A DNA stretch of 64,000 nt from Heliocidaris erythrogramma (Eukaryota > Echinodermata > Echinoidea > Camarodonta > Echinometridae), in contig CM046866.1 in the NCBI GenBank assembly GCA_025617745.1, positions 11,973,725 to 12,037,724 on the forward strand, read 5' to 3'. Positions 1 through 64,000 of this stretch are shown here, piece after piece. The position numbers and the translations under genes were made by a program. The stretch's first letter is position 1; every line of letters starts with the position of its first letter. The notes under the pieces were generated by a model. The model was not told the DNA's origin, made no database searches, and saw only the letters and a program-made list of their open reading frames with translations.

Positions 1-626
1 GTCCCCCCCCCCCCCCCGATAATATTGAGAGGGCAAATATATCATTTTGCCCCCCCCCCCCCCGTAACCGTGGATAAGCTGGTAATTAAGAGGCGTTGAA
101 AAAAATCATATAGAGTACTATTAGGCTGTTTTGCCCCCCCCCCCCCCAATCCAAAAACGGATCGACACCCCTGATAGCAATCTTACTCTTACAGCATAGA
201 CCTACCATGCAAAACTGGAGCAGCTAAGTATTTATTTGTTCCTCTCAGAATTTGTCTTCATTCTCAGCGGTAAGCCTTCATCTTCATCATCATCTGTAAA
301 ATAGATGAAGGAGAGTCGTGTAGAGAAGCATCATTATGTATTAAGAAAAAAAAATGAGATAAGCTAATCCTCACCGTCGACGTCGTGATCTTTTCAAAGA
401 GGATAAATACTAACTGCATGTACAATCCATCCTAAAATATTTGTGGATTTTAATAAAAGTGTAATGTATTCACCCATCTTATTTTGTTTTGTTTCTGTTT
501 GCATTAATTAATGAAATGTTTAATATAATAATTAAGGGGGACTAAAAATTCTATTTATACTGACATCACACTGAACATTCCCTAAAAATCTCATAATTGA
601 TTTTTAAAGACACTAAAACAGCTAAT
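1..626. repeat. Poly(C) tracts and AT-rich sequence
   Basis: Three C tracts of 13-14 bases (5-17, 50-63, 134-147), each set in short unique sequence, then AT-rich DNA with nothing recognisable as coding. Confidence 0.7.
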
Positions 627-630
627 TTAA

Positions 631-957
631 AGGGAGCGACAAGTCGAAATCTATGGGCGGTTTTACTGTTGGCTGCTCCTTTCTCTGGATCAAAGTTCAA
701 AGCGACTTCAATTTATCGCGCGCAGCTAATAAAAGTTCGCACATTGACCCAGATTTGAGTAAACAAGATCGCCCGTTCTTTATTCCAGTATTTGAATCTC
801 ATTGGTCGGTTACGTATGTAGGGATTCGAGTTAACGATCAAGCGAGGAATTCGGCAATAACATTCCTTCGGTAGCGCACGATTGGACCTGATTGTATCCG
901 AATTTCCCCGAGTCAGGCCAACTGGTCAGGCCCATGGATTACGACTTGCCAGTCCCT
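631..957 (+). mobile_element. TTAA-flanked MITE, copy 1 (piggyBac-like)
   Basis: 327 bp flanked by TTAA on both sides (627-630, 958-961). Terminal inverted repeats are AGGGAGCGACAAGTCG and ACTTGCCAGTCCCT. A second copy of the same length lies inverted at 44202-44528. TTAA duplications are typical of piggyBac-type elements; no transposase is present. The small open frame here has a counterpart in neither orientation of copy 2, so it is not a gene. Confidence 0.85.
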
Positions 958-3900
958 TTAATATTACACTGAAGAAAACAGATCACAGTGGTGGATAAAG
1001 GAAAAGGACAAATGAAATGTCCATTCTCTCAGAATTCTTTTGTTGTTGTTGCCGTTTTGGTAGGACAATGTAAACTAAAATCTCTCCCCCCCCCCCCCCC
1101 CCCCCCACCCCCCCCCCCCCCCCAAGTAAACCGATTCTGGATCCACTACCATTACCAGACCTATTATTTTTAGCTGTAATACGCTGTCTTAACTCCTTGG
1201 TATTAAGTCTAGGTCCAACTAGTTAGGTCTAGACCTACCTGTTTATTTCTCACGTCTCATCAAAATCTTTTAAAGTAGGACTTTCCGCTTCATCCGGCAC
1301 CTCCAACAGTACTGTTGTTAAGTTATGTAGACCTCTAACATTAGGCTCTATTAGATCTTCAAGTAGATCAGCCACAAGTTAGTTCCTTGCCAAGTTTATC
1401 TGAGGGCAATCAAAGTCAACATGAGACTAATGAATGTGATTACTGAAAGTCACTGAGTGAAACAACAAAGGCCATCCATATGATATATTACTCTGTGGAG
1501 ATGTATTATTACCTCTCATTAAAAGTGCTTTGTTTCTGGTCTATAAATAGTACAATCAAGACTAAATATATGAACCCCCTCTCTCTCTCTCTCTCCCTCT
1601 CTTGAAATTAAAAAAAAAATGAAACTTCATCATGGCATGCTTGCCTTTGAGTTTGACCTTGTCTCAAGTTTGTGAAAAGTTACAAGTTCCAAATATAATT
1701 ATCATTATGGTTAACGTTAGGGCTTAACTTTGTTAATGTTAGGCCTAATAAGTTAGACCTATTTTGATCTATTATTAGGCAAACCCGGAGAATAGGGCCG
1801 GTCTGCGCGTGCTGTATTCATTTGTGTGCAAGCAAATGTAGTCCAGCGGCGGCGGCGGCGACGATCTTGTACCAGTCCAGATTCAGCGATGAAACATTTG
1901 CGAGTTTGAGTCCATTTCTGGTCAAAATCGTTATGATTTTCATCAAACAACTACAAATCTGAAACTAAAGCCAAGAGGACAATATGATTATCACAGCATT
2001 AATTACTTGATTTAAAATATATTTGGAAGTTGTTTTGAACTTGATTATGAACTTGCTACATGTGTTCATTTTTGCCTCTGCCGATCTCCGCACTGTAAAA
2101 CATGGCACGCGCACGCCGACCTGCCCCTATTTTGTGGGTTTGCCCAATATTATTTATAGAAAAATATATCGATGATGATTATCACGGCAACAATTCCTTA
2201 TGTCCCAGCCACCATATTTTTTCATTTTTGTTAAGTGTCCGGTCATCCGAATCTGATCCCCCATCCATCATCATGATATCATCGCTCCATCCAGCATCCG
2301 AACAATTTAACAAATTAACGTTACATGCATGCTAACACTAGTAACAGCTCTCCCTATTTTGGAATGCCAAATTTGTTTCATCATCATTTCAAATAAGTTA
2401 ATCTAAATTTATAACTAAAATCAAACCTTGATTGATCCATCGTCGAGCTCTGACTCTGAGTCTACTTAGTACATTATACACACGGTACGGACATGGATCG
2501 AAATCGAAATACAGTGCAGTAGCAGCGAAATATAGCAGGAAAACGTTAGCAACCTCACAAATACATATTATTGTATCGTAAAGTAAAATGATAAATTTAT
2601 AACTATTTTAATCTTTTTTCTCTTGAAAATTATAAAAATCATTGACAAATATTATTGAACATAACATCTGATTTTAACATTTTAATTCAAAAGTTTTTGA
2701 AAGTATAAATTGAAAAAAAATCAAATCTACAATCTACCTAAAAACCTCTCTGAGAGAAAACGATGGTCACAGAAATTTAGCGAAGTGAACCTTCCTCATA
2801 GCAAGACTGCAAAGTGTTGCCGCCCTCTACGTTCGTTGGTCTTGACCATGGTCTTGACAACGGATAATCTGCGGCTGAATATTGCTGGATCCTGACTCTG
2901 TCATAAATCTATGGATGTTTTGAATGTAACGATGAAAAAGATGAGATTCCAGCGCTTCCATACATAATTATGTGTCTTGATGGCGGCTCATATACTTTTT
3001 ATATGTCTTTTAACAACTTGAAATCTTGTGAAAAAAAGGCTTTTGTATGACTATTTCATCAGTTATTTTAAACAACTTATTTCTAAAATTCTGACTGAAA
3101 CAAAATATCCCTGTGTTGGTAAACTATTCATTTATTTTTGCAGAAAGTCTAATGAGCATAGCATTTATATTTATTTAAGAACATAACTTTAAAGATGACC
3201 ATGCGATACAGCCGACTGGGTGCAGGGAGAGAATCCATTTCGGGCACTGGAAATAAAATGCGCGATTTTTGCTCATTTGCATACGACCTGCGGTCGTATA
3301 ATTGCTGGAATTATTCATTCAGTGACATACAAAGACAAATCATTTTCATTAGCAAATTATACTACCTTTATTACAGAAGCTTGGTCTAATATTTTTTTCC
3401 ACGGCTGTATAACAATGTTTTCTATAGATATGGGCACAGGATTAAATATCAATACCAGATAATAAGGTTGATATATAAATATATAAACGGCATAATTTGA
3501 CTGCATATCATGTTTCTTTATTTATTTATTATTCATTTGACAACATACATCAAGAGGAAACCGAGTATTCGTACATAAAAAGAAAATGAATGATTGAAAA
3601 TACTGGCTACCCCAGCCAGGCTGCCTGGGGATGGAAAGAGCTAACTTAATAACCATGACCCACAGGTCTTCCTCCCCGCTTCTTCTTTCCTCAACAGGAT
3701 TTCATGTTTCTCTCCTCAATTTGTTCATTAACATTGTTTTTTCACCTTTCTCTCCACAGCCACACCTGTCCACTTCATTCATAACATTTATTATGATTAG
3801 TATACTCATTCTGGTGTCAATATTTCACCTTATTTCCATATGTATGTTTTAACCTTAATTTCCTTCCTCAACAGGATGTCATGTTTCTCTCCACAGTCCT

Positions 3901-4654
3901 AATCCCCCCTTTTGTTTCCAGCTTATCCAGACGGTTAATTGGTTTTCTTAGTCCTATTGTTCACTTGTTTTCAATGTTTTTTCAACGCAGGATTAGTTTG
4001 ACGTTACTTATCCTTTCAATGCAGGTTCCTTGATGTTATTTATCCTTTCAACGCAGGTACTTTGATGTTATTGTTACTATTTCTTTCTAAACTAATTCCG
4101 TGATGTTATTGTTTGCCTCCATTTTAAAAGTGAATTGCCTAACATCACAAACAAGTTGTGAAGCTGTAGAATTTCTACCGCTTCATATATAAATTCTGCT
4201 GATGTATTCGCTCTTCTTATTCTCCTGACGACGGCCAGAGCATTCTGACCGGAACGTGGAGTTATTCCAACTTACATGGTTGTACCGTAAACCCTTTTTT
4301 CTGAATTACAACTTCACCATGCAAACCTTCAAATCCTATAAAACTAATTTTTAAAAACTGAAATCTTGGTCAATAAGAGTTTTCTTAAACTGCAGTTTTA
4401 GGCTCTTTATATTTTTGTTTCTACACAGAATGTGACTTTGTGTGTCATTCCTGCTAGTCATCCATTCATACTGCCGACTGTTGAACATACCCCGGGTCGT
4501 TGCGATCGATTTGGATCGATTCAGATGCCCTTAAACTTTTCTGCCTTTTATTTGTGAAAATTCGGCTCGAGGGAGTCCGATTTATGTAAGCATGCCGTTC
4601 AGCGGTGTCGATCCGTGTTCACGATTGGTGGGATGACGGGCAAGGGAGCGAAGC
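958..4654. other. AT-rich stretch without a supported gene
   Basis: It contains an interrupted C tract (1086-1123), a CT microsatellite (about 1575-1601), a CGG run (about 1846-1859) and two partial direct repeats (TCCTCAACAGGAT at about 3690 and 3868; a 30-bp unit with GATGTTATTTATCCTTTCAA at about 4010-4070). The stretch CTGACGACGGCCAGAGC at about 4227 followed by GGAACG resembles the conserved 3' motif of Penelope-like or LINE elements. No splice-supported coding exon was seen. Confidence 0.5.
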
Positions 4655-6085
4655 CAGTGACGTATCTAGGGATTATGGCGCCTGGGGCAAAAAATGCCCC
4701 CGCCCCCCCCCCCCCCCCGTGCCCAAACTTATCTACGTTAATAGCGAGGGAGCAAAGACCAAGTGGCAATTTTTTTTTTTTTGCTCACTTCTACAATCGG
4801 GAGCAAAACTAACGAAAACCCTATAGAAGCTTGAGAAAGAGTCCAGAAATTCAGCAAGGCTTCCTGAAGTTGAGGTTTCTTTCAAAAGTTGAACCTTTGC
4901 AAATGCTGTTTTATACACTTTATCCTATATTGGGCGCGCAAATGCCCGCAATATTTAGCAGGAGCCATGTGAAACATGATATAGCTAGCAAAGCAATTAC
5001 ATCTTTATTTTTTCAAATTTTGATCCCTTTAAGCCCTGGGTTCTTAATTATTTTGTCAGGCGGGCCAGAAATATTCTTGAAATTACGTCGCGGGCCACTG
5101 AGTATTACACATACATATAAAGACGTATGGGGCTCACGTCTCGATTGCCCGAATATATTGTGTATTAGCTTTCTAGCTTTTCGATTCAGCGAGTGAGCGA
5201 AGCTTGCGAGCAAAACAATTGAAACTTTAGAATCGTGAAAATCTAATTTCGTCATCAAATTGTGCTAATTTAGATCATCTGAGATATAAAAATTACAAAG
5301 AGACAATTTAACTGCCCGGAAATGAGATGGCGGTGCCCGAATGCAGGAACATTTTGATATTCTCGAGGGAGAGGCCTTCAGCCCCCATCCCCCGCCTCGG
5401 ACGTTAATGTATACATACCCAAATGGCTCATCTAAGGACAGTTGAACGATTTAAGAATATTCCTCCCGTGTTCTTATTTTTTCTTCGTTTCATGTTTCTT
5501 TGGTTCTTTTAACTATCAGGCGCAGATCTAGAGGGGGAGGGGCGCAAGGGGCGTGCGCTCCCCCCCCCCCCCCCCCGTTTTGTCTGACAAAGTATGCCCC
5601 CGGACCCCTTAGATGGCCATTTGGCTTCGTCAAACGGAGGGTTCCTCAGTGTGCGCCCCCCCCCCTTCTGAAAATCCTGTAACCGCTCCTGACTATTTGT
5701 ACGTGGTAGAACAAGGAACTTGACACTTTTATTCATGACAAAAGTTAGGATGATATTATATTATGCATCAACATAGTACCTTTTTTTTCTTACTAGATAC
5801 CGCGGGTGGCCCATGGGCGGCCCTTTAAGAAAAAGGGAATTAAGCTATTTAAAAAACTATATAGGTCTACTGGGGCGCGAAATTACGAGATCTTGAAAGA
5901 AAATAATTATGCCAGGGAGCAAAGCGACTAAGCTTTGGAAAATTTTCGCATTTCAAACCTTCAAAAACTAGATTTCTAGTGCATCCTGCGGAAACTTCAT
6001 TTCCCCCATTTTTTTTCCTTTCTTTCCTTTGTGTTTTTTATACCCCTCCAAGGGCACGTGCCCCCTGCCCCTATATACGCCAATG
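4655..6085. mobile_element. hAT-like non-autonomous element, family CAGTGGCGTA, copy 1
   Basis: 1,431 bp. Ends are CAGTGACGTATCTAGGG and its inverted partner CCTATATACGCCAATG. Flanking 8-mers AGCGAAGC and AGCGAAGA match at 7 of 8 positions, as expected for a hAT 8-bp target duplication. Internal segments (GAGCAAAGCGACTAAGCTT, AAATTACGAGATCTTGAAA) recur in the copy at 47798-48642. No transposase frame. A smaller element is nested inside. Confidence 0.75.
5517..5691. mobile_element. Small CAGG...CCTG MITE nested in the hAT-like element
   Basis: 175 bp from CAGGCGCAGATCTAG to CTGTAACCGCTCCTG, with two internal C tracts. Ends resemble the G-tract MITE family at 12959 and 56089. The 8-mers next to the ends do not match exactly. 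Confidence 0.5.
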
Positions 6086-6093
6086 AGCGAAGA

Positions 6094-6158
6094 GACCGAG
6101 AGGGGGAGGGTGTGGGAGGGGGATAACCCCTCCCACACCCTCCCTCCCTCTCTCGGTC
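6094..6158. repeat. Near-perfect 30-bp hairpin
   Basis: GACCGAGAGGGGGAGGG and its continuation are mirrored by a pyrimidine-rich arm ending CTCTCGGTC, with a loop of only about five bases (GATAA). It abuts the hAT-like element at 4655-6085. Confidence 0.75.
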
Positions 6159-6254
6159 TAATTTTAGGACTCATTGTTTCAATTTAATTTATTTCTACTT
6201 TTACTTATATACTAGGATAAACTTCCTTTTGCGACAGCCTCCTTAAATGAAAAC

Positions 6255-6310
6255 AATATTTAGGGTTATAGGGTTGGTGTTAGGGTTTAGAGTTTAGGGT
6301 TATGGTTTTG
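6255..6310. repeat. Degenerate TTAGGG-like repeat
   Basis: Several TTAGGG/TTAGGGTT units with point changes, next to the 3' end of the minus-strand LINE. Telomere-like motif inside the chromosome. Confidence 0.6.
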
Positions 6311-6315
6311 GGTTT

Positions 6316-9245
6316 CAGTTCAGTTCAGTTTCAGTTTTATTTTTTTTTTCATTTCCAACAAAAGAGAAATATACAATTCACATAAATATCATTAAATCAA
6401 CAAAGTAGGATACACGCAATACAAAACATAAATATAACAGAATTGTAGATTAGATAAGATTTATTAAGCTATCGCGGTATGATAAATAATTTTATTTTTG
6501 TTTGGTTGGAAATGGAAAGGTCCACTGTGAAACTGCGCTTGTAAATTGTGGACCCCTCAGGTGAAAGTATTCAATAATAGTAATTTACATAACAACAAAA
6601 AAGAGGATAATGGCCAACAGAGAGGGGAAAGCATAAATATATCATATACAATGTGTGAAAGTAAACAGGGAAAAGTAAAAGGAAGGGCAGAAAGAGGAGA
6701 GAAATTGACTGCATGTGGGACTGAGGAATGACGAATGAGAGATGAATAGATGTAACGAATCAAAACAAAGGTAGCGCGCAACATCGATTCGTGTGAAAAG
6801 GGAAATAGTAAGAGGATGTTCCTGGTTGACGAGTGGTGACGAGTTCTTTGGATAATAATAAAAAAAATAATAATGATCATATAATAATAATAACAATAAT
6901 AATAATAATAATAAAAACAATAATAATAATGATGCATATATACATAGACACACATACACATTTAAATGCTGCATATATAGAGGTAATCTAAATGCTACAA
7001 ACAACTGACAAAGCCAGTTAGGTTTTGTAAGGAGCCAATAATTTTTTTTTTAGATTTCTCTTAAAGATTGTGAGTGAAGATGATTTTTTTCAAATCATGG
7101 TGCAAAGTATTCCAAAGTTTAGGACCTTCAAAAATAAATGTGTTTTGTGCAGAAAATGTTCTCAAAAATGGTAAATGAAATTCATCCGACTGTCTGGTGG
7201 GATATTTGTGAATTGTACGATTTTTAGAAACATATCGTGAAACGCACATGGTAGAGTACCACAATTGTATTTATACATACAAGATCTTTAATTTTTCGGA
7301 TGTTATGTTCAAGGAAAAGAGAATCCGTATGGGCACGTATAGGAGCATTACAAATTATACGAATGACTTTCTTTTGTAGTAGTAAAACTCTTTCCAGCAG
7401 TGTTTGATGAGTGTTGCCCCAAACCAAAAGACCATAGTTTAAGTATGGTAAAATAAGAGATGAGTAAAGCATAAGTAAAGATGCTTGAGGAAGGTGTGAT
7501 TTAAGTCTGTTAATGATACCGATATTGCGAGAGATAATTTTACAAATATTTTCGATGTGGATTTTCCAGGAAAGTTTACTGTCAACCAAAACCCCTAAAA
7601 ATTTGGTTTGAGAGACTTGCTCAAGAGGGATATTGTCAAAAACAATATCAGTAGGTAATGATACTAATGAGTTACTAAACAATATATATTTCGTCTTCAA
7701 AAGATTCAATGATAATTTATTAGCCCTTATCCATTCTTATATGTTACGCAACTCTCTATTGATTACATCGACAAGAACATTTGGATCACTGTGAGAAAAA
7801 AATAAATTGGTGATATCTGCAAATAAGATGAATGACAGGGAATCGGATGATTTATGAAAATCATTTATATAAAGTATAAACAATAATGGCCCTAACAGGC
7901 TTCCTTGAGAGACGCCACAAGAAATATCTTTAAAATCTGATGCTTGCTCGTTTAAGAAAACAAATTGTTTTTTGTTAGAAAGGTAGCTCCTGAACCACTC
8001 CAAGGCCTTTCCACGGACACCAATATGAGCAAGTCTATGAAGTAGAATATCATGATTTATCGTATCAAAGGCCTTGGAGAAGTCCAGGAATATAACTACT
8101 GTGTGAGAAGACGAGTCAATTGAATGGGCAACTTTCTCAACAATAGACATCAAAGCATGAACAGTACTATGTTTCTCCCTACAACCAAACTGGAAATTAG
8201 AGAGGATATCGTATTTTTTAAGGAAAGAAATCATTCGAGTAAACACTATCTTTTCCAAAATTTTTGAAAAAAAGAAGATAGTAACGAGATTGGCAGATAA
8301 TTACCTACTTCAGGTTTGTCACCTTTTTTTAATAATGTAATAATTTTTGCTAGTTTCATGGAATTGGGGAATTTACCATGCATCAATGATAAATTAAAAA
8401 TATGGACCAAAGGATCTACAATAAAAGGAATAATGGCTTTCAACATTAGGTTATTAATTCCATCAAAACCGGAACTTTTTTTATTCTGTAAGTTGGATAC
8501 AATATTAATGACTTCTTGCGTATTTGTAGGAGAGAGAAAAATAGAATTTTGATTAGCAGGGCCTAAAAAATCAATATAATTTCTGTTTGATGGGGGAATA
8601 TTTTTAGAGAGATTGTTGCCGATTGAAGAAAAGTAAGTATTAAAGATATTCGCTATATCTTTGGAATCTTCAACAATTTCATGGTTATACATGATTTTGT
8701 TTATTTCAGATCTTTTATCTGTCAAAATAATTTTCCAGGTATTTTGCATATCGTGTTTGAACATTTCCAAACGATTTACGAAGTATTTTCTTTTTTTCAA
8801 GGCGAATGATTTGAGTCAATGTGTTTCTATAGGATGTATACTTTTCCTTTGATTTTTCAGTAACTTTTATTTTATATTTATAAAAGAGATTATTCTTCCG
8901 ATTAATTGAGCGTAGTATGAATTTAGAAATCCATGGGAGCTTAGGTGTTTCCTTATAGTTGGTTTTGAATTTTTGTTTCGGCATATTAATATCCAATTGA
9001 TTCGGAAAAGTTTCATATGAACGGTTAATGTCTTCATTAGTATATATACACGACGAATCAAAATTTTCCAGATTAATAGCACAACGTGCTAAGCTTTCGG
9101 CATTAACTTTACGTCCATATATTGAAGAACTATTTCTGTTAATAGATTGACCTAGTGGATAAAACATTGCAATAGGTTAATGATCAGTTATGTCAGATAA
9201 AATAATATAAAACTCAGGATGTGGAATAACGTTCGAAAAAAAATC
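6316..9245 (-). mobile_element. 5'-truncated LINE (CR1/L2/Jockey-type), decayed
   Basis: Reading on the minus strand: tail of the endonuclease (SDITDH, with a stop inside the usual SDHLPI motif), then reverse transcriptase (FGCREKHSTVHAL, FLDFSKAFDTINHDILLHRL, QGSLLGPLLFILYINDF), then a C-terminal region with YPTRQSDEFHLP. The catalytic FADD is changed to FADIT, and several frameshifts split the frame at about 8250, 7720 and 7250. The 3' end has an AAT-rich stretch and finishes in ACTGAAACTGAACTGAACTG at about 6316. Inactive copy. The fragment at 59925-61041 is the same family. Confidence 0.88.
6855..6936. repeat. AAT microsatellite in the LINE 3' region
   Basis: Imperfect AATAATAAT run of about 80 bp. 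Confidence 0.85.
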
Positions 9246-9869
9246 AGTTATCGCTACCTCAAATATGCAGTTTTCGACGTAGAGGGCAAAATTATCCATG
9301 GAAATGGTCCGCATCTTCGTCAACTTCACTTCCGTATTGAAATACTACGGCTTATGAATAAAATGAGTGCTAAAATGCTTAATTTTTGGATCGCATGACA
9401 TAAACCACTCAAATGCAACCAATGCAAATGCAACCAATTGTCTCAATAAATCATGGTATGTTTTCAAACATGTCGGTTAATTTATACTCAAACTCGAGGA
9501 TTTTTGTAATACCTGTTTACATTTTCAATGCAAAAAGACAAACACTTGTAGACCCAATAAGCCATTTTGGAGATGCAATCTGAGCATGAGCAGATAAAGG
9601 TCATCTGTACCAAATTCTAAAACCCACTGACACTAATATTCGATATGTGTTCATGAATGTCATGTAATCATTATTCAATTATCCACTAATGGTGCATTCC
9701 ATGATATCCAGGTGGAAGTATTCTTTTTAAAGGGGGAAACAAAAGCTATTCACGAGGCACCTCTATCACTCCCAGAGTTATTTTTCTGAAGTGCACATAA
9801 AGGGACCCTCCATGTCTAAAATATCTGTGGATATTTGGGGTAATTTGTACCATGCGCTAACCCCGAACT
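9246..9869. other. Unannotated AT-rich stretch
   Basis: Upstream of the truncated LINE end and before the foldback element. No coding exon, TIR or tandem array was recognised. Confidence 0.4.
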
Positions 9870-10425
9870 AGCCTTTTGACAAGGCCTCGTGACTTGGCTA
9901 TTTTCCTCGTCATGCTGTGCCTGAGATGAGACTAGCCGGCGACGAAAAGAATCAACACGGCCCGGGTGAACGCGCGATCGAGCGACTTTAGTCGCGAGGC
10001 CTTTTGGAACCTGGGTTTCCATTGTCCGATATGAATTATTCACGAGTTGACATTCGTATGCTAACACACCTACCGAGGATTATCGACCAATCACAACGGT
10101 ATCTGCGGGGCTTGCTTTCCATGATTGATGTACTAGTAGCTTGCACGGGCCGCACTAGCTCGAGATGAAGGCGAATTTGCATACCAAATGTATGCTGACG
10201 TCATGCGAAGATACGTTTGCTGATTGGCTCCTACCTATAAGGTAGCAGATCCTCGCTAGGAACAAAGGATAACATAAGAAATACAGGCCAGGTTCCAAAA
10301 GGCCCTCGGACTCACGTCGCTCGATCGCGCATTCACCGGGCTGGGCAGCTAGTCTTGTTATGCAGCCACTACTAGCTTACTTGCCGAGAAAAATAGCCAA
10401 GTCACGAGGGCCTTGTCAAAAGGCT
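9870..10425. mobile_element. Foldback (Mutator/foldback-like) element with 11-bp target duplication
   Basis: 556 bp with inverted arms of about 150 bp beginning AGCCTTTTGACAAGGCC and ending in the complement. The direct repeat AACCCCGAACT (9859-9869 and 10426-10436) flanks it exactly. TSDs of 9-11 bp are typical of Mutator-like and foldback elements. No transposase frame. Confidence 0.8.
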
Positions 10426-10752
10426 AACCCCGAACTGGCTTATTGTGATATTGTCAGCACTGCGCATGTGTGGTTTGCAGGGGGTCTCAACTCCGCTTCT
10501 GCATCCGGCTTTCCGTGGGGGCATTTCCGGCGGGTCAAAAGTACACACTGCTCCCACTTTTCATGTATTAGCCTATGAAGCCGAAATTTTTTCAGTGTAC
10601 CAGCGAAAATCAGATTTTGGCCTGCGCGCAGCGCGTAAAATTATTGAAATTATAAATCTGAATATTCATGAGCTTTTTAAAACTAATTAACATAAAATTG
10701 AACTGTACTTTAGGCTTACTGTACTTGTGTAGCCAAAATGAGCAGAAAATGA

Positions 10753-11018
10753 CAAAGAAGAAGAACAAGAAAAAAAAAAGTAAAAAGAAGAAAAGGAAGA
10801 GCAGGAGGAAGAAGAAGAACAAGAACAAGAAGATGAAGAAAAAGAAGTGGAAGAGGAAAAGGAAAAAGGGGAAGAGGAAGAAGATGAAGAAAAAGAAGAG
10901 GAAAAGGAAGTGGAGGAGGGAAAAGAGGAAGAGGAAGAAGAAAAAAAAAAGAAGTAAAAAGAAGAAAAGGAAGAGCAGGAGGAAGAAGAACAAGAACAAA
11001 ACAAGAGGAGGAAGAAGC
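10753..11018. repeat. Purine-only tract (GAA/GGA-rich)
   Basis: About 265 bp almost entirely A and G on the plus strand. Open frames over it (Lys/Glu/Arg on one strand, Phe/Leu/Ser on the other) are composition artefacts. A following C/A tract (about 11166-11250) and an A-rich stretch are also low complexity. Confidence 0.85.
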
Positions 11019-12633
11019 CTTCCTTCGATGAATTTCCCTTCTTTGAACGCTTTCCTTATGCATTGCAGATCTGGCATATCATATCTCAAGTAAAACAGAA
11101 GTATAGAGAAAATGTGCTCCCTATGACCCAATATGTACCACCATGCACTGCTGCTGCATGTACCCCCACCCCCCCCCCCCCAAAAAAAAAAAAAAAAATA
11201 CAAACATACAAACAAAACAAACAACCAAAAAAAAAAAAAACAAAACAACCCAACAACTAAAACAACAAAGCTCAAAAATCTGATTTTTATTTTCTTCTTC
11301 CTCTCCTTTTTCTCCTTTTTTCTTCTTCATCTTCTTGTAAAATGAGTCCATCAGCAGAAACCCACACAATTCAGTCTATCATCCAGTTATTCAAGGTTGC
11401 ATAAGGCTGTATTTATACCAATCCACCATCACACTTCAGAACACATGCCATATTGTGTCTGCATCATCATCATCATCATCATCATCACATCTTTCACAAA
11501 ATTATGGGGAAAAACAACAAATAGAAATTTATCAATGTGAAATGGTGTTTATTAAAATAACTCACTTATCAACATAAAAGTTAATGCTCTCTTGAAATGC
11601 AATATACAGATTATAACATATGGTTCATGGACAATAAATCATGGGGCAGGTGAGGGGGGGGGCGGCATACCAATTGCTATTTTATTTCATTTTGTAAGTT
11701 TAAATCTATCTAGTGACATCCGATATATAGGTGGATTATAATGTACATCCATGTACATCCCTTCAAATTATCATAAGAATATACAAGACATAAAAGTACA
11801 AAGAGACCACCTTACTGCCCAAAATAATATGAGGCAATGTTTGTCCAATTATTGGTAGTTTTGAAAATTTTGGCGTGAGCTGAAACTCCCGAGCGCCTGA
11901 TTCGTTTGCCTAGAAACATGCCCCAGATTGATTGCACAATTATTGCACAGATGATAAAAAGGAACAAATTATATGAATTACAGATTATAAATCCATTTGT
12001 GTTTCAAGAAAAATAATCATAGCTATCGCAGGATAGCTTGATGGAGCTGATGAAAGGGATTATCCCTTGAAGATCAAATAAATATGATTAAATCCTAATG
12101 CACTACTTATGCATACAATTATAAACACAAGTTGCATTAAAGATGATGAAATAAAATCATTTTTCATAATAATAGTCAAGCCACAATTTTCTAACTCTTT
12201 TTCTAAATTACATTGGAATTAAAAGGAAAATTATTTGATTTGAAAATTTATTGGTTATATTTCGAATTTAAATTACTGCATTAGTCTGAGGTGACATGAT
12301 AACTGACTGTGCCTAACTTAAAAGGTTTTTATTAAGTACTTTTTCGAAGTGTGAAAAGATTTTAGAATTAGGCTCAAGATTAATCACTTTCAAATAATCA
12401 TGTTTCAAATGGGCCAATCATACCAACTACATGTACAATTTTTTTTCAATTACGTGTACATGGACATGTAGACCTACAAAAGGTAAATGTGTGGTAGACA
12501 AAGTCTTTGCTTTTATTTCAAAATTACGAATTTGGGGTGTATCTATAAATGCTATGAGAGTGAAATGTCAAGTGATTGCAATAAGGGCCATTCAATAGCC
12601 TTGATACAACCCTGAACCCCCCCCCCCCCCCCC

Positions 12634-12667
<34 letters not shown>

Positions 12668-12822
12668 TAATAAATAAAAGTTACACATTTCTGACATTTA
12701 GAATACATGTATTTGCCATTAGGTAAATTAGCAATAAATCTCTGGAAAATTTAATAAATTAAACATTAAATGATAATAAAGTTGAAAATACTTTGATCCG
12801 CAATGACTCCGTTACTTGACAC
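11019..12822. other. Low-complexity and AT-rich sequence, no gene seen
   Basis: Contains C14-A17 at about 11167, a CAT microsatellite (about 11461-11488), and a C17 run followed by A28 (12617-12661). No supported exon. Confidence 0.5.
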
Positions 12823-12860
12823 TTAACAAGCCATGTAACTGATGAGCTTCCTTGGACAAC
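12823..12860 (-). CDS. Candidate terminal exon following the 13.65-kb exon
   Basis: After an acceptor TGATGCAG, the base left over from the exon at 13648-13780 completes a Gly codon. Eleven codons (CPRKLISYMAC) then run to a TAA at 12823-12825. The phase match is the only support, and no nearby minus-strand AATAAA was found. Confidence 0.25.
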
Positions 12861-12958
12861 CTGCATCATAAAAACAAAAAGAAAGGACAAAAAAAGTAAA
12901 CTTCTTGTAGACTGTGTACTGGATTTTAAAGAAGGAAACAAAAATGGGTACACCTATC

Positions 12959-13276
12959 CAGGGGCAGATCTAGGATTTTGTATAAGGGGGGGGGGTGCAC
13001 ACAAATGCTGGATTGTCAACTTTGGGAAACTGCTAGGAGGGAGATCTGTATATTTTTTGGTCTTGCAAGCCCTCCAAATGTCGCTCAGTGGGGGGGGGGG
13101 GGGGGTTATAGGGTCCAGTTTCCCTCCATAAATATCTGACAAGCAACAAAACAAAACAAGAACAAAAACAAAAACAGGTTTTCTGTTCAAAAAGGGGGGC
13201 ACAATGCATACTGTTGTTTCAAAAAGGGGGGGGGCACGGGCCAGGATTGCCCCCCCCCCCCCTAAATCCACCACTG
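12959..13276 (+). mobile_element. G-tract hAT-like MITE, copy 1
   Basis: 318 bp from CAGGGGCAGATCTAGGATTT to CTAAATCCACCACTG. Internal landmarks are shared with the copy at 56089-56348: CTCAGTGGGGG followed by a long G run, GGGTCCAGTTTCCCTCC, and CTGACAAGCA. The flanking 8-mers are only partly alike (CACCTATC, CATTTGTT). No coding potential. Confidence 0.65.
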
Positions 13277-13647
13277 CATTTGTTGTTCTTCCTTCAATAA
13301 TGATAGAAATGTAAATCTAAGTTTAAATCATTTAACAGAAGTACATATTTTCATCTTCCATTCCCTTTTTAATCCTAGACCAAGACATCTAGTAAACTTT
13401 AAAATGGCGAAATCCGTAAGCGGGTATAATCAAATTAATTTACTGGACTTTAGAATTTTGATTTTGACTGTACAGACTACATCTACGTACGGTCTACAGA
13501 AAACAGATACACATCTAAGTCTAATATAAATATAAGATCTAATCTTACAGAGTTACTAGTACAATGTCTAAGACTAAGCAATGGCCAAATTGAAATTTAC
13601 ACCAATTATGAGGGCTTAGAGGTCTACATTTTCAAAAAACAATTTAC

Positions 13648-13780
13648 CTTTCCAGTTCAACTTGGGTTTCCTGCAGTGAGTGGATGACAATAATCTACAG
13701 CCCAGCCCCAGGTAGGGTCTATCACGATATTGGATGATCTGGTCCTGGTCCCCGTGTTTCTCTACACTGGTCCAATAGCT
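13648..13780 (-). CDS. Candidate coding exon of an unrecognised gene
   Basis: 133 bp between a good acceptor (TTGATTGCAG) and donor (GTAAAT). In phase 0 it is open for 44 codons with an unbiased, protein-like composition (SYWTSVEKHGD, PYLGLGCRLLSS) and one base over. I do not recognise the family. It lies downstream of the SAMHD1-Death stop, so it belongs to another transcript or an alternative 3' end. Joined to SAMHD1 exon K it would stop after a few codons. Confidence 0.35.
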
Positions 13781-14984
13781 CTGCAATCAAAAGAGAACAA
13801 AAGGTTAGGATCATGGTAATAATAAAAGCATGCCACAGATCTAATGTTTAGATTAATAATATTATACTCGCATACTACTCTCGTTTCAGTGACAGTGGTG
13901 ACTCGTCATGGTTGTCACTACAGACACACAAAAGAAATTGAGACAGCTCTCAGAAGCAGCATTATGTTATATATAATAAAGAACATTGTAAACTGGTCCA
14001 GCATGATTCAAGACATTGTCATTCAAATTCTACGTTGATCTTTCTTACTTAAACAAAATTCAAGGCTATGGTAGGCCTAGATGCAGGGCACCTGCAATTT
14101 TTGCCATCGTAGGCAAAGTCCAGTTTAGCCGGCCAGGATCGGCGCACCAAAAACTAACAGACCGCTGGGCAAGATCTTACCCGGCGCGGCCCAGCTCCCC
14201 AGAGTGAGGATCTTGTGCATTCAGTGTCATGATCAATTTTGAACAGGTCAACATCTACCGCAGATTGTCGGTAATGATGCCATGCGCTTTACTTTTTAGG
14301 CTTGAGCACTGTCATAATATACAGATCTTCGGAAAATTTCTGATCTTTTCGAAAAACATTACCAGTTGACTATTTAAAATGACCGTTTTAGAGTTCAATC
14401 AAAGATAAAAATTTTGTTTTGTAATGCAAGAGAGGTGGACTGGGTGGGATGTGGGATAATACGTTTTGTACAGTGAACTCACTAGCAGCCACGACGAACA
14501 CATCCCAATTATTAAGAGGAACGTTAAACAAAATACATATTTACTTACATTTCATGGTATCATACGCCATTACGTTGATAAGAATGTCCCCGGAGAATTT
14601 TCTGCTTTCGTGAGATTTACTAGACAAACTCCTTCTAAAACAAAAATTTCTCAAAAACGAAGTTTTTTTGAGATTTGTGTTGAAATGGCACAAAAGTAGC
14701 ACTACCCGTACGGCCGCCATTTTCCCTATTTCGTGTCCAAATCGTAGGGAATTGTGGGAATGAAAAAAATGAATTATGTATGATCTTATACATAAAACAT
14801 TATGTTAATATGAGCAACTAACCAATCATCGAACAGTATTTGACGAGTTTTTGACGTCATTCCTCATGAATAAACATTTATTCAAATTGACCCTCCTAGC
14901 TCACTGTTCAAATTGGACAAAGCTCCCACAATGCATCCAATGCAAAGCCTATGGAATGTCAAAGGTCAGATTTTAGTTGACTCT
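13781..14984. other. Region without a recognised feature
   Basis: Between the candidate exon and the endonuclease fragment. AT-rich; short open frames have no recognisable motif and no splice support. Confidence 0.4.
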
Positions 14985-16260
14985 CTAGCCCTCCTTCGGA
15001 GGGCATACTGGTATGATTGAATCTCTTTGGTGGTTTGCATGACAAACGCCATCTGTTGGCGAAATTGCGTATTTGGGGTTGCGAGAATTAAAGTAGCAGA
15101 TGCATTAGCAACACGCGTTGGCTTAGAAACGAGTGGCAAGCAAGAAGCAGATAAAATTACTTCAAGAAAGTCTTGAGAAATATTGTTATGTTCATGGTTC
15201 AATAAATCTATATTGAAATCTCCCATTAAGAAGAAGTCTTTATTGTCAAAATTGACGTCTCTTAACAAATTGGAAAAAATATTGCAAGAATTCTTGAGCA
15301 TTTGAGCTAGGATATCGATAAATAACACCGGCAATGATATTCTTATTACCAGGAATCACAATTTCAATAAAAAGGGATTCAACAATTGTATTAGAAACAG
15401 AGATTTCACCCAAGATAGTGTAGTTAAATGATTTAAGGATGTAGAGAGCAACTCCCCCACCAGCTCGATTTTGTCTTTTTTTGTTGATGAAGCCATAATC
15501 TTTTAGAAGGAATGGGTGCTTTGAATCGTAATTAAGCCAAGTTTCTGTGAGGCCAATCAGCGTAAAGGGGCTTGGCATGGGTTTATCTACGAGTGAAAGA
15601 AGGTCATCAAAATGCTTATTCAAACTTCTGATATTTAAATGAAGGATGGAAAATGTAACATTTTGAAAATATTTTGAAAGCTTTGAAAATTGATTGATGG
15701 TTATATAGTTAGTAGTTCCACGTTGGACAGGGTCATCTAAATCAAAATCGAACGCCAGATTTGCAGCTGAAGCGTTAATGTTATCTATAAGATTATCATA
15801 AGAAATAGCAGAAGTATCAGACACATCATCAGACTGAATAGGTCTATGTAAATCAAAGAAATCGTCATCACTAAGCCTATGAAATGGCAGCGATTGCCTA
15901 TCGTCAGAGTTAAACATCATTATGAGATTAAAAAAATACTCCCTCATCGTTGACATTTGGCGATAAGGAGAAATACTGTATAGAAGAAGTAATGGCGCTA
16001 TATTCAAGAAGAGTAAGGAAAGGAAGTGTCGATCACATGCAGTAGGAAGAGAAATAAATCGATAGAAATCAAATAGGAATGGAGGAAAAGTGATGACCAA
16101 CAAAAAAAACGAGTAGAGAAAACAAACATATGATGGGGATGAAAATGAAAAGAAAACATAGTGAATCTCTGTTGGCATAACATACTTAAGACAATCTAAA
16201 CGCTGGAACGTCATGTGGCAGAAAACAATCAGCACTGGAGCTAAGAATAACGTGCAAATT
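14985..16260 (-). mobile_element. LINE 5' half: endonuclease domain only
   Basis: On the minus strand the frame reads FSILHLNIRSLNKHFDDL, GLTETWL, NRAGGGVALYI, then after a frameshift at about 15290, FLMGDFNIDLL and LVSKPTRV. These are the apurinic-endonuclease motifs of LINEs. The reverse transcriptase is missing: similarity stops near 14985. Upstream sequence to about 16500 may be its 5' untranslated region. The hydrophobic N-terminal stretch at about 15990-16235 has no known domain. Confidence 0.85.
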
Positions 16261-16539
16261 TGAGGAATTTCTAAATCATCGATTATACATAAATATTAAA
16301 TTCAGTATAATGAGGAATATATTAACATACCAACATTGCAATAATTAATTATAGAAACAACAAAGATAATAAAGTGTGTATGAACAACATTACAATGGGT
16401 TTTCACTTCTACAAGAAAAGAAAATCGAATGAGCATATGTAATGAACACAGGTTCATCAATGGTATAAATAAAACATCAAGAAGTAGATAAAAACAAACT
16501 CAGTAGAGGAAGATTCAGTGGACCTCCTTCGCGATGCAT

Positions 16540-17052
16540 TCAAATGAATACCACTACTGGAACCATTATGAGATAAGTAGGAATCCAGTAGAAATCCTGG
16601 CTGAAACCATTAGAAATTTCTACTGGAATCCTAATGGTTTTAGAAGTGATTCCTACTGGTCTCCTAATGGTTCTAGTAGGTTTACAGTAGAATTCCTGGA
16701 TGATACCATTAGAAATTTCTTGGAAACGATTAGAAATTTCTACTGGAATCCTAATGGTTTTAGAAGTGATTCCTTCTGGTCTCCGAATGGTCCTAGTAGG
16801 TTTTTCTACTATTTTCTATTGGTTCCAGTAGAAACTTATACTGGGTTTCTACTGATTTGTAATGGTCCCAGTAGAGATTTCTACTGGTTTTCTAATGGAG
16901 CCATTAAAAATATTTCTACTGGTTTCTACTGGTTAGGGGGTCCACTTTCCATATTCAAACCAGTAGATATTGACCAGTAAAAAACATAGTACAAACCAAT
17001 AGGCAATTGACCAGTAGAAACCAGTAGAAATTTTCTACTGGTTTTTCTATGG
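16540..17052. repeat. Palindromic CCAGTAGAAA / CCATTAGAAA array
   Basis: About 500 bp in which TTTCTACTGG, TTTCTAATGG and their complements alternate many times, partly as a degenerate tandem repeat of about 120 bp (CCATTAGAAATTTCTACTGG-like cores at about 16602 and 16728). Every unit is self-complementary or can pair with a neighbour. AGTGGACC near both ends of the first 430 bp is weakly inverted, so it could be a mobile element. Confidence 0.75.
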
Positions 17053-17774
17053 GGAGTTGATGTGACAATGGATTCTAAAAATGAGGAAGTAGATACCGGT
17101 TTATTAAAGAAAACCTGTTTTAGTTCCAAGGCGAAATCCAGATTGCCAATAACCTAATTTATTGTCTAAAAATACATGTAGGAAATCATGCACTTTACCG
17201 GAATAAATTCAGTCGCAATGCAGCAATGCCTGCACGCTGCGGCCTGAAACGGCGAGGGTTAGGCTCACAGGGACGGGCCTGAAGTAAAAGCTAAAATGAG
17301 GTAAAGAACACAAACATTTAATCCAACTTCAGAAATATTAACAGTCATTGTGAAATGCAAACATTGCAAATAACGGTGGGATTGGAACTCATTGCACCAT
17401 TGTGCAACTGTCGATACTGTATAGAAGTTTTATTCTCCGCATGCGTGGTTATGAAATGCCTCTACTGCTCATTCCACCCTTCGAAAGAAACATTTGCATT
17501 GGTAATAATGTAGAGCAAATAGCCCCTACATCTGGACTCAGACTACGCTTACAGAAATGATTGATTAGAACATAGAAGTAACAAAACTACAAGTATTCAG
17601 ACATATAACATTAGCATAAGCGACAAGACTAAATTGTTTTTAAGTTTAGCGAAATGTATGAGATAAAAAAAACCCAGCAGTAATGACATAGTATTTTTAA
17701 TAAATGGTTATGACATTCAAGGTGGAAGGATGATCTCCATCAACATGATTACATTCAGAAGTTATATTGTTATC
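17053..17774. other. Region without a recognised feature
   Basis: Sequence beyond the candidate polyadenylation signal of the SAMHD1-Death gene; no exon, repeat array or TIR recognised. Confidence 0.4.
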
Positions 17775-17780
17775 TTTATT
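17775..17780 (-). promoter_or_regulatory. Candidate polyadenylation signal of the SAMHD1-Death gene
   Basis: AATAAA read on the minus strand, about 180 bp after the stop codon, the first such hexamer downstream. No cDNA evidence. Confidence 0.45.
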
Positions 17781-17960
17781 GAGGATTAATTGGAGAGATT
17801 TTTCTTTCATTTCAGATTTAGATGTTCTAGCACTTTCTTCCCGTGTTGTAAATGTTAAGCTGGATTAAAGCGCTTTTATGTGTCGGTATGTGAATTTACA
17901 TGAAGATTTTGTGTTTATATGGGAATGACTTTCGAAATGAGGTTGAATAAAGAACAAAAT

Positions 17961-18261
17961 CTAAAACATTCCAGTTAAATTGCAGAAATTTTCTGCAAGC
18001 TCTACATATCCAGCCCCTCTAAGAGCATTGCTCAGCATTATTGTCTGAGACTGCGTAGGGGTACGCCTTTTCCAGTCCAGGAGCATGTTCCTTGTCCCTT
18101 CGCTGACGACCTGGCCATCTCGTCCTGTATTGGATGCTTTGAATGTCTTCCACTTAATGTCGGTGAAGCCTAATCCTAATGCCAATTTATGCAGATCCTT
18201 GTGATTACCAAGCTCATCGGCAAGTTCCGCAATAGTCTCCTCTAAAATACCAACCATTTCG
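17961..18261 (-). CDS. SAMHD1-like: SAMHD1-like exon L: Death domain and stop
   Basis: 301 bp ending in TAG (17961-17963). The acceptor is GTTTTAACAG and the first base completes a Ser codon. The roughly 99 residues have the Death-domain pattern: LADELG, DLHKLALGLGF, NMLLDWKRR, LSNALRGAGYVELAENF, i.e. six amphipathic helices with the conserved Trp in the DWK motif. Death domains make homotypic contacts in apoptosis and innate-immune complexes. No transmembrane segment follows. A different gene ending is possible, but frame continuity with exon K favours one transcript. Confidence 0.85.
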
Positions 18262-21200
18262 CTGTTAAAACAGAACAAATTCGTAATTTTATTACCAGGA
18301 GCGGAATGTAGAGCCCACAAATGTAAAAATCTATCACAAATGTAAAAACATTGCGCCCGAAAATGTAAAAATAACCACAAAATAATGTCACAACATGTCA
18401 ACCACAAGTGTAAAAATAACCACAAATGTAAACAATTTTGCCCACATATGTAAAAACATTTTGCCTACAAATTTAGAAATGTCATAACATGTCAAATGTA
18501 GCAAATGTAAAAATTAATTGCTTGAATAATGTATGTGTGTGTGCGTGTGTAAGTTGTGTGTGAGGTTTCCTGACCATTAAAATCCCTGAAATAGCGAAAG
18601 ACCCGATAGCGAAAGACCCGTCAGCACAAATGTAAAAACATGTCAACTGGAAATGTAAAAAATAAGAATTAAACTAGTGGTTTACTAGTGGTTTCCCTTT
18701 TTATGATCAGTTTACTGTTTACAGGGGCGGGCTGGGGAGGAGGCGGGGTCGAGGAGCTGATCATGAACTTCAATGGCAGGAAAGTTCACATAGTCGTAAT
18801 AGAACAGCAATTTATGTTATCAGTCACAAGAGGGCGCGGCATATAAATGAAATTTGAATTTAATTTCTACTAGGCCATGAGCCTGTCCCGAAATAGCAAC
18901 ACCATATTCCATATGAGATTTTACCTCTTAAAGTTACTTAGACCATCCATGTCATTCACAAAAAAACCCAGAACACCCCCCCCCCCCCCAAAAAAAAGGG
19001 GGCCCCTAAGTCGGGTCTATTTCAACCCAACTAACATTATGCATGAAATCTTGTCAGAAGTTTTATGACTATGCATTACCAAAACACAAAAACTGACAAA
19101 ATTTTCCGTCGGGATGGGTTGTCAGACGGCCCCTGAAAATTGGGACAAATTTCCCCCTTAAGGCCAATAGACCAAATTTTGTCAGTACAAACATTTAAAA
19201 ACTGACAAAAAAATCCATCGGGAAGGGGGTGTAACACGCCCCTGAAAAACACAAAATGCTCAGGATGTGGAAAAGAAACATTTCTTGGCATTAAAACCTT
19301 AATAACTCCACAGTGTCTCATTCTGTTCACGTCAAATTTACACAATACAATTTTAAGTATTGTAAATTTCTTGAGGTGCAATTTGATGTCAAAAGACCAT
19401 TTCAATAATAAGTTATTAAATTGTGAAAATTGTATTGCTTTCTCAAAAGTAGTCAACGATATTGTCAGGATTGTGTAAACATACACATTGTCCATCTGCA
19501 CCTGTTTCACAAGACATAATAGAGGAGCTTGCCAAGTATCTGGGCTATGTGGCTGCCATGCTGAAATCTACCATTCATGTGTTAATATGATAGCCTGTCC
19601 CGAAATAGTCACCCCATTTTACCCATAAGATTTGACCCCTTACGGTTGCTTAGACCATCTGAGTTATTAAGAAAAAAAAGGTTGTCAGCCTGAACGTAGA
19701 CGTCGGGTATAGCCCCCAGAGCCCCCAAAAGAGACCCAAAGTCGGGTCGATTTCACCCCATCTCCCCCTTTGTCAGTAGGAAGTAGTATGACTGGACATT
19801 ACAAAACACCAACACACCAAAAATGACAAAAATTTCCGTCGAGATGGGGTGTCAGACGGCCCTTAAGTATTAGGGTAAATTTTTCCCCTTGAAGCCAGGG
19901 GACCAAATTTTGTCAGAAGGAAAAGCTATGAATGTACATTCCAAAAATATAAAAACTGACGAAATTGTCCATCGGGAAGGGGGTGTCAGACCACCTGAAA
20001 GGAAAACCCCAAAGTGCCCTTTGACGATTTGCCCCCCTAAATGCTCTGTATGTAAAGAAAAAAAACATTTTCTTTCTTTCTGACTATAATAACTCAAAAG
20101 TGTTTTATTTAATTCAATGCAAACCTTCATTACATAATTTTGAGTATAATGATCTTCCAGCGGTGTAATTTGGTGTTGATTTGTCTTTTGATTAATAAAT
20201 TATTAAATTGTAACATGCCACAGATACCTGAAAAGCTCTTCTATTATGCCTTGTCAAACAGGTGAAGAGTGACAATGGGTGTGTTTACATAATCCTGACA
20301 ATATCTTTTAGCGACTTTTGAGAAAGCAATACATTTTTCCTAATTTAATAACTTATTAATCAACAAATTAACCCCAAATTTGGGGAGCCGTCTGACACCC
20401 CATCCCGACGGAATTTTTTTGTCAGATTTTTGTGTTTTGTAATGTCCAGTAATACTACTTCCTACTGACAAAGCTTGGTGCATGGGGGAGATGGGGTGAC
20501 ATCGACCAAATTTCTGGTCTCTTTTGGGGCTTTGGGGCCTAAACCCGGCGGCTACGTTCAGGCTGACAACCATTTTGTCAATAACTCAGATGGTCTAAGT
20601 AAGTTTAAGGGGTCAACAATTATGGGTAAACTTGGGGTGACTATTTAGGGACAGGCTCCTGGCCTATAAGGCGATCGTTGCACAAAAAGTGGAAATTTGA
20701 CCATTCTATCCTCGGGGAGGGGGCTGCAGCCCTGGCCAGCCATCCTCCTCCCATCCCCCTCCCCTCCCCACGGCCTCGTGCGCCTGTGAATAGGCCTATT
20801 CTTTCTTTTTTAAAAGATAAATCACAGTCTTGATCAGATATGAAAACCATGACTCTGAAATTTTCCGTTTTCATCGTTATTATAATGAAGAATTAGATAT
20901 TTCGATAAGTATGTTGTGAATGTTTGGCTAATTAACTGGATGAATGTTTGAACACTGAGGGTTGAACGGGGATCGTACGGGAGTCCAGAACGCAACAAAT
21001 CATACCGATGAAGTCAATTTAACTGTGGCAAAATGATAAATTTAATACAGAAAATCAACTAGATTTATGTTCACTTTTGAATCTATATTTTTCCAAAAAT
21101 CATTGTTTTGTTGAATAGTAGTTGGTTGTTTGGGTATTTTTTTTTAGAATAGTGCGCCACTGAAGTTTATGAACAGCTCCTCAACCCCCCCCCCCCCCCC

Positions 21201-24200
21201 CGCCCCTGTAAACGGAATACTGATCATAAAAAGGTAAAGGTAAGTTTGACCTTCCCATGGTTTTGTGCCTTGGACCCAATTCCATAAGATTATATAACAT
21301 ACAGAGGAGCGATGAGTCACCTCGAAACTGATGAAAAATTTTCAGTGCTTCTGGGGAATTAAGCATTTATATGCCATACATAATTGCTGCTCCTAGACTA
21401 TGGTATATCGAGGGTTGATGATTTCTTTTTTCTCTACTGAAATATCTAAAAGCTCAGTGGGTGGGGATTTCACCCCTGGACACCAACAACAAGTCCGAAT
21501 CATAGTTTTCCACATTCATTAAGGTTTTTTTGAGGCGTCCACCCACCCATTTATTTCCCTCTTTAAAAAAAAATAGGATCTATTCTTTTCTGGACTCAAA
21601 ACAACGGAAGTACAAGAGCAATGGGGTCTTGCCCACGTCTTTTTCTCACGCGATTACCAGGACCAAGATGTAAAACCGTCCTACAAGTAGTCTTGTTATC
21701 CTGAGTAAATATTATTGAATATAATAAAACAATAAAAATCCTTCGATTATTTTAGTTTAAGGCTGAAAATTTTTCATCAGATTTCCATAGCTAACATTAT
21801 CCGCCATATTGTTCATTTGTTGCATTATTCCGAAGGTTCATAATTCCGAAAATGAAAAAGGGTCCATAATTCCGAAGGTTCGTATTTCCCAAAATGAAAA
21901 ATAAGTTCATAAATGCGAATGTTCGTAATTCCAAAAGTGAGAAAGGGCTCATAATTCCGGAAGGAAAAAAAAAGAAAAAGAAAAAGGAAGGCGGATTCAG
22001 TGGTAAAATGAAATAGAGTCACGATAAGATATTACCGTCGCAAGGAAACGAAACTATTTATAAGGTTCGAATATTTCCTCCCCCCCCCCCCCCTATGAAA
22101 AAAGGGAAAGAAGAAGAAAGACCAGAAAGCATATAAAGGAGATTTTTTTTTTAATGGGTGAAGAAAATTTTTAAGAATAAGAAGGAAAAAGTAAGAACAT
22201 GGACACTACTACAGATGGACGCTGATCGGTGCCATAATGAATTCATACACCTGACTCTGTCAAAATTATCACAATGACATTGACATTCTAAATATGCTTC
22301 TCAACTTTGATCTCATCACGACCGCCGCCAGTCAGCCATAAAAGAACCAGAACTGTGCTTAGAGAAATCAACAAAATGCATGCGCAGAAGAAAATAAATG
22401 GCTTAAAATCATGGAAATGCATGTGCAGTTGTGGGGTAAAAATGAAAATTATCATATATACATTTTTTAATAGGAAATTAGAAGTAGTTTACGAGAGACC
22501 TGTAAATTTGGCTGAAACATAATGATTTTAAATTTCATTTCGAAACTTATCCGATCCATTTTTCAGGAATATGAGGTAATAGGACAGTAGAGGATATGTA
22601 TTTTTCAAAGTTAGGCAAGGTCAGATTCATGTCCACTTCTGTAATAATAATCTCATATCATACAAATTGTCATAATTGGGGGTTCGCTGTTCCTCTAACT
22701 GGTCTTAAATCACGATACATCTCCTGAAATTACACTTCAGCAAAATGAAAATTCGAAGAAAGGTAAAAGGATGTTTTGTCTGTGGCGATTCGGGATTACA
22801 TAATCAACATTGTCGCGACAAATGAATGTGCTCATCAACATACACATTATCAGGTGGCGGCGGTCATGATGTGATCAAAGAAAGACTCCCGTTATTAGTC
22901 CATCTGTAGTAGGGTCCATGCTATAAGCTTAATATAAGGCTTATTTCTATGTTATATAAACTTTAGAGAATCTCTATACTCTTACTTAGGCTCAGATTTA
23001 AAATATATTGTAATCTGTGTGTTTATAATATGATCTACAAGGCCTTATAAGTTCAATTTTTAAAAAGCAAAATTTGTTTGCCCCTTCCATACCCTGCCGG
23101 GACGAGGTCTCTATCCTCCAACCCTGTCATGTTATCCTATCCGCGGAAACAAAAAAATCCCTTATTCCAACAACGCCTGATACCAGTGTTGGGTCCAAGA
23201 CCAGAGAGTCTGAGATCAAAATCAAGATCAGACAGTCCAAGATCCAGATCAAGATCAAGATGGAGGTTACTGATGCCGATCTCGAGACTGGTCTGGAGAT
23301 CAAGATCTATCTCGAAGTTCGATCTCGAGGTACCCAACACTGAGTCGTGTTTTCGCCGAGTCGTGAACGATTTTAAAACCTTTTTCGCTTGACAATGTTG
23401 ATCTCGAGCGATCTCGAGCGAAAATTCCGAGAACAGAAGCTCCGAGATCAAGATCAAGACCAACACCTTCGAGATCAAGAACCAGATCGAGGTTACTGAT
23501 GTCGATCTCGAGACTGGTCTCTAGATCCAGATCGATCTCGAGGTACCCAACACTGCCTGATACATAAAAAGTTACCAGAAATACGAATATTTTCTTTCAA
23601 TATAATTTTTGCAATAGCTTAAATATAGTACATATTGTCTTGGAAAAATATAATTAAGAAAAGGAAAGGGGAAAACCGTAACTATTCGACTGGGGTTTCC
23701 AGGAAGTGGGTAAGGAGTAAGAGTAGTCCCACCCTGTAGAGCTACCAGTAAGGCCCTCTGAAGTATTTAACCCCGCCATCACCTCCCACCCACCCCCCCC
23801 CCCCCACGCCCCCACGCCGCCCGCCACATCCCAAACTAGAACGTTTCAAGAAATGATTGATGCAGAACTAAATAGAAAGCAAAAGAGGAAAAGAAAAAAA
23901 CAAGAAAAAATTAGAAAAAGACGAAAAGGGGAAACCCCCTAAAAATCTTGCACGGGTTTGTTAAAGGGGAATGAAAGGCAACAAACATTATCCTATAATC
24001 ATGCTAGACATGTGGCTGCCATTTTCTATACGAAGTAATGTCAGAGCAGTGCTATTTGTGAGATACCCACTGACATGTATACTAGCTACGATGACACTCA
24101 TGATCACCAGTGGAATGCATAACACTGGATTTTCTCATAACACACCACTTTTGAAGTCATGTACATTCAAATGAAGATATTTTTATCCTGTCATAAAACC

Positions 24201-27200
24201 TATTTGTGTCAAGATATTTGGTTCAGCTGTTCATAGCCGTGGCACTTTCTGTCGCTGAGCAGGGTTTGGCATGCACAAGTTGTTGCTTGGCCAGACAATA
24301 GTTTGCCAATAGACCGCTTCGGTAATGTATGCAAATTTTTTGCATACCTTTCAAACAAAGGTTGTTCTTGACAACCTGAAAGCTTGCCGGACATAGCTAC
24401 AAATAATGTATGCAAAGTGGATTCCAAGCATTGAGGCTCATTTATAAAAAGCAGGTTCATGGAATGGCTTGTCGCTAGGTGTTCAGAGAATTATGTGCAT
24501 AAAATTGTATATACACTAAAGGAAAAAAGAAACTTATAAAAGTTCAAGAGATCACCAAATTAAATTCCCTGCATGGAAATGTACCAAATTTGGATATAAT
24601 GTTGATTCAATGCATGGCTTTAAATGACAGTCAATAACAAAAAGTTTTCTTCAATGCCACAAAAGAAATGTGCACTGAAGCAAAGGACTCTCTAATCCCC
24701 AAGTCACAAAGACAAACTGCAGCCTTGTACACCATATGCATGTCAATGAATGAAACAAAAGAATTTCAAAAGGGATTTGCACCCCTCGAGCAAGAGGATA
24801 TTGATGTTCTGCCATGGTTCGCCCGTTCACCAGACCTTTCCCCAATTGAACATCTCTGGGAAGAGCTTGGTCGACGTGTGTCAAGGCGTGACAATCAACC
24901 CATCAATAGGGAGACGCTCATTGCAGCACTGCAAGAGGAATGGAACAATGTTCCCCAGGCTACCATCGCGAATCTGATCGGAAGCATGCGAAGACGGTGT
25001 ACAGCTTGCCAGCAAGCTAGAGGTGGACATACTGGCTATTAATCTGTTTGGATATGAACTTGCAAATCCCTTTTGAAATTCTTTTGTTTCATTCATTGAC
25101 ATGCATATGGTGTACAAGGCTGCAGTTTGTCTTTGTGACTTGGGGATTAGAGAGTCCTTTGCTTCAGTGCACATTTCTTTTGTGGCATTGAAGAAAACTT
25201 TTTGTTATTGACTGTCATTTAAAGCCATGCATTGAATCAACATTATATCCAAATTTGGTACATTTCCATGCAGAGAATTTAATTTGGTGATCTCTTGAAC
25301 TTTTATAAGTTTCTTTTTTCCTTTAGTGTATTACAGAAGCGGTCTATTCTTCAAAGAAATGACAAAGACCTACATACAACTGCTCCTAGATATCCCCTGT
25401 GCGAGACGCTTGGGGTACCAATATGGCTGCCATTTTGCAATGGTGGTTTTAGTTGTGCCATAGCTATTCATTATGCAACATCATATCCATTGCATACAGG
25501 TAAATGCACATGTTCGACTATAACATAAGTTTTTCAAATTGGCAGCCCCCATGGAACAATATCTAGCAAGGAATCTGCAAACTTTAGACATTGTTCTCAT
25601 TACTGATTAATCAAATAGGAGTATTTTCAAAATATTTTGAACAGGCTGACAATTTTCCAGACGATTATCAGCTAAAGTTTGTTGAGTTTCATTCTCCTTT
25701 AAATCTATACATCATCTGAATTATGATTTTTAGTTGGGGGCCCAGTCGTTCGGCATCTCCTTGCCATTATTTTTTTAGCTACCTTATTTCATTTTCGGAA
25801 TTATAACCCTATATCATATTCGGAATTACTAGCCTATATCATTTTCAGAATTATCGTTATTATGAACCATATATTATTTCGGAATTACGAACCTTCGGAT
25901 GAACGACATGTAGCCCGAGCACACATCACCCACACACAAAAATAAAACTTTAAGTCTTGATTCTGCCACTGCGTGCCAAGCGGACACTGGGCAACAATCA
26001 TCAGCTGCTTCTCGCTTCGCGCACGTCATTTTACATGAAATACTTATGTTCAGATACATTTCCTCGTCGGAAAGCTTTGCACAGCACTGTACTGCAGTAT
26101 TTAGGGCTGATTCAGATCGGTTCTGAAAAGTCCAAAGTTATCAATTAGTTACCTTGGTTGGGGACCTGTCATTACATGTTCATCGTCTTCTGAAAATGAT
26201 GCCGATGAGACCCGAGGATGTTGTGCTTGCCCCTGTCCTGAGTTGTCTTGCAAAAGAAAACAAAATCAGAAAGTGATTCACTCGTAACATAAAAAATTCC
26301 CGAAGGTTGATAATGTTCGTTTCAGGTTTGGATTTAACAGCAACTGGAAGTCGTTATGAACAATGCAAAAGTATCAACCCTTTTTCTTTCAATTTTATGT
26401 TTCCATATTACACTGCCGAATCAAAGTATATATTCTCATTTCGTTAAGCATGTTAAGAGAAACAGGACACGCCATAATATGTTTCAATAGCTTTCCCTTT
26501 ATATTCAATAATTACTTTGCTAAGATATAATTTTCCGTACTCTTTAGGTATGCCTTGATACTTCATATGACAGAATCTATATCGAACAGGCTATCATGGA
26601 ATCACAGGTATCGCACAATTTTGGTTTAAATTAATCATCTATAAACATAAAGAAGAAATACAAAATATGTATATATTCAAAATCTTGCAAAAAATGTATA
26701 TACCATGGGAGTACCCCCAATAATCCATTCCGGGCCCGTGTTATTGATTTCCCCATTAATGTGTTGTACAAGCTATCTGCTAATGAGTATACTACATCAT
26801 ATTCTTATACGGAGCAATTTGTGTTCTTATAAAATACAGCCTAAACAACTGACAAGAAATAAAATATTACAAAATTACAAGGAAAATTAACCATATTCAA
26901 GAAACAAATGTAAGAGAGATTTTTATATTTTTTCTTTATAGAGGTATGTGTGACGTTCAATCCACGATTGTTTTGTTCGCTTCGTGATGTTCAATAGAAA
27001 ATGTACTATTATCTACTGTGAATTCCATGCTTTACATTACATATTTAATGTATATACTGTTAATCCCCCTGTATGATATCTTTTCCTATTTGTGCACTGG
27101 AATGTGAGGCAGATCGGCCCTTTGCTAAACATTATTTACTGTAATAATAGTAATAATAATAATAATAACAATAATTATAATAATAATAAAACAATCAAGA

Positions 27201-30200
27201 CGAGAATGGAGCAAAATAGACAACACAAACGTCATGGAATGTTATTTCAAGAGCAAACCCGACAAGGAAAGAGGCTACATCAAGAGAATGCACAAGATCT
27301 GACAAGACAGAGGTCTATTCACAACATCAGAGCAGAGGCTGGCGGATCAGGTACGTGTGACACAAAAGAAATGAATTATTGACAGAAGTCGAGAGGAGAG
27401 AGATCAAACGAAGGTTGGCTGTACCGGTAGCAGTGACAGATGAGCAGGAGGAGATTCCACAAGAAAGGGAAGAAGAGGAGAGAGAAGCGACAGTTCCGAA
27501 AGAAACAGAACTAAATACACCTACTGATAAGGGAGGTTGTTGGAGATTTTTTTTTTAAAGTCTAAGAACAGCTGATCGCCCCACTCCCCATAGTCTAAAG
27601 AATACTAAGAGAATAGCGATTGACAGAAACTCAAAAAGTCAACTCGGTAATAAAGTTTCTGTACTCAGATAGCACTGAGGATACCAATGATCTTATCTAT
27701 GCTAGAGCAATCCTAGTAACCGAGAGACTAGGTGTCAGAAAACGGGACAAAACAAAATCTCTCCTACCTCCATGGAAAAGCAGACTTGAAAACAAGGTAA
27801 AGGGATCGAGAAAAGATCTATCGAGATTGACAGAGATACGGTCATAGCAGAATGAATGATTACCATGACCTGAATGAGAAGTATGGTGTTCAGAGGAAAG
27901 GAATGGTGACGGTGATAGAGGAATTGAAGCAAAGAATCATCAGTACTACGGCGAAAATGAAGAGATGCACTGATAGAGTGGCACAATACAAGGAAAATAC
28001 AATGCTCGAGAAAAATCAGAAAAATGCTCTATCAAGAAATCAATGGAAAGATGAAAGATGAAGTTCCTGAATCAGCAGCAACGATTGCCTTCTGGGCAAC
28101 ATGTGGGGTCAGCCACATTACCACAATCGAAGACAACCGAAGAAGAGTGGGCAAATATAATTCCCCAGGATGATTTGACAATCAACAAGAATCAGCTAGA
28201 AATGATCATCCACAAGTTGGCACCATGGAAGGCTGCCTGTCCAGACGGAGTGCAAGCTTTCTGGATAAAACGATTCACAACTTTGCATGAAAGGCTGAAG
28301 GAAATTGTTGTGAGAGGAAATCCACCAGAATGGATGACGAAAGGAAGAACAGTCTTCATCCCTAATGATTCCACCAAAGTTAATGTACCATCGAACTACC
28401 GGCCAATCACATACTTCCCGGTCCTGTGGAAGGTATTAACGGGAATATTATCCAAGGAAATTTACCAACATCTCGATGACCAAGATATAACGCCATGGGA
28501 ACAGAAGGAATGTGCGAGAGGAAGCAGGGGTACAAAGGATCAACTATACATCGACAAAGGGGTGATGAAAGACAAGAAAAACAAACTTGGCAATGGCAAC
28601 GATCGACTACAGGAAAACCTATGACATGGTCCTACACTCCTGGATCAACGAGTCTCTGGAAATGCTGGGAATTGCTGGAACGCAACGGTGAAGTGCTTGG
28701 AGAGGTCACTATCAAGGGAGGAATCTTTCAAGTAGATAGTTTATCTCCACTGTTGTTTGTGATGGCTATGACCCTTTATCACAGGTGCTAAGGAGATCCA
28801 GACTTGGATATGAATTCAAAAGCAAGGCAAAGATCAATCTGTTATACATGGATGACTTGAAATTATTTGGGAAGTCGGAGCGCGACATAGATTCTCTTAT
28901 CAACACTGTTCGAATCTTCAGTGAAGACATCGGTATGAAGTTTGGGCTGGATAAATGTGCATTGACCACTCTACAGAGAGGTAAACAAATCAATGGTAGC
29001 AGCTTCAGAATGCCAAATGGTGAAGAAATCAGAGCAATGGGAGCAGACGATACTAGGAGTACTAGAGGCTGATCGGGTGAAAAACCAAGCTATGAAGAAG
29101 AAGATTGAAGCCGAATACATCAGAAGAATTCGAAAGGTTTTTAAATCTAAACTCTATATGGAAACATAGTCTACCAATACATGGGTTGGAACCAACAGGA
29201 GCTGGATATTTTGGACAGAAAAACAAGGAAATTGCATGGGATGTTCCACCCCAAGTCTGATGTAGATAGGCTACATGCGGACTGATGGGAGTAGATGAAA
29301 CTGTAAAGTATGAAGAACAGAGCTTATACTGCTATATTGATGGAAAGATGGATGAAATCATGACTGCCATTAAAGGGTCTATGAAGAAAGGAAAAGACAT
29401 GACAGCAAAACAGCTCAAGGCTGATCAGAGAAAAGGGAAACTTGAAGGATGGAAAGGAAATGTGATGCACGGACAAAATCTAAGTCAGACAGAGGAATTT
29501 GCGGCACCAGATATTTGGTAATGGTTGGAAAGAGGAAGGCTGAAAAGGGAGACTGAAAGTCTATTATTTGCTGATCAGGACCAGGCTTTGATAACAAACT
29601 ACAGAAAAGCAAAAATTGAGAAACAGGAAACATCACCATCATGCAGAATGTGCCATAGCAAAGATGAAACGGTAACGCATCTTGTGAGTGAATTCAGTAA
29701 AATGGCACAGAGTACACGGGAAGGCATGATAGAGTGGCTGCTGCAGTCTATCGGGGCCTGGCGAAGTAGTATAACTACCGCATGCAGACCAAACTGACAA
29801 GGTTATACTGGCTAGAATACTAGACATCATTCTAACGAAAAAGAAGGAAGGGGAATGTCTCACCATAGACATTGCAAAGTGGCCCCTCCACTTCCACTGT
29901 CCGAGTCAAACGTTCCGCCGGCTCTGCGGAGGGCCCTGCAGGGATATTACTGCCCTGGCCTTTGAATAAAGCAAACATAAATCAAACATAGAAAAAATAG
30001 ATTTTATTGATAGACCTCGTACAATAATGTTTATATTGATACATCCTCCGGTCCCTTCCCCCCCCCCCCCCACCCCTCTCTCTCTCTCTCTCTCTCTTAC
30101 TGTGGAAGCAATACAATTTCTAGTAGATCACTAGCGATGAGAACCTTACTTAGAAGTAACAAATATGGCCTACATTCTTCTGGGGAGGGGGGGGGGGGGG

Positions 30201-33200
30201 GGTTCTGGTCATGACCGGGGAGCGTCTTTTTTTTTTCTGTCTCCAGGACTTGCGCCACCGACAAGAGAGGGCAGTATTTGAGCGTCAAGAGCAGAGCCAT
30301 CGATGCCACTGGTCAAGAGTAGAGTACCTACGTAAAGAGAGTAGCGACAACTCATGATTTGAACGCCATTTTGTTTCCTCTGCTATGCAACGTTTCTATT
30401 CAACTCCGATGAGCACCTGGGTGTTCTCAATAGAAAGAATTCAAACGCCATTTTGTTTCCCGAAAGGTCAGTCGTCCATGTCGCTACTCTCTATATAAAG
30501 GAAATCTCGTCAAGAGGCCCCGTTTTGAAACTACAACTTCATAAGACTTGTATTTTCTCTCACTTTCACCTGATATTTATTTCAGCAAAAGAAAATGTTG
30601 TCAGTGATAAATTCTAAAACTCTATCTCTCCGAACGCGCCACACAGAGAACAGCATGTGCGTGTGTGTGGGGGTGTGTGTGTGTGTGTGTGAGTAATTGG
30701 GTTTTTACAGACGTGTATCAATCAGACAGAGAACAGCGAGTTTGGTTCGCTCATTTTATTATATTCCTACAATTCGTTTTAATGAATATTCATGCCGACT
30801 AGAATAAATCGTATTGTCACCCCTCTTGACTAGAGTACCTTTATATAGAGAGTAGCGACTTGGACATCCGATTTTTCTGGAAATTTGGCGTTTGAATTCT
30901 TTCTATTGAGAACACCCAGCTGCTAATAGGAATTGAATAGAAATGTTGCATAGCAGTGGAAACAAAATGGCGTTCAAATCATGAGTTGTAATTGTCGCTA
31001 CTCTCTTTATGTAGGTACTCTACTCTTGACTAGTGTCTCTGTATTAAAAAGTTGCGTCATGGACGTCTCACTTTTCTGGAAACAAAATGGCGTTCGAATT
31101 CTTTCTATCGAGAAAACCCAGGTGCTCATCGGAATTGAATAGAAATGTTACGTAATAGTGGAAACAAAATGGCGTTCAAATCCCCAGTTGTCGTACATCT
31201 GTAATACAGGGACACTACTCTTGACGCTCAAATACTGCCCTCTCTCGTTGGTAGCGCAAGTCGACCTGACAGAAAAAAATAGCGACCGGAGGATGGGGCG
31301 GGGGGGGGGGTGGGACGCGAACATTCGACGAAGCTTCGCACCCGGGCGGGAAGTGAACTATAACCCGCCCCTCTCCTTCCCCATATTAACATTTTGTATT
31401 TTTAAGAAAAAAAAAACATTTTGTAGGATACCCTAGGCAATTTCAATCGACCGAGCTAGAAAATTTCCACTTTGGATTTTGCATTTTGCATTTTACAGTA
31501 CTTTTCATCAAACAGGCAAGTCCAAGTAGTCTTGCTATCAACAACACCTTTTTCTCTATTTTTCCTATGGGATTAGGAAGCGTCATGTCATCATTCAGAT
31601 TATTGTTTGGCGATTATCTTAATTTCGCGCTTTCTTTTAGCTCCTGTTATTACAAAACCGGCTAGCAATAAGCCTAATTTCCCGTTATTTTCACGCAGCC
31701 AATCAAAATCTGTTTAATATTTCGCGCGCTTTGTTCCTTTAGCTTCCGGTTATATTGTTCGATTTCGGCTTTCTGATGATTCAGTATGTGTTCTATCTTG
31801 GGTTTAGAACATTAGAAAAACAAACGATATCTTCACACTTCGAAATAACGTGATTGAACTTTATTCACGCCATTTTGCACAACGATCGCCTTGCAATCAT
31901 GTCTTTCTTGTCCATCGGACACGTATGACATTGCATTGCGAAGTGTAGCATCTTCAGCTGTAGCACGTTGGAGATCCGATTTAGAGATCACAGTATCTGC
32001 AAAAAATTGAATTAATGCACTGGATGACAATCTCGTCGTCGCTATCTGGAATTGGTTCTTGCGCTCTCACAGGAAGACGCGACAAAGCATCAGCAGCATA
32101 ATTCACGGAACCGCGACGGTATTCAACAGAGAAATTGAAGCGCATCAATCTTGCAGACCATCTGGCTATGCGCATCGACTGACGTCCGGTTCCACGTGAC
32201 GACAACAGCGTACACAACGATTGATGGTCAGTACGTAGTATGAAGTGGCGTCCCCACAAATATGTGAACCATTTCTCACAGGCCCACACGCATGCGAGAG
32301 CTTCCTTTTCTCCGACAGAATAGTTGTGCTCTGCTGAACTCAATGTTCTCGACGCGAACGCTACTGGCCATTCAGTGTCGCCCTTGACTTGGAGTAGGAC
32401 AGCCCCAAAGCCATACGAAGATGCATCAGTCTCCACAACTGTAGGCAGGCTCGGATCATAAAAGTGAAGGGCAGTTGCCTTTGCTATCTCGCTCTTCACC
32501 TTATCAAATGCTTCTTGAACTACAGGAGTCCAGTCGAATGGTACTTCCTTACGTGTCAGCGCCCTCAGCGGTTCAATAACTGTAGCATAGTCATGAACAA
32601 ATCTGGCATAATAAGAAGCAAGACCCAGAAATGAACGCAAGGTAGCCAGATCTGTAGGTGCAGTTGTCTCGAGAATGTCCTTGACACGAGAAGGATCAGG
32701 GTGTAGGCCATCTGCAGAAATCTGGTGGCCTAAGAAGCGTATGGATGTAACCCGGAACTGGCACTTCTGGAGATTAAGTGTCAGCCCGATGTCCTGTAGT
32801 TTCTTCAGCACCGCAGACAAGTTCACGTCATGTTCCTCACATGTCTTTCCGTAGATGACAACATCGTCCAAGTAGCACTGTACTCCAGGTAATCCGGCAA
32901 GGCACGAAGACATCAACTTCTGGAAAGCTGACGGAGCTGAGGCCAAGCCGAAGCAAACTCGCTTAAAGCGGAATAACCCATCATGAGTTATGAAGGCAGT
33001 CAAATCTCTGGAGTCCTCGTGAAGAAGCAGTTGATGGTAGGCAGATGTCAAGTCCAATGTACTGAAGATAGCACTGTCTCTCAATTCTGCCAACAGTTCC
33101 TGAATGTGAGGCAATGGGTATTTATCGATAACAATGGCCTTATTCACCTCACGTAAGTCTACGCAAAGTCTAACGCCACCTGTGCGTTTGTACGCAACCA

Positions 33201-36200
33201 CCAATGGAGAAATCCATTCGCTAGAATCAATGCGTTCGATTATGTCCTCATTTTCTAATCGCTTCAGCTCCTGTGAAACTTTGTCCCTGACTGCAAATGG
33301 TAGACGTCTCAGTCTCTGTTGTACAGGTTGCACATCCGGTTTTGTACGGACACGGTGCACAAACCCTTTTGCAGTCCCAATATGGTCCTGGAAGAGCGAT
33401 GGATGCGCAGCTTTCATCGCTTCCGCTTCCTTCGTCATTTGCTTCTCAGCAGTAGCAGATGTGATGCAGTAGACCACATTGTCCTTCAACTGAAGACGTA
33501 GAGCATGAATGAGGTCACGCCCCAGAATGGGCTCTCCACGCTCTACCACGAAGATTTCAACTGGCGCAGTAGTATCTCCGAACCTCACCTGGGTCCGAAA
33601 CTTCCCACACAACGGAATCTGCTGCTTTAAGTAGGTCACGAAAGAAGTACCTCGGACTGGCTCCAACAGTTCAGGAACAAAATATCGATGAAATACTTCC
33701 GCTGGTAGAAGTGATACAGCGGATCCAGTATCAAAGATCATGTCTACATTCACAGTTCCATTCAGCACTACACAGCACATGATATTGTCACTGGATATGT
33801 TCAATATTTGGACAGTATTATTGACTGGAGATTGGGCACTAGGTGGTGATGTCACCGTATGACTGTCCGCGCACATATCATCACTACTCTGTCCATCAAC
33901 ATCACTCTCAGAAATCTGCCTTACCGCTTTGGACTGACAAACTTTTGCAAAATGTCCAGTTTTATTACAGTTCTGGCAAACAGCAGTTGTAGCACGACAT
34001 TCTTTGTCATTAGCCAGGTGAACACTAGATCCGCATCTATAGCAACTCTTATTTGAATCAGTTTTCTGCTTATTCACAAGTACAGCTTTCTTACCTGCTC
34101 TTTTCCACTTCTTCTTGCCCTTGGAACTAACCGCATTCACTGGAGCCGACTGTTGCACATGCTGCTCAAGCTCACGTGCCTCTCTTGAAGCTGCTTCCAT
34201 TTGACTAGCTATTGTGAGAGCTGACAGCAGTGTCAAATTCGGTTCAATTAACAGTCTCTCCCGAACTCTATCCGACGAAGTCTTCTCCACCAGCTGGTCT
34301 CTGATGAATTCATCCCGCAATTCTCCAAAGTTACAGGTTACAGATAATGCCCGCAAAGCACTGACATCCTCCTCAACTGACTCATTTACTGACTGTCCTC
34401 TCTGTCTAAACCTGTATCTTTCTGCAACTACATTTACAGCAGGAGTGAAATGTTTGTCTAACCTGTCCAATGCCTGCGCGAACGTGCAGGCAGCGCCGTC
34501 TCCTCCGCTCGCCCCCGAAGCAACGGCGTCTGTAGCAGGCAGTGTGTCGTAGATTCGTTGCCCTTCCGCCCCAAGACAGTGTAGAAGCATTGCACGTTTG
34601 CGGTCGTCAACAAACTTATTGGCCCCGCTTGCGAGCAAATAGTTCTGAAACATGGACTTCCACTGCTTCCATGGAAGTGCAGGGCTGCCATGAGTAGGCA
34701 GAAAGAAAGGTGGAGGTTGCAATCCAGCCATCCTCGTCGCCAAAAAATATTCTATCTTGGGTTTAGAACATTAGAAAAACAAACGATATCTTCACACTTC
34801 GAAATAACATGATTGAACTTTATTCACGCCATTTTGCACAACAACGATCGCCTTGCAATCATAGTCTTACTTCAGACTCTGACATGTATATATATGAAGT
34901 ACATGTATACCACAACACAACAGTATGTCTCTCTTCAACGCCGTTCACCAACTCTGTATTACTAAACATCTTTTCAGTTACCAAGGAAATAATTATGTTC
35001 TATACGTTTCCCGTGAATTGCAGACCCTTCATCGAGTAATTGACCCTGTTGGAAATTCGCATTCCCCAGCCATAAGAAACACACAATTGAAAACCTGACA
35101 GTGTAAATACCTATGGTTTACATATCTTCTGCAATATTGTTCAAGTAAAGATTTATTGCGCGAGGGGGCGTAGCGACGGATCGCGGACATTTTTTCTTTG
35201 GTCTCCTCTCATATGGAAATTTCCTCTTTTTTGCATTTCTTACGCTTATTGACTACTGTATGGGATCCATGACTGTCAAATATCGAGACTGCAAAGAGTT
35301 CAAAACACTTGTGCAAGGCTGATTAGTGGCTGTTCCAAATTCACCCGTATCACCCCAATTTTGAGAAATCTGCATTGGCTACCTGTTCGCCAAAGAATAA
35401 CTTTCAAAATCTTGCTTATTGTATATAAGGCGCTTCATGATCAAGCTCCTATGTACATCAGAGAATTGCTGAATCTCAGAGTCAATCAACATAGTCGAAA
35501 CCTGCGCAGTTCCCAAGATACTCTGCTTCTCCAAATTCCATTCGTAAAAACAAAAGTAACACTGGGTGATCGTTCATTTGCTTGTGCAGCCCCTAAACTC
35601 TGGAATAACTTGCCATTGGAAGTCAGGAAATCCCCATCTGTGAATATGTTTAAATCAAAACTCAAAGCATATCTTTTCAATTAATAACAAGCATACCAGG
35701 AGCTCATGCAGCGCAGTAGAATATACAGTATACAAATTGTTGGATAGTTACTGCGCTTTATAAATGTATTATTATTATTATTATTATATAAATTCTCTTT
35801 CTTCTCTCTTCTGTACACAATTTTTTCTTCATCTTTCTATCTTCTATTTCTTACCCTGATGACTAGCTTCTCCTTTGTCTCCCTCGTTCGTCTTCATCCT
35901 CTTTACCGATTCACCTTTAATTTGAAAGCATGAAGAGTGTGAAAAACATCAGCTACGTTTTTCCTATTTAATGAAAGTAATTTACTATCAGTGTTTGAAG
36001 GATGTTTCATTTTAAGCTTTGCTTGTGTGACAGTTATACCTTTATAGTAATATGATTATTACCAATCTATCGATTCGGTTAATTCAATCTTGCATCGACC
36101 CTTTCTTATTCGGATACAGCTCACAAGACTGACAATGTCGATGTAACTGGACTTCTGGCAACTTTTTATGAGGTTTCAAGAGACCAAAAGCCCACTAGGC

Positions 36201-38429
36201 CGACAACCCACAAGTCCGACAAAGGCCTTCTAGTTTTCAGAGGGTTCACCACACCGATGGCCCACGAGACCGACATTTTCATGTCTTCCTATATACATTT
36301 GTTTTTGTCTGTCTCGTGGGCTATCGGTCTATTGGACTGTCAGTCTTGGGGTCCTGTTGGAACTTTTTTCTGCATTTTCTTATCTATTTCTTCTTTGTTT
36401 TGTCGGTCTCTTGGGCCGTCGGTGTACTTGGATGACCACTTATGTTCACTATAGACATGTAATATCACTTTAAGAGAAAACATGAAGATAAATCATGTAG
36501 AAAAGGTAAAATTAATGACTAGAGCAATAATAAGCAATAATATTTATGATATCAAATTGGCTGAGTTGCCTCTCAATAAAAGGTCCAAATAAGAATCCTG
36601 ACCCTATTCAGTGAAAGTAGAAAAAATTGGAAGCCCAGCATATTATACCTGAAAAGGACGCTTCCGGAGCACTGGCACCCCTTTTGACATGTGTGAGATA
36701 GATAGTAGGACTGCTCGAAATACGGTCATTGTGTTCGAACAACTCTTTAAGCATGCTATTGCCGATTCCTTTGGCCTCTTTAAGATCTTGTTCATTTACA
36801 TTAGTATTTGGTACCTTGGTATAGATGCACACCGTGGAGTCTTGAAGATTTCGTGGCTGATCAACAGGGAGCTTTTTAAAAGATAGTTTGAAGCAAATGA
36901 ATGGTGTATGCATTATCATTCAACAAATACAAGGTATTTTCATTTACACATCATTATATTCTTTTTCATTTACCTGAACCTAAAATAACAGTACTATTAT
37001 AATTATATATTAGCTGGCCTGAACTGATTTAGAGCACTTGATGCCCCCTCACGTTTTATATTTCCCTTTTGACAATTAATACTTCTCTCACCTCTCCGTA
37101 GATATATCTTGGGGAAAGAACGTCTTTACCAATCCACCGAGCCCCCCACCCCCCAGTCTATATATATGTCTAATTATATGTGCGCACACTGATATCTTAT
37201 GTCCAAAAAAGACTATGCAGAACAGAAACTAATGTAGTTGCTGATTTTTTTAACATTCTTTACATGCATTCACTTTTATAGAGTCATGATCATTTTTTAT
37301 TGTATGCATGTATTTCTGTATATGTATTCTCTTTATATGTATATGTTTGGCATCTGTGGAAATAAAATTGAATTGAATTGAATTGAGTAATGCTACTCTT
37401 GGTAATATATGGTACTTAAACTTTGTTTATCAAGTGTATTTCAGCAAACAAGTCATACAATTTATCATAATTGGTATAAAATATTTATTTAAAGATTATA
37501 CTAACATTTTCAGTGTTATAAGTGTGAAAATATCTCAATTTTATCAGATTCAGAAAATTTGGATATTTAGGATTAATATGACACAATATTTGGAATGATC
37601 AGACATATTTAAATTTGGGGGGTTCATGTCCTGTTTTGCTTCGAATTGCCCTTTTGTTAATGTTTTGCGTTTCAAGAGTTGTATCTTTTTCTTACAGTCC
37701 CCAGTAACTTTCATTTCATTTCATTTCATTTATTTCCACAATATCAGCAAATAATTTACAAAGACTTTCAGTTTACAAAATCATTATGAGCATATAAATA
37801 AAACATTAAGCATGAAATCTGGCACATAAATTCGGTTTTAAAACGAAATGAATTTTTCGATGTAATTGGTAAATAAATAAATGCTAGCTATATTGTGGAG
37901 GAAACCTTGCAAAGCAAAGCTTGTAATTCAGGTTCCCTAACATAAATATCAGAGTATCATTTAATAAAACAAGAGCATAAATAGGATATATAAACAGAAC
38001 ACACGATACAAGACCACACAGAACGGGACAATAAATCAAGACAACAGGACAAGGATGGGACATTGAATAGCCTTCTGCAGCTTACATACTGTAACCGTTT
38101 ATTTGCCTAAGCTTAAGATTATGTTCGAACGAAATTAAACTTGGTGACTGTTTGAATGACTCATCCAGAGAAATCCAGAAATATAGAGAGATAAATTTTA
38201 TTTTCACACCATAAAAAACCCAAACAGATACAAAGTCTGATTTGCATTGGGGCCGTGCCATAAACAAATATACAAACTGAAAGCCACCCAAAATTAAAAT
38301 ACATAAATCACATCAGAAACATATTCTACTAGATATAAAAAAATTAAACGGGGTCAAATGTATACAAAATAATTAAAATTAATACAAGCATACGCATAGT
38401 TGAAGAAATTCTAAACATAATTACACTAC

Positions 38430-38470
<41 letters not shown>

Positions 38471-38546
38471 ACAAATATAAATCAAAAGACCGTAGAGATG
38501 TCAATTATCCGATATTTCGGGCAAGGATTTCGGGCAAGGATACAGA

Positions 38547-38585
<39 letters not shown>

Positions 38586-41500
38586 TAGTACATATAAAGG
38601 CCAGAATATATAATACTCAGATACACAATTAAACACGTCCCTTCATACATGCTATCAGTTGAACAAACTCTTCATTGTTCGACGTTCGAGGACTATTGTC
38701 CGGCTTCCGAGGACCATTGTTCTAATGATTTTTTTTTGTTCTCTGTCCGAAAATGTCCTCGGACATACGGCCAAACACGCCCAAACACCCATCTTCATCA
38801 AGTAAACTGTCACATTCATCAACCCACTCCACACCATCAGATACAGATTTCTACATACCACACACAAGCCCATCAGGCAGTAAAATTAAGTAAAGTAACA
38901 ATGCAGAAAACATAAGAAATAAATGAGAAATTGCAAAATTTAGACGAATTAACCCCCCCCCCCCCCCCCCCCCTCCATTCATATGGCCGGTGTAGATAAT
39001 AGTTTTGTTTGTTTGTACAAAGTTAGCATTAAGCTGGTAAGATGACGCCTGTCAGTGGAGAAACTGAACTCTCGTTATTAGAAAACAATAAGCTTCAGGG
39101 AGTTGGCAACTCGCCGCGATTTAGTTGATACGTAAAACAACCCAGACGAAGATTTATAAATCGTGTATATTTAATACTTTATTAGCGTAAAACAATTGAT
39201 CTGAATGAGCTAATTTGTTTTGATGACAAATGATTTTTATTATCTTTTTTGTGTGAGCAATAATCTATCCCATAAATTTCTATCCAATAAATAACTTTCG
39301 AAAGGAAGGAGATATCCTGTGTTTTACCACAATTACAATCGGGAGAAGCGTAACCTCACATCTGCATCCCATTTACATTCCTCTTGTATACCAAATTGTA
39401 TTAAATCTCCTTCAAAACTGTTAGAAGACTCTATATCATATAGTATCAAACTTTACCCCCCCCCCCCCCCAACCATTCGACAAACTAATGCCCATTTATG
39501 TGACTACGTTACTTTATCTCAGCACTAGCATAGTCAGACTTAATGAAGGGGGGGGACACAGATGGGGTGACACACAAAATCGCAGAGCCACATATTAACA
39601 CACCACCGCCCCCCCCCCCCCACACACAGTGGCATATCTGAACCTTGGCTTCAAGGGGAGCCAAAACATCCGAACCAATGGTGATCATGAAAAAAGGTGC
39701 ACATTCTGGCAAGGGGGGCTGACACCTTTTGCCCGAATATCAACGTTTTTGCGAACGAGCAAAACGACCGAGAAAAAATTGTTTTGCCTCTTTATATTTC
39801 ATAAATAAATTATTTGTATTTCATTTAAAGCATTATATATGAGAAGTGTTTAGATTAGCTATGTTGGGCTCTATACGTACTCCAATATTAGTTTCTGTTT
39901 ACTTGTCAATATTCCTTTGCGAAGTCGCATTGCGACCGAGCCAGAAATATTTAGAAAATCATCCTTTACACCGTGCGTCCCAAAAAAAGTTAACAGTTTG
40001 AAAAAGTCTCTCCAAATAAATATTTCAGAATATTTTGAATAAATTTTAATTCTTGTAACCCTAACCCTAACCCTAAACCAAGGGTCTCTCCTATGCAATA
40101 ACATAAAATAATCTGACTAGCAATTACGTTTAAGTGATCAAAAATCACTTTTGTGAAAGGGTGCAAAATTAAGACTTGACAAGAATTGGTATTTGTTCTG
40201 GCTGGTTATCAACAAAGTTGAGAACCGTGAAAATTGACAGTTCATAAAAGTCTCCCCAATTTGATATTTCTAAATATTTTCAGAAAATTGTCATACTTGT
40301 GGATAGCTCTTCTATCAAATGACACCAACATATCTCACAATACGCTTGAGTGAGCAACAGCCACTTTAAAATTTGTGAAATGGTGCATACTTGACAAATG
40401 TTGATTTATGTTCTGGCTGGTGTCGGCAAAGTTAAAGAGTGATGGAAATTTAGGCTTAGAAATTTTATGTGCTGATCATTAAAAGACAGATTATGAAAGA
40501 ACAGCAGTATCTTCTGATATGTCCCATCAAAACCTGATGGTTGAGTGAGCAAGCAAGGTGAAAGTTTAAAATATCATCAAAATTAATATTTTGAAACATT
40601 CAACAAAGTAATGGGATTTGTAAGGATATACAGGGAACAAAGCCTGTTATTTCATTGTCTTATTTATTAGAATATGGAGATTTCTCAGCCCGTTCATGAC
40701 TCAGCTCGGCTAATACCAGCCAGAGCTAATATCAATTCTTGTCAAGTCAGGATTTTGGATCCTTTTACGAAATTGGCTTCTGCTCACTCAAGCATAAAAT
40801 TTTGTGAAATATTTGTGTGATTTGATAGAAGAGACCCTTAGTCATCTACATGTATGAACATTTCTTTAATATTTTGAAAAATTTATTTGGGGAGACTTTT
40901 TCCAACTGTAGAGGTGTCGTGGTCTAGTGGACACGTCACCGGACTGTGGATCACATGGTTCGCGGTTCGAATCCCGCCGCGGCGCTAATGTCCTTTGGCA
41001 AGACATTCATCTACATTTGCCACTTTCCACCCAGGTGAAGTAAATGGGTACCCGGTAGGAAGAAATTCCTTTAATGCCTTAGCGCCTATCATGGCAGCTC
41101 GGCTAAAACCGCGGTAATATTGTGATACTTTGTATTAAGCGCATTAGCCGCGCTATACAAATTGACATATTATCATTAACCTTTTTTATGGGACGCACTG
41201 TATATGAGGTTTTAAAAGCAATTTGGTTACAATTTCGTTTGAAATAAATGCTTCATAATGATTGAAAAAGACTATACCACTAACTGCATGTAGTGCAATG
41301 AAATACAATGTATTTTCATAATGTTTTTGGTACAGGCTGATGATATCAGTTTCTTATAAAAGGATCTGCATACATTGTAAGGACGGGGATCTAAATTTTG
41401 CCCTTCGCATTGTCTTTTGCATTTATATATCTTTAAAAAGTCATAACGTATTCATAAATGACTTTCCTTTTTTGCATTTAACCAATCAACTTGTTTTGAG

Positions 41501-44500
41501 GGATATCATGGCTATAGTTACCCTTAAATATCACCTAAGCACTGCCAGAGAGATGGGGCTACGGCCCACGAGACTAACAGCCCACTAGACAGATAGCTCA
41601 TGAGAATGTCAGTCTCTTGGCCTATCTGACAACTTTTATGGAGGTTCACCAGACCGAAATATTCAGTCTGGTGTGCTGTTAGTCCCGTAGGCTTTCGGCC
41701 TAGTGGGATTTCCCCCAGACAAAGGGATCACAAGACCAAAGTTTTTAGACCTTCTTAATCTTCCTACTACTCAGAAGGTCTAAGCGACCAAATGGACGTT
41801 TGATCAAAGTGGCTCCAAGCACTATTGATAAAGTGATGGTTTTTCCAGTAACAAGGGTGGCTGGTGTTAGGTTTACTGGTCCTGCAGTTATTTCCATCAA
41901 GTCCACGGACTAAATACTTACCTTATCTGGAGAAATAAGCGTGCTTCCTCCGTTTGATTTATTGTAGACCGGAATTTCAAGAAGTGGATTTCTGTTGTTA
42001 CCCCCGTAATAAAAATACGACACCTAGACAAAAGAAAAATAAAGATTCTCATTTCCTGACGATAATGACAGTGATGTTGTGTTGCTAATGCTATACAGTC
42101 ACACTTTCACGTAATGCCTAAATAACCGTAAGCACCACGTAAGACCAATTCTGTTTGTTTGTTGTTTTTTTTTTAATTACGGAGCCGTAAACACTCATTA
42201 AGGGCCACGTAGCTTCCGCAAGCCACATAAAGACAAGCCACAAAAAGGCCACCCACTCGATAAATTTAGACTCCTTAAAATTTGGCCGTACTTGCCACGT
42301 ACCATGAAGCTACCCCTGAAACACTTTTTCTGACACACCTTTTTGCCATTCACTTTGTACACGGGGCTTCAGTTCATGAGACAGTTTCTGTGATTGGCCT
42401 TTTTGCTAGTGAATATTCATTAGCTATCTAATTGAGTTTTCAAAACAAGCTTGTGGTCATCTTTTCGTTGCGCGAACAATACGATGAACTTTTTTTAAAG
42501 TTCCTGAAAATGACACTTTTAGCAAGAAATTTTTGAAATAAAACAATGTGATCTCTGAGGGGTGTATTTTAATTTAGTAAAATTGAAATGTTATGAAACT
42601 GACGTATATATCTATTTGTTCTCAGGACCATGTTTTTCAGGGCTGACACTATGCATGCTGACTCTATTTCAAGTTTAGCGAAGGTGATCGCAGTAAAAAT
42701 CACGACTGCTATAGCCACAGTTGCCCGGGAAGCGACCGAGCTATAAGCGCTCTCTGTGGCTCAATTATCAATCTGGACTGGCCACGGAGGTGTACATGGG
42801 ATGCATACACTCTTAGAAATGTTGGGTAAATGCCACTGGGTAAATGAAGATTGGGCATAGGTTGGTTAAATCTTGCTCAACTTTTACATGCATTTACCCA
42901 ACATTGGTCAAAAATAAGAATGAAATTGGTAAAGTTTACCCAAAAGTTGGTCGGACTCATAAGGACCCTCATGTTGGGTAAAATTTGGGTAAAATTTTGC
43001 CCAATATTTCTAAGAGTGTATATGGCACCAGATTGAAACACCCCATGTATGGCCACGTACAAACCACATAGCGCATAATCACCATGTAAGTCCCACGGCA
43101 GTAGACACGGTCATAGATTTTTCGTCACGGTGGTAACATTTTTCTCCCAAGTGCATTAAGCGCCAAGTACACGGTCACGTAATAGCCACATCCCAACCCC
43201 TATTAAAAAATGGCCTTCCGTGGAGCTTATGGCTAGGCTTTACAGGAAAGTGTGACTTGGCATAACAGTATATTTTCCAAACATATTTTCTTTTCAATTT
43301 CGTCTCATCATGTATCACAGAAATTTATTTAGAAGTACCAAGTAAACACTTCGTGAGAGCCACGTAACTGCCACACTGTTTAAAAATATGTGGGTATATT
43401 TACAGGAAATTTCCTGGCAGTCGAAACGCCAGGAGTGCACGTTATTTTACAGCCTCATGTAAAACTACAGTCTTTAAAAATATTTCCGTTTTTTTTACAG
43501 GAAAGAGACTGTAAATTTAAAATAATTGGTAGTCAATCTCAAGGAAAGCCAGAAAGTCTGTAGTTTTACAGTTATTAGTGTATAGCCATGCTTTATGTTA
43601 TCCTATTCTCTACCTTAATCTATCCTATCCTAAACAGATCCTATCTAGTTAATTGTGTGTGTGTGTGTGTGTGTGTAATTGGGTTTTACAGACGTGTATC
43701 AATCAGATATGATTATTTACGTCTGGGACCGACCTTTAACGTCACCATCCGAAAGACGTGACTCAGTCTCGAACCTGGGTCCGCTGAATCAGTTTATAAC
43801 TTCCACTGGTAGCTGGATTACAGGCGCACGCCACAACGCCCAGTTAAATTCAATTTAATGCAATCTTTTATATGCACCTTATAGTTTTTTATTCCTTTTG
43901 TGACGATTACTAAATCGGGCATCCCCAAACCATATACTTACTAAAAATTCATGAATATTCATATAAGTGTTTTCCCACATATTTGGGAATTTAACAGGGT
44001 AACTTGTTAAAATATGAGAAAATGTTTTTTTAACGGTGTTTTTTATCGGACGATTGAAAATAAATGCTGATTTCCGGTAAACCAACAAACTTGCTGTTGT
44101 TTTACAGGAAAAGTCTGTAAAATTGAAATGACGGCAATAACTTGTAATTTCAAGGGCCAGGAAACCTGTAGTTTTACAGTTATTTTTACAGTGCATATTA
44201 AAGGGAGTGGCAAGTCGTAATCCATGGGTCTGACCAGTTGGCCTGACTCGGGGAAATTCGGATACAATCAGGTCCAATCGTGCGCTACCGAAGGAATGTT
44301 ATTGCCGGATTCCTCGCGCGATCGTTAACTCGAATCCCTCCATACGCAACCGACCAATGAGATTCAAATACTGGAATAAAGAACACGCGATCTTGTTTAC
44401 TCAAATCTGGGTCAATGTGCAAACTTTTATTAGCTGCGCACGATAAATTGAAGTCGCTTTGAACTTTGATTCAGAGAAGGGAGCAGCCAACTGTAAAAGC

Positions 44501-47500
44501 GCACATAGATTGCGACTTGTCGCTCCCTTTAATAGGATACGCCAACAAGCGGCCGTGGGGAAAGTCAGGATTGCGTAAGCCCCATTCACTCGTACAGAGT
44601 TTGTGCGTCGAACGGGTCCGTGAGACTACTGGGATTACATTTCGGACTGCACGAAGCAGAGAGAGCTCGAGCTCAGGCGGAGCGTGCATATTGCGCGGAG
44701 GCCAGTCTGTGCGAAGTTTGCGCCCTGCAGGGCAAGGGCATGATCACGTAACAATCACGGTACCCTCTGTCCGCATAAAAACGTCCACAATTTGCGGTTG
44801 AGTATCCCTTTAAACAAATTAGCAGCGCACTCGATGAATTAAACCCTCGGAGAAATTGGCAATATTGCCGAAACAGAAGGCCATGGAGTCTCCAGGTAGC
44901 ATCAACGTAGCACCACGTACATGACGTAACACCATGTTAGGCCAGGTGCCCGACGCCAAGTAAAAGAAAAAAAAGAATCACAAAGAAGATTTTGAATCAC
45001 CTGAACTTCGATGTTTTCGCAGAGCCATATCGCTTTGGCAGAAGGGGTTGACAACGATGATATTTTATGATCTTTCAGTATACGTTGCTTGATCTGGGCT
45101 TCGTCTAAAGAATGCAGCTACAAGACAAGATGAAACAGCTATATTTCAATACAGAATAACAGTTACCGGTATGTAAAGCATTGATCGAATATCTAAAGTA
45201 CACTTTCGTTTATATTCGAAATTTTAATAATGCATCAAATTACCGCTCCATTGGCATGCTGGTATTCTCCAATGCGCTGATAGAGCTGTCTCTTGTGGAT
45301 CCGAGTCAGTATTTCTCTAGCCTCCACCATTCCTGGTTTGTTAGATAGTGATCCCATGATCTTGTTGAGGATGGTGTCATCGACTTGACAGAAGGCCACT
45401 GGATCCTTTACTGACTCTAAAAGGTTGCACTTTTTTCTGAACAGTTTTAAATAAAACATAAATTAATGATATATTTGAATAATTTGTTCCATTGGTTTTT
45501 CTTAATTAACAGTGGCGTACCCAGCAAATGTCTTAGGTGTTGTACCCTCACCCCTCCCCCTTCGTCAGCCCAAGTGGAAAGATCAGTGCTACTGTTCAGT
45601 AGATGCATCATATAATGTGAATATTGCAAAATTTTGTAAGGAAACATAGCCATCTTTCCCGCAGGCCCGAATAAAGCAATTGAGGTTGTCAGCCCAAGTA
45701 GGACTAAATTTCGTGTCCCCTGATCCAGGACCCTGTAAAAGGGTGGGTACAATTTCGAAAATTCTCCGACAAGGAAGGAAAAAATGGTGGTGCAGATTAT
45801 TAGAGCTATTCTTTCACAAGCACCAAAACAACAATGATAATGAGAAGAGTTATCACATTTGATGAAGATGATGATGATGACGATGATGTCTTCTTTTTTT
45901 TTCTGCATAGCACCGTTATCCGCCTCTGCTGGATGCTCATGGCACTATTTGGGGTGTAAAATTTGGAAGGAGGCATCGAGAACTCGTACCCAGCCCTTTC
46001 AAACTAGTTTACCCGCTTAACTTCACCGGTGAAAACCTTCAAATTTTACGAGCACTAATTCCTTAGGTTACGCGGGGAAGTACAGGAGCGCCATTCGGAC
46101 CGACCTCACTTACCCGGTGAATTTGCCTTTGGTTACGAATTCCACGTTCGCTCTGCCGGAATTCAGCGTGTTTGTGTAATTCGCGCAGGGTTTTAAAATG
46201 AAAGTCGCCGTTGGTGTAGAAAAATATGTTGTCGACGTCGTAAAGAGTATTATCACAATTGTGAAAGTTGAAAATAAAAAGAATGAAAATTCTCATCATA
46301 ATCAATATGATAGGTATTAACATCGTATTTTCTGTGCAGTTCATGTTCAGTTTTAGGAGAATAGGAATTATAAATATTATTACAAATAACAGTTACACAC
46401 AAACGAAGGGCCATCGGTTTATGTTATGCTGCTGCGAAGGGCGAGCTGGCCTTAGCGCACGTAATTGATAATTGACCTCCGACGTATTTCACCGGTGAAG
46501 TTCTCCGCTTCCCTTTCAGACCAACCACTCGCCCGCTTAAACTCTCTTCACCCGCAGTGGTGAAGTTAAACGAAAATCAACCCCTAATTACAAATTTACT
46601 TATATTGGAAGGTGTAATATATTCCTACTTATTGGCCTAAATCATTTTCTAATAAGATATCAGAAAAGGGTATAAATAAAGATATTCCAACACCCGGTAT
46701 CGTCTACTACTCATTTCCATGGGGGCTGCCATTTTCTTGCTGATTTGGAGTTGTACATGAACCATTATTGGTCTTCTTGACTGTTCCAGTCAAGAAGATA
46801 TTTTGAATCCAAGACCTAAATTGCTTTTCTTCATTACCTAAAATCCCATATGTGACGAAAAATATAAAGTGGGTGTTTACATGTATTATAAAAATTAAAT
46901 CTTAATAATGATATTTTTAAATTGTCTGGTTTTGCTTAACAAAAATCTATTTTCTTGGGTTTGCCAAACAGAGCAGAACATAATATATGCAGCATGCATT
47001 CTGACTTTTCAAGTCCATTATCCGAAAGCAGGTGAATGCATAGTTTGCTGCTATAGATGCTCAGGGAAGAAACATCCATAAATGTGAATTAATAGTATCG
47101 AGAAAAAAGATTTCTATTAAGCGAATATCGATTTTCAACAGAAATATATAAGGTAATCTTCAGTTTAAAAATAAAATGACATATCTATTCTATATTTTTA
47201 ATCTCAAACGGGTTTTTAATTTTGAAAAAGGCAATTGGGCATTTCGATTAAGAAAATCTTCATGTACACATAAAAAAAATGGCAGCCCCCATGTACTGCT
47301 AGCAGACGATACATATTGCGAGCAGATGATAAATTTTGCTCAGAAAATCTTGATTCGTATCGATCTCGTATATTTTGACGCCAAGCCATATAGTCTAACA
47401 AGTAGGAATAAATAACACCTTTCAACACTATCGTCTTTATTTTTTGAGATTAATCCTCCTTTAAGCAGTGAAGTTAAACCAAAACTTTCCCGCGTAACTC

Positions 47501-50500
47501 TAAACTTAAGCGGGTGACTTAAGCGGGTGAGTGCTTGGTTTGAAAGGGGTATTTGAAAGATCCGCCACTACTGAATGATACACAAAACATAATGTGACCC
47601 GGTCTAGTTTGGCTTAAAGTAAGTTAATAATGATGACACCGTCGATCTTTAATTGGAATGAAAAGAAAGAAGCATCCACTTTTGGTATTTTATCAGATAT
47701 CATAATACCTCTTGAGTCCTTGGATAAAGACCCAACATACGTTAGTGAGCACGATATGGCCATTGCAAGAAAATAAATATACAATTTCGGACAGATTCGG
47801 TGGCGTACCTAGGGATAGTGGCGCCCGGGACAAACAATAAACTTGCGCACCCCCCCCCCCCCCCCCCCCCCCCCCCTCTCCACACCTAAGCTTATCAGGT
47901 CAAAAGTACATAACATATATTCTCCGCTTTAAATTAAGAAATTACAGGACTAAATTGGTACTGATTTCTTATGCACTAACTTTAGTAGCCAATGAAAGTT
48001 CGATGAAAACAAGAGGGAGCAAAGCGACCGAGCTGCATTTTCACCTCTCAAAAACGCAATTTCTTATGCATTTCGACCTTGGAACAAAGTCGCAAGAGAG
48101 CACAGCAACCGAGTGTTGGATTTTCTTCCAAATATTGTACACTGTAAAACGTTATTCTATTAACTTTTTCCTGTATTCGGAACGCAGATTTAACAAAACA
48201 CTGAAACACATTCGGGAAAGTATCAAGGTAAACAAAAGTTGGGATTTTTGTTAAACTTTAATAAATGCTACCTGACGCACTTCACTCTATATTGGGGCGC
48301 AGAATTAAAAAGACACTGATGAAACTTATATGCTCTCGAGCAAAGAAAAGGGAATTAGGTAATGTTGAATTTTGAACCCATGATTTGGAGGCGCTAAATT
48401 ACGAGATCCTGAAAAAACATATTCGAGGAGCAAAGCGATCGAGCTTTTGAAAAATTAGCATTTTGAACATCTTTTAAACAGTCATTCTAATGCAATTTAT
48501 ACTGGGTTGGGGTGCATAATCATTAATTACCATAATTTTTCTTTTACCCCCTTTATCTTTTTCTCTTTGGCGATTTTTGAGCCCCCTGAAGTGCTGAGCG
48601 GGGCGCGTACCCCCTCTGCCCCCTCCCTTAGATACGCCACTGAACAGATTATTATTTACTTACCCTTCTTTACCAATGAATATGAGATCGTTAGATGCAG
48701 CCAGAAAGGCGTCTTTCAACCTTGAAAAAGACAGTACACAATTTTTAGGAGAAGTGATATCCCATTGTTTTACATGTTTCATGAGGTTTTATGTAGATAT
48801 GCGGAAATGTCAACTTTATTCAAGCACGGCATGCATGAAACACTGCTTGACTCACACGGCCAAACCGACTCCAAACCGACCGATTCTTTGCCCTGTAATT
48901 TTTTGTTCGGTCTTTTGCCGGTCTAGTGTCGGTCTCGTAGGCCACCTTCCTCTTTTCATTCTCGCTGCCGGAGAATAACAACAATCAGATAAGTCACTGC
49001 GCCTACAATTGAGATTTATCTATGTTTCGCGCCTTTCTGATCTGCTTTGACAGTGTTTGATAAATTAATTCCGTTCTTTTTTTTAATTCTTATTATTTTG
49101 GTGGAACAGACTTTTCAGTCACTTTCCTTGCTAGACAGAAATTAAATCAAAATTCTGTCTCGCATTTCTTCCACTTTCGTTCCTCCCTGCGACATAGCTT
49201 TTACGCACGTTCGCTGGGCTAGCAATCACCTGCTTAGCTTTTAGTTTGTATTCGTTAGGGTTCTCCTTTTTTTTGTCGTGCGTAGCCCTCGGGGTGTTAT
49301 TTATTCTTCGTAGCTTCTTGCCTCGCATTTAGTTGTGCTTGTATTCATGGGCGCCAATCCTCACAGGAATTCTATTCAAGTGGGGGGGGGGGGACACCCC
49401 ATTGTTGCATCCAGGTGTGTCCCCCCCCCCCCCCCCCCCCCCCCACTTGAATAGAATTCCTGTGAGGATTGACGCCCATGCTTGTATTTGCTTTAGAAAT
49501 ACTGTGAGCTCAATATTTATTTACAACCTTACGTACTCCTTTTTCTTATTGTTTCAGGATCAGTATGAGTTCTTCTGCTCTTTGAATCATGTTACCCGTA
49601 CCGGCCCCACCGGTACGGGACGGTACGGCTTCATCTCCGATGAAACGCAGTACACTAGCTACCGGGGTACGGGCGTGAAACCGTCGACTCGGTCAAGGAT
49701 TATACTCCCAGGCTTGTCGACGAGAGGTAAGTTAGGGACCCCTGCGGACAGTGGGTCTCAGGCAGGGACAAGCACCTCGCTGTTTGCTAGCCCGGCAGCA
49801 GCCGGGCTCGGCATTTCAACAACAGTCGGGACTCGGATGGGTCGCCGGATTACCGACCACTGGCCCCCGAACTCAGGACGTGAGTGTCGCCGAATTACCG
49901 GCCACTGGCACTCATGTCCGCTCAGGGGGAGCCGTTGGAGTACCGACCACTGGCTCCCACCTGAGCAAAGACACTGGAGTTTCTCCATCCAGTGATATAT
50001 ACACTCTTAGTGACTCGGCGAGCCTTAGTGTCTCGGCCCTAGTCGCTACGGAGACGGCTACACCCTGTGAGAGAGCATCAGAGCGCCCTGCCAAGCACGG
50101 CCTTTCAGGTACGGCCAAGGTGCCGATTTCTTTACCGGAGGGCTCCCCCGCCCCTTGCAAGAAGTCCAAAGGGCACCATTCGGCCAAGTCTCTTTCTAAG
50201 TCGAAGTCCAAGGTTGCCTCGGGCACACCTAAGACGTTGACTGGGAAGAAGGGCATGGCTTCTGAACTTCTCCGCCTTTCGAAGATAGTTGTCGAGAAGA
50301 GCGGGTGGTTTACCCCCTACCTCGCAGCCGACGACGGGTGGCACAGACCCCTCCTCGGACACTGACCAGTCCGTGGACTTGTTTGATCCGAACCCTGACC
50401 CGGTTTTACCTGGTTCCGGTTCGACGGTATCTGGTATCGGGTTGTCGGTATCCGACCCCGATTTGCCTATATCCGTCCCCGGTTTGCCGATATCCGGTCC

Positions 50501-53500
50501 TGATTTGCAGGTTCCAGGCTCTCAAAAGCCTCTTGCTCATGCCGGATCAATACTATCCGCTCATGATTGGCACCTTGAGGGTCATTGCTCGATCCCGGCT
50601 GGCCGAGAGCCTCCCGGCCAGAGCTGCTCCTACCCCGGCGGAGCTCACGGTGAGGAGACTTATGGCTCGTGGATGCACCCGCCCCCCTGTGGCCAAGTTT
50701 CCCACACAGCCGACCCTGATGTTGACTCTGACTCTGAGTCACAAGCCAGTGCGGCCCCCAACAGCTCTTTTTGAGAGATGCTTACCTGAGACTTTCCCGC
50801 CGGCCCAGTCGAACTCGGCTCAGGCATCTCTTCTCTTCAGGCAAAGGGTCCCCTCGTTGGGGATACCCCTTACTGACGACTTCAAGGCTGCCTATGCGGG
50901 CATAGCTGAACAGTCGTCGCTGCATGGGGCTATATCTGGTAGGCAGCGTTTCTTTGCCAAGGAATACGCTTCCGACCCCAAGATTCAGTTGGATTTTTTT
51001 CCAACCGAAGAAATTCTCGCCTGCCATCAGGCGCGCCCTGAGCAGTGGCGGACGGCTAAGGTATTTCCTTCCCGGTTGGGAAGCAATTACCGAAGACGGC
51101 TTCGTTCTCTCAGTCGTGCCAGACGGCTTCTTCATGGAGCTTGCAGTGTCCATCCCGCACGGCGCAATCCGTATCCGCCCGCCAGTCTCGTTCGCCCTTC
51201 ATCAGCAGCATATCTCGGCCGAGATACAGTTGCTGCGGGAGAAGGGCACTCCGTGCTTATCCTTACTAATTACGGAAAACACCACGCTTGCTGCCTACAT
51301 CAATCGTCAGGGTGGAACTCGTTCGGTTTCCCTGAATTCTCTTGCCGCCCAGTTATGGAGGTGGTGTCGGACGAACAACATTGTCCCGATTGCCTCCTAC
51401 ATTCCCGGACAAGAAAATCTTATAGCAGACTTTCTGTCCCGGGGCAAGTGTCTCCCATCTGAGTGGTCCCTCCATTAGGAGGTTTTCGATCTTCTCTGCG
51501 CGACTTGGGCGCCGCTAGAGATCGATCTGTTTGCGACCGCTTTCAACCACCGTCTTCCGAGGTACTCCTCTCGGGTACGGGACCCGGAGGCTTGGGCATT
51601 CGATGCCTTAGTTCTCCATTGGGGACACTTTCGAGGGTATGCTTCCCTCCGTTTCCTTTGATCCCTCAGGTTCTGAGAAAGATCAAGGAGGATCGGTGTG
51701 GGTCCTGTTAGTAGCCCCGCGCTGGTCGAGGAGGCCTTGGTTTCCCCTACTCTTATCCCTCCTGGAAGGACAGCCGTTTCCGCTCCCGCTGGGTCCAGAC
51801 CTGGTGTTTCAGCCTCTATCCGGGATCCTCCATCATCGGCCCGAGTTCCTTCATTTGACCACTTGGCCGTTTTCGGGGGAGACGCTAGGGCTTCGGGACT
51901 CTCTGAGAGAGCCTCTCAGTTTTTAGTCCAGAGACGTAGAGGTTCCACGAGCTCTCTTTACATCTCCCGTCTGGAGACCTTTTCAGTTTGGTGTGAAGAC
52001 CTCGGGGTTCACCCCGTGAGGCTTCGGTAGGCACGATTGCAGATTTCTGATCTCCTTATTTGATAAGGGTAGATCTCTTTCTACTATCCGTGCATATCGC
52101 TCTGCCATTGCCGCCATGCATGTTGGCTTTCCGGACGGCTCGGGAGTTTCTAGCTCCCAATACCTGACTAAGTTGTTGAGATCGTTTTCTTACAACGACC
52201 AGCAAATCCGAAGCTGTCTCCTGCTTGGAGCCTTCCTAAGGTTCTGGACGCACTATCAAAGCCTCTCTTTGAACCGATTAGCAAGGCATCTCTCCATCAT
52301 GTCTGTCAAGACCATTTTTCTTATCGCTATAGCTTCAGGGCAGAGAAGAAGTTCTCTTCATGCTCTTTGTACCTCTCCCGGTCGCATCCGTTGGGAAAGG
52401 CAAGGTGTTCGCCTTATCCCCAATCCCTCCTTTGTAGCCAAAAATCAGACGGCTTCCTCCGGATCGGTTGAGGTGTTTCCCAGCCCTCTGTCAGACCTCT
52501 CCTCAGTCAAGGAGGTGTCCGGTGAGGGCGCTAAAATGGTACTTAGAACCAAAAATTATCGTTCGGATGAGCAATTTTCCTCATTACTCGCGAACCTTTC
52601 TCCCATGCTTCTAGAGAAGGTATTTACATTAATTTATTGTAGTAAAGCAGAAAAATCATATACCTGATTTCATTATTTGCTAAATGAATTGATGTATCTA
52701 CCTATGTCCCTCCCTCCGTCCCCTCTCCTTGCCAAGCAACGTGTCCCATACGGGGGTGGGGCGTGCGCGAATGTGACTTTTAGTTTCTCGATGGCAGCGT
52801 AGTTGCCAAACTAGCAATAATAGGTAGATACATCAATTTATTTAGCAAATAATAAAATCACGTATGATTTTTCTGATTTGCTTCCTGTCAAAAAAAAATA
52901 ACATATGTAAAATTGTATCAATAAGCTTTAAATATTTCAATTTATCTCAAGGACCTATTAACTGATTAACAACATATCAAGCAGGAAGGCTATGCGCTGG
53001 AGCAAGGACCAAACTGTGTTCTCCGTTCCAAGGACTCACTCTCGTACGGGGGAGATATTGATCATGGAAAGTATCTGCCCTCCTCCCCCTCCGTTTCCAG
53101 CGCCTATGATATACCCTGGCAGACAGGGCTTTTACAGTATTAATAAGCGCTGCATCTATTGATATGCGAGATAGTGTAGCGACCGAGAGGATAAAATTGA
53201 ATTTAGAACGTTTAACTTTGCATTTTACAGTACGAGAATGCATATCAGACATCTTTATACTTCAAAGTCATGGTTATACTTTTTGTCTTGCGAGCAATGC
53301 TATTTTTGGGGGAAACTAAATTTGTCCCCCTTGAAATATTGGGGGCCTTATGCTATTAAAAAAGGCAAAAAACGGTATGATTCTCATAGGTTGAAATCAA
53401 TTTTTCAATATTTATCCAGATTTTTTTTCTGTGGAATTGAAGCTAATTTGCATCTTTTCATCATAGTTGATAGCCCTAATGTATATGTTTTATTCATCGT

Positions 53501-56189
53501 TGTTTCCAAAACATGTGCAAGAATTACAACTTACATGATAGTGATGATCTTGCAGACTCTGTGTTGATAAGCTGCATAGTGAAGACGACGGCGTGTAAGA
53601 AACATATGGTTCAGATCACTGGCTACCTGAAGTTCAGAATGGAAAATAATGTTACCAGTTACACACTTGCTACACGTGGGTCGAGTATTGGAAATGTAGA
53701 TTAATGTCTTGCCAAAGGACGTTAGTGCCGTAGAAGGGGTTGGAACCCCGTCCTTTGTGGTTCACAGTCCGGAGACTTATCTACTAGACCACACAACTTC
53801 TATATACCGTAGATCTGTGCAGAGCTTGACATTTTTTCTAGCATTGTGTTAATGTGTTGTCATCTTTTCATTACTTTTGCTATTTCAGCCTTTTTATTTT
53901 TTTTCTTCAATATTTATGTGTTTTATTGGATCATCACAATCATAAATTTACAGGCAATTGTTATAGTGATTGAAAAAATAAGAACATTTAATAAAAATAA
54001 AAAGCAAACAATCAAAAGGAAAAAGGGGGAAGAAGGGTAACACATCAGAACATATGCATAACCAAGCGGACAGAGCAGCCATGCAGGAGCCCCATCCAGC
54101 CCACGCACCTCCAATCAGGGACAGACTCAGTGTAAACAATATGTGTATTACGGAATCTCGTTATAGATACACCAACTTTAATGAGAAAACGGCAATATTT
54201 TTTATGTTCAATATGAATTAGTTCTTTTTTCTTTCTTGTGAGGTGTTTTATTAGTTGACTTGGTGCCCCAGAAAGTCCCATATTAAAATATGAAAACCTA
54301 AATTGTCAGTTTGAAAAAGACAGTGTCTTTTAGGAAAAGCACAAGTTCTTGGGCATAGAAATTTTCGGAGTTTATTGCGCAGGATTTTTTATTGAAAAAG
54401 ATTCAGTACTGTTAGATATTTTACAGGTCAAATTCTCGTTGACTTAGAACTTTCTGAGACACCCCTTTCTTCATGTACCTTGTCTCTGAAGCAAAGTTCC
54501 TCCCTGAGCCCACTCTCCCTCTCTATTTTATGCACTTTGACGAAAGGCATAATACGATTGAAGTCAAAGGCGGACTTCATGCCTAGGTAAAGAGTGTCTC
54601 GTGCGAAGTAGTCCCACTTGTCCACGTCTACTCCGTTGGCAGTGTTATTCACGATCTGTTGCAAATAAAACTTGTCTTCCTGATAGGAAAAGAGTAAAAA
54701 GGATATGTTAGACTCGGAACTCCTCGGAACAATATCAGTTAAGACAAAATGGGGTGAAGCGATTTTGCTTCGGCAACATGTATTCTGGGGCTTAATATTG
54801 ATCAAAAATAGAGCTTAGGATTCAATAGGGTTTTAGGTTAGGTTTAAGTATAGGTTAAAGTTAGTTATTTTGTGTCGTCCACAGTTGAAGTTAAGACTAG
54901 TGTAGGATATTGACAAAGGAGCCGTTGTTGCTAGTACAAAGTGACGTCAGATTCTTTGTTGCTTGCATGGCAATTACCCGGGGGCACTCAGTATATTGTG
55001 TGCGGAGGGTATGTGCCGCCCAGATGACCCCAATTTTTACACTCAAATTTCTAAAGTTGAGAAAAAGAAGAGAGAAACCCGTTCCAAAGCACCGCTTTTT
55101 TTCATTCCGTCGTTCTGGCCGTTCTGGCCCGCCCCGCCCGGGCCGTTTCGAAGACACTGTAGACTTGCCATGACACACAACGTAATAGCGAATGGGATTT
55201 TGTGTGTGGGAACCAAGGTCACGTTTCATCAAACGGTCATAGGTGCAGGTTCGTCGACATCCCATTGAAACGCGTGTATTAAAATTACCATGCGTTTCAA
55301 TGGGATGTCGGCGAACTTGTGCTTGTGACGGTTTGGTGAAACGACGCCCAGTTCCGTAGCATCATATTTATATTTCAATCCCGTTCCAAAGAGCCCCATT
55401 TAAAAAAAAAAAATTGTTCCGAAGACCATCCTTTTTCATGATACGCTCGTTCCGAAGCCCCTTTTGTTTTGTCCCCCCCCCCCCCCCAGGGGGGTGGCAA
55501 TTATCTGATATTCAGAATCGGTACTCTGTACGACCATGGACCTTGTATTTGCACGTCGTGCAGAGGAAACTTTGAACACAGCACATAAAATGTAATTTCG
55601 AGTGTGAGTGATGCAGGATTGGACATGCACACTTGGGGGACAATTGAACGCCTATATATTGTTATGCATATATATCACCCGCGAAGTGACATTTATTGAT
55701 CAAAAAAATTCGGTTACATTTATGCATTTGACTTTTTTTACATATTTTAGGCATGGAATTTGGTCAAACTCAGTAGAGTAATTAATAACTAAACTCTCTC
55801 ATTACCCTTTGTTATATTTCAGAATTGTTATCATGAAATAGTATATTTTTAATAACCTTTTTCATCGTTATTTATCGTTGAATATATGAACATGTAATAT
55901 TTCAAGCTATACAATATCATCTTCTCAGGCTATATAAAGACAGGGGAGGATGAGAAAAGGTAATATTGTTTAGAATGCTGGTCAATCATTAAATTGAAAT
56001 TTGGATTTGATTTTATAAATGCTGATGAATGTGCTTTCACCTATCACCTATACCAATGCTGTGTTTTTCTTGGGCGGGTATAATTTCTACAGGCGGCTGA
56101 CTTCTCTTACCCAATGAAGGTTTGTCAACTTTTGGAAAAGGTAGACCCGTATTCTTTTGGTCTCGCCAGACCTTCAAAATTCGCTCAGT

Positions 56190-56226
<37 letters not shown>

Positions 56227-57423
56227 GGGGTATGGGGGTCCAGTTTCCCTCCAGAATTCCCTGACAAGCAAAAAAAAAAAAAAATTGGGGCCGGGGGAGG
56301 GGCACGTGCCCCCTGTGCTCCCCCCCCCCCCCTTTGCATCCGCCACTGATAGCAGCTGACAAATCTATTTCATTTATGTCAAATCCTCACTTCAGAAGAG
56401 CGACAACTTTTTTATGGAATTCGCGTTGTGACATTTATAGTACAAAAGATAATAGCCGGTGAATGAAATATTTCTTTTTTTGTGATAATGTAACGTTTTG
56501 GTACATACATTTAACTTTTAATTACATCTTTTTTTAAGGTCGGTCACTCTTAAAGGTAAATTCCTTTCTGGCTGGTACCTGCCAAACAACTTTTTTTATA
56601 TTTTATTGTACCAATGTACTTATTCCATGTATGTATGTATGTTTTTATTGCTTGGTGAAATAAAATTGAAATGAATTTAATTTCTCGGGTGTTGCAGCCA
56701 TAGGCGCACAAAGTTTTCAAAATTTGGGCTGATCCCCTTGCCCCAATATCAAATTTTCCCTTCTAAAGTTTGCGAAGCGAGCAACCATAAATGTGGGTTA
56801 CTTATCTTTAGTGCTGACAGCCTTCCTTACGAAAATGATTTTTCAGAAACGCACATATAAGTTGATTTCGCTTTACCATAAATCTGCACTAGAATAACTT
56901 CTTATCAGATGCTTCCTTTTTCTCCCAAATAGTAATTACCAGTTTGGATTCCTCTCCTCTGGGACGACCCAGGATGATATCACCGATGAATTTAATATCC
57001 GACTTGCGAATGTTGTGATATTTCAGCTTTTGCCTTAGGTCGTTATGCTCGATCAGGTATTCGAACATGAAGACCGATTGCTCCTCGTGCTACAAAAAAT
57101 AATAAAATGATCAGGGAGACATACGAAACTTTAAAATATATCAATGTTACGTTCCAGGATATGCTTAAATGTTCACAAAGAAGAGGGGTTCCATTCGATA
57201 GGACAGAAAATCTGATTTTGACATTCTTGTATGAAATGAAAATGGTCAGTTAAAATAATTCTTTCATCCATCTCTGGGCCATCAAAAGAGATTCACAATC
57301 GTCACCATAAACCATGACCAGTTTATAGTCGTTTCAATCTTTCACTTTTTTGGAGGCATGCGTGCGCGCGCGCTGACCCGTACATGACCGGGGATAGAGA
57401 GCAGTCCAGGCAGGGGTATGCGC

Positions 57424-57454
<31 letters not shown>

Positions 57455-60400
57455 GGGGGGGTAAACGTGTGCAGATAGAAGGAATAAATAAATGTTAACC
57501 CCGTAGGCGAAGACCGGGTTCAGCTACAGCCAAGATCATCTTGAAAACAATCATTTACAATAACATTCATCTGGAATCATGGACGTAATTCTAAAATACT
57601 ATAGTAAATAGTGTATGTATAATGCGCGCTGTGATTAGTTAGATTCGCATGACTGACATGCACAAATTTTGTACTATATGAACTCCAAATACTAAATTTT
57701 CCCTTGTGCAGGTCTGCACTCGGGATAATTTAGTGTTTGTCGTGCTCATTATCCAGTATAGTACATGATAGATCATGCACTATTGATATGATATATTTGG
57801 CACATACATGGAACAGTATGACCATGTTTAACATTTCGTTCCGATTTCATTTACGCTAATACAATTTTACGTTACTTTCAATGTATAAGAGACGAATTGA
57901 AGTTTATTGCTGAGAAATCATACATGCAAAATGGCTAAAACAAAGTAAATCTGATAGAACAGGGTAGCCCTAACCACTTTCGCCTGCATGTGTGAACAAA
58001 TCGCCCTACAGGTAAAGCCTTAGTCACAACTGCCCGTACGGGCTTGTACGGGTGGTTTACGGGTGGTTTACGGGCAGAAATTTGGGAAAACGCAAGGGGG
58101 ACGCAGGTTGTTCGTACGGAATTTCGAGTTCGCAGACAGCACGCTAAAGCCGTAGGCCGAAAATGTGTATGCACATTATTTTCTGCGTTCTCGCTACGAC
58201 AGGCAGCCCGTGGACAGGACGTAATGAACACTCACAGTCTCCGCAAGAGGGTAGTGCGAATAGCGTGGGTGGGTCGCACGTTTGCTGGGGGTAAAAACCG
58301 CGCGAATACCGCAGGCAGCACTCACGAGGCACGCATGTGATGGTCACGCAAGTGCGCATGCGCTCCTTGCGGGCCACGTGCGCGGGTATCCAATCATAGC
58401 TGAAAAAATGCATGTGACTTGCGTGCTTCGTGTGTCCCACCCACGGCGCATGCAAACACGTGCGTGCAACGTACGGCCAATTTGGGGCCGGTACAACCAT
58501 AGACAAATTTCGCTCTGAATTTTCAGTGTCTTCAGGAGGTCCGACGTTTCTTCAAGGCATTTTCTAAATCAGGACTGACTCTTGAATCACAATGCCTGGA
58601 GCAAGAGGCAGGGGTCAGAAGAGAACACGTGGGGCTAAGAGGGTGGAAATCCACCGCCGACCGTACTGTCGCCGTACGGTTTTAGTACGTTTTCTTTGCT
58701 TTCACCCTACTACCGGCGTGAATGTGGCGCAACAGGCCCGTACGTCCTTGCAACACGTACGGTGTACGTGCGATTAACGGACGTGAACCTTGCGTCATCT
58801 GCACGGAGCACATACAAATCGCACGGCATTTGCACGTTACACTCACGATTAAATTTCCGACTGAGGCGTACTGACGCCTTGCGTGCCGCACGTTAACTGC
58901 AAGACATACGTGCTCCTTGCGTATGAAGCCCGCGCAACCACGCTACTACTTATACTCCCTGTGCGAACTGCCACGGACCTTTACGTTTTTTTCCAACCTC
59001 GAAAAAACGCAGAAACCGTGCGTCCTGAAAAAAACGTACGGGCAGTTGTGACTAAGGCTTAACAGAAACCGCGATCTGCCTCTGGGAACAGGGGTTCATA
59101 AGTAGTGAGCCCTATCCTACAAGTACCCCCTGGTTTAGTGAGATCGACAACAAATCATGAGTCAGTTATAACCGATCACATTAAATCAGGAGGATCCAGG
59201 GGGCACGGAGGTGTGGACCCCCCCCCCCCCCCCTCCCCCACCACCACCGCCGCCAACAAATTTTTCTTTTCTTTTTTCTTTTTTGCTTGTCATAGGATTT
59301 TCTGAATTGGATCCCTTTTTGCTTGATAACTAGGATCCGCCCCTGTTAAATTGACAATGAATATGTTTACACTTCAAAACTGATTGCTTTCTGATTGAAT
59401 CGCAAGTCAAATCAACTCACAGTCCATTTCTCCTTATTCTCTCCCGGTGGAACGATGTCTTCAAAGGCGTGAGAAAAGGGACCGTGTCCTAGGTCGTGGC
59501 ATAGGCCAGCGATTTGCACACATGTAATCTCGTTGTCCAGAATACGGAGTTTAGGATTATTCTGTTTGAGCAGAGTTGCCAGCTTACCCGCCAAATGGCT
59601 TACCCTGGATTAGAAATGGAAATCAACGCCGTGTTATGTAGCAGATATACATTGTAAGTTGACCCTTTTCAAACTTTACATGAAGATAAATCCGAGTTGT
59701 GTCGTCGTCATCGTCATCATCTTTCATGTGGTTTCAATCTATGTGTAAAAAGTCATTTTACTTTCTCACCCTTTTTCTAGTTTTGTACATGTATTGCATT
59801 TTCAAAATGTGTTTACATGTGGAAATAACTTAATAAATTATGATTTGATTCTAAATAATGGTATTCTTCTTGTAATTGTTTACCCAGTGCTTACGACAAA
59901 GTAATGATGGTTAAGCCAAAAGCCATTTCTTGATATGTTCGTTAAAAATGATTTAATTCTCAAATATCCTACAAGGCAGTCGGATAAGTTCTATCTACCC
60001 CTACTTAGATCATGTTTCGCTCAAGGCCCTAAATATTGGAATGCACTACCCAATGAACTGAAGAATGCCCCATCCCTTAACATTTTCAAGAAAAGATTAA
60101 AAGAGTTCTTGCTTACTTCATACAACACCTAACTATAGTGCATTATCCTCTTTATGTCTTCCATCCCATTCAATTCCGTTCTCACTCCATTTAAAGACCT
60201 CAGCCTGACCGAATTTTGAAATATACCCTTTATTCATCCACGGGGAGCTATATATTTTCTGAACAAATTGAAACCAACTTCATGAGATTTCGTTTCCTGT
60301 GGAATGAGTAACAGCGTCCCGAATGTTGATCCCCGGTGGTTTGGGCCCCGTCTCTGAGGAACGCTACTTTGCGGGGGGTGAAAATTTGATGAAATTTATG

Positions 60401-61795
60401 AATAACCAGGGTAATTATATTCTTTGTTTACTAAGCTTTACGTCAATATATGGTTGTTTTGGGTCAGGCTGAGGTCTTTAATCTTTTATTTGCCTCGCCT
60501 TAAACTCGTAGTATTTATTTGGTCATGGAATTTGTGCGCTATCTTCTATCTCCTTGGTCTCTCACTCCATTCAACATGCAGCTTGTCCCTTCTTGTGAAT
60601 GTCTGGTACTGTGTGTTGCTCTTTAATGTTCTATGTTGGCTTTTCTTGAGTATACTTCAATTGCAATTACCAATTATGTTATACTCTCTTGAGAACTCTT
60701 TCGTTCTTTTTTTTTTTTTTGTTTTTTCTCGCTTCATGAAAATTCTCAACAAAGATTGGTAATATTTTCCCTTGTTTTTTTATACATGCATTACAATAAT
60801 GTTCAATCTCGGGGGTCCACAGTTTACAAGCTTTGCTTTTCAAGTGGACTCCTCCATTTCCAATGTTTACTTTGTTCAATGAAAATGTACCTTCAATGCC
60901 TTATTCAATGTCATTGATTTTATAGTCACACAAGATTTTATTCTTTTGAATTGTACATGGATATTATAATTGTATTATTTACTGAATATTGATTTGTATT
61001 GTTGCTGGAAATGGAAATAAACTAAATTGAAACTGAAACTGAAGCCGTTATTATTTTAGGTCTTAGAAACAGTACTCTATTTGACTTTTTTCGTAGGAAG
61101 ACTTCATCCCTTTCTTTTTCGAAGTTTTGTACATGTATTGCATTTTCAAAATGTGTTTACATGTGGAAATAACTTAATAAATTATGATTTGATTCTAAAT
61201 AATGGTATTCTTCTTGTAATTGTTTACCCAGTGCTTACGACAAAGTATTGATGGTTAAGCCAAAAGCCGTTATTATTTTTAGGTCTTAGAAACTTTACTC
61301 TATTTGATTTTTTTCGTAGGATGACTTCCTCCCTTTCTTATTCGAAATGATCTACCGACGTCTCCCTCTCCACCTTCCCTGCTACAAGCCGACGTTGGAA
61401 GACGTCGCTAGTCGCGGTGAGCAAATTAAACAATTCTCAACCGTGAGTGTCTCGGATCGTTTGGAGGAAGAGACTGGGTTTTATTCTTCATAACAGGAAC
61501 TAATACAAAATGTGAAATGACAAGTGGTGATAATTCGGTGTATTGTATGTTTGCAAATAATAATACCGCCATCTACAGTATAGAGGGAAGGTCTATTTCT
61601 ATTTAATACAATGCTGAAAACTTTGAGTATATACCCTAGTGAGTGCTCAAATCTGGTATGAACTGCACTGGGAAAAACATAAGAGGTACCGCCTAGCTGC
61701 TTGATGAATCGAAGCCTTTGGAACTCTGGTGTATCGATGATCAGCTGACAGGATGGAGGCATCTGAATACTGCCGTGGATGGGGTCATTGAAAAC
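17961..61795 (-). CDS. SAMHD1-like: SAMHD1-like dNTP triphosphohydrolase with C-terminal Death domain (12 exons seen, 5' end missing)
   Basis: The protein is expected to hydrolyse dNTPs to deoxynucleosides and triphosphate, as SAMHD1 does. Seen: twelve exons (listed separately) with GT-AG borders and matching phases join to 624 codons plus TAG. Counting from the first codon at 61795, the HD core has metal ligands H51, H90, D91 and D185 (human H167, H206, D207, D311), the catalytic histidine H116 (human H233), and Y189 and D193 (human Y315, D319). D21, Q26 and R29 match the human allosteric GTP contacts D137, Q142 and R145. Residues of about 500-525 are an acidic/Ser linker and 525-624 a Death domain. 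Human SAMHD1 has no Death domain and carries a SAM domain at its N-terminus; the N-terminal exons were not found here. About 15 residues matching human 'NMDYG' and its surroundings were also not found. Introns range from 126 bp to about 10.4 kb and are full of transposons. Confidence 0.85.
18316..18660. repeat. CAAATGTAAAAA repeat cluster
   Basis: About ten copies of (A)CAAATGTAAAAA or close variants at irregular spacing, with ACATGTCA between some. It lies in the intron just upstream of the Death-domain exon. Followed by the doublet ATAGCGAAAGACCCG. Confidence 0.8.
18871..20666. mobile_element. Composite inverted-repeat element (AGCCTGTCCC family)
   Basis: Both outer ends carry TAGGCCA(T/G)GAGCCTGTCCC, inverted, followed by AAATAG and CTTAGACCATC. 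A third copy of this end lies inside at about 19590. Internal modules with CCGTCGGGATGGGGTGTCAG recur in both orientations (about 19100, 19210, 19840, 19970, 20390). It looks like an element inserted in, or partly duplicated with, a related one. No transposase. Confidence 0.65.
20667..21825. other. Region without a supported gene
   Basis: Holds a C16 run (21186-21201) and otherwise unique-looking intronic DNA of the SAMHD1-Death gene. Confidence 0.4.
21826..21962 (+). repeat. ATTCCGAAGGTTCATAATTC repeat array, left
   Basis: Five to six degenerate units of TTCATAATTCCGAAAATGAAA. The array at 25790-25897 has the same units inverted. Confidence 0.75.
21963..23183. other. Intron sequence without a recognised feature
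   Basis: Between the left ATTCCGAA array and the hAT MITE; contains a C13 run at about 22080. No exon recognised. Confidence 0.4.
23184..23555. mobile_element. hAT MITE with perfect 8-bp target duplication
   Basis: 372 bp starting CAGTGTTGGGT and ending ACCCAACACTG, the classical hAT terminal sequence. CCTGATAC flanks both sides (23176-23183, 23556-23563) without mismatch. The interior is built of GATCAAGATC and GATCTCGAG repeats, with a third CCCAACACTG end at about 23336, pointing to a partial internal duplication. Confidence 0.92.
23564..24513. other. Intron sequence, no gene seen
   Basis: Has a C12 run (about 23794) and a lysine-codon-like A/G-rich patch (about 23870-23935). The segment ATAGACCGCTTCGGTAAT at about 24310 is partly inverted next to the Tc1 element's right end. 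Confidence 0.4.
24514..25328 (+). mobile_element. Snapback Tc1-like element with transposase fragment
   Basis: 815 bp flanked by TA. The left arm (24514-24780) and right arm (25062-25328) are nearly perfect inverted repeats of about 267 bp, starting CACTAAAGGAAAAAAGAAAC. The 280-bp centre encodes the end of a Tc1-type DDE transposase on the plus strand: WFARSPDLSPIEHLWEELGR, then a C-terminal region ending in GGHTGY. The N-terminal DNA-binding and first catalytic Asp regions are absent. The long arms replaced them, so the copy cannot encode an active enzyme. Confidence 0.92.
25329..25789. other. Intron sequence, no feature seen
   Basis: Short unique-looking stretch between the Tc1 element and the right ATTCCGAA array. 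Confidence 0.4.
25790..25897 (-). repeat. ATTCCGAA repeat array, right (inverted to the left array)
   Basis: Units of TTTCGGAATTATAACCC and TTCGGAATTACGAACCTTCGG, the reverse complement of the array at 21826-21962. Confidence 0.75.
26153..26246 (-). CDS. SAMHD1-like: SAMHD1-like exon K (linker between enzyme and Death domain)
   Basis: 94 bp. The first two bases complete the codon left by exon J; it encodes an acidic, Ser/Gln-rich linker (SASFSEDDEH) and leaves two bases before GTAACT. Acceptor CTTTTGCAAG. It has no family match. It matters for the frame: joining exon J straight to the Death exon reaches a stop after six codons, whereas inclusion of this exon keeps it open. Confidence 0.65.
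26247..27144. other. Intron sequence, no feature seen
   Basis: AT-rich stretch upstream (in gene sense) of linker exon K; no repeat end or exon recognised. Confidence 0.4.
27145..29990 (+). mobile_element. R2-like LINE, degraded
   Basis: Plus-strand fragments in several frames. RT begins with LAPWKAACPDGVQAFWIKRF, then NYRPITYFPVLWKVLTGIL and SRGTKDQLYIDK, then SLSPLLFVMAM, then LLYMDDLKLFGKSE (catalytic YMDD) and SEDIGMKFGLDKCAL. A C-terminal zinc knuckle CRMCHSKDETVTHLVSEFSK has its last Cys replaced by Phe. Frameshifts and stops separate all blocks. An AAT microsatellite (about 27145-27188) sits at the 5' side. The architecture (RT followed by a CCHC) fits elements with a restriction-like endonuclease. 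Inactive. Confidence 0.85.
30059..30101. repeat. Poly(C) then CT microsatellite
   Basis: C13 followed by a run of CT dinucleotides; a G20 run occurs at about 30184. Confidence 0.85.
30222..31290. mobile_element. Multi-arm foldback element
   Basis: Outer inverted ends (GACTTGCGCCACCGACAAGA near 30248; complement near 31245) enclose a left arm (about 30312-30515), an inverted right arm (about 30826-31028) and a third related segment (about 31029-31213). All carry ATGGCGTT and GTCGCTACTCTCT motifs. A SINE tail lies in the central loop. No coding region. Confidence 0.7.
30655..30730 (-). mobile_element. 3' fragment of the 7SL-like SINE
   Basis: GACGTGTATCAATCAGA and TAATTGGGTTTTTACAG next to a GT microsatellite, as in the longer copy at 43655-43849. 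Only the tail is present. Confidence 0.65.
31789..31900 (-). repeat. 3' LTR remnant of the gypsy element
   Basis: Matches the 3' part of the 5' LTR with a 3-bp indel; ends in AACA next to the target duplication. Confidence 0.88.
31981..34731 (-). CDS. Gag-Pol polyprotein of the gypsy element (protease, RT, RNase H)
   Basis: From the ATG at 34731 the frame runs 916 codons. Order: Gag-like region, two CCHC zinc knuckles (CYRCGSSVHLANDKEC, CQNCNKTGHFAKVC), an aspartic protease (FDTGSAVSLLP), reverse transcriptase (LDLTSAYHQ, YLDDVVIYG), RNase H (ETDASSYGFGAVLLQ) and a terminal LSRLPV. The stop arises at a run of six T (32001-32006, A on plus). The other frame continues with a short integrase start (LQRATAEDATLRNAMSYV) that then reads into the LTR. 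A one-base slip or a ribosomal frameshift at this run would link them. Confidence 0.9.
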   Translation of the reverse strand: MAGLQPPPFFLPTHGSPALPWKQWKSMFQNYLLASGANKFVDDRKRAMLLHCLGAEGQRIYDTLPATDAVASGASGGDGAACTFAQALDRLDKHFTPAVNVVAERYRFRQRGQSVNESVEEDVSALRALSVTCNFGELRDEFIRDQLVEKTSSDRVRERLLIEPNLTLLSALTIASQMEAASREARELEQHVQQSAPVNAVSSKGKKKWKRAGKKAVLVNKQKTDSNKSCYRCGSSVHLANDKECRATTAVCQNCNKTGHFAKVCQSKAVRQISESDVDGQSSDDMCADSHTVTSPPSAQSPVNNTVQILNISSDNIMCCVVLNGTVNVDMIFDTGSAVSLLPAEVFHRYFVPELLEPVRGTSFVTYLKQQIPLCGKFRTQVRFGDTTAPVEIFVVERGEPILGRDLIHALRLQLKDNVVYCITSATAEKQMTKEAEAMKAAHPSLFQDHIGTAKGFVHRVRTKPDVQPVQQRLRRLPFAVRDKVSQELKRLENEDIIERIDSSEWISPLVVAYKRTGGVRLCVDLREVNKAIVIDKYPLPHIQELLAELRDSAIFSTLDLTSAYHQLLLHEDSRDLTAFITHDGLFRFKRVCFGLASAPSAFQKLMSSCLAGLPGVQCYLDDVVIYGKTCEEHDVNLSAVLKKLQDIGLTLNLQKCQFRVTSIRFLGHQISADGLHPDPSRVKDILETTAPTDLATLRSFLGLASYYARFVHDYATVIEPLRALTRKEVPFDWTPVVQEAFDKVKSEIAKATALHFYDPSLPTVVETDASSYGFGAVLLQVKGDTEWPVAFASRTLSSAEHNYSVGEKEALACVWACEKWFTYLWGRHFILRTDHQSLCTLLSSRGTGRQSMRIARWSARLMRFNFSVEYRRGSVNYAADALSRLPVRAQEPIPDSDDEIVIQCINSIFCRYCDL
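34748..34922 (-). repeat. 5' LTR of the gypsy element
   Basis: Starts TGTTGTGTTGTGG in element sense right after the duplication; 175 bp, contains AATAAAG as a possible polyadenylation signal. Confidence 0.85.
35275..35795 (+). mobile_element. CR1/L2-type LINE 3' fragment
   Basis: Encodes the RT C-terminus: LQRVQNTCARLISG, LRNLHWLPVRQRITFKILL, APKLWNNLPLEVR. The 3' end is TGCGCTTTATAAATG followed by an ATT microsatellite, typical of this LINE group. Strongly 5'-truncated. Confidence 0.88.
35796..36180. other. Intron sequence, no feature seen
   Basis: AT-rich; no exon or repeat end recognised. Confidence 0.4.
36181..36440. repeat. GGCCCACGAGACCGAC palindromic module cluster, copy 1
   Basis: Units such as GATGGCCCACGAGACCGACA appear direct and inverted (CTCGTGGGCTATCGGTCT, TCTTGGGCCGTCGGTGTA). 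Related clusters lie at 41550-41715 and 48840-48950. Confidence 0.65.
36649..36871 (-). CDS. SAMHD1-like: SAMHD1-like exon J (end of the enzyme region)
   Basis: 223 bp, phase 0 in, one extra base out (TCA G before GTATAA). It starts LPVDQPRNLQDSTVCIYTK, aligning with human LLPEKFAEQLIRVYCKK, then diverges into a Lys/Glu and Ser-rich stretch. The acceptor AAAAAG has a weak pyrimidine tract, so the start is slightly uncertain. Confidence 0.75.
37030..37386 (+). mobile_element. LINE 3' tail
   Basis: Non-coding stretch ending GGAAATAAAATTGAATTGAA with ATTGA repeats, like the tails at 56690 and 61020. Confidence 0.55.
37705..38330 (-). mobile_element. Probable LINE 3' region, reverse orientation
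   Basis: Begins with TTTCATTTCATTTCATTTA, the reverse of a LINE tail (GGAAATAAATGAAATGAAA), and continues into AT-rich sequence without a readable RT. Confidence 0.45.
38434..38583. repeat. Two TA microsatellites
   Basis: TA runs at about 38434-38468 and 38549-38583; the spacer has the doublet TTTCGGGCAAGGA. Confidence 0.85.
38584..39969. other. Intron sequence with C tracts and a partial CAGTGGC element
   Basis: C runs at about 38952-38973, 39457-39470 and 39607-39620. CAGTGGCATATCTGAACC at 39628 resembles the ends of the hAT-like family, but a matching partner end was not found. Confidence 0.4.
40056..40079. repeat. Interstitial telomere-like CCCTAA run
   Basis: AACCCTAACCCTAACCCTAA, three perfect units within a mobile element. 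Confidence 0.85.
40911..41178 (+). mobile_element. tRNA-derived SINE
   Basis: The head has pol III box A (TGGTCTAGTGG) and box B (GGTTCGAATCC) spaced as in a tRNA. The body carries TGGCAAGACATTCATCTAC and GGGTACCCGGTAGGAAG, and ends AGCCGCGCTATACAAATTGAC. The arms of a true tRNA cloverleaf do not pair fully and a 190-bp body follows, so this is a SINE, not a tRNA gene. Related fragment at 53702-53799. Confidence 0.85.
41550..41715. repeat. GGCCCACGAGACCGAC module cluster, copy 2
   Basis: ACGGCCCACGAGACTAACAG, GTCAGTCTCTTGGCCTATC and AGTCCCGTAGGCTTTCGGCC form inverted pairs, close to the unit at 36181-36440. Confidence 0.6.
41922..42023 (-). CDS. SAMHD1-like: SAMHD1-like exon I
   Basis: 102 bp, 34 codons, phase 0 to 0, acceptor TGTCTAG, donor GTAAGT. 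It starts VSYFYYG, aligning with human HVSFYCK, and ends ISPDK. About 15 residues of the human protein between exon H and this one are unaccounted for. Confidence 0.82.
42097..43257. mobile_element. Non-autonomous DNA transposon with TIR AGTCACACTTTC
   Basis: 1,161 bp with about 40-bp imperfect inverted ends (AGTCACACTTTC, then GTAA.GCCTA, then CACC/CTCC). Many GCCACGTA-like words occur inside. No clear target duplication or transposase. A younger 211-bp element is nested in it. Confidence 0.7.
42808..43018. mobile_element. TA-flanked MITE (CACTCTTAGAAAT)
   Basis: 211 bp from CACTCTTAGAAATGTTGGG to its complement CCCAATATTTCTAAGAGTG, with TA on both sides (42806-42807, 43019-43020). Internal TTGGGTAAA repeats. 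Tc1/mariner-type duplication. Confidence 0.85.
43480..43576. mobile_element. Partial ACTGTAAAACTACAG MITE
   Basis: CTGTAGTTTTACAGTTATT and TTTTACAGGAAAGAGACTG recur at 44095-44192. Ends with internal pairing; incomplete copies of one family. Confidence 0.5.
43655..43849 (-). mobile_element. 7SL/Alu-like SINE
   Basis: Read on the minus strand, the head CTGGGCGTTGTGGCGTGCG continues CCTGTAATCCAGCTAC, then GACCCAGGTTCGAGACTG. This parallels the 5' (Alu) domain of 7SL RNA (GGGCGCGGTGGCGCGTG, CCTGTAGTCCCAGCTAC), and GGTTCGAGAC fits pol III box B. A non-7SL body (about 80 bp) and a CA microsatellite tail follow. Recognition is by eye, without a covariance search. Confidence 0.65.
44095..44192. mobile_element. 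Partial ACTGTAAAACTACAG MITE, second copy
   Basis: Shares TTTTACAGGAAAAGTCTGTAA and CTGTAGTTTTACAGTTATT with 43480-43576. Confidence 0.5.
44202..44528 (-). mobile_element. TTAA-flanked MITE, copy 2 (inverted)
   Basis: 327 bp, same length as copy 1 at 631-957 and its reverse complement, flanked by TTAA (44198-44201, 44529-44532). Confidence 0.9.
44533..44809. mobile_element. Second TTAA element abutting the first
   Basis: 277 bp between TTAA 44529-44532 (shared with the neighbouring MITE) and TTAA 44810-44813. Ends TAGGATACGCCAAC and GGTTGAGTATCCCT are imperfectly inverted. Confidence 0.5.
45001..45117 (-). CDS. SAMHD1-like: SAMHD1-like exon H (divergent)
   Basis: 117 bp, 39 codons, phase 0 in and out, acceptor CTTGTAG. 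Two acceptors are possible; only the upstream one (LHSLDEAQIK) keeps the frame, the one 16 bp downstream leads to a stop. It ends CENIEVQ before the weak donor GTGATT. Homology to human is low here, so the boundaries are less sure than for neighbouring exons. Confidence 0.7.
45244..45436 (-). CDS. SAMHD1-like: SAMHD1-like exon G
   Basis: 193 bp; the first base completes the split Gly codon and the exon ends phase 0 at GCG before GTAATT. It reads DDTILNKIMGS, then VEAREILTRIHKRQLYQRIGE, matching human [21 protein letters not shown]. Followed by a very short intron of 126 bp. Confidence 0.9.
45992..47549. mobile_element. Inverted-repeat element CCCTTTCAAAC with nested copy
   Basis: Outer ends CCCTTTCAAACTAGTTTACC and its partner GCTTGGTTTGAAAGGG flank ACCCGCTTAAGT motifs in inverted orientation. 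A further partial end occurs at about 46510. The 46605-47426 element sits inside. No coding region. Confidence 0.55.
46605..47426. mobile_element. Nested inverted-repeat element TTGGAAGGTGT
   Basis: Ends TTGGAAGGTGTAATATATTC and the inverse of GTTGAAAGGTGTTAT. Inside, the words GTATCGTCT and CATGGGGGCTGCCATTTT occur in inverted pairs (46700, 47290). Confidence 0.55.
47798..48642. mobile_element. hAT-like element, family CAGTGGCGTA, copy 2
   Basis: 845 bp with ends CGGTGGCGTACCTAGGG and CTTAGATACGCCACTG. Flanking 8-mers GACAGATT and AACAGATT match at 7 of 8. A C28 run lies near its left end. It shares AGCAAAGCGATCGAGCTT and AAATTACGAGATCCTGAAA with the copy at 4655-6085. Its right duplication ends 13 bp from exon F of SAMHD1-Death. 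Confidence 0.82.
48664..48720 (-). CDS. SAMHD1-like: SAMHD1-like exon F (57-bp small exon)
   Basis: 57 bp. The first base completes an ATG split across the intron; the exon reads LKDAFLAASNDLIFIGKEG, matching human ITDAFLKADDYIEITG, and ends with two bases before GTAAGT. The 8-bp target duplication of a hAT-like element (47798-48642) ends about 14 bp from the exon, just inside the intron. Confidence 0.88.
48840..48950. repeat. GGCC..GACCGAC module, degenerate copy 3
   Basis: ACGGCCAAACCGACTCCAAA and GTCGGTCTCGTAGGCCACC, related to the clusters at 36.2 and 41.6 kb. Confidence 0.5.
49346..49480. mobile_element. 135-bp snapback hairpin MITE
   Basis: Arms CATGGGCGCCAATCCTCAC through TTCTATTCAAGTG pair almost perfectly with the right arm ending GATTGACGCCCATG. 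A G13 run faces a C25 run and GACACC faces GGTGTGTC, leaving a loop of about 14 bases. The 8-bp direct repeat CTTGTATT flanks both sides (49338-49345, 49481-49488). Confidence 0.85.
49560..52640 (+). mobile_element. DIRS-like tyrosine-recombinase retrotransposon, deleted inside
   Basis: Gag-like serine/proline-rich region (49560-50500) and a pre-RT region (FFAKEYASDPKIQLDF). Then the frame jumps from the start of RT (AEIQLLREKG) directly to the RNase H end (TLAAYINRQGGTRS, PGQENLIADFLSRG), so the RT catalytic core is missing. The next block matches the DIRS post-RNase-H region (DPEAWAFDALVLHWG). A tyrosine recombinase N-terminal half follows (STIRAYRSAIAAMH, MSVKTIFLIAIASGQRRSSL); the catalytic R-H-R-Y C-terminal half is absent after 52640. 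GC-rich unlike its surroundings. Several frameshifts. Confidence 0.85.
52645..52882. mobile_element. 60-bp-arm foldback MITE at the broken end of DIRS
   Basis: Left arm GCAGAAAAATCATA through GATGTATCTACCTAT and its inverted copy ATAGGTAGATACATC through ATTTTTCTGATTTGC. Could instead be an inverted repeat belonging to the DIRS end. Confidence 0.65.
52986..53111. repeat. Small inverted repeat TATGCGCTGGA
   Basis: CTATGCGCTGGAG and TCCAGCGCCTATG near the two ends. Short; low weight. Confidence 0.35.
53535..53626 (-). CDS. SAMHD1-like: SAMHD1-like exon E
   Basis: 92 bp, phase 0 in, two extra bases out (AT before GTAAGT). It encodes MFLTRRRLHYAAYQHRV, aligning with human MFHTRNSLHRRAYQHKV. The acceptor ACTTCAG is followed by VASDLNH. 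Too short and too well spliced to be a retrocopy. Confidence 0.9.
53702..53799 (-). mobile_element. tRNA-derived SINE fragment
   Basis: On the minus strand: box A TGGTCTAGTAGA, box B GGTTCCAACCCC, then CGTCCTTTGGCAAGACATTA, matching the SINE at 40911. Confidence 0.8.
54479..54679 (-). CDS. SAMHD1-like: SAMHD1-like exon D (third metal ligand)
   Basis: 201 bp, 67 codons, phase 0 to 0. It contains NGVDVDKWDYFARD; the Asp before KW is the fourth metal ligand, and the Tyr and final Asp match the substrate-pocket residues of human SAMHD1. It ends FRDK before GTACAT, as human SAMHD1 does at ARDK. The acceptor is CTATCAG. Confidence 0.93.
54975..55500. repeat. CCGTTCCAAAG repeat with central hairpin
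   Basis: Words such as CCCGTTCCAAAGCACC recur at 55078, 55380, 55410 and 55448. The centre (55213-55351) is an inverted repeat with arms of about 60 bp (GTCGACATCCCATTGAAACG facing CGTTTCAATGGGATGTCGG). A C15 run closes the block. Confidence 0.6.
56089..56348 (+). mobile_element. G-tract hAT-like MITE, copy 2
   Basis: 260 bp from CAGGCGGCTGACTTC to ATCCGCCACTG. It has a G run of about 37 (56189-56225, one A further on) and shares CTCAGTGGGGG, GGTCCAGTTTCCCTCC and CTGACAAGCA with the copy at 12959. Confidence 0.7.
56940..57089 (-). CDS. SAMHD1-like: SAMHD1-like exon C
   Basis: 150 bp, 50 codons, phase 0 to 0, acceptor TGTAG, donor GTAATT. It begins HEEQS, matching human HEQGS whose His233 is the proposed general acid, followed by FMFEYLI and DIKFIGDIILG. 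It is shorter than the human segment, lacking part of the loop before the next helix. Confidence 0.9.
57360..57465. repeat. GC, GT and GA dinucleotide runs
   Basis: GCGCGCGC, then GTGTGTGTGTG, AGAGAGAGAG and a G8 run. Confidence 0.8.
58016..59059. mobile_element. Harbinger-like non-autonomous element (TAA duplication), CpG-rich
   Basis: 1,044 bp with ends AGCCTTAGTCACAACTGCCC and its inverted partner GGGCAGTTGTGACTAAGGCT, flanked by TAA (58013-58015, 59060-59062). A 3-bp TWA duplication is typical of PIF/Harbinger. The interior is unusually rich in CGTACGG and GCACGT words. No transposase. Confidence 0.82.
59180..59345 (-). mobile_element. G-tract hAT-like MITE, partial inverted copy
   Basis: Reverse strand reads CAGGGGCGGATCCTAGTT, then GATCCAATTCAGAAAATCC and TGACAAGCAAAAAAG, with a G15 run. 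Related to the copies at 12959 and 56089, lying between exon C and exon B. Confidence 0.55.
59421..59604 (-). CDS. SAMHD1-like: SAMHD1-like exon B (HD motif)
   Basis: 184 bp; the first base completes the Gly codon from exon A and the exon ends on a full codon before GTGAGT. It carries CHDLGHGPFSH, the HD metal-binding motif, and ends EKWT, with the catalytic His as first residue of the next exon. Best-conserved exon of the gene. Confidence 0.93.
59781..59924. repeat. Tandem duplication unit A1
   Basis: 144 bp repeated at 61125-61268 with only two or three changes. Confidence 0.9.
59925..61041 (+). mobile_element. 5'-truncated LINE inserted between duplicated units
   Basis: Encodes the end of ORF2 (KYPTRQSDKFYLPLLRSC, GPKYWNALPNELKNAPSL), a long 3' region, and ends AAATAAACTAAATTGAAACTG. 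AAGCC flanks both sides (59920-59924, 61042-61046). Same family as the LINE at 6316-9245, whose C-terminus reads YPTRQSDEFHLP. Confidence 0.85.
61047..61346. repeat. Tandem duplication units B1, A2, B2
   Basis: B1 (61047-61123), A2 (61125-61268) and B2 (61269-61346) repeat A-B as a unit of about 222 bp; A1 is separated from B1 by the LINE. Confidence 0.85.
61635..61795 (-). CDS. SAMHD1-like: SAMHD1-like exon A (start of HD region)
   Basis: 161 bp, phase 0 in, ending with two bases of a Gly codon before the donor GTATAT. It opens with VFNDPIHG and contains DTPEFQRLR (allosteric GTP contacts in human SAMHD1), IKQLGG and RFEHSLG, whose His is a metal ligand. The acceptor is a good pyrimidine tract ending TGCAG. 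An ATG overlaps the acceptor (61799-61801), so an open frame could start there, but family homology says more protein precedes it. No upstream exon was recognised up to 64000. Confidence 0.9.
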
Positions 61796-64000
61796 CTGCA
61801 TGAAAAGGAGTATGAATCGAATTAAAAATTGTTAAGTTACTGCTTTGCTGCAAGTTTATTTTGAGCTGTAGAATGTGTAACGAAGCAAAAATATATTTAC
61901 CAATTGAGGATCAATAAAACATTTAATTAATTGTTTCATTTTTATTCTCAATTAACCCTTACTGAACTGGGCTATTTTGCTCCCTATTTCCCCCCCCCCC
62001 CCCCCCCCCCATTGATCTCGGAAACGCAATGTCCAATGAACTTTTTGCAAAATTTGCATGTCGATAGATGGTGTGATTAATTTTAATCAATTATGCATTT
62101 TTTTTTGAATAATTAGCTAATTAATTATTCATAATGCATATTTTATGCATTTTGGGGATATTTTCATTATTTCAGCCTAAACAAGTAGAAAACTACATGA
62201 AAACTGTTATAATGAAGAATAATGTTTCCCAAATGTGAAATAAATCAATTCTTATATATTTGTATGTGTACAACAGATTTGCAAAGCTATTAATATGCAA
62301 ATTTACTATTTACGATTAGCAATTTTAATGACATGCGCATACTAATTAGCATATAACACACCCTAGGTATGTCTGATATAGACAAATGTGGTATCAAAAC
62401 GTGCGCAAGACTTCAGGGGGAAAAGTCATGAAGCGAGAATCCGAAATTGCCAGCGGTCGCGATGCAATCACCAAAAATATGGAAGGGGCCTCCCAGGCCC
62501 CCAGCCCCCCCCCCCCCCCCCCCCCCCCCGTGCGGTTAGGGTTAAGCCGAATGCAGGCCCTATTCTATGTTAAATTGTTTTGCATGCATTCACCCTTCCA
62601 TTTTGAATCCCCAAGAGGTCCTCACTGTGTAATTAATTGTCTTGGTTGCATGCTTTCACCTTTTAATATTTGAATTCTCAATTAGTTAAACTTATTATTA
62701 TCGTATGTACAGTAAATGAGTCAGGGGCGGCGGAGCGGCAGGCTTGGGCAGTGGAGGTGGGGATGCACCATTTGTTTGGCCAACGAAAGATGCCCCTCCG
62801 CTTCCGCTGTCCTGGCCCGGTGTTCCGCCGCCCGGAATGAGCCACTTATTTCGTGAGAAGGGGTCGTCTGGCTCGGTCTTGATGGGTCGCGACGGCTAGG
62901 CGAGGCGTTTGTTTTTTTTTTTGTTTTTTTTTTTGTTTTTGTTTTTGTTTTTCTTCTTCTTCTTCTCCTTCTTCCCCTCCTCTTCCGTCCTTTACTGGCC
63001 AAACTGCATTTTCGGTTCTTTGTTGCTTCTCAATTGCGCAGCGCCATGCTCGCTGCTCGGAGGGGCTGAGTCTGCGGGGCTCTGCGTTCTTGCGTTTTTA
63101 TTGTTTTTATATTCTGATATCATTGTGTATCAGTCATTGCATGTACCTTTGCTTAGCTTCGATGTAACATTTGTATGACTTTCTTATTTATCCGTTCCAT
63201 TCTTTCCCATTCGCCTTTGTATCTATATGCTCTACCTTTATTTCAATTATTAGGTGCATATTCTATTCTATATTCAAACTTTACTTGCAACGTTGACTTA
63301 TTTTGTTTGTTTGTTTCTGGGTTTTTTCTCTCTCTCAAAATTCTCTTTCTTCTTTTTCCTACATTGTTCTGATTCATTGCATGCTTTAAAGAAAAATATG
63401 ACACTAGTTTTATCCACCTGTATTTAATTTTCCCAAGTGTTTTAAATCGATACTTATTAATATTATTTATGTTTCAAAGTACAAGTAATATCATGCTTTC
63501 CATTAGCCTGTTTACATTCACATATACTTTTTTACAATGAGTGCATCTTGAGTGTATTTCCTATAATATTATGCACTAGGCCTACTATATTTATTGGGCG
63601 TCTCGCCAGGAACGTGCTGAGATGTTCCACTATTGTTCATTTGCTCGTTCGTTCGCTCTGCCTACGAAGAATTTTGTGTTATGCGGTCTCTACTTGTAAG
63701 TACAAGTACATGTATTTTTACCCACGCCGATGAAATCGGCAGGGTTATGTAAAGGGCTCCGTATGTTTGTTTGTTTTTTGTTTGTTTGTTTGTTTGTTTG
63801 TTTGTGTACAAGATAACAAGAGAACGGGTGAACGGATTTGCACCAAATTTTCAGGGAATGTTCAGAAAGTGACAGGAAAGAATCGATTAGATTTTGGTGA
63901 TGATTGGTTGACCCCTGCACATTCTGTGTGACCTTGAAGTTTTGACCCTGTAGTAAAGTATAGGAACTTCAGTTCAGATAGTGACAGGAAAGAAACTAGA
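61796..64000. other. 5' flank or upstream intron of the SAMHD1-Death gene; repeats only
   Basis: C20 (about 61991-62010) and C25 (about 62505-62529) runs. Segment 62740-62890 resembles the 3' end of the R2-like LINE (TGCCCCTCCGCTTCCGCTGT versus TGGCCCCTCCACTTCCACTG at 29880). T/G-rich and TTTG microsatellites lie at 62907-62960 and 63768-63803. No SAM-domain exon and no promoter recognised. Confidence 0.5.

What the first reader, a model, noticed from the sequence alone, without database searches (positions are those of the whole stretch)
17961..61795. SAMHD1-type dNTPase fused to a Death domain
Twelve exons in one frame link a complete-looking HD triphosphohydrolase to a C-terminal Death domain. 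Known SAMHD1 proteins are SAM-HD; a Death-fold partner would tie nucleotide depletion (antiviral state) to apoptotic or NF-kB-type signalling complexes. Metal ligands, catalytic His and allosteric GTP residues are all kept, so the enzyme should be active rather than a decayed scaffold. I know of no description of this architecture.
Basis: partly seen in the sequence, partly recalled or inferred. Interest (0 to 1): 0.88.

Follow-up and report, generated by a model that had tools for sequence, protein, structure and literature searches.

The report
Sea-urchin SAMHD1 ending in Death domain
In a sea urchin, a gene for a SAMHD1-like enzyme that destroys DNA building blocks seems to run on into a cell-death signalling domain, which would tie nucleotide control to a death or immune alarm; the exon pattern supports the join but no RNA has shown it.

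Summary
Ten minus-strand exons (61795-36649) encode a SAMHD1-type HD core without a SAM domain; exon K (26246-26153) and a last exon (18261-17961) continue the frame: 1875 nt, 624 codons plus stop. The last exon is a Death domain, borderline by Pfam (22.7 bits, cut-off 22.6) and backed by a six-helix model and same-genome relatives. In the same genome K plus Death is a cassette that also ends ankyrin/ZU5-type and multi-Death genes. Two more SAMHD1 paralogs on the chromosome (B, D) are followed, same strand and order, by a private exon M, UPA-like (and in D ZU5) exons, K and Death. SAMHD1 exon 10 ends in a phase-1 donor in all four paralogs compared (A-D). The conventional tail exon that follows it in paralog C was not found near A or D. 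Likeliest reading: the window gene swapped its SAMHD1 tail for a linker plus Death domain; B and D may be SAMHD1-ZU5-UPA-Death. Not shown: any transcript, the initiator exon, or such a fusion in the protein database (length-limited searches). A co-duplicated neighbour gene, or an orphaned K-Death pair, is not excluded.

The parts
61635..61795 (-). SAMHD1 exon E1 (VFNDPIHG..FEHSLG): allosteric D137/Q142/R145 and metal-ligand H167 equivalents
59421..59604 (-). SAMHD1 exon E2 (CHDLGHGPFSH, HD motif)
56940..57089 (-). SAMHD1 exon E3 (starts HEEQS, catalytic His233 equivalent)
54479..54679 (-). SAMHD1 exon E4 (NGVDVDKWDYFARD, D311 equivalent)
53535..53626 (-). SAMHD1 exon E5 (second allosteric site region; R372 to A)
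48664..48720 (-). SAMHD1 exon E6
45244..45436 (-). SAMHD1 exon E7
45001..45117 (-). SAMHD1 exon E8
41922..42023 (-). SAMHD1 exon E9
36649..36871 (-). SAMHD1 exon E10, 223 nt, ends at a phase-1 donor as in paralogs B, C and D; splice sites weak by my matrix; if not spliced the frame stops at 36608
26153..26246 (-). Exon K, Ser-rich linker, phase 1 to 2; homolog of the linker exon before the Death exons at loci B and D
17961..18261 (-). Terminal exon: Death domain and stop codon; acceptor TTCTGTTTTAACAG, entry phase 2

Best explanation
The window holds one gene of an echinoid SAM-less SAMHD1 subfamily whose C-terminal tail exon has been replaced by a linker exon (K) and a Death-domain exon of the ankyrin/PIDD/UNC5 type, giving HD core - Ser-rich linker - Death. 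Likely working: the HD core is an active dNTPase (active-site residues kept) that assembles with nucleotide; its assembly brings several Death domains together and seeds a Death-domain platform for an adaptor or caspase. Shown: exons, phases, residues, Death match, paralogous arrangement. Inferred: splicing of E10 to K in RNA, enzymatic activity, oligomer-driven Death signalling. A possible route is capture of a neighbouring ZU5-UPA-K-Death unit of the kind still seen at loci B and D.
For: 1) Twelve exons with compatible phases, 624 codons open to one stop. 2) K is the top-scoring internal exon in the interval and the only one at that threshold in the required phase. It is homologous to K exons 0.4 kb (D) and 1.6 kb (B) before the Death exons of two paralogous loci, same phases (A-D nucleotide score reached in 0 of 1000 letter shuffles, peptide score in 2.9% of 2000; B-D 85.7% over 91 nt). 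3) E10 ends in a phase-1 donor in A, B, C and D (223, 205, 247, 223 nt). In C the conventional tail exon lies about 0.7 kb on. Of three tail queries two recover C, and none finds a convincing tail in A (minus strand, 36.9 kb) or D (22 kb). 4) Same order and strand at three loci: A; B (E10 C14:11902764, M 11891690, UPA-like 11870403, K ~11838.8k, Death 11836807, all minus); D (E10 10448047, M 10451309, ZU5 10460307, UPA-like 10461324, K 10469448, Death 10469954, all plus). 5) M has phase 1 to 0 in D and B, fitting E10 (out 1) to ZU5 (in 0 by its best, weak acceptor); its only two genome matches are these (B weak there, E 2.3, firm by alignment). 6) Death-A has no stop, keeps 15 of 16 columns invariant in nine relatives (the relatives themselves keep 15 of 15-20 when left out in turn) and shows more third-position than other changes (dS mostly saturated).
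Against: No RNA evidence. No protein with this Death region at E<=0.1 among 284 candidates of about 327-1037 aa, none for K+Death at E<=10 among 11 candidates of about 72-229 aa; none of the 120 homologs listed (of 7856) carries Pfam Death. The A E10 splice sites are weak by my matrix (acceptor -2.8, donor 1.2). Introns of 10.4 and 7.9 kb are full of repeats. A lacks detectable M, ZU5 and UPA. Death-A does not group firmly with B and D: 14% of bootstraps and AU p 0.17; 0% when a long-branched row is included. For Death-B the best-scoring acceptor has another phase; the fitting one is second (3.9 against 4.9). M could be the first coding exon of a separate ZU5-UPA-Death gene (conserved Met in both copies). 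In D the exon chain from the UPA-like exons to K is not resolved. The entry phase of the tail exon in C was not resolved (best acceptor -1.0). Paralog C and those on C2, C6 and C17 have no close Death paralog nearby in the scored list (150 of 299 candidates).
Confidence: 0.6

Rival explanations
1. Two genes: a SAMHD1 gene ending at or soon after E10, and downstream a separate Death gene (at B and D an M-ZU5-UPA-K-Death gene). The pair was duplicated together along chromosome C14, which gives the shared order without fusion.
For: B and D are sister copies (Death 98/95; flanking intron of M alignable), so shared order is expected from block duplication. M has a conserved Met near its start. K+Death end non-SAMHD1 genes elsewhere. 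E10 can read to a stop at 36608.
Against: In A no upstream exon of such a gene (M, ZU5, UPA, ankyrin, further Death) was found, yet K and Death are intact and look constrained. The usual SAMHD1 tail exon was not found in A and D. E10-K and E10-M phases match.
Confidence: 0.23
2. Orphan relic: in A the ZU5-UPA part of a neighbour gene was deleted and K plus Death remain as unspliced debris beside SAMHD1.
For: A lacks detectable ZU5, UPA and M while keeping K and Death; the interval is heavily invaded by repeats; phases could match by chance.
Against: About 130 codons without a stop or frameshift and with splice sites kept; 15 of 16 invariant Death columns kept. My estimate, not a call: neutral drift beyond roughly 0.1-0.2 changes per site would usually have left a stop or frameshift.
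Confidence: 0.13
3. Assembly artefact: the exons were brought together by misassembly.
For: Repeat-rich introns.
Against: Contig of 46 Mb; D and B show a similar order.
Confidence: 0.04

Closest known systems
SAMHD1 (human, PDB e.g. 7ujn, 4q7h)
   Same: HD dNTPase core over residues 117-555, E=3e-93 (4q7h) and 6e-93 (7ujn); catalytic and pocket residues H167, H206/D207, H215, H233, D309/D311, K312, Y315, R319, R366, Y374 kept (roles recalled)
   Different: no SAM domain; second allosteric site altered (N358D, R372A, K377R); conventional tail replaced, by inference, with linker plus Death
Conventional echinoid SAMHD1 (S. purpuratus XP_781310.4 = P0001; Diadema antillarum P0003; paralog C in this genome)
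   Same: SAM-less HD core, 60-63% identical; phase-1 donor of E10 in C
   Different: they end in a Ser/Pro-rich tail closing with PEA- or LEA-xVT.., not in a Death domain
Ankyrin-ZU5-UPA-Death genes and multi-Death genes of the same genome (C8:0.79M, C10:31-44M; C10:54M, C11:13.7M)
   Same: close Death exon (45-54% identity); of 11 close paralogs read, the acceptor giving the same entry phase is best in 9 and second in 2; a candidate linker exon of phase 1 to 2 precedes the Death exon in three of the six such loci scanned
   Different: upstream parts are ankyrin/ZU5/UPA or other Death exons (labels mine except ZU5); no SAMHD1 exon matched within 20 kb
PIDD1 / UNC5 / ankyrin family (ZU5-UPA-Death)
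   Different: their N-terminal part is LRR, receptor or ankyrin repeats (recalled), not an HD dNTPase; the window copy has no detectable ZU5 or UPA

Membership tests
SAMHD1 dNTPase family | HD motif and metal ligands | tested here: met
   H167, H206, D207 and D311 equivalents in the alignment; Pfam HD 50 bits, cut-off 22
SAMHD1 dNTPase family | catalytic and substrate-pocket residues | tested here: met
   H215, H233, Q149, R164, K312, Y315, R319, R366, Y374 equivalents (roles recalled)
SAMHD1 dNTPase family | allosteric site 1 (GTP): K116, D137, Q142, R145 | tested here: inconclusive
   D137, Q142, R145 kept; K116 would lie in the initiator exon, not found
SAMHD1 dNTPase family | allosteric site 2 residues as in human | tested here: not met
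   R333, R352, K354, H376 kept; N358D, R372A, K377R. P0001 and P0003 also lack R372
SAMHD1 dNTPase family | N-terminal SAM domain (absent in many members listed) | tested here: not met
   no convincing SAM match upstream in the window or L021; echinoid relatives P0001 and P0003 start at the HD core
SAMHD1 dNTPase family | dNTP triphosphohydrolase activity and nucleotide-driven tetramer | not testable with these tools
   needs protein
Death domain | profile match | tested here: met
   PF00531 22.7 bits, cut-off 22.6, for the exon; 21.8, just under, for the longer ORF
Death domain | six-helix Death fold | tested here: inconclusive
Death domain | homotypic binding to a partner | not testable with these tools
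   needs protein
ZU5-UPA-Death (PIDD/UNC5/ankyrin type) | ZU5 and UPA before the Death domain, window copy | tested here: not met
   no convincing ZU5/UPA match in the window; in the genome-wide UPA search (142 matches, 150 of 195 candidates scored) the C14 copies are only at B and D
ZU5-UPA-Death (PIDD/UNC5/ankyrin type) | ZU5 and UPA before the Death domain, paralog D | tested here: inconclusive
   ZU5 19.4 bits, below its cut-off 21; UPA assigned only by similarity to same-genome ankyrin/ZU5 genes, no Pfam hit

The most novel reading that the evidence does not exclude
Sea urchins have evolved a family of SAMHD1 enzymes that carry the signalling half of PIDD/UNC5/ankyrin-type proteins (ZU5-UPA-linker-Death at loci B and D, linker-Death in the window). 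A nucleotide-sensing, self-assembling dNTPase would itself be the receptor that nucleates a Death-domain complex, so that dNTP depletion and a caspase or NF-kB response are one machine.
Probability: 0.4. Interest if true: 0.86.

Novelty: new variant of a known kind. Interest (0 to 1): 0.62.

Why it matters
SAMHD1 is an antiviral dNTPase and a cell-cycle dNTP regulator (recalled); links from it to death or NF-kB signalling are usually thought of as indirect. A SAMHD1 with its own Death domain would be a direct physical link, and its nucleotide-driven assembly gives an obvious trigger. It would also show exon-level domain swapping: the same phase-1 donor would feed the ordinary tail in one paralog and signalling cassettes in three others. 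One cDNA experiment decides it.

Tried and rejected
Close homolog of the fusion in public proteins: three searches. One search (395-aa query, lengths about 217-691) listed 120 of 7856 SAMHD1-like hits, none with Pfam Death; (Death region) 0 of 284 candidates at E<=0.1; (K+Death) 0 of 11 at E<=10. A SAMHD1-ZU5-UPA-Death of about 900 aa would have been too long for and was only tested through the window's Death words, so absence is weak.

Death exon starting its own single-exon gene: the ATG just inside the exon suggested it, but of the 11 close paralogs read only one (C11) has a Met in the stretch between acceptor and Death core. This weakens the idea and does not exclude it for A.

Further Death, ankyrin, ZU5, UPA or M exons in the window: searched and not convincingly found. 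Conventional tail exon in A and D: not found; a genome-wide search with the P0001 tail found one place, in paralog C; the same search with the C tail did not complete. My regex for the tail motif would have missed the C form (ELEA), so I rely, where the P0003 tail did not recover C either. One origin for the three SAMHD1-linked Death exons: neither supported nor rejected without the long row, 0% of bootstraps with it. Initiator exon: no convincing candidate. Literature, listings only except where said: SAMHD1 + death domain + sea urchin 0 papers; SAMHD1 + ZU5 0; SAMHD1 + echinoderm 9; SAMHD1 + invertebrate + domain architecture 1; sea urchin + ZU5 + death domain 3; two wider searches. By title and start of abstract none describes this architecture; of PMC7794386 I saw abstract and passages.

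Full report
WHAT IS THERE. The window is a sea-urchin stretch: the best relatives of the HD exons are Strongylocentrotus and Diadema SAMHD1 proteins. The search tool places it at G000:C14:11973725-12037724 of a 1.06 Gb genome. On the minus strand ten exons give a SAMHD1 core with compatible phases (table in 'parts'). It matches human SAMHD1 residues 117-555 at E=6e-93 (7ujn). Active-site residues are kept; of the allosteric residues the first-site set is kept as far as seen (K116 is in a missing exon), and the second site is changed at three positions (roles recalled). No SAM domain was found, as in echinoid relatives P0001 and P0003.

THE GENOME GIVES A FAMILY. A protein search of the same genome returned 150 scored Death-like matches (of 299 candidates); besides the window exon itself, 13 form a close group at 45-54% identity (E<1e-18). 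I read upstream flanks of up to 20 kb for 8 of these 13. Three (C8, C10:44.46, C10:31.74) follow ankyrin-repeat, ZU5-like and UPA-like exons (labels by reading, ZU5 confirmed by Pfam only for C10:44.46 at 21.1 bits, cut-off 21). Three (C10:54.77, C11:13.73, C10:54.40) have further Death-like exons upstream (partly by reading). None of the 8 flanks has a convincing SAMHD1 match within 20 kb. A candidate linker exon of phase 1 to 2 precedes the Death exon at C11:13.73, C10:54.77 and C10:44.46, though it is the top-scoring candidate only at the last. So K+Death looks like a C-terminal cassette.

TWO MORE SAMHD1 LOCI WITH THE CASSETTE. A genome search with the SAMHD1 core returned 70 matches of 76 candidates. 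On C14 four close paralogs appear: A is the window; B lies at 11.922-11.903 M (-), C at 11.800-11.781 M (-), D at 10.427-10.448 M (+). Two others of the 13 close Death exons lie downstream of B and of D on the same strand: Death-B about 66 kb after E10-B, Death-D 21.7 kb after E10-D. K-B and K-D were found 1.6 and 0.4 kb before them, each 79 nt, phase 1 to 2. K-A and K-D align better than any of 1000 letter shuffles at nucleotide level; the peptides are weaker (2.9% of 2000). B and D also hold a UPA-like exon (74% identical to each other), D a ZU5 exon (the ZU5 place of B was not read), and both an exon M with no other genome match at E<=10. M has phase 1 to 0 in both, as needed between E10 (out 1) and ZU5 (in 0 by a weak acceptor). 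The chain from the UPA-like exons to K in D is not resolved. In the window no M, ZU5 or UPA was detected.

WHY FUSION IS THE BEST READING. In A, B, C and D the exon E10 ends in a phase-1 donor after a Ser codon (205-247 nt). In C, 0.7 kb later, lies a tail exon that resembles the end of S. purpuratus P0001 (57% identity over 52 residues), although its own acceptor was not resolved. The genome-wide search with the P0001 tail found only this place. Of three tail queries two find it in C and none finds a convincing match in A or D; the 64 kb between E10-B and K-B were mostly not read. If A's gene stopped at E10 it would have lost its tail and still keep the donor. K and Death in A are open, correctly phased and look constrained, although no other gene that could use them was found there.

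WHAT SPEAKS AGAINST. No transcript. B and D are sister copies, so their shared order is closer to one observation than two. A's Death exon does not group firmly with theirs. M may be a first coding exon (conserved Met), which would make M-ZU5-UPA-K-Death a separate gene at B and D. For Death-B the fitting acceptor is only second-best. The splice sites of E10-A are weak. No fused protein was found in the protein database, with the length limits told above.

MECHANISM (inferred). SAMHD1 assembles in response to GTP and dNTPs (established for human SAMHD1, recalled). A Death domain on each subunit would be clustered by this. [quoted passage not shown] The window form would lack that module and depend on the HD core for clustering. 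Output is most likely a Death-domain adaptor; which one is unknown.

VERDICT.

Noticed in passing
G000:C14:10426899-10470229 (L050-L052) and C14:11922505-11836807 (L044, L045, L053-L055): Sister SAMHD1 loci D and B with exon M, UPA-like (D also ZU5) exons, K and Death downstream on the same strand: possible SAMHD1-ZU5-UPA-Death genes.
   Followed up: partly
G000:C11:13714885-13726200; C10:54.40 M and 54.77 M (L035-L041): Loci with two or three successive Death-like exons (partly by reading) and, in two, a K-like linker: candidate multi-Death adaptors.
   Followed up: partly
G000, many places, e.g. on C2, C9, C11, C12, C21: Large family of UPA-like exons (142 matches listed, 150 of 195 candidates scored), suggesting a big ankyrin/ZU5-UPA-Death expansion in this urchin.
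   Followed up: no
G000:C6:50.3-52.4 M and C17:0.12-0.28 M: Clusters of further SAMHD1-like exons, without a close Death paralog nearby in the scored list.
   Followed up: no
protein P0009 (Diadema setosum): Annotated protein with an immunoglobulin V-set domain before a SAMHD1 HD core: another odd SAMHD1 architecture in urchins, or a mis-joined gene model.
   Followed up: no
window 31981-34770 (-): Long gag-pol-like retrotransposon ORF inside the E10-K intron (label by reading).
   Followed up: no
window 24638-25204: The same transposase-like peptide reads on both strands, i.e. a near-palindromic element (label by reading).
   Followed up: no
window 7224-9176 (-), 14966-16295 (-), 28055-29072 (+): Reverse-transcriptase or endonuclease-like ORFs of LINE type (label by reading).
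   Followed up: no
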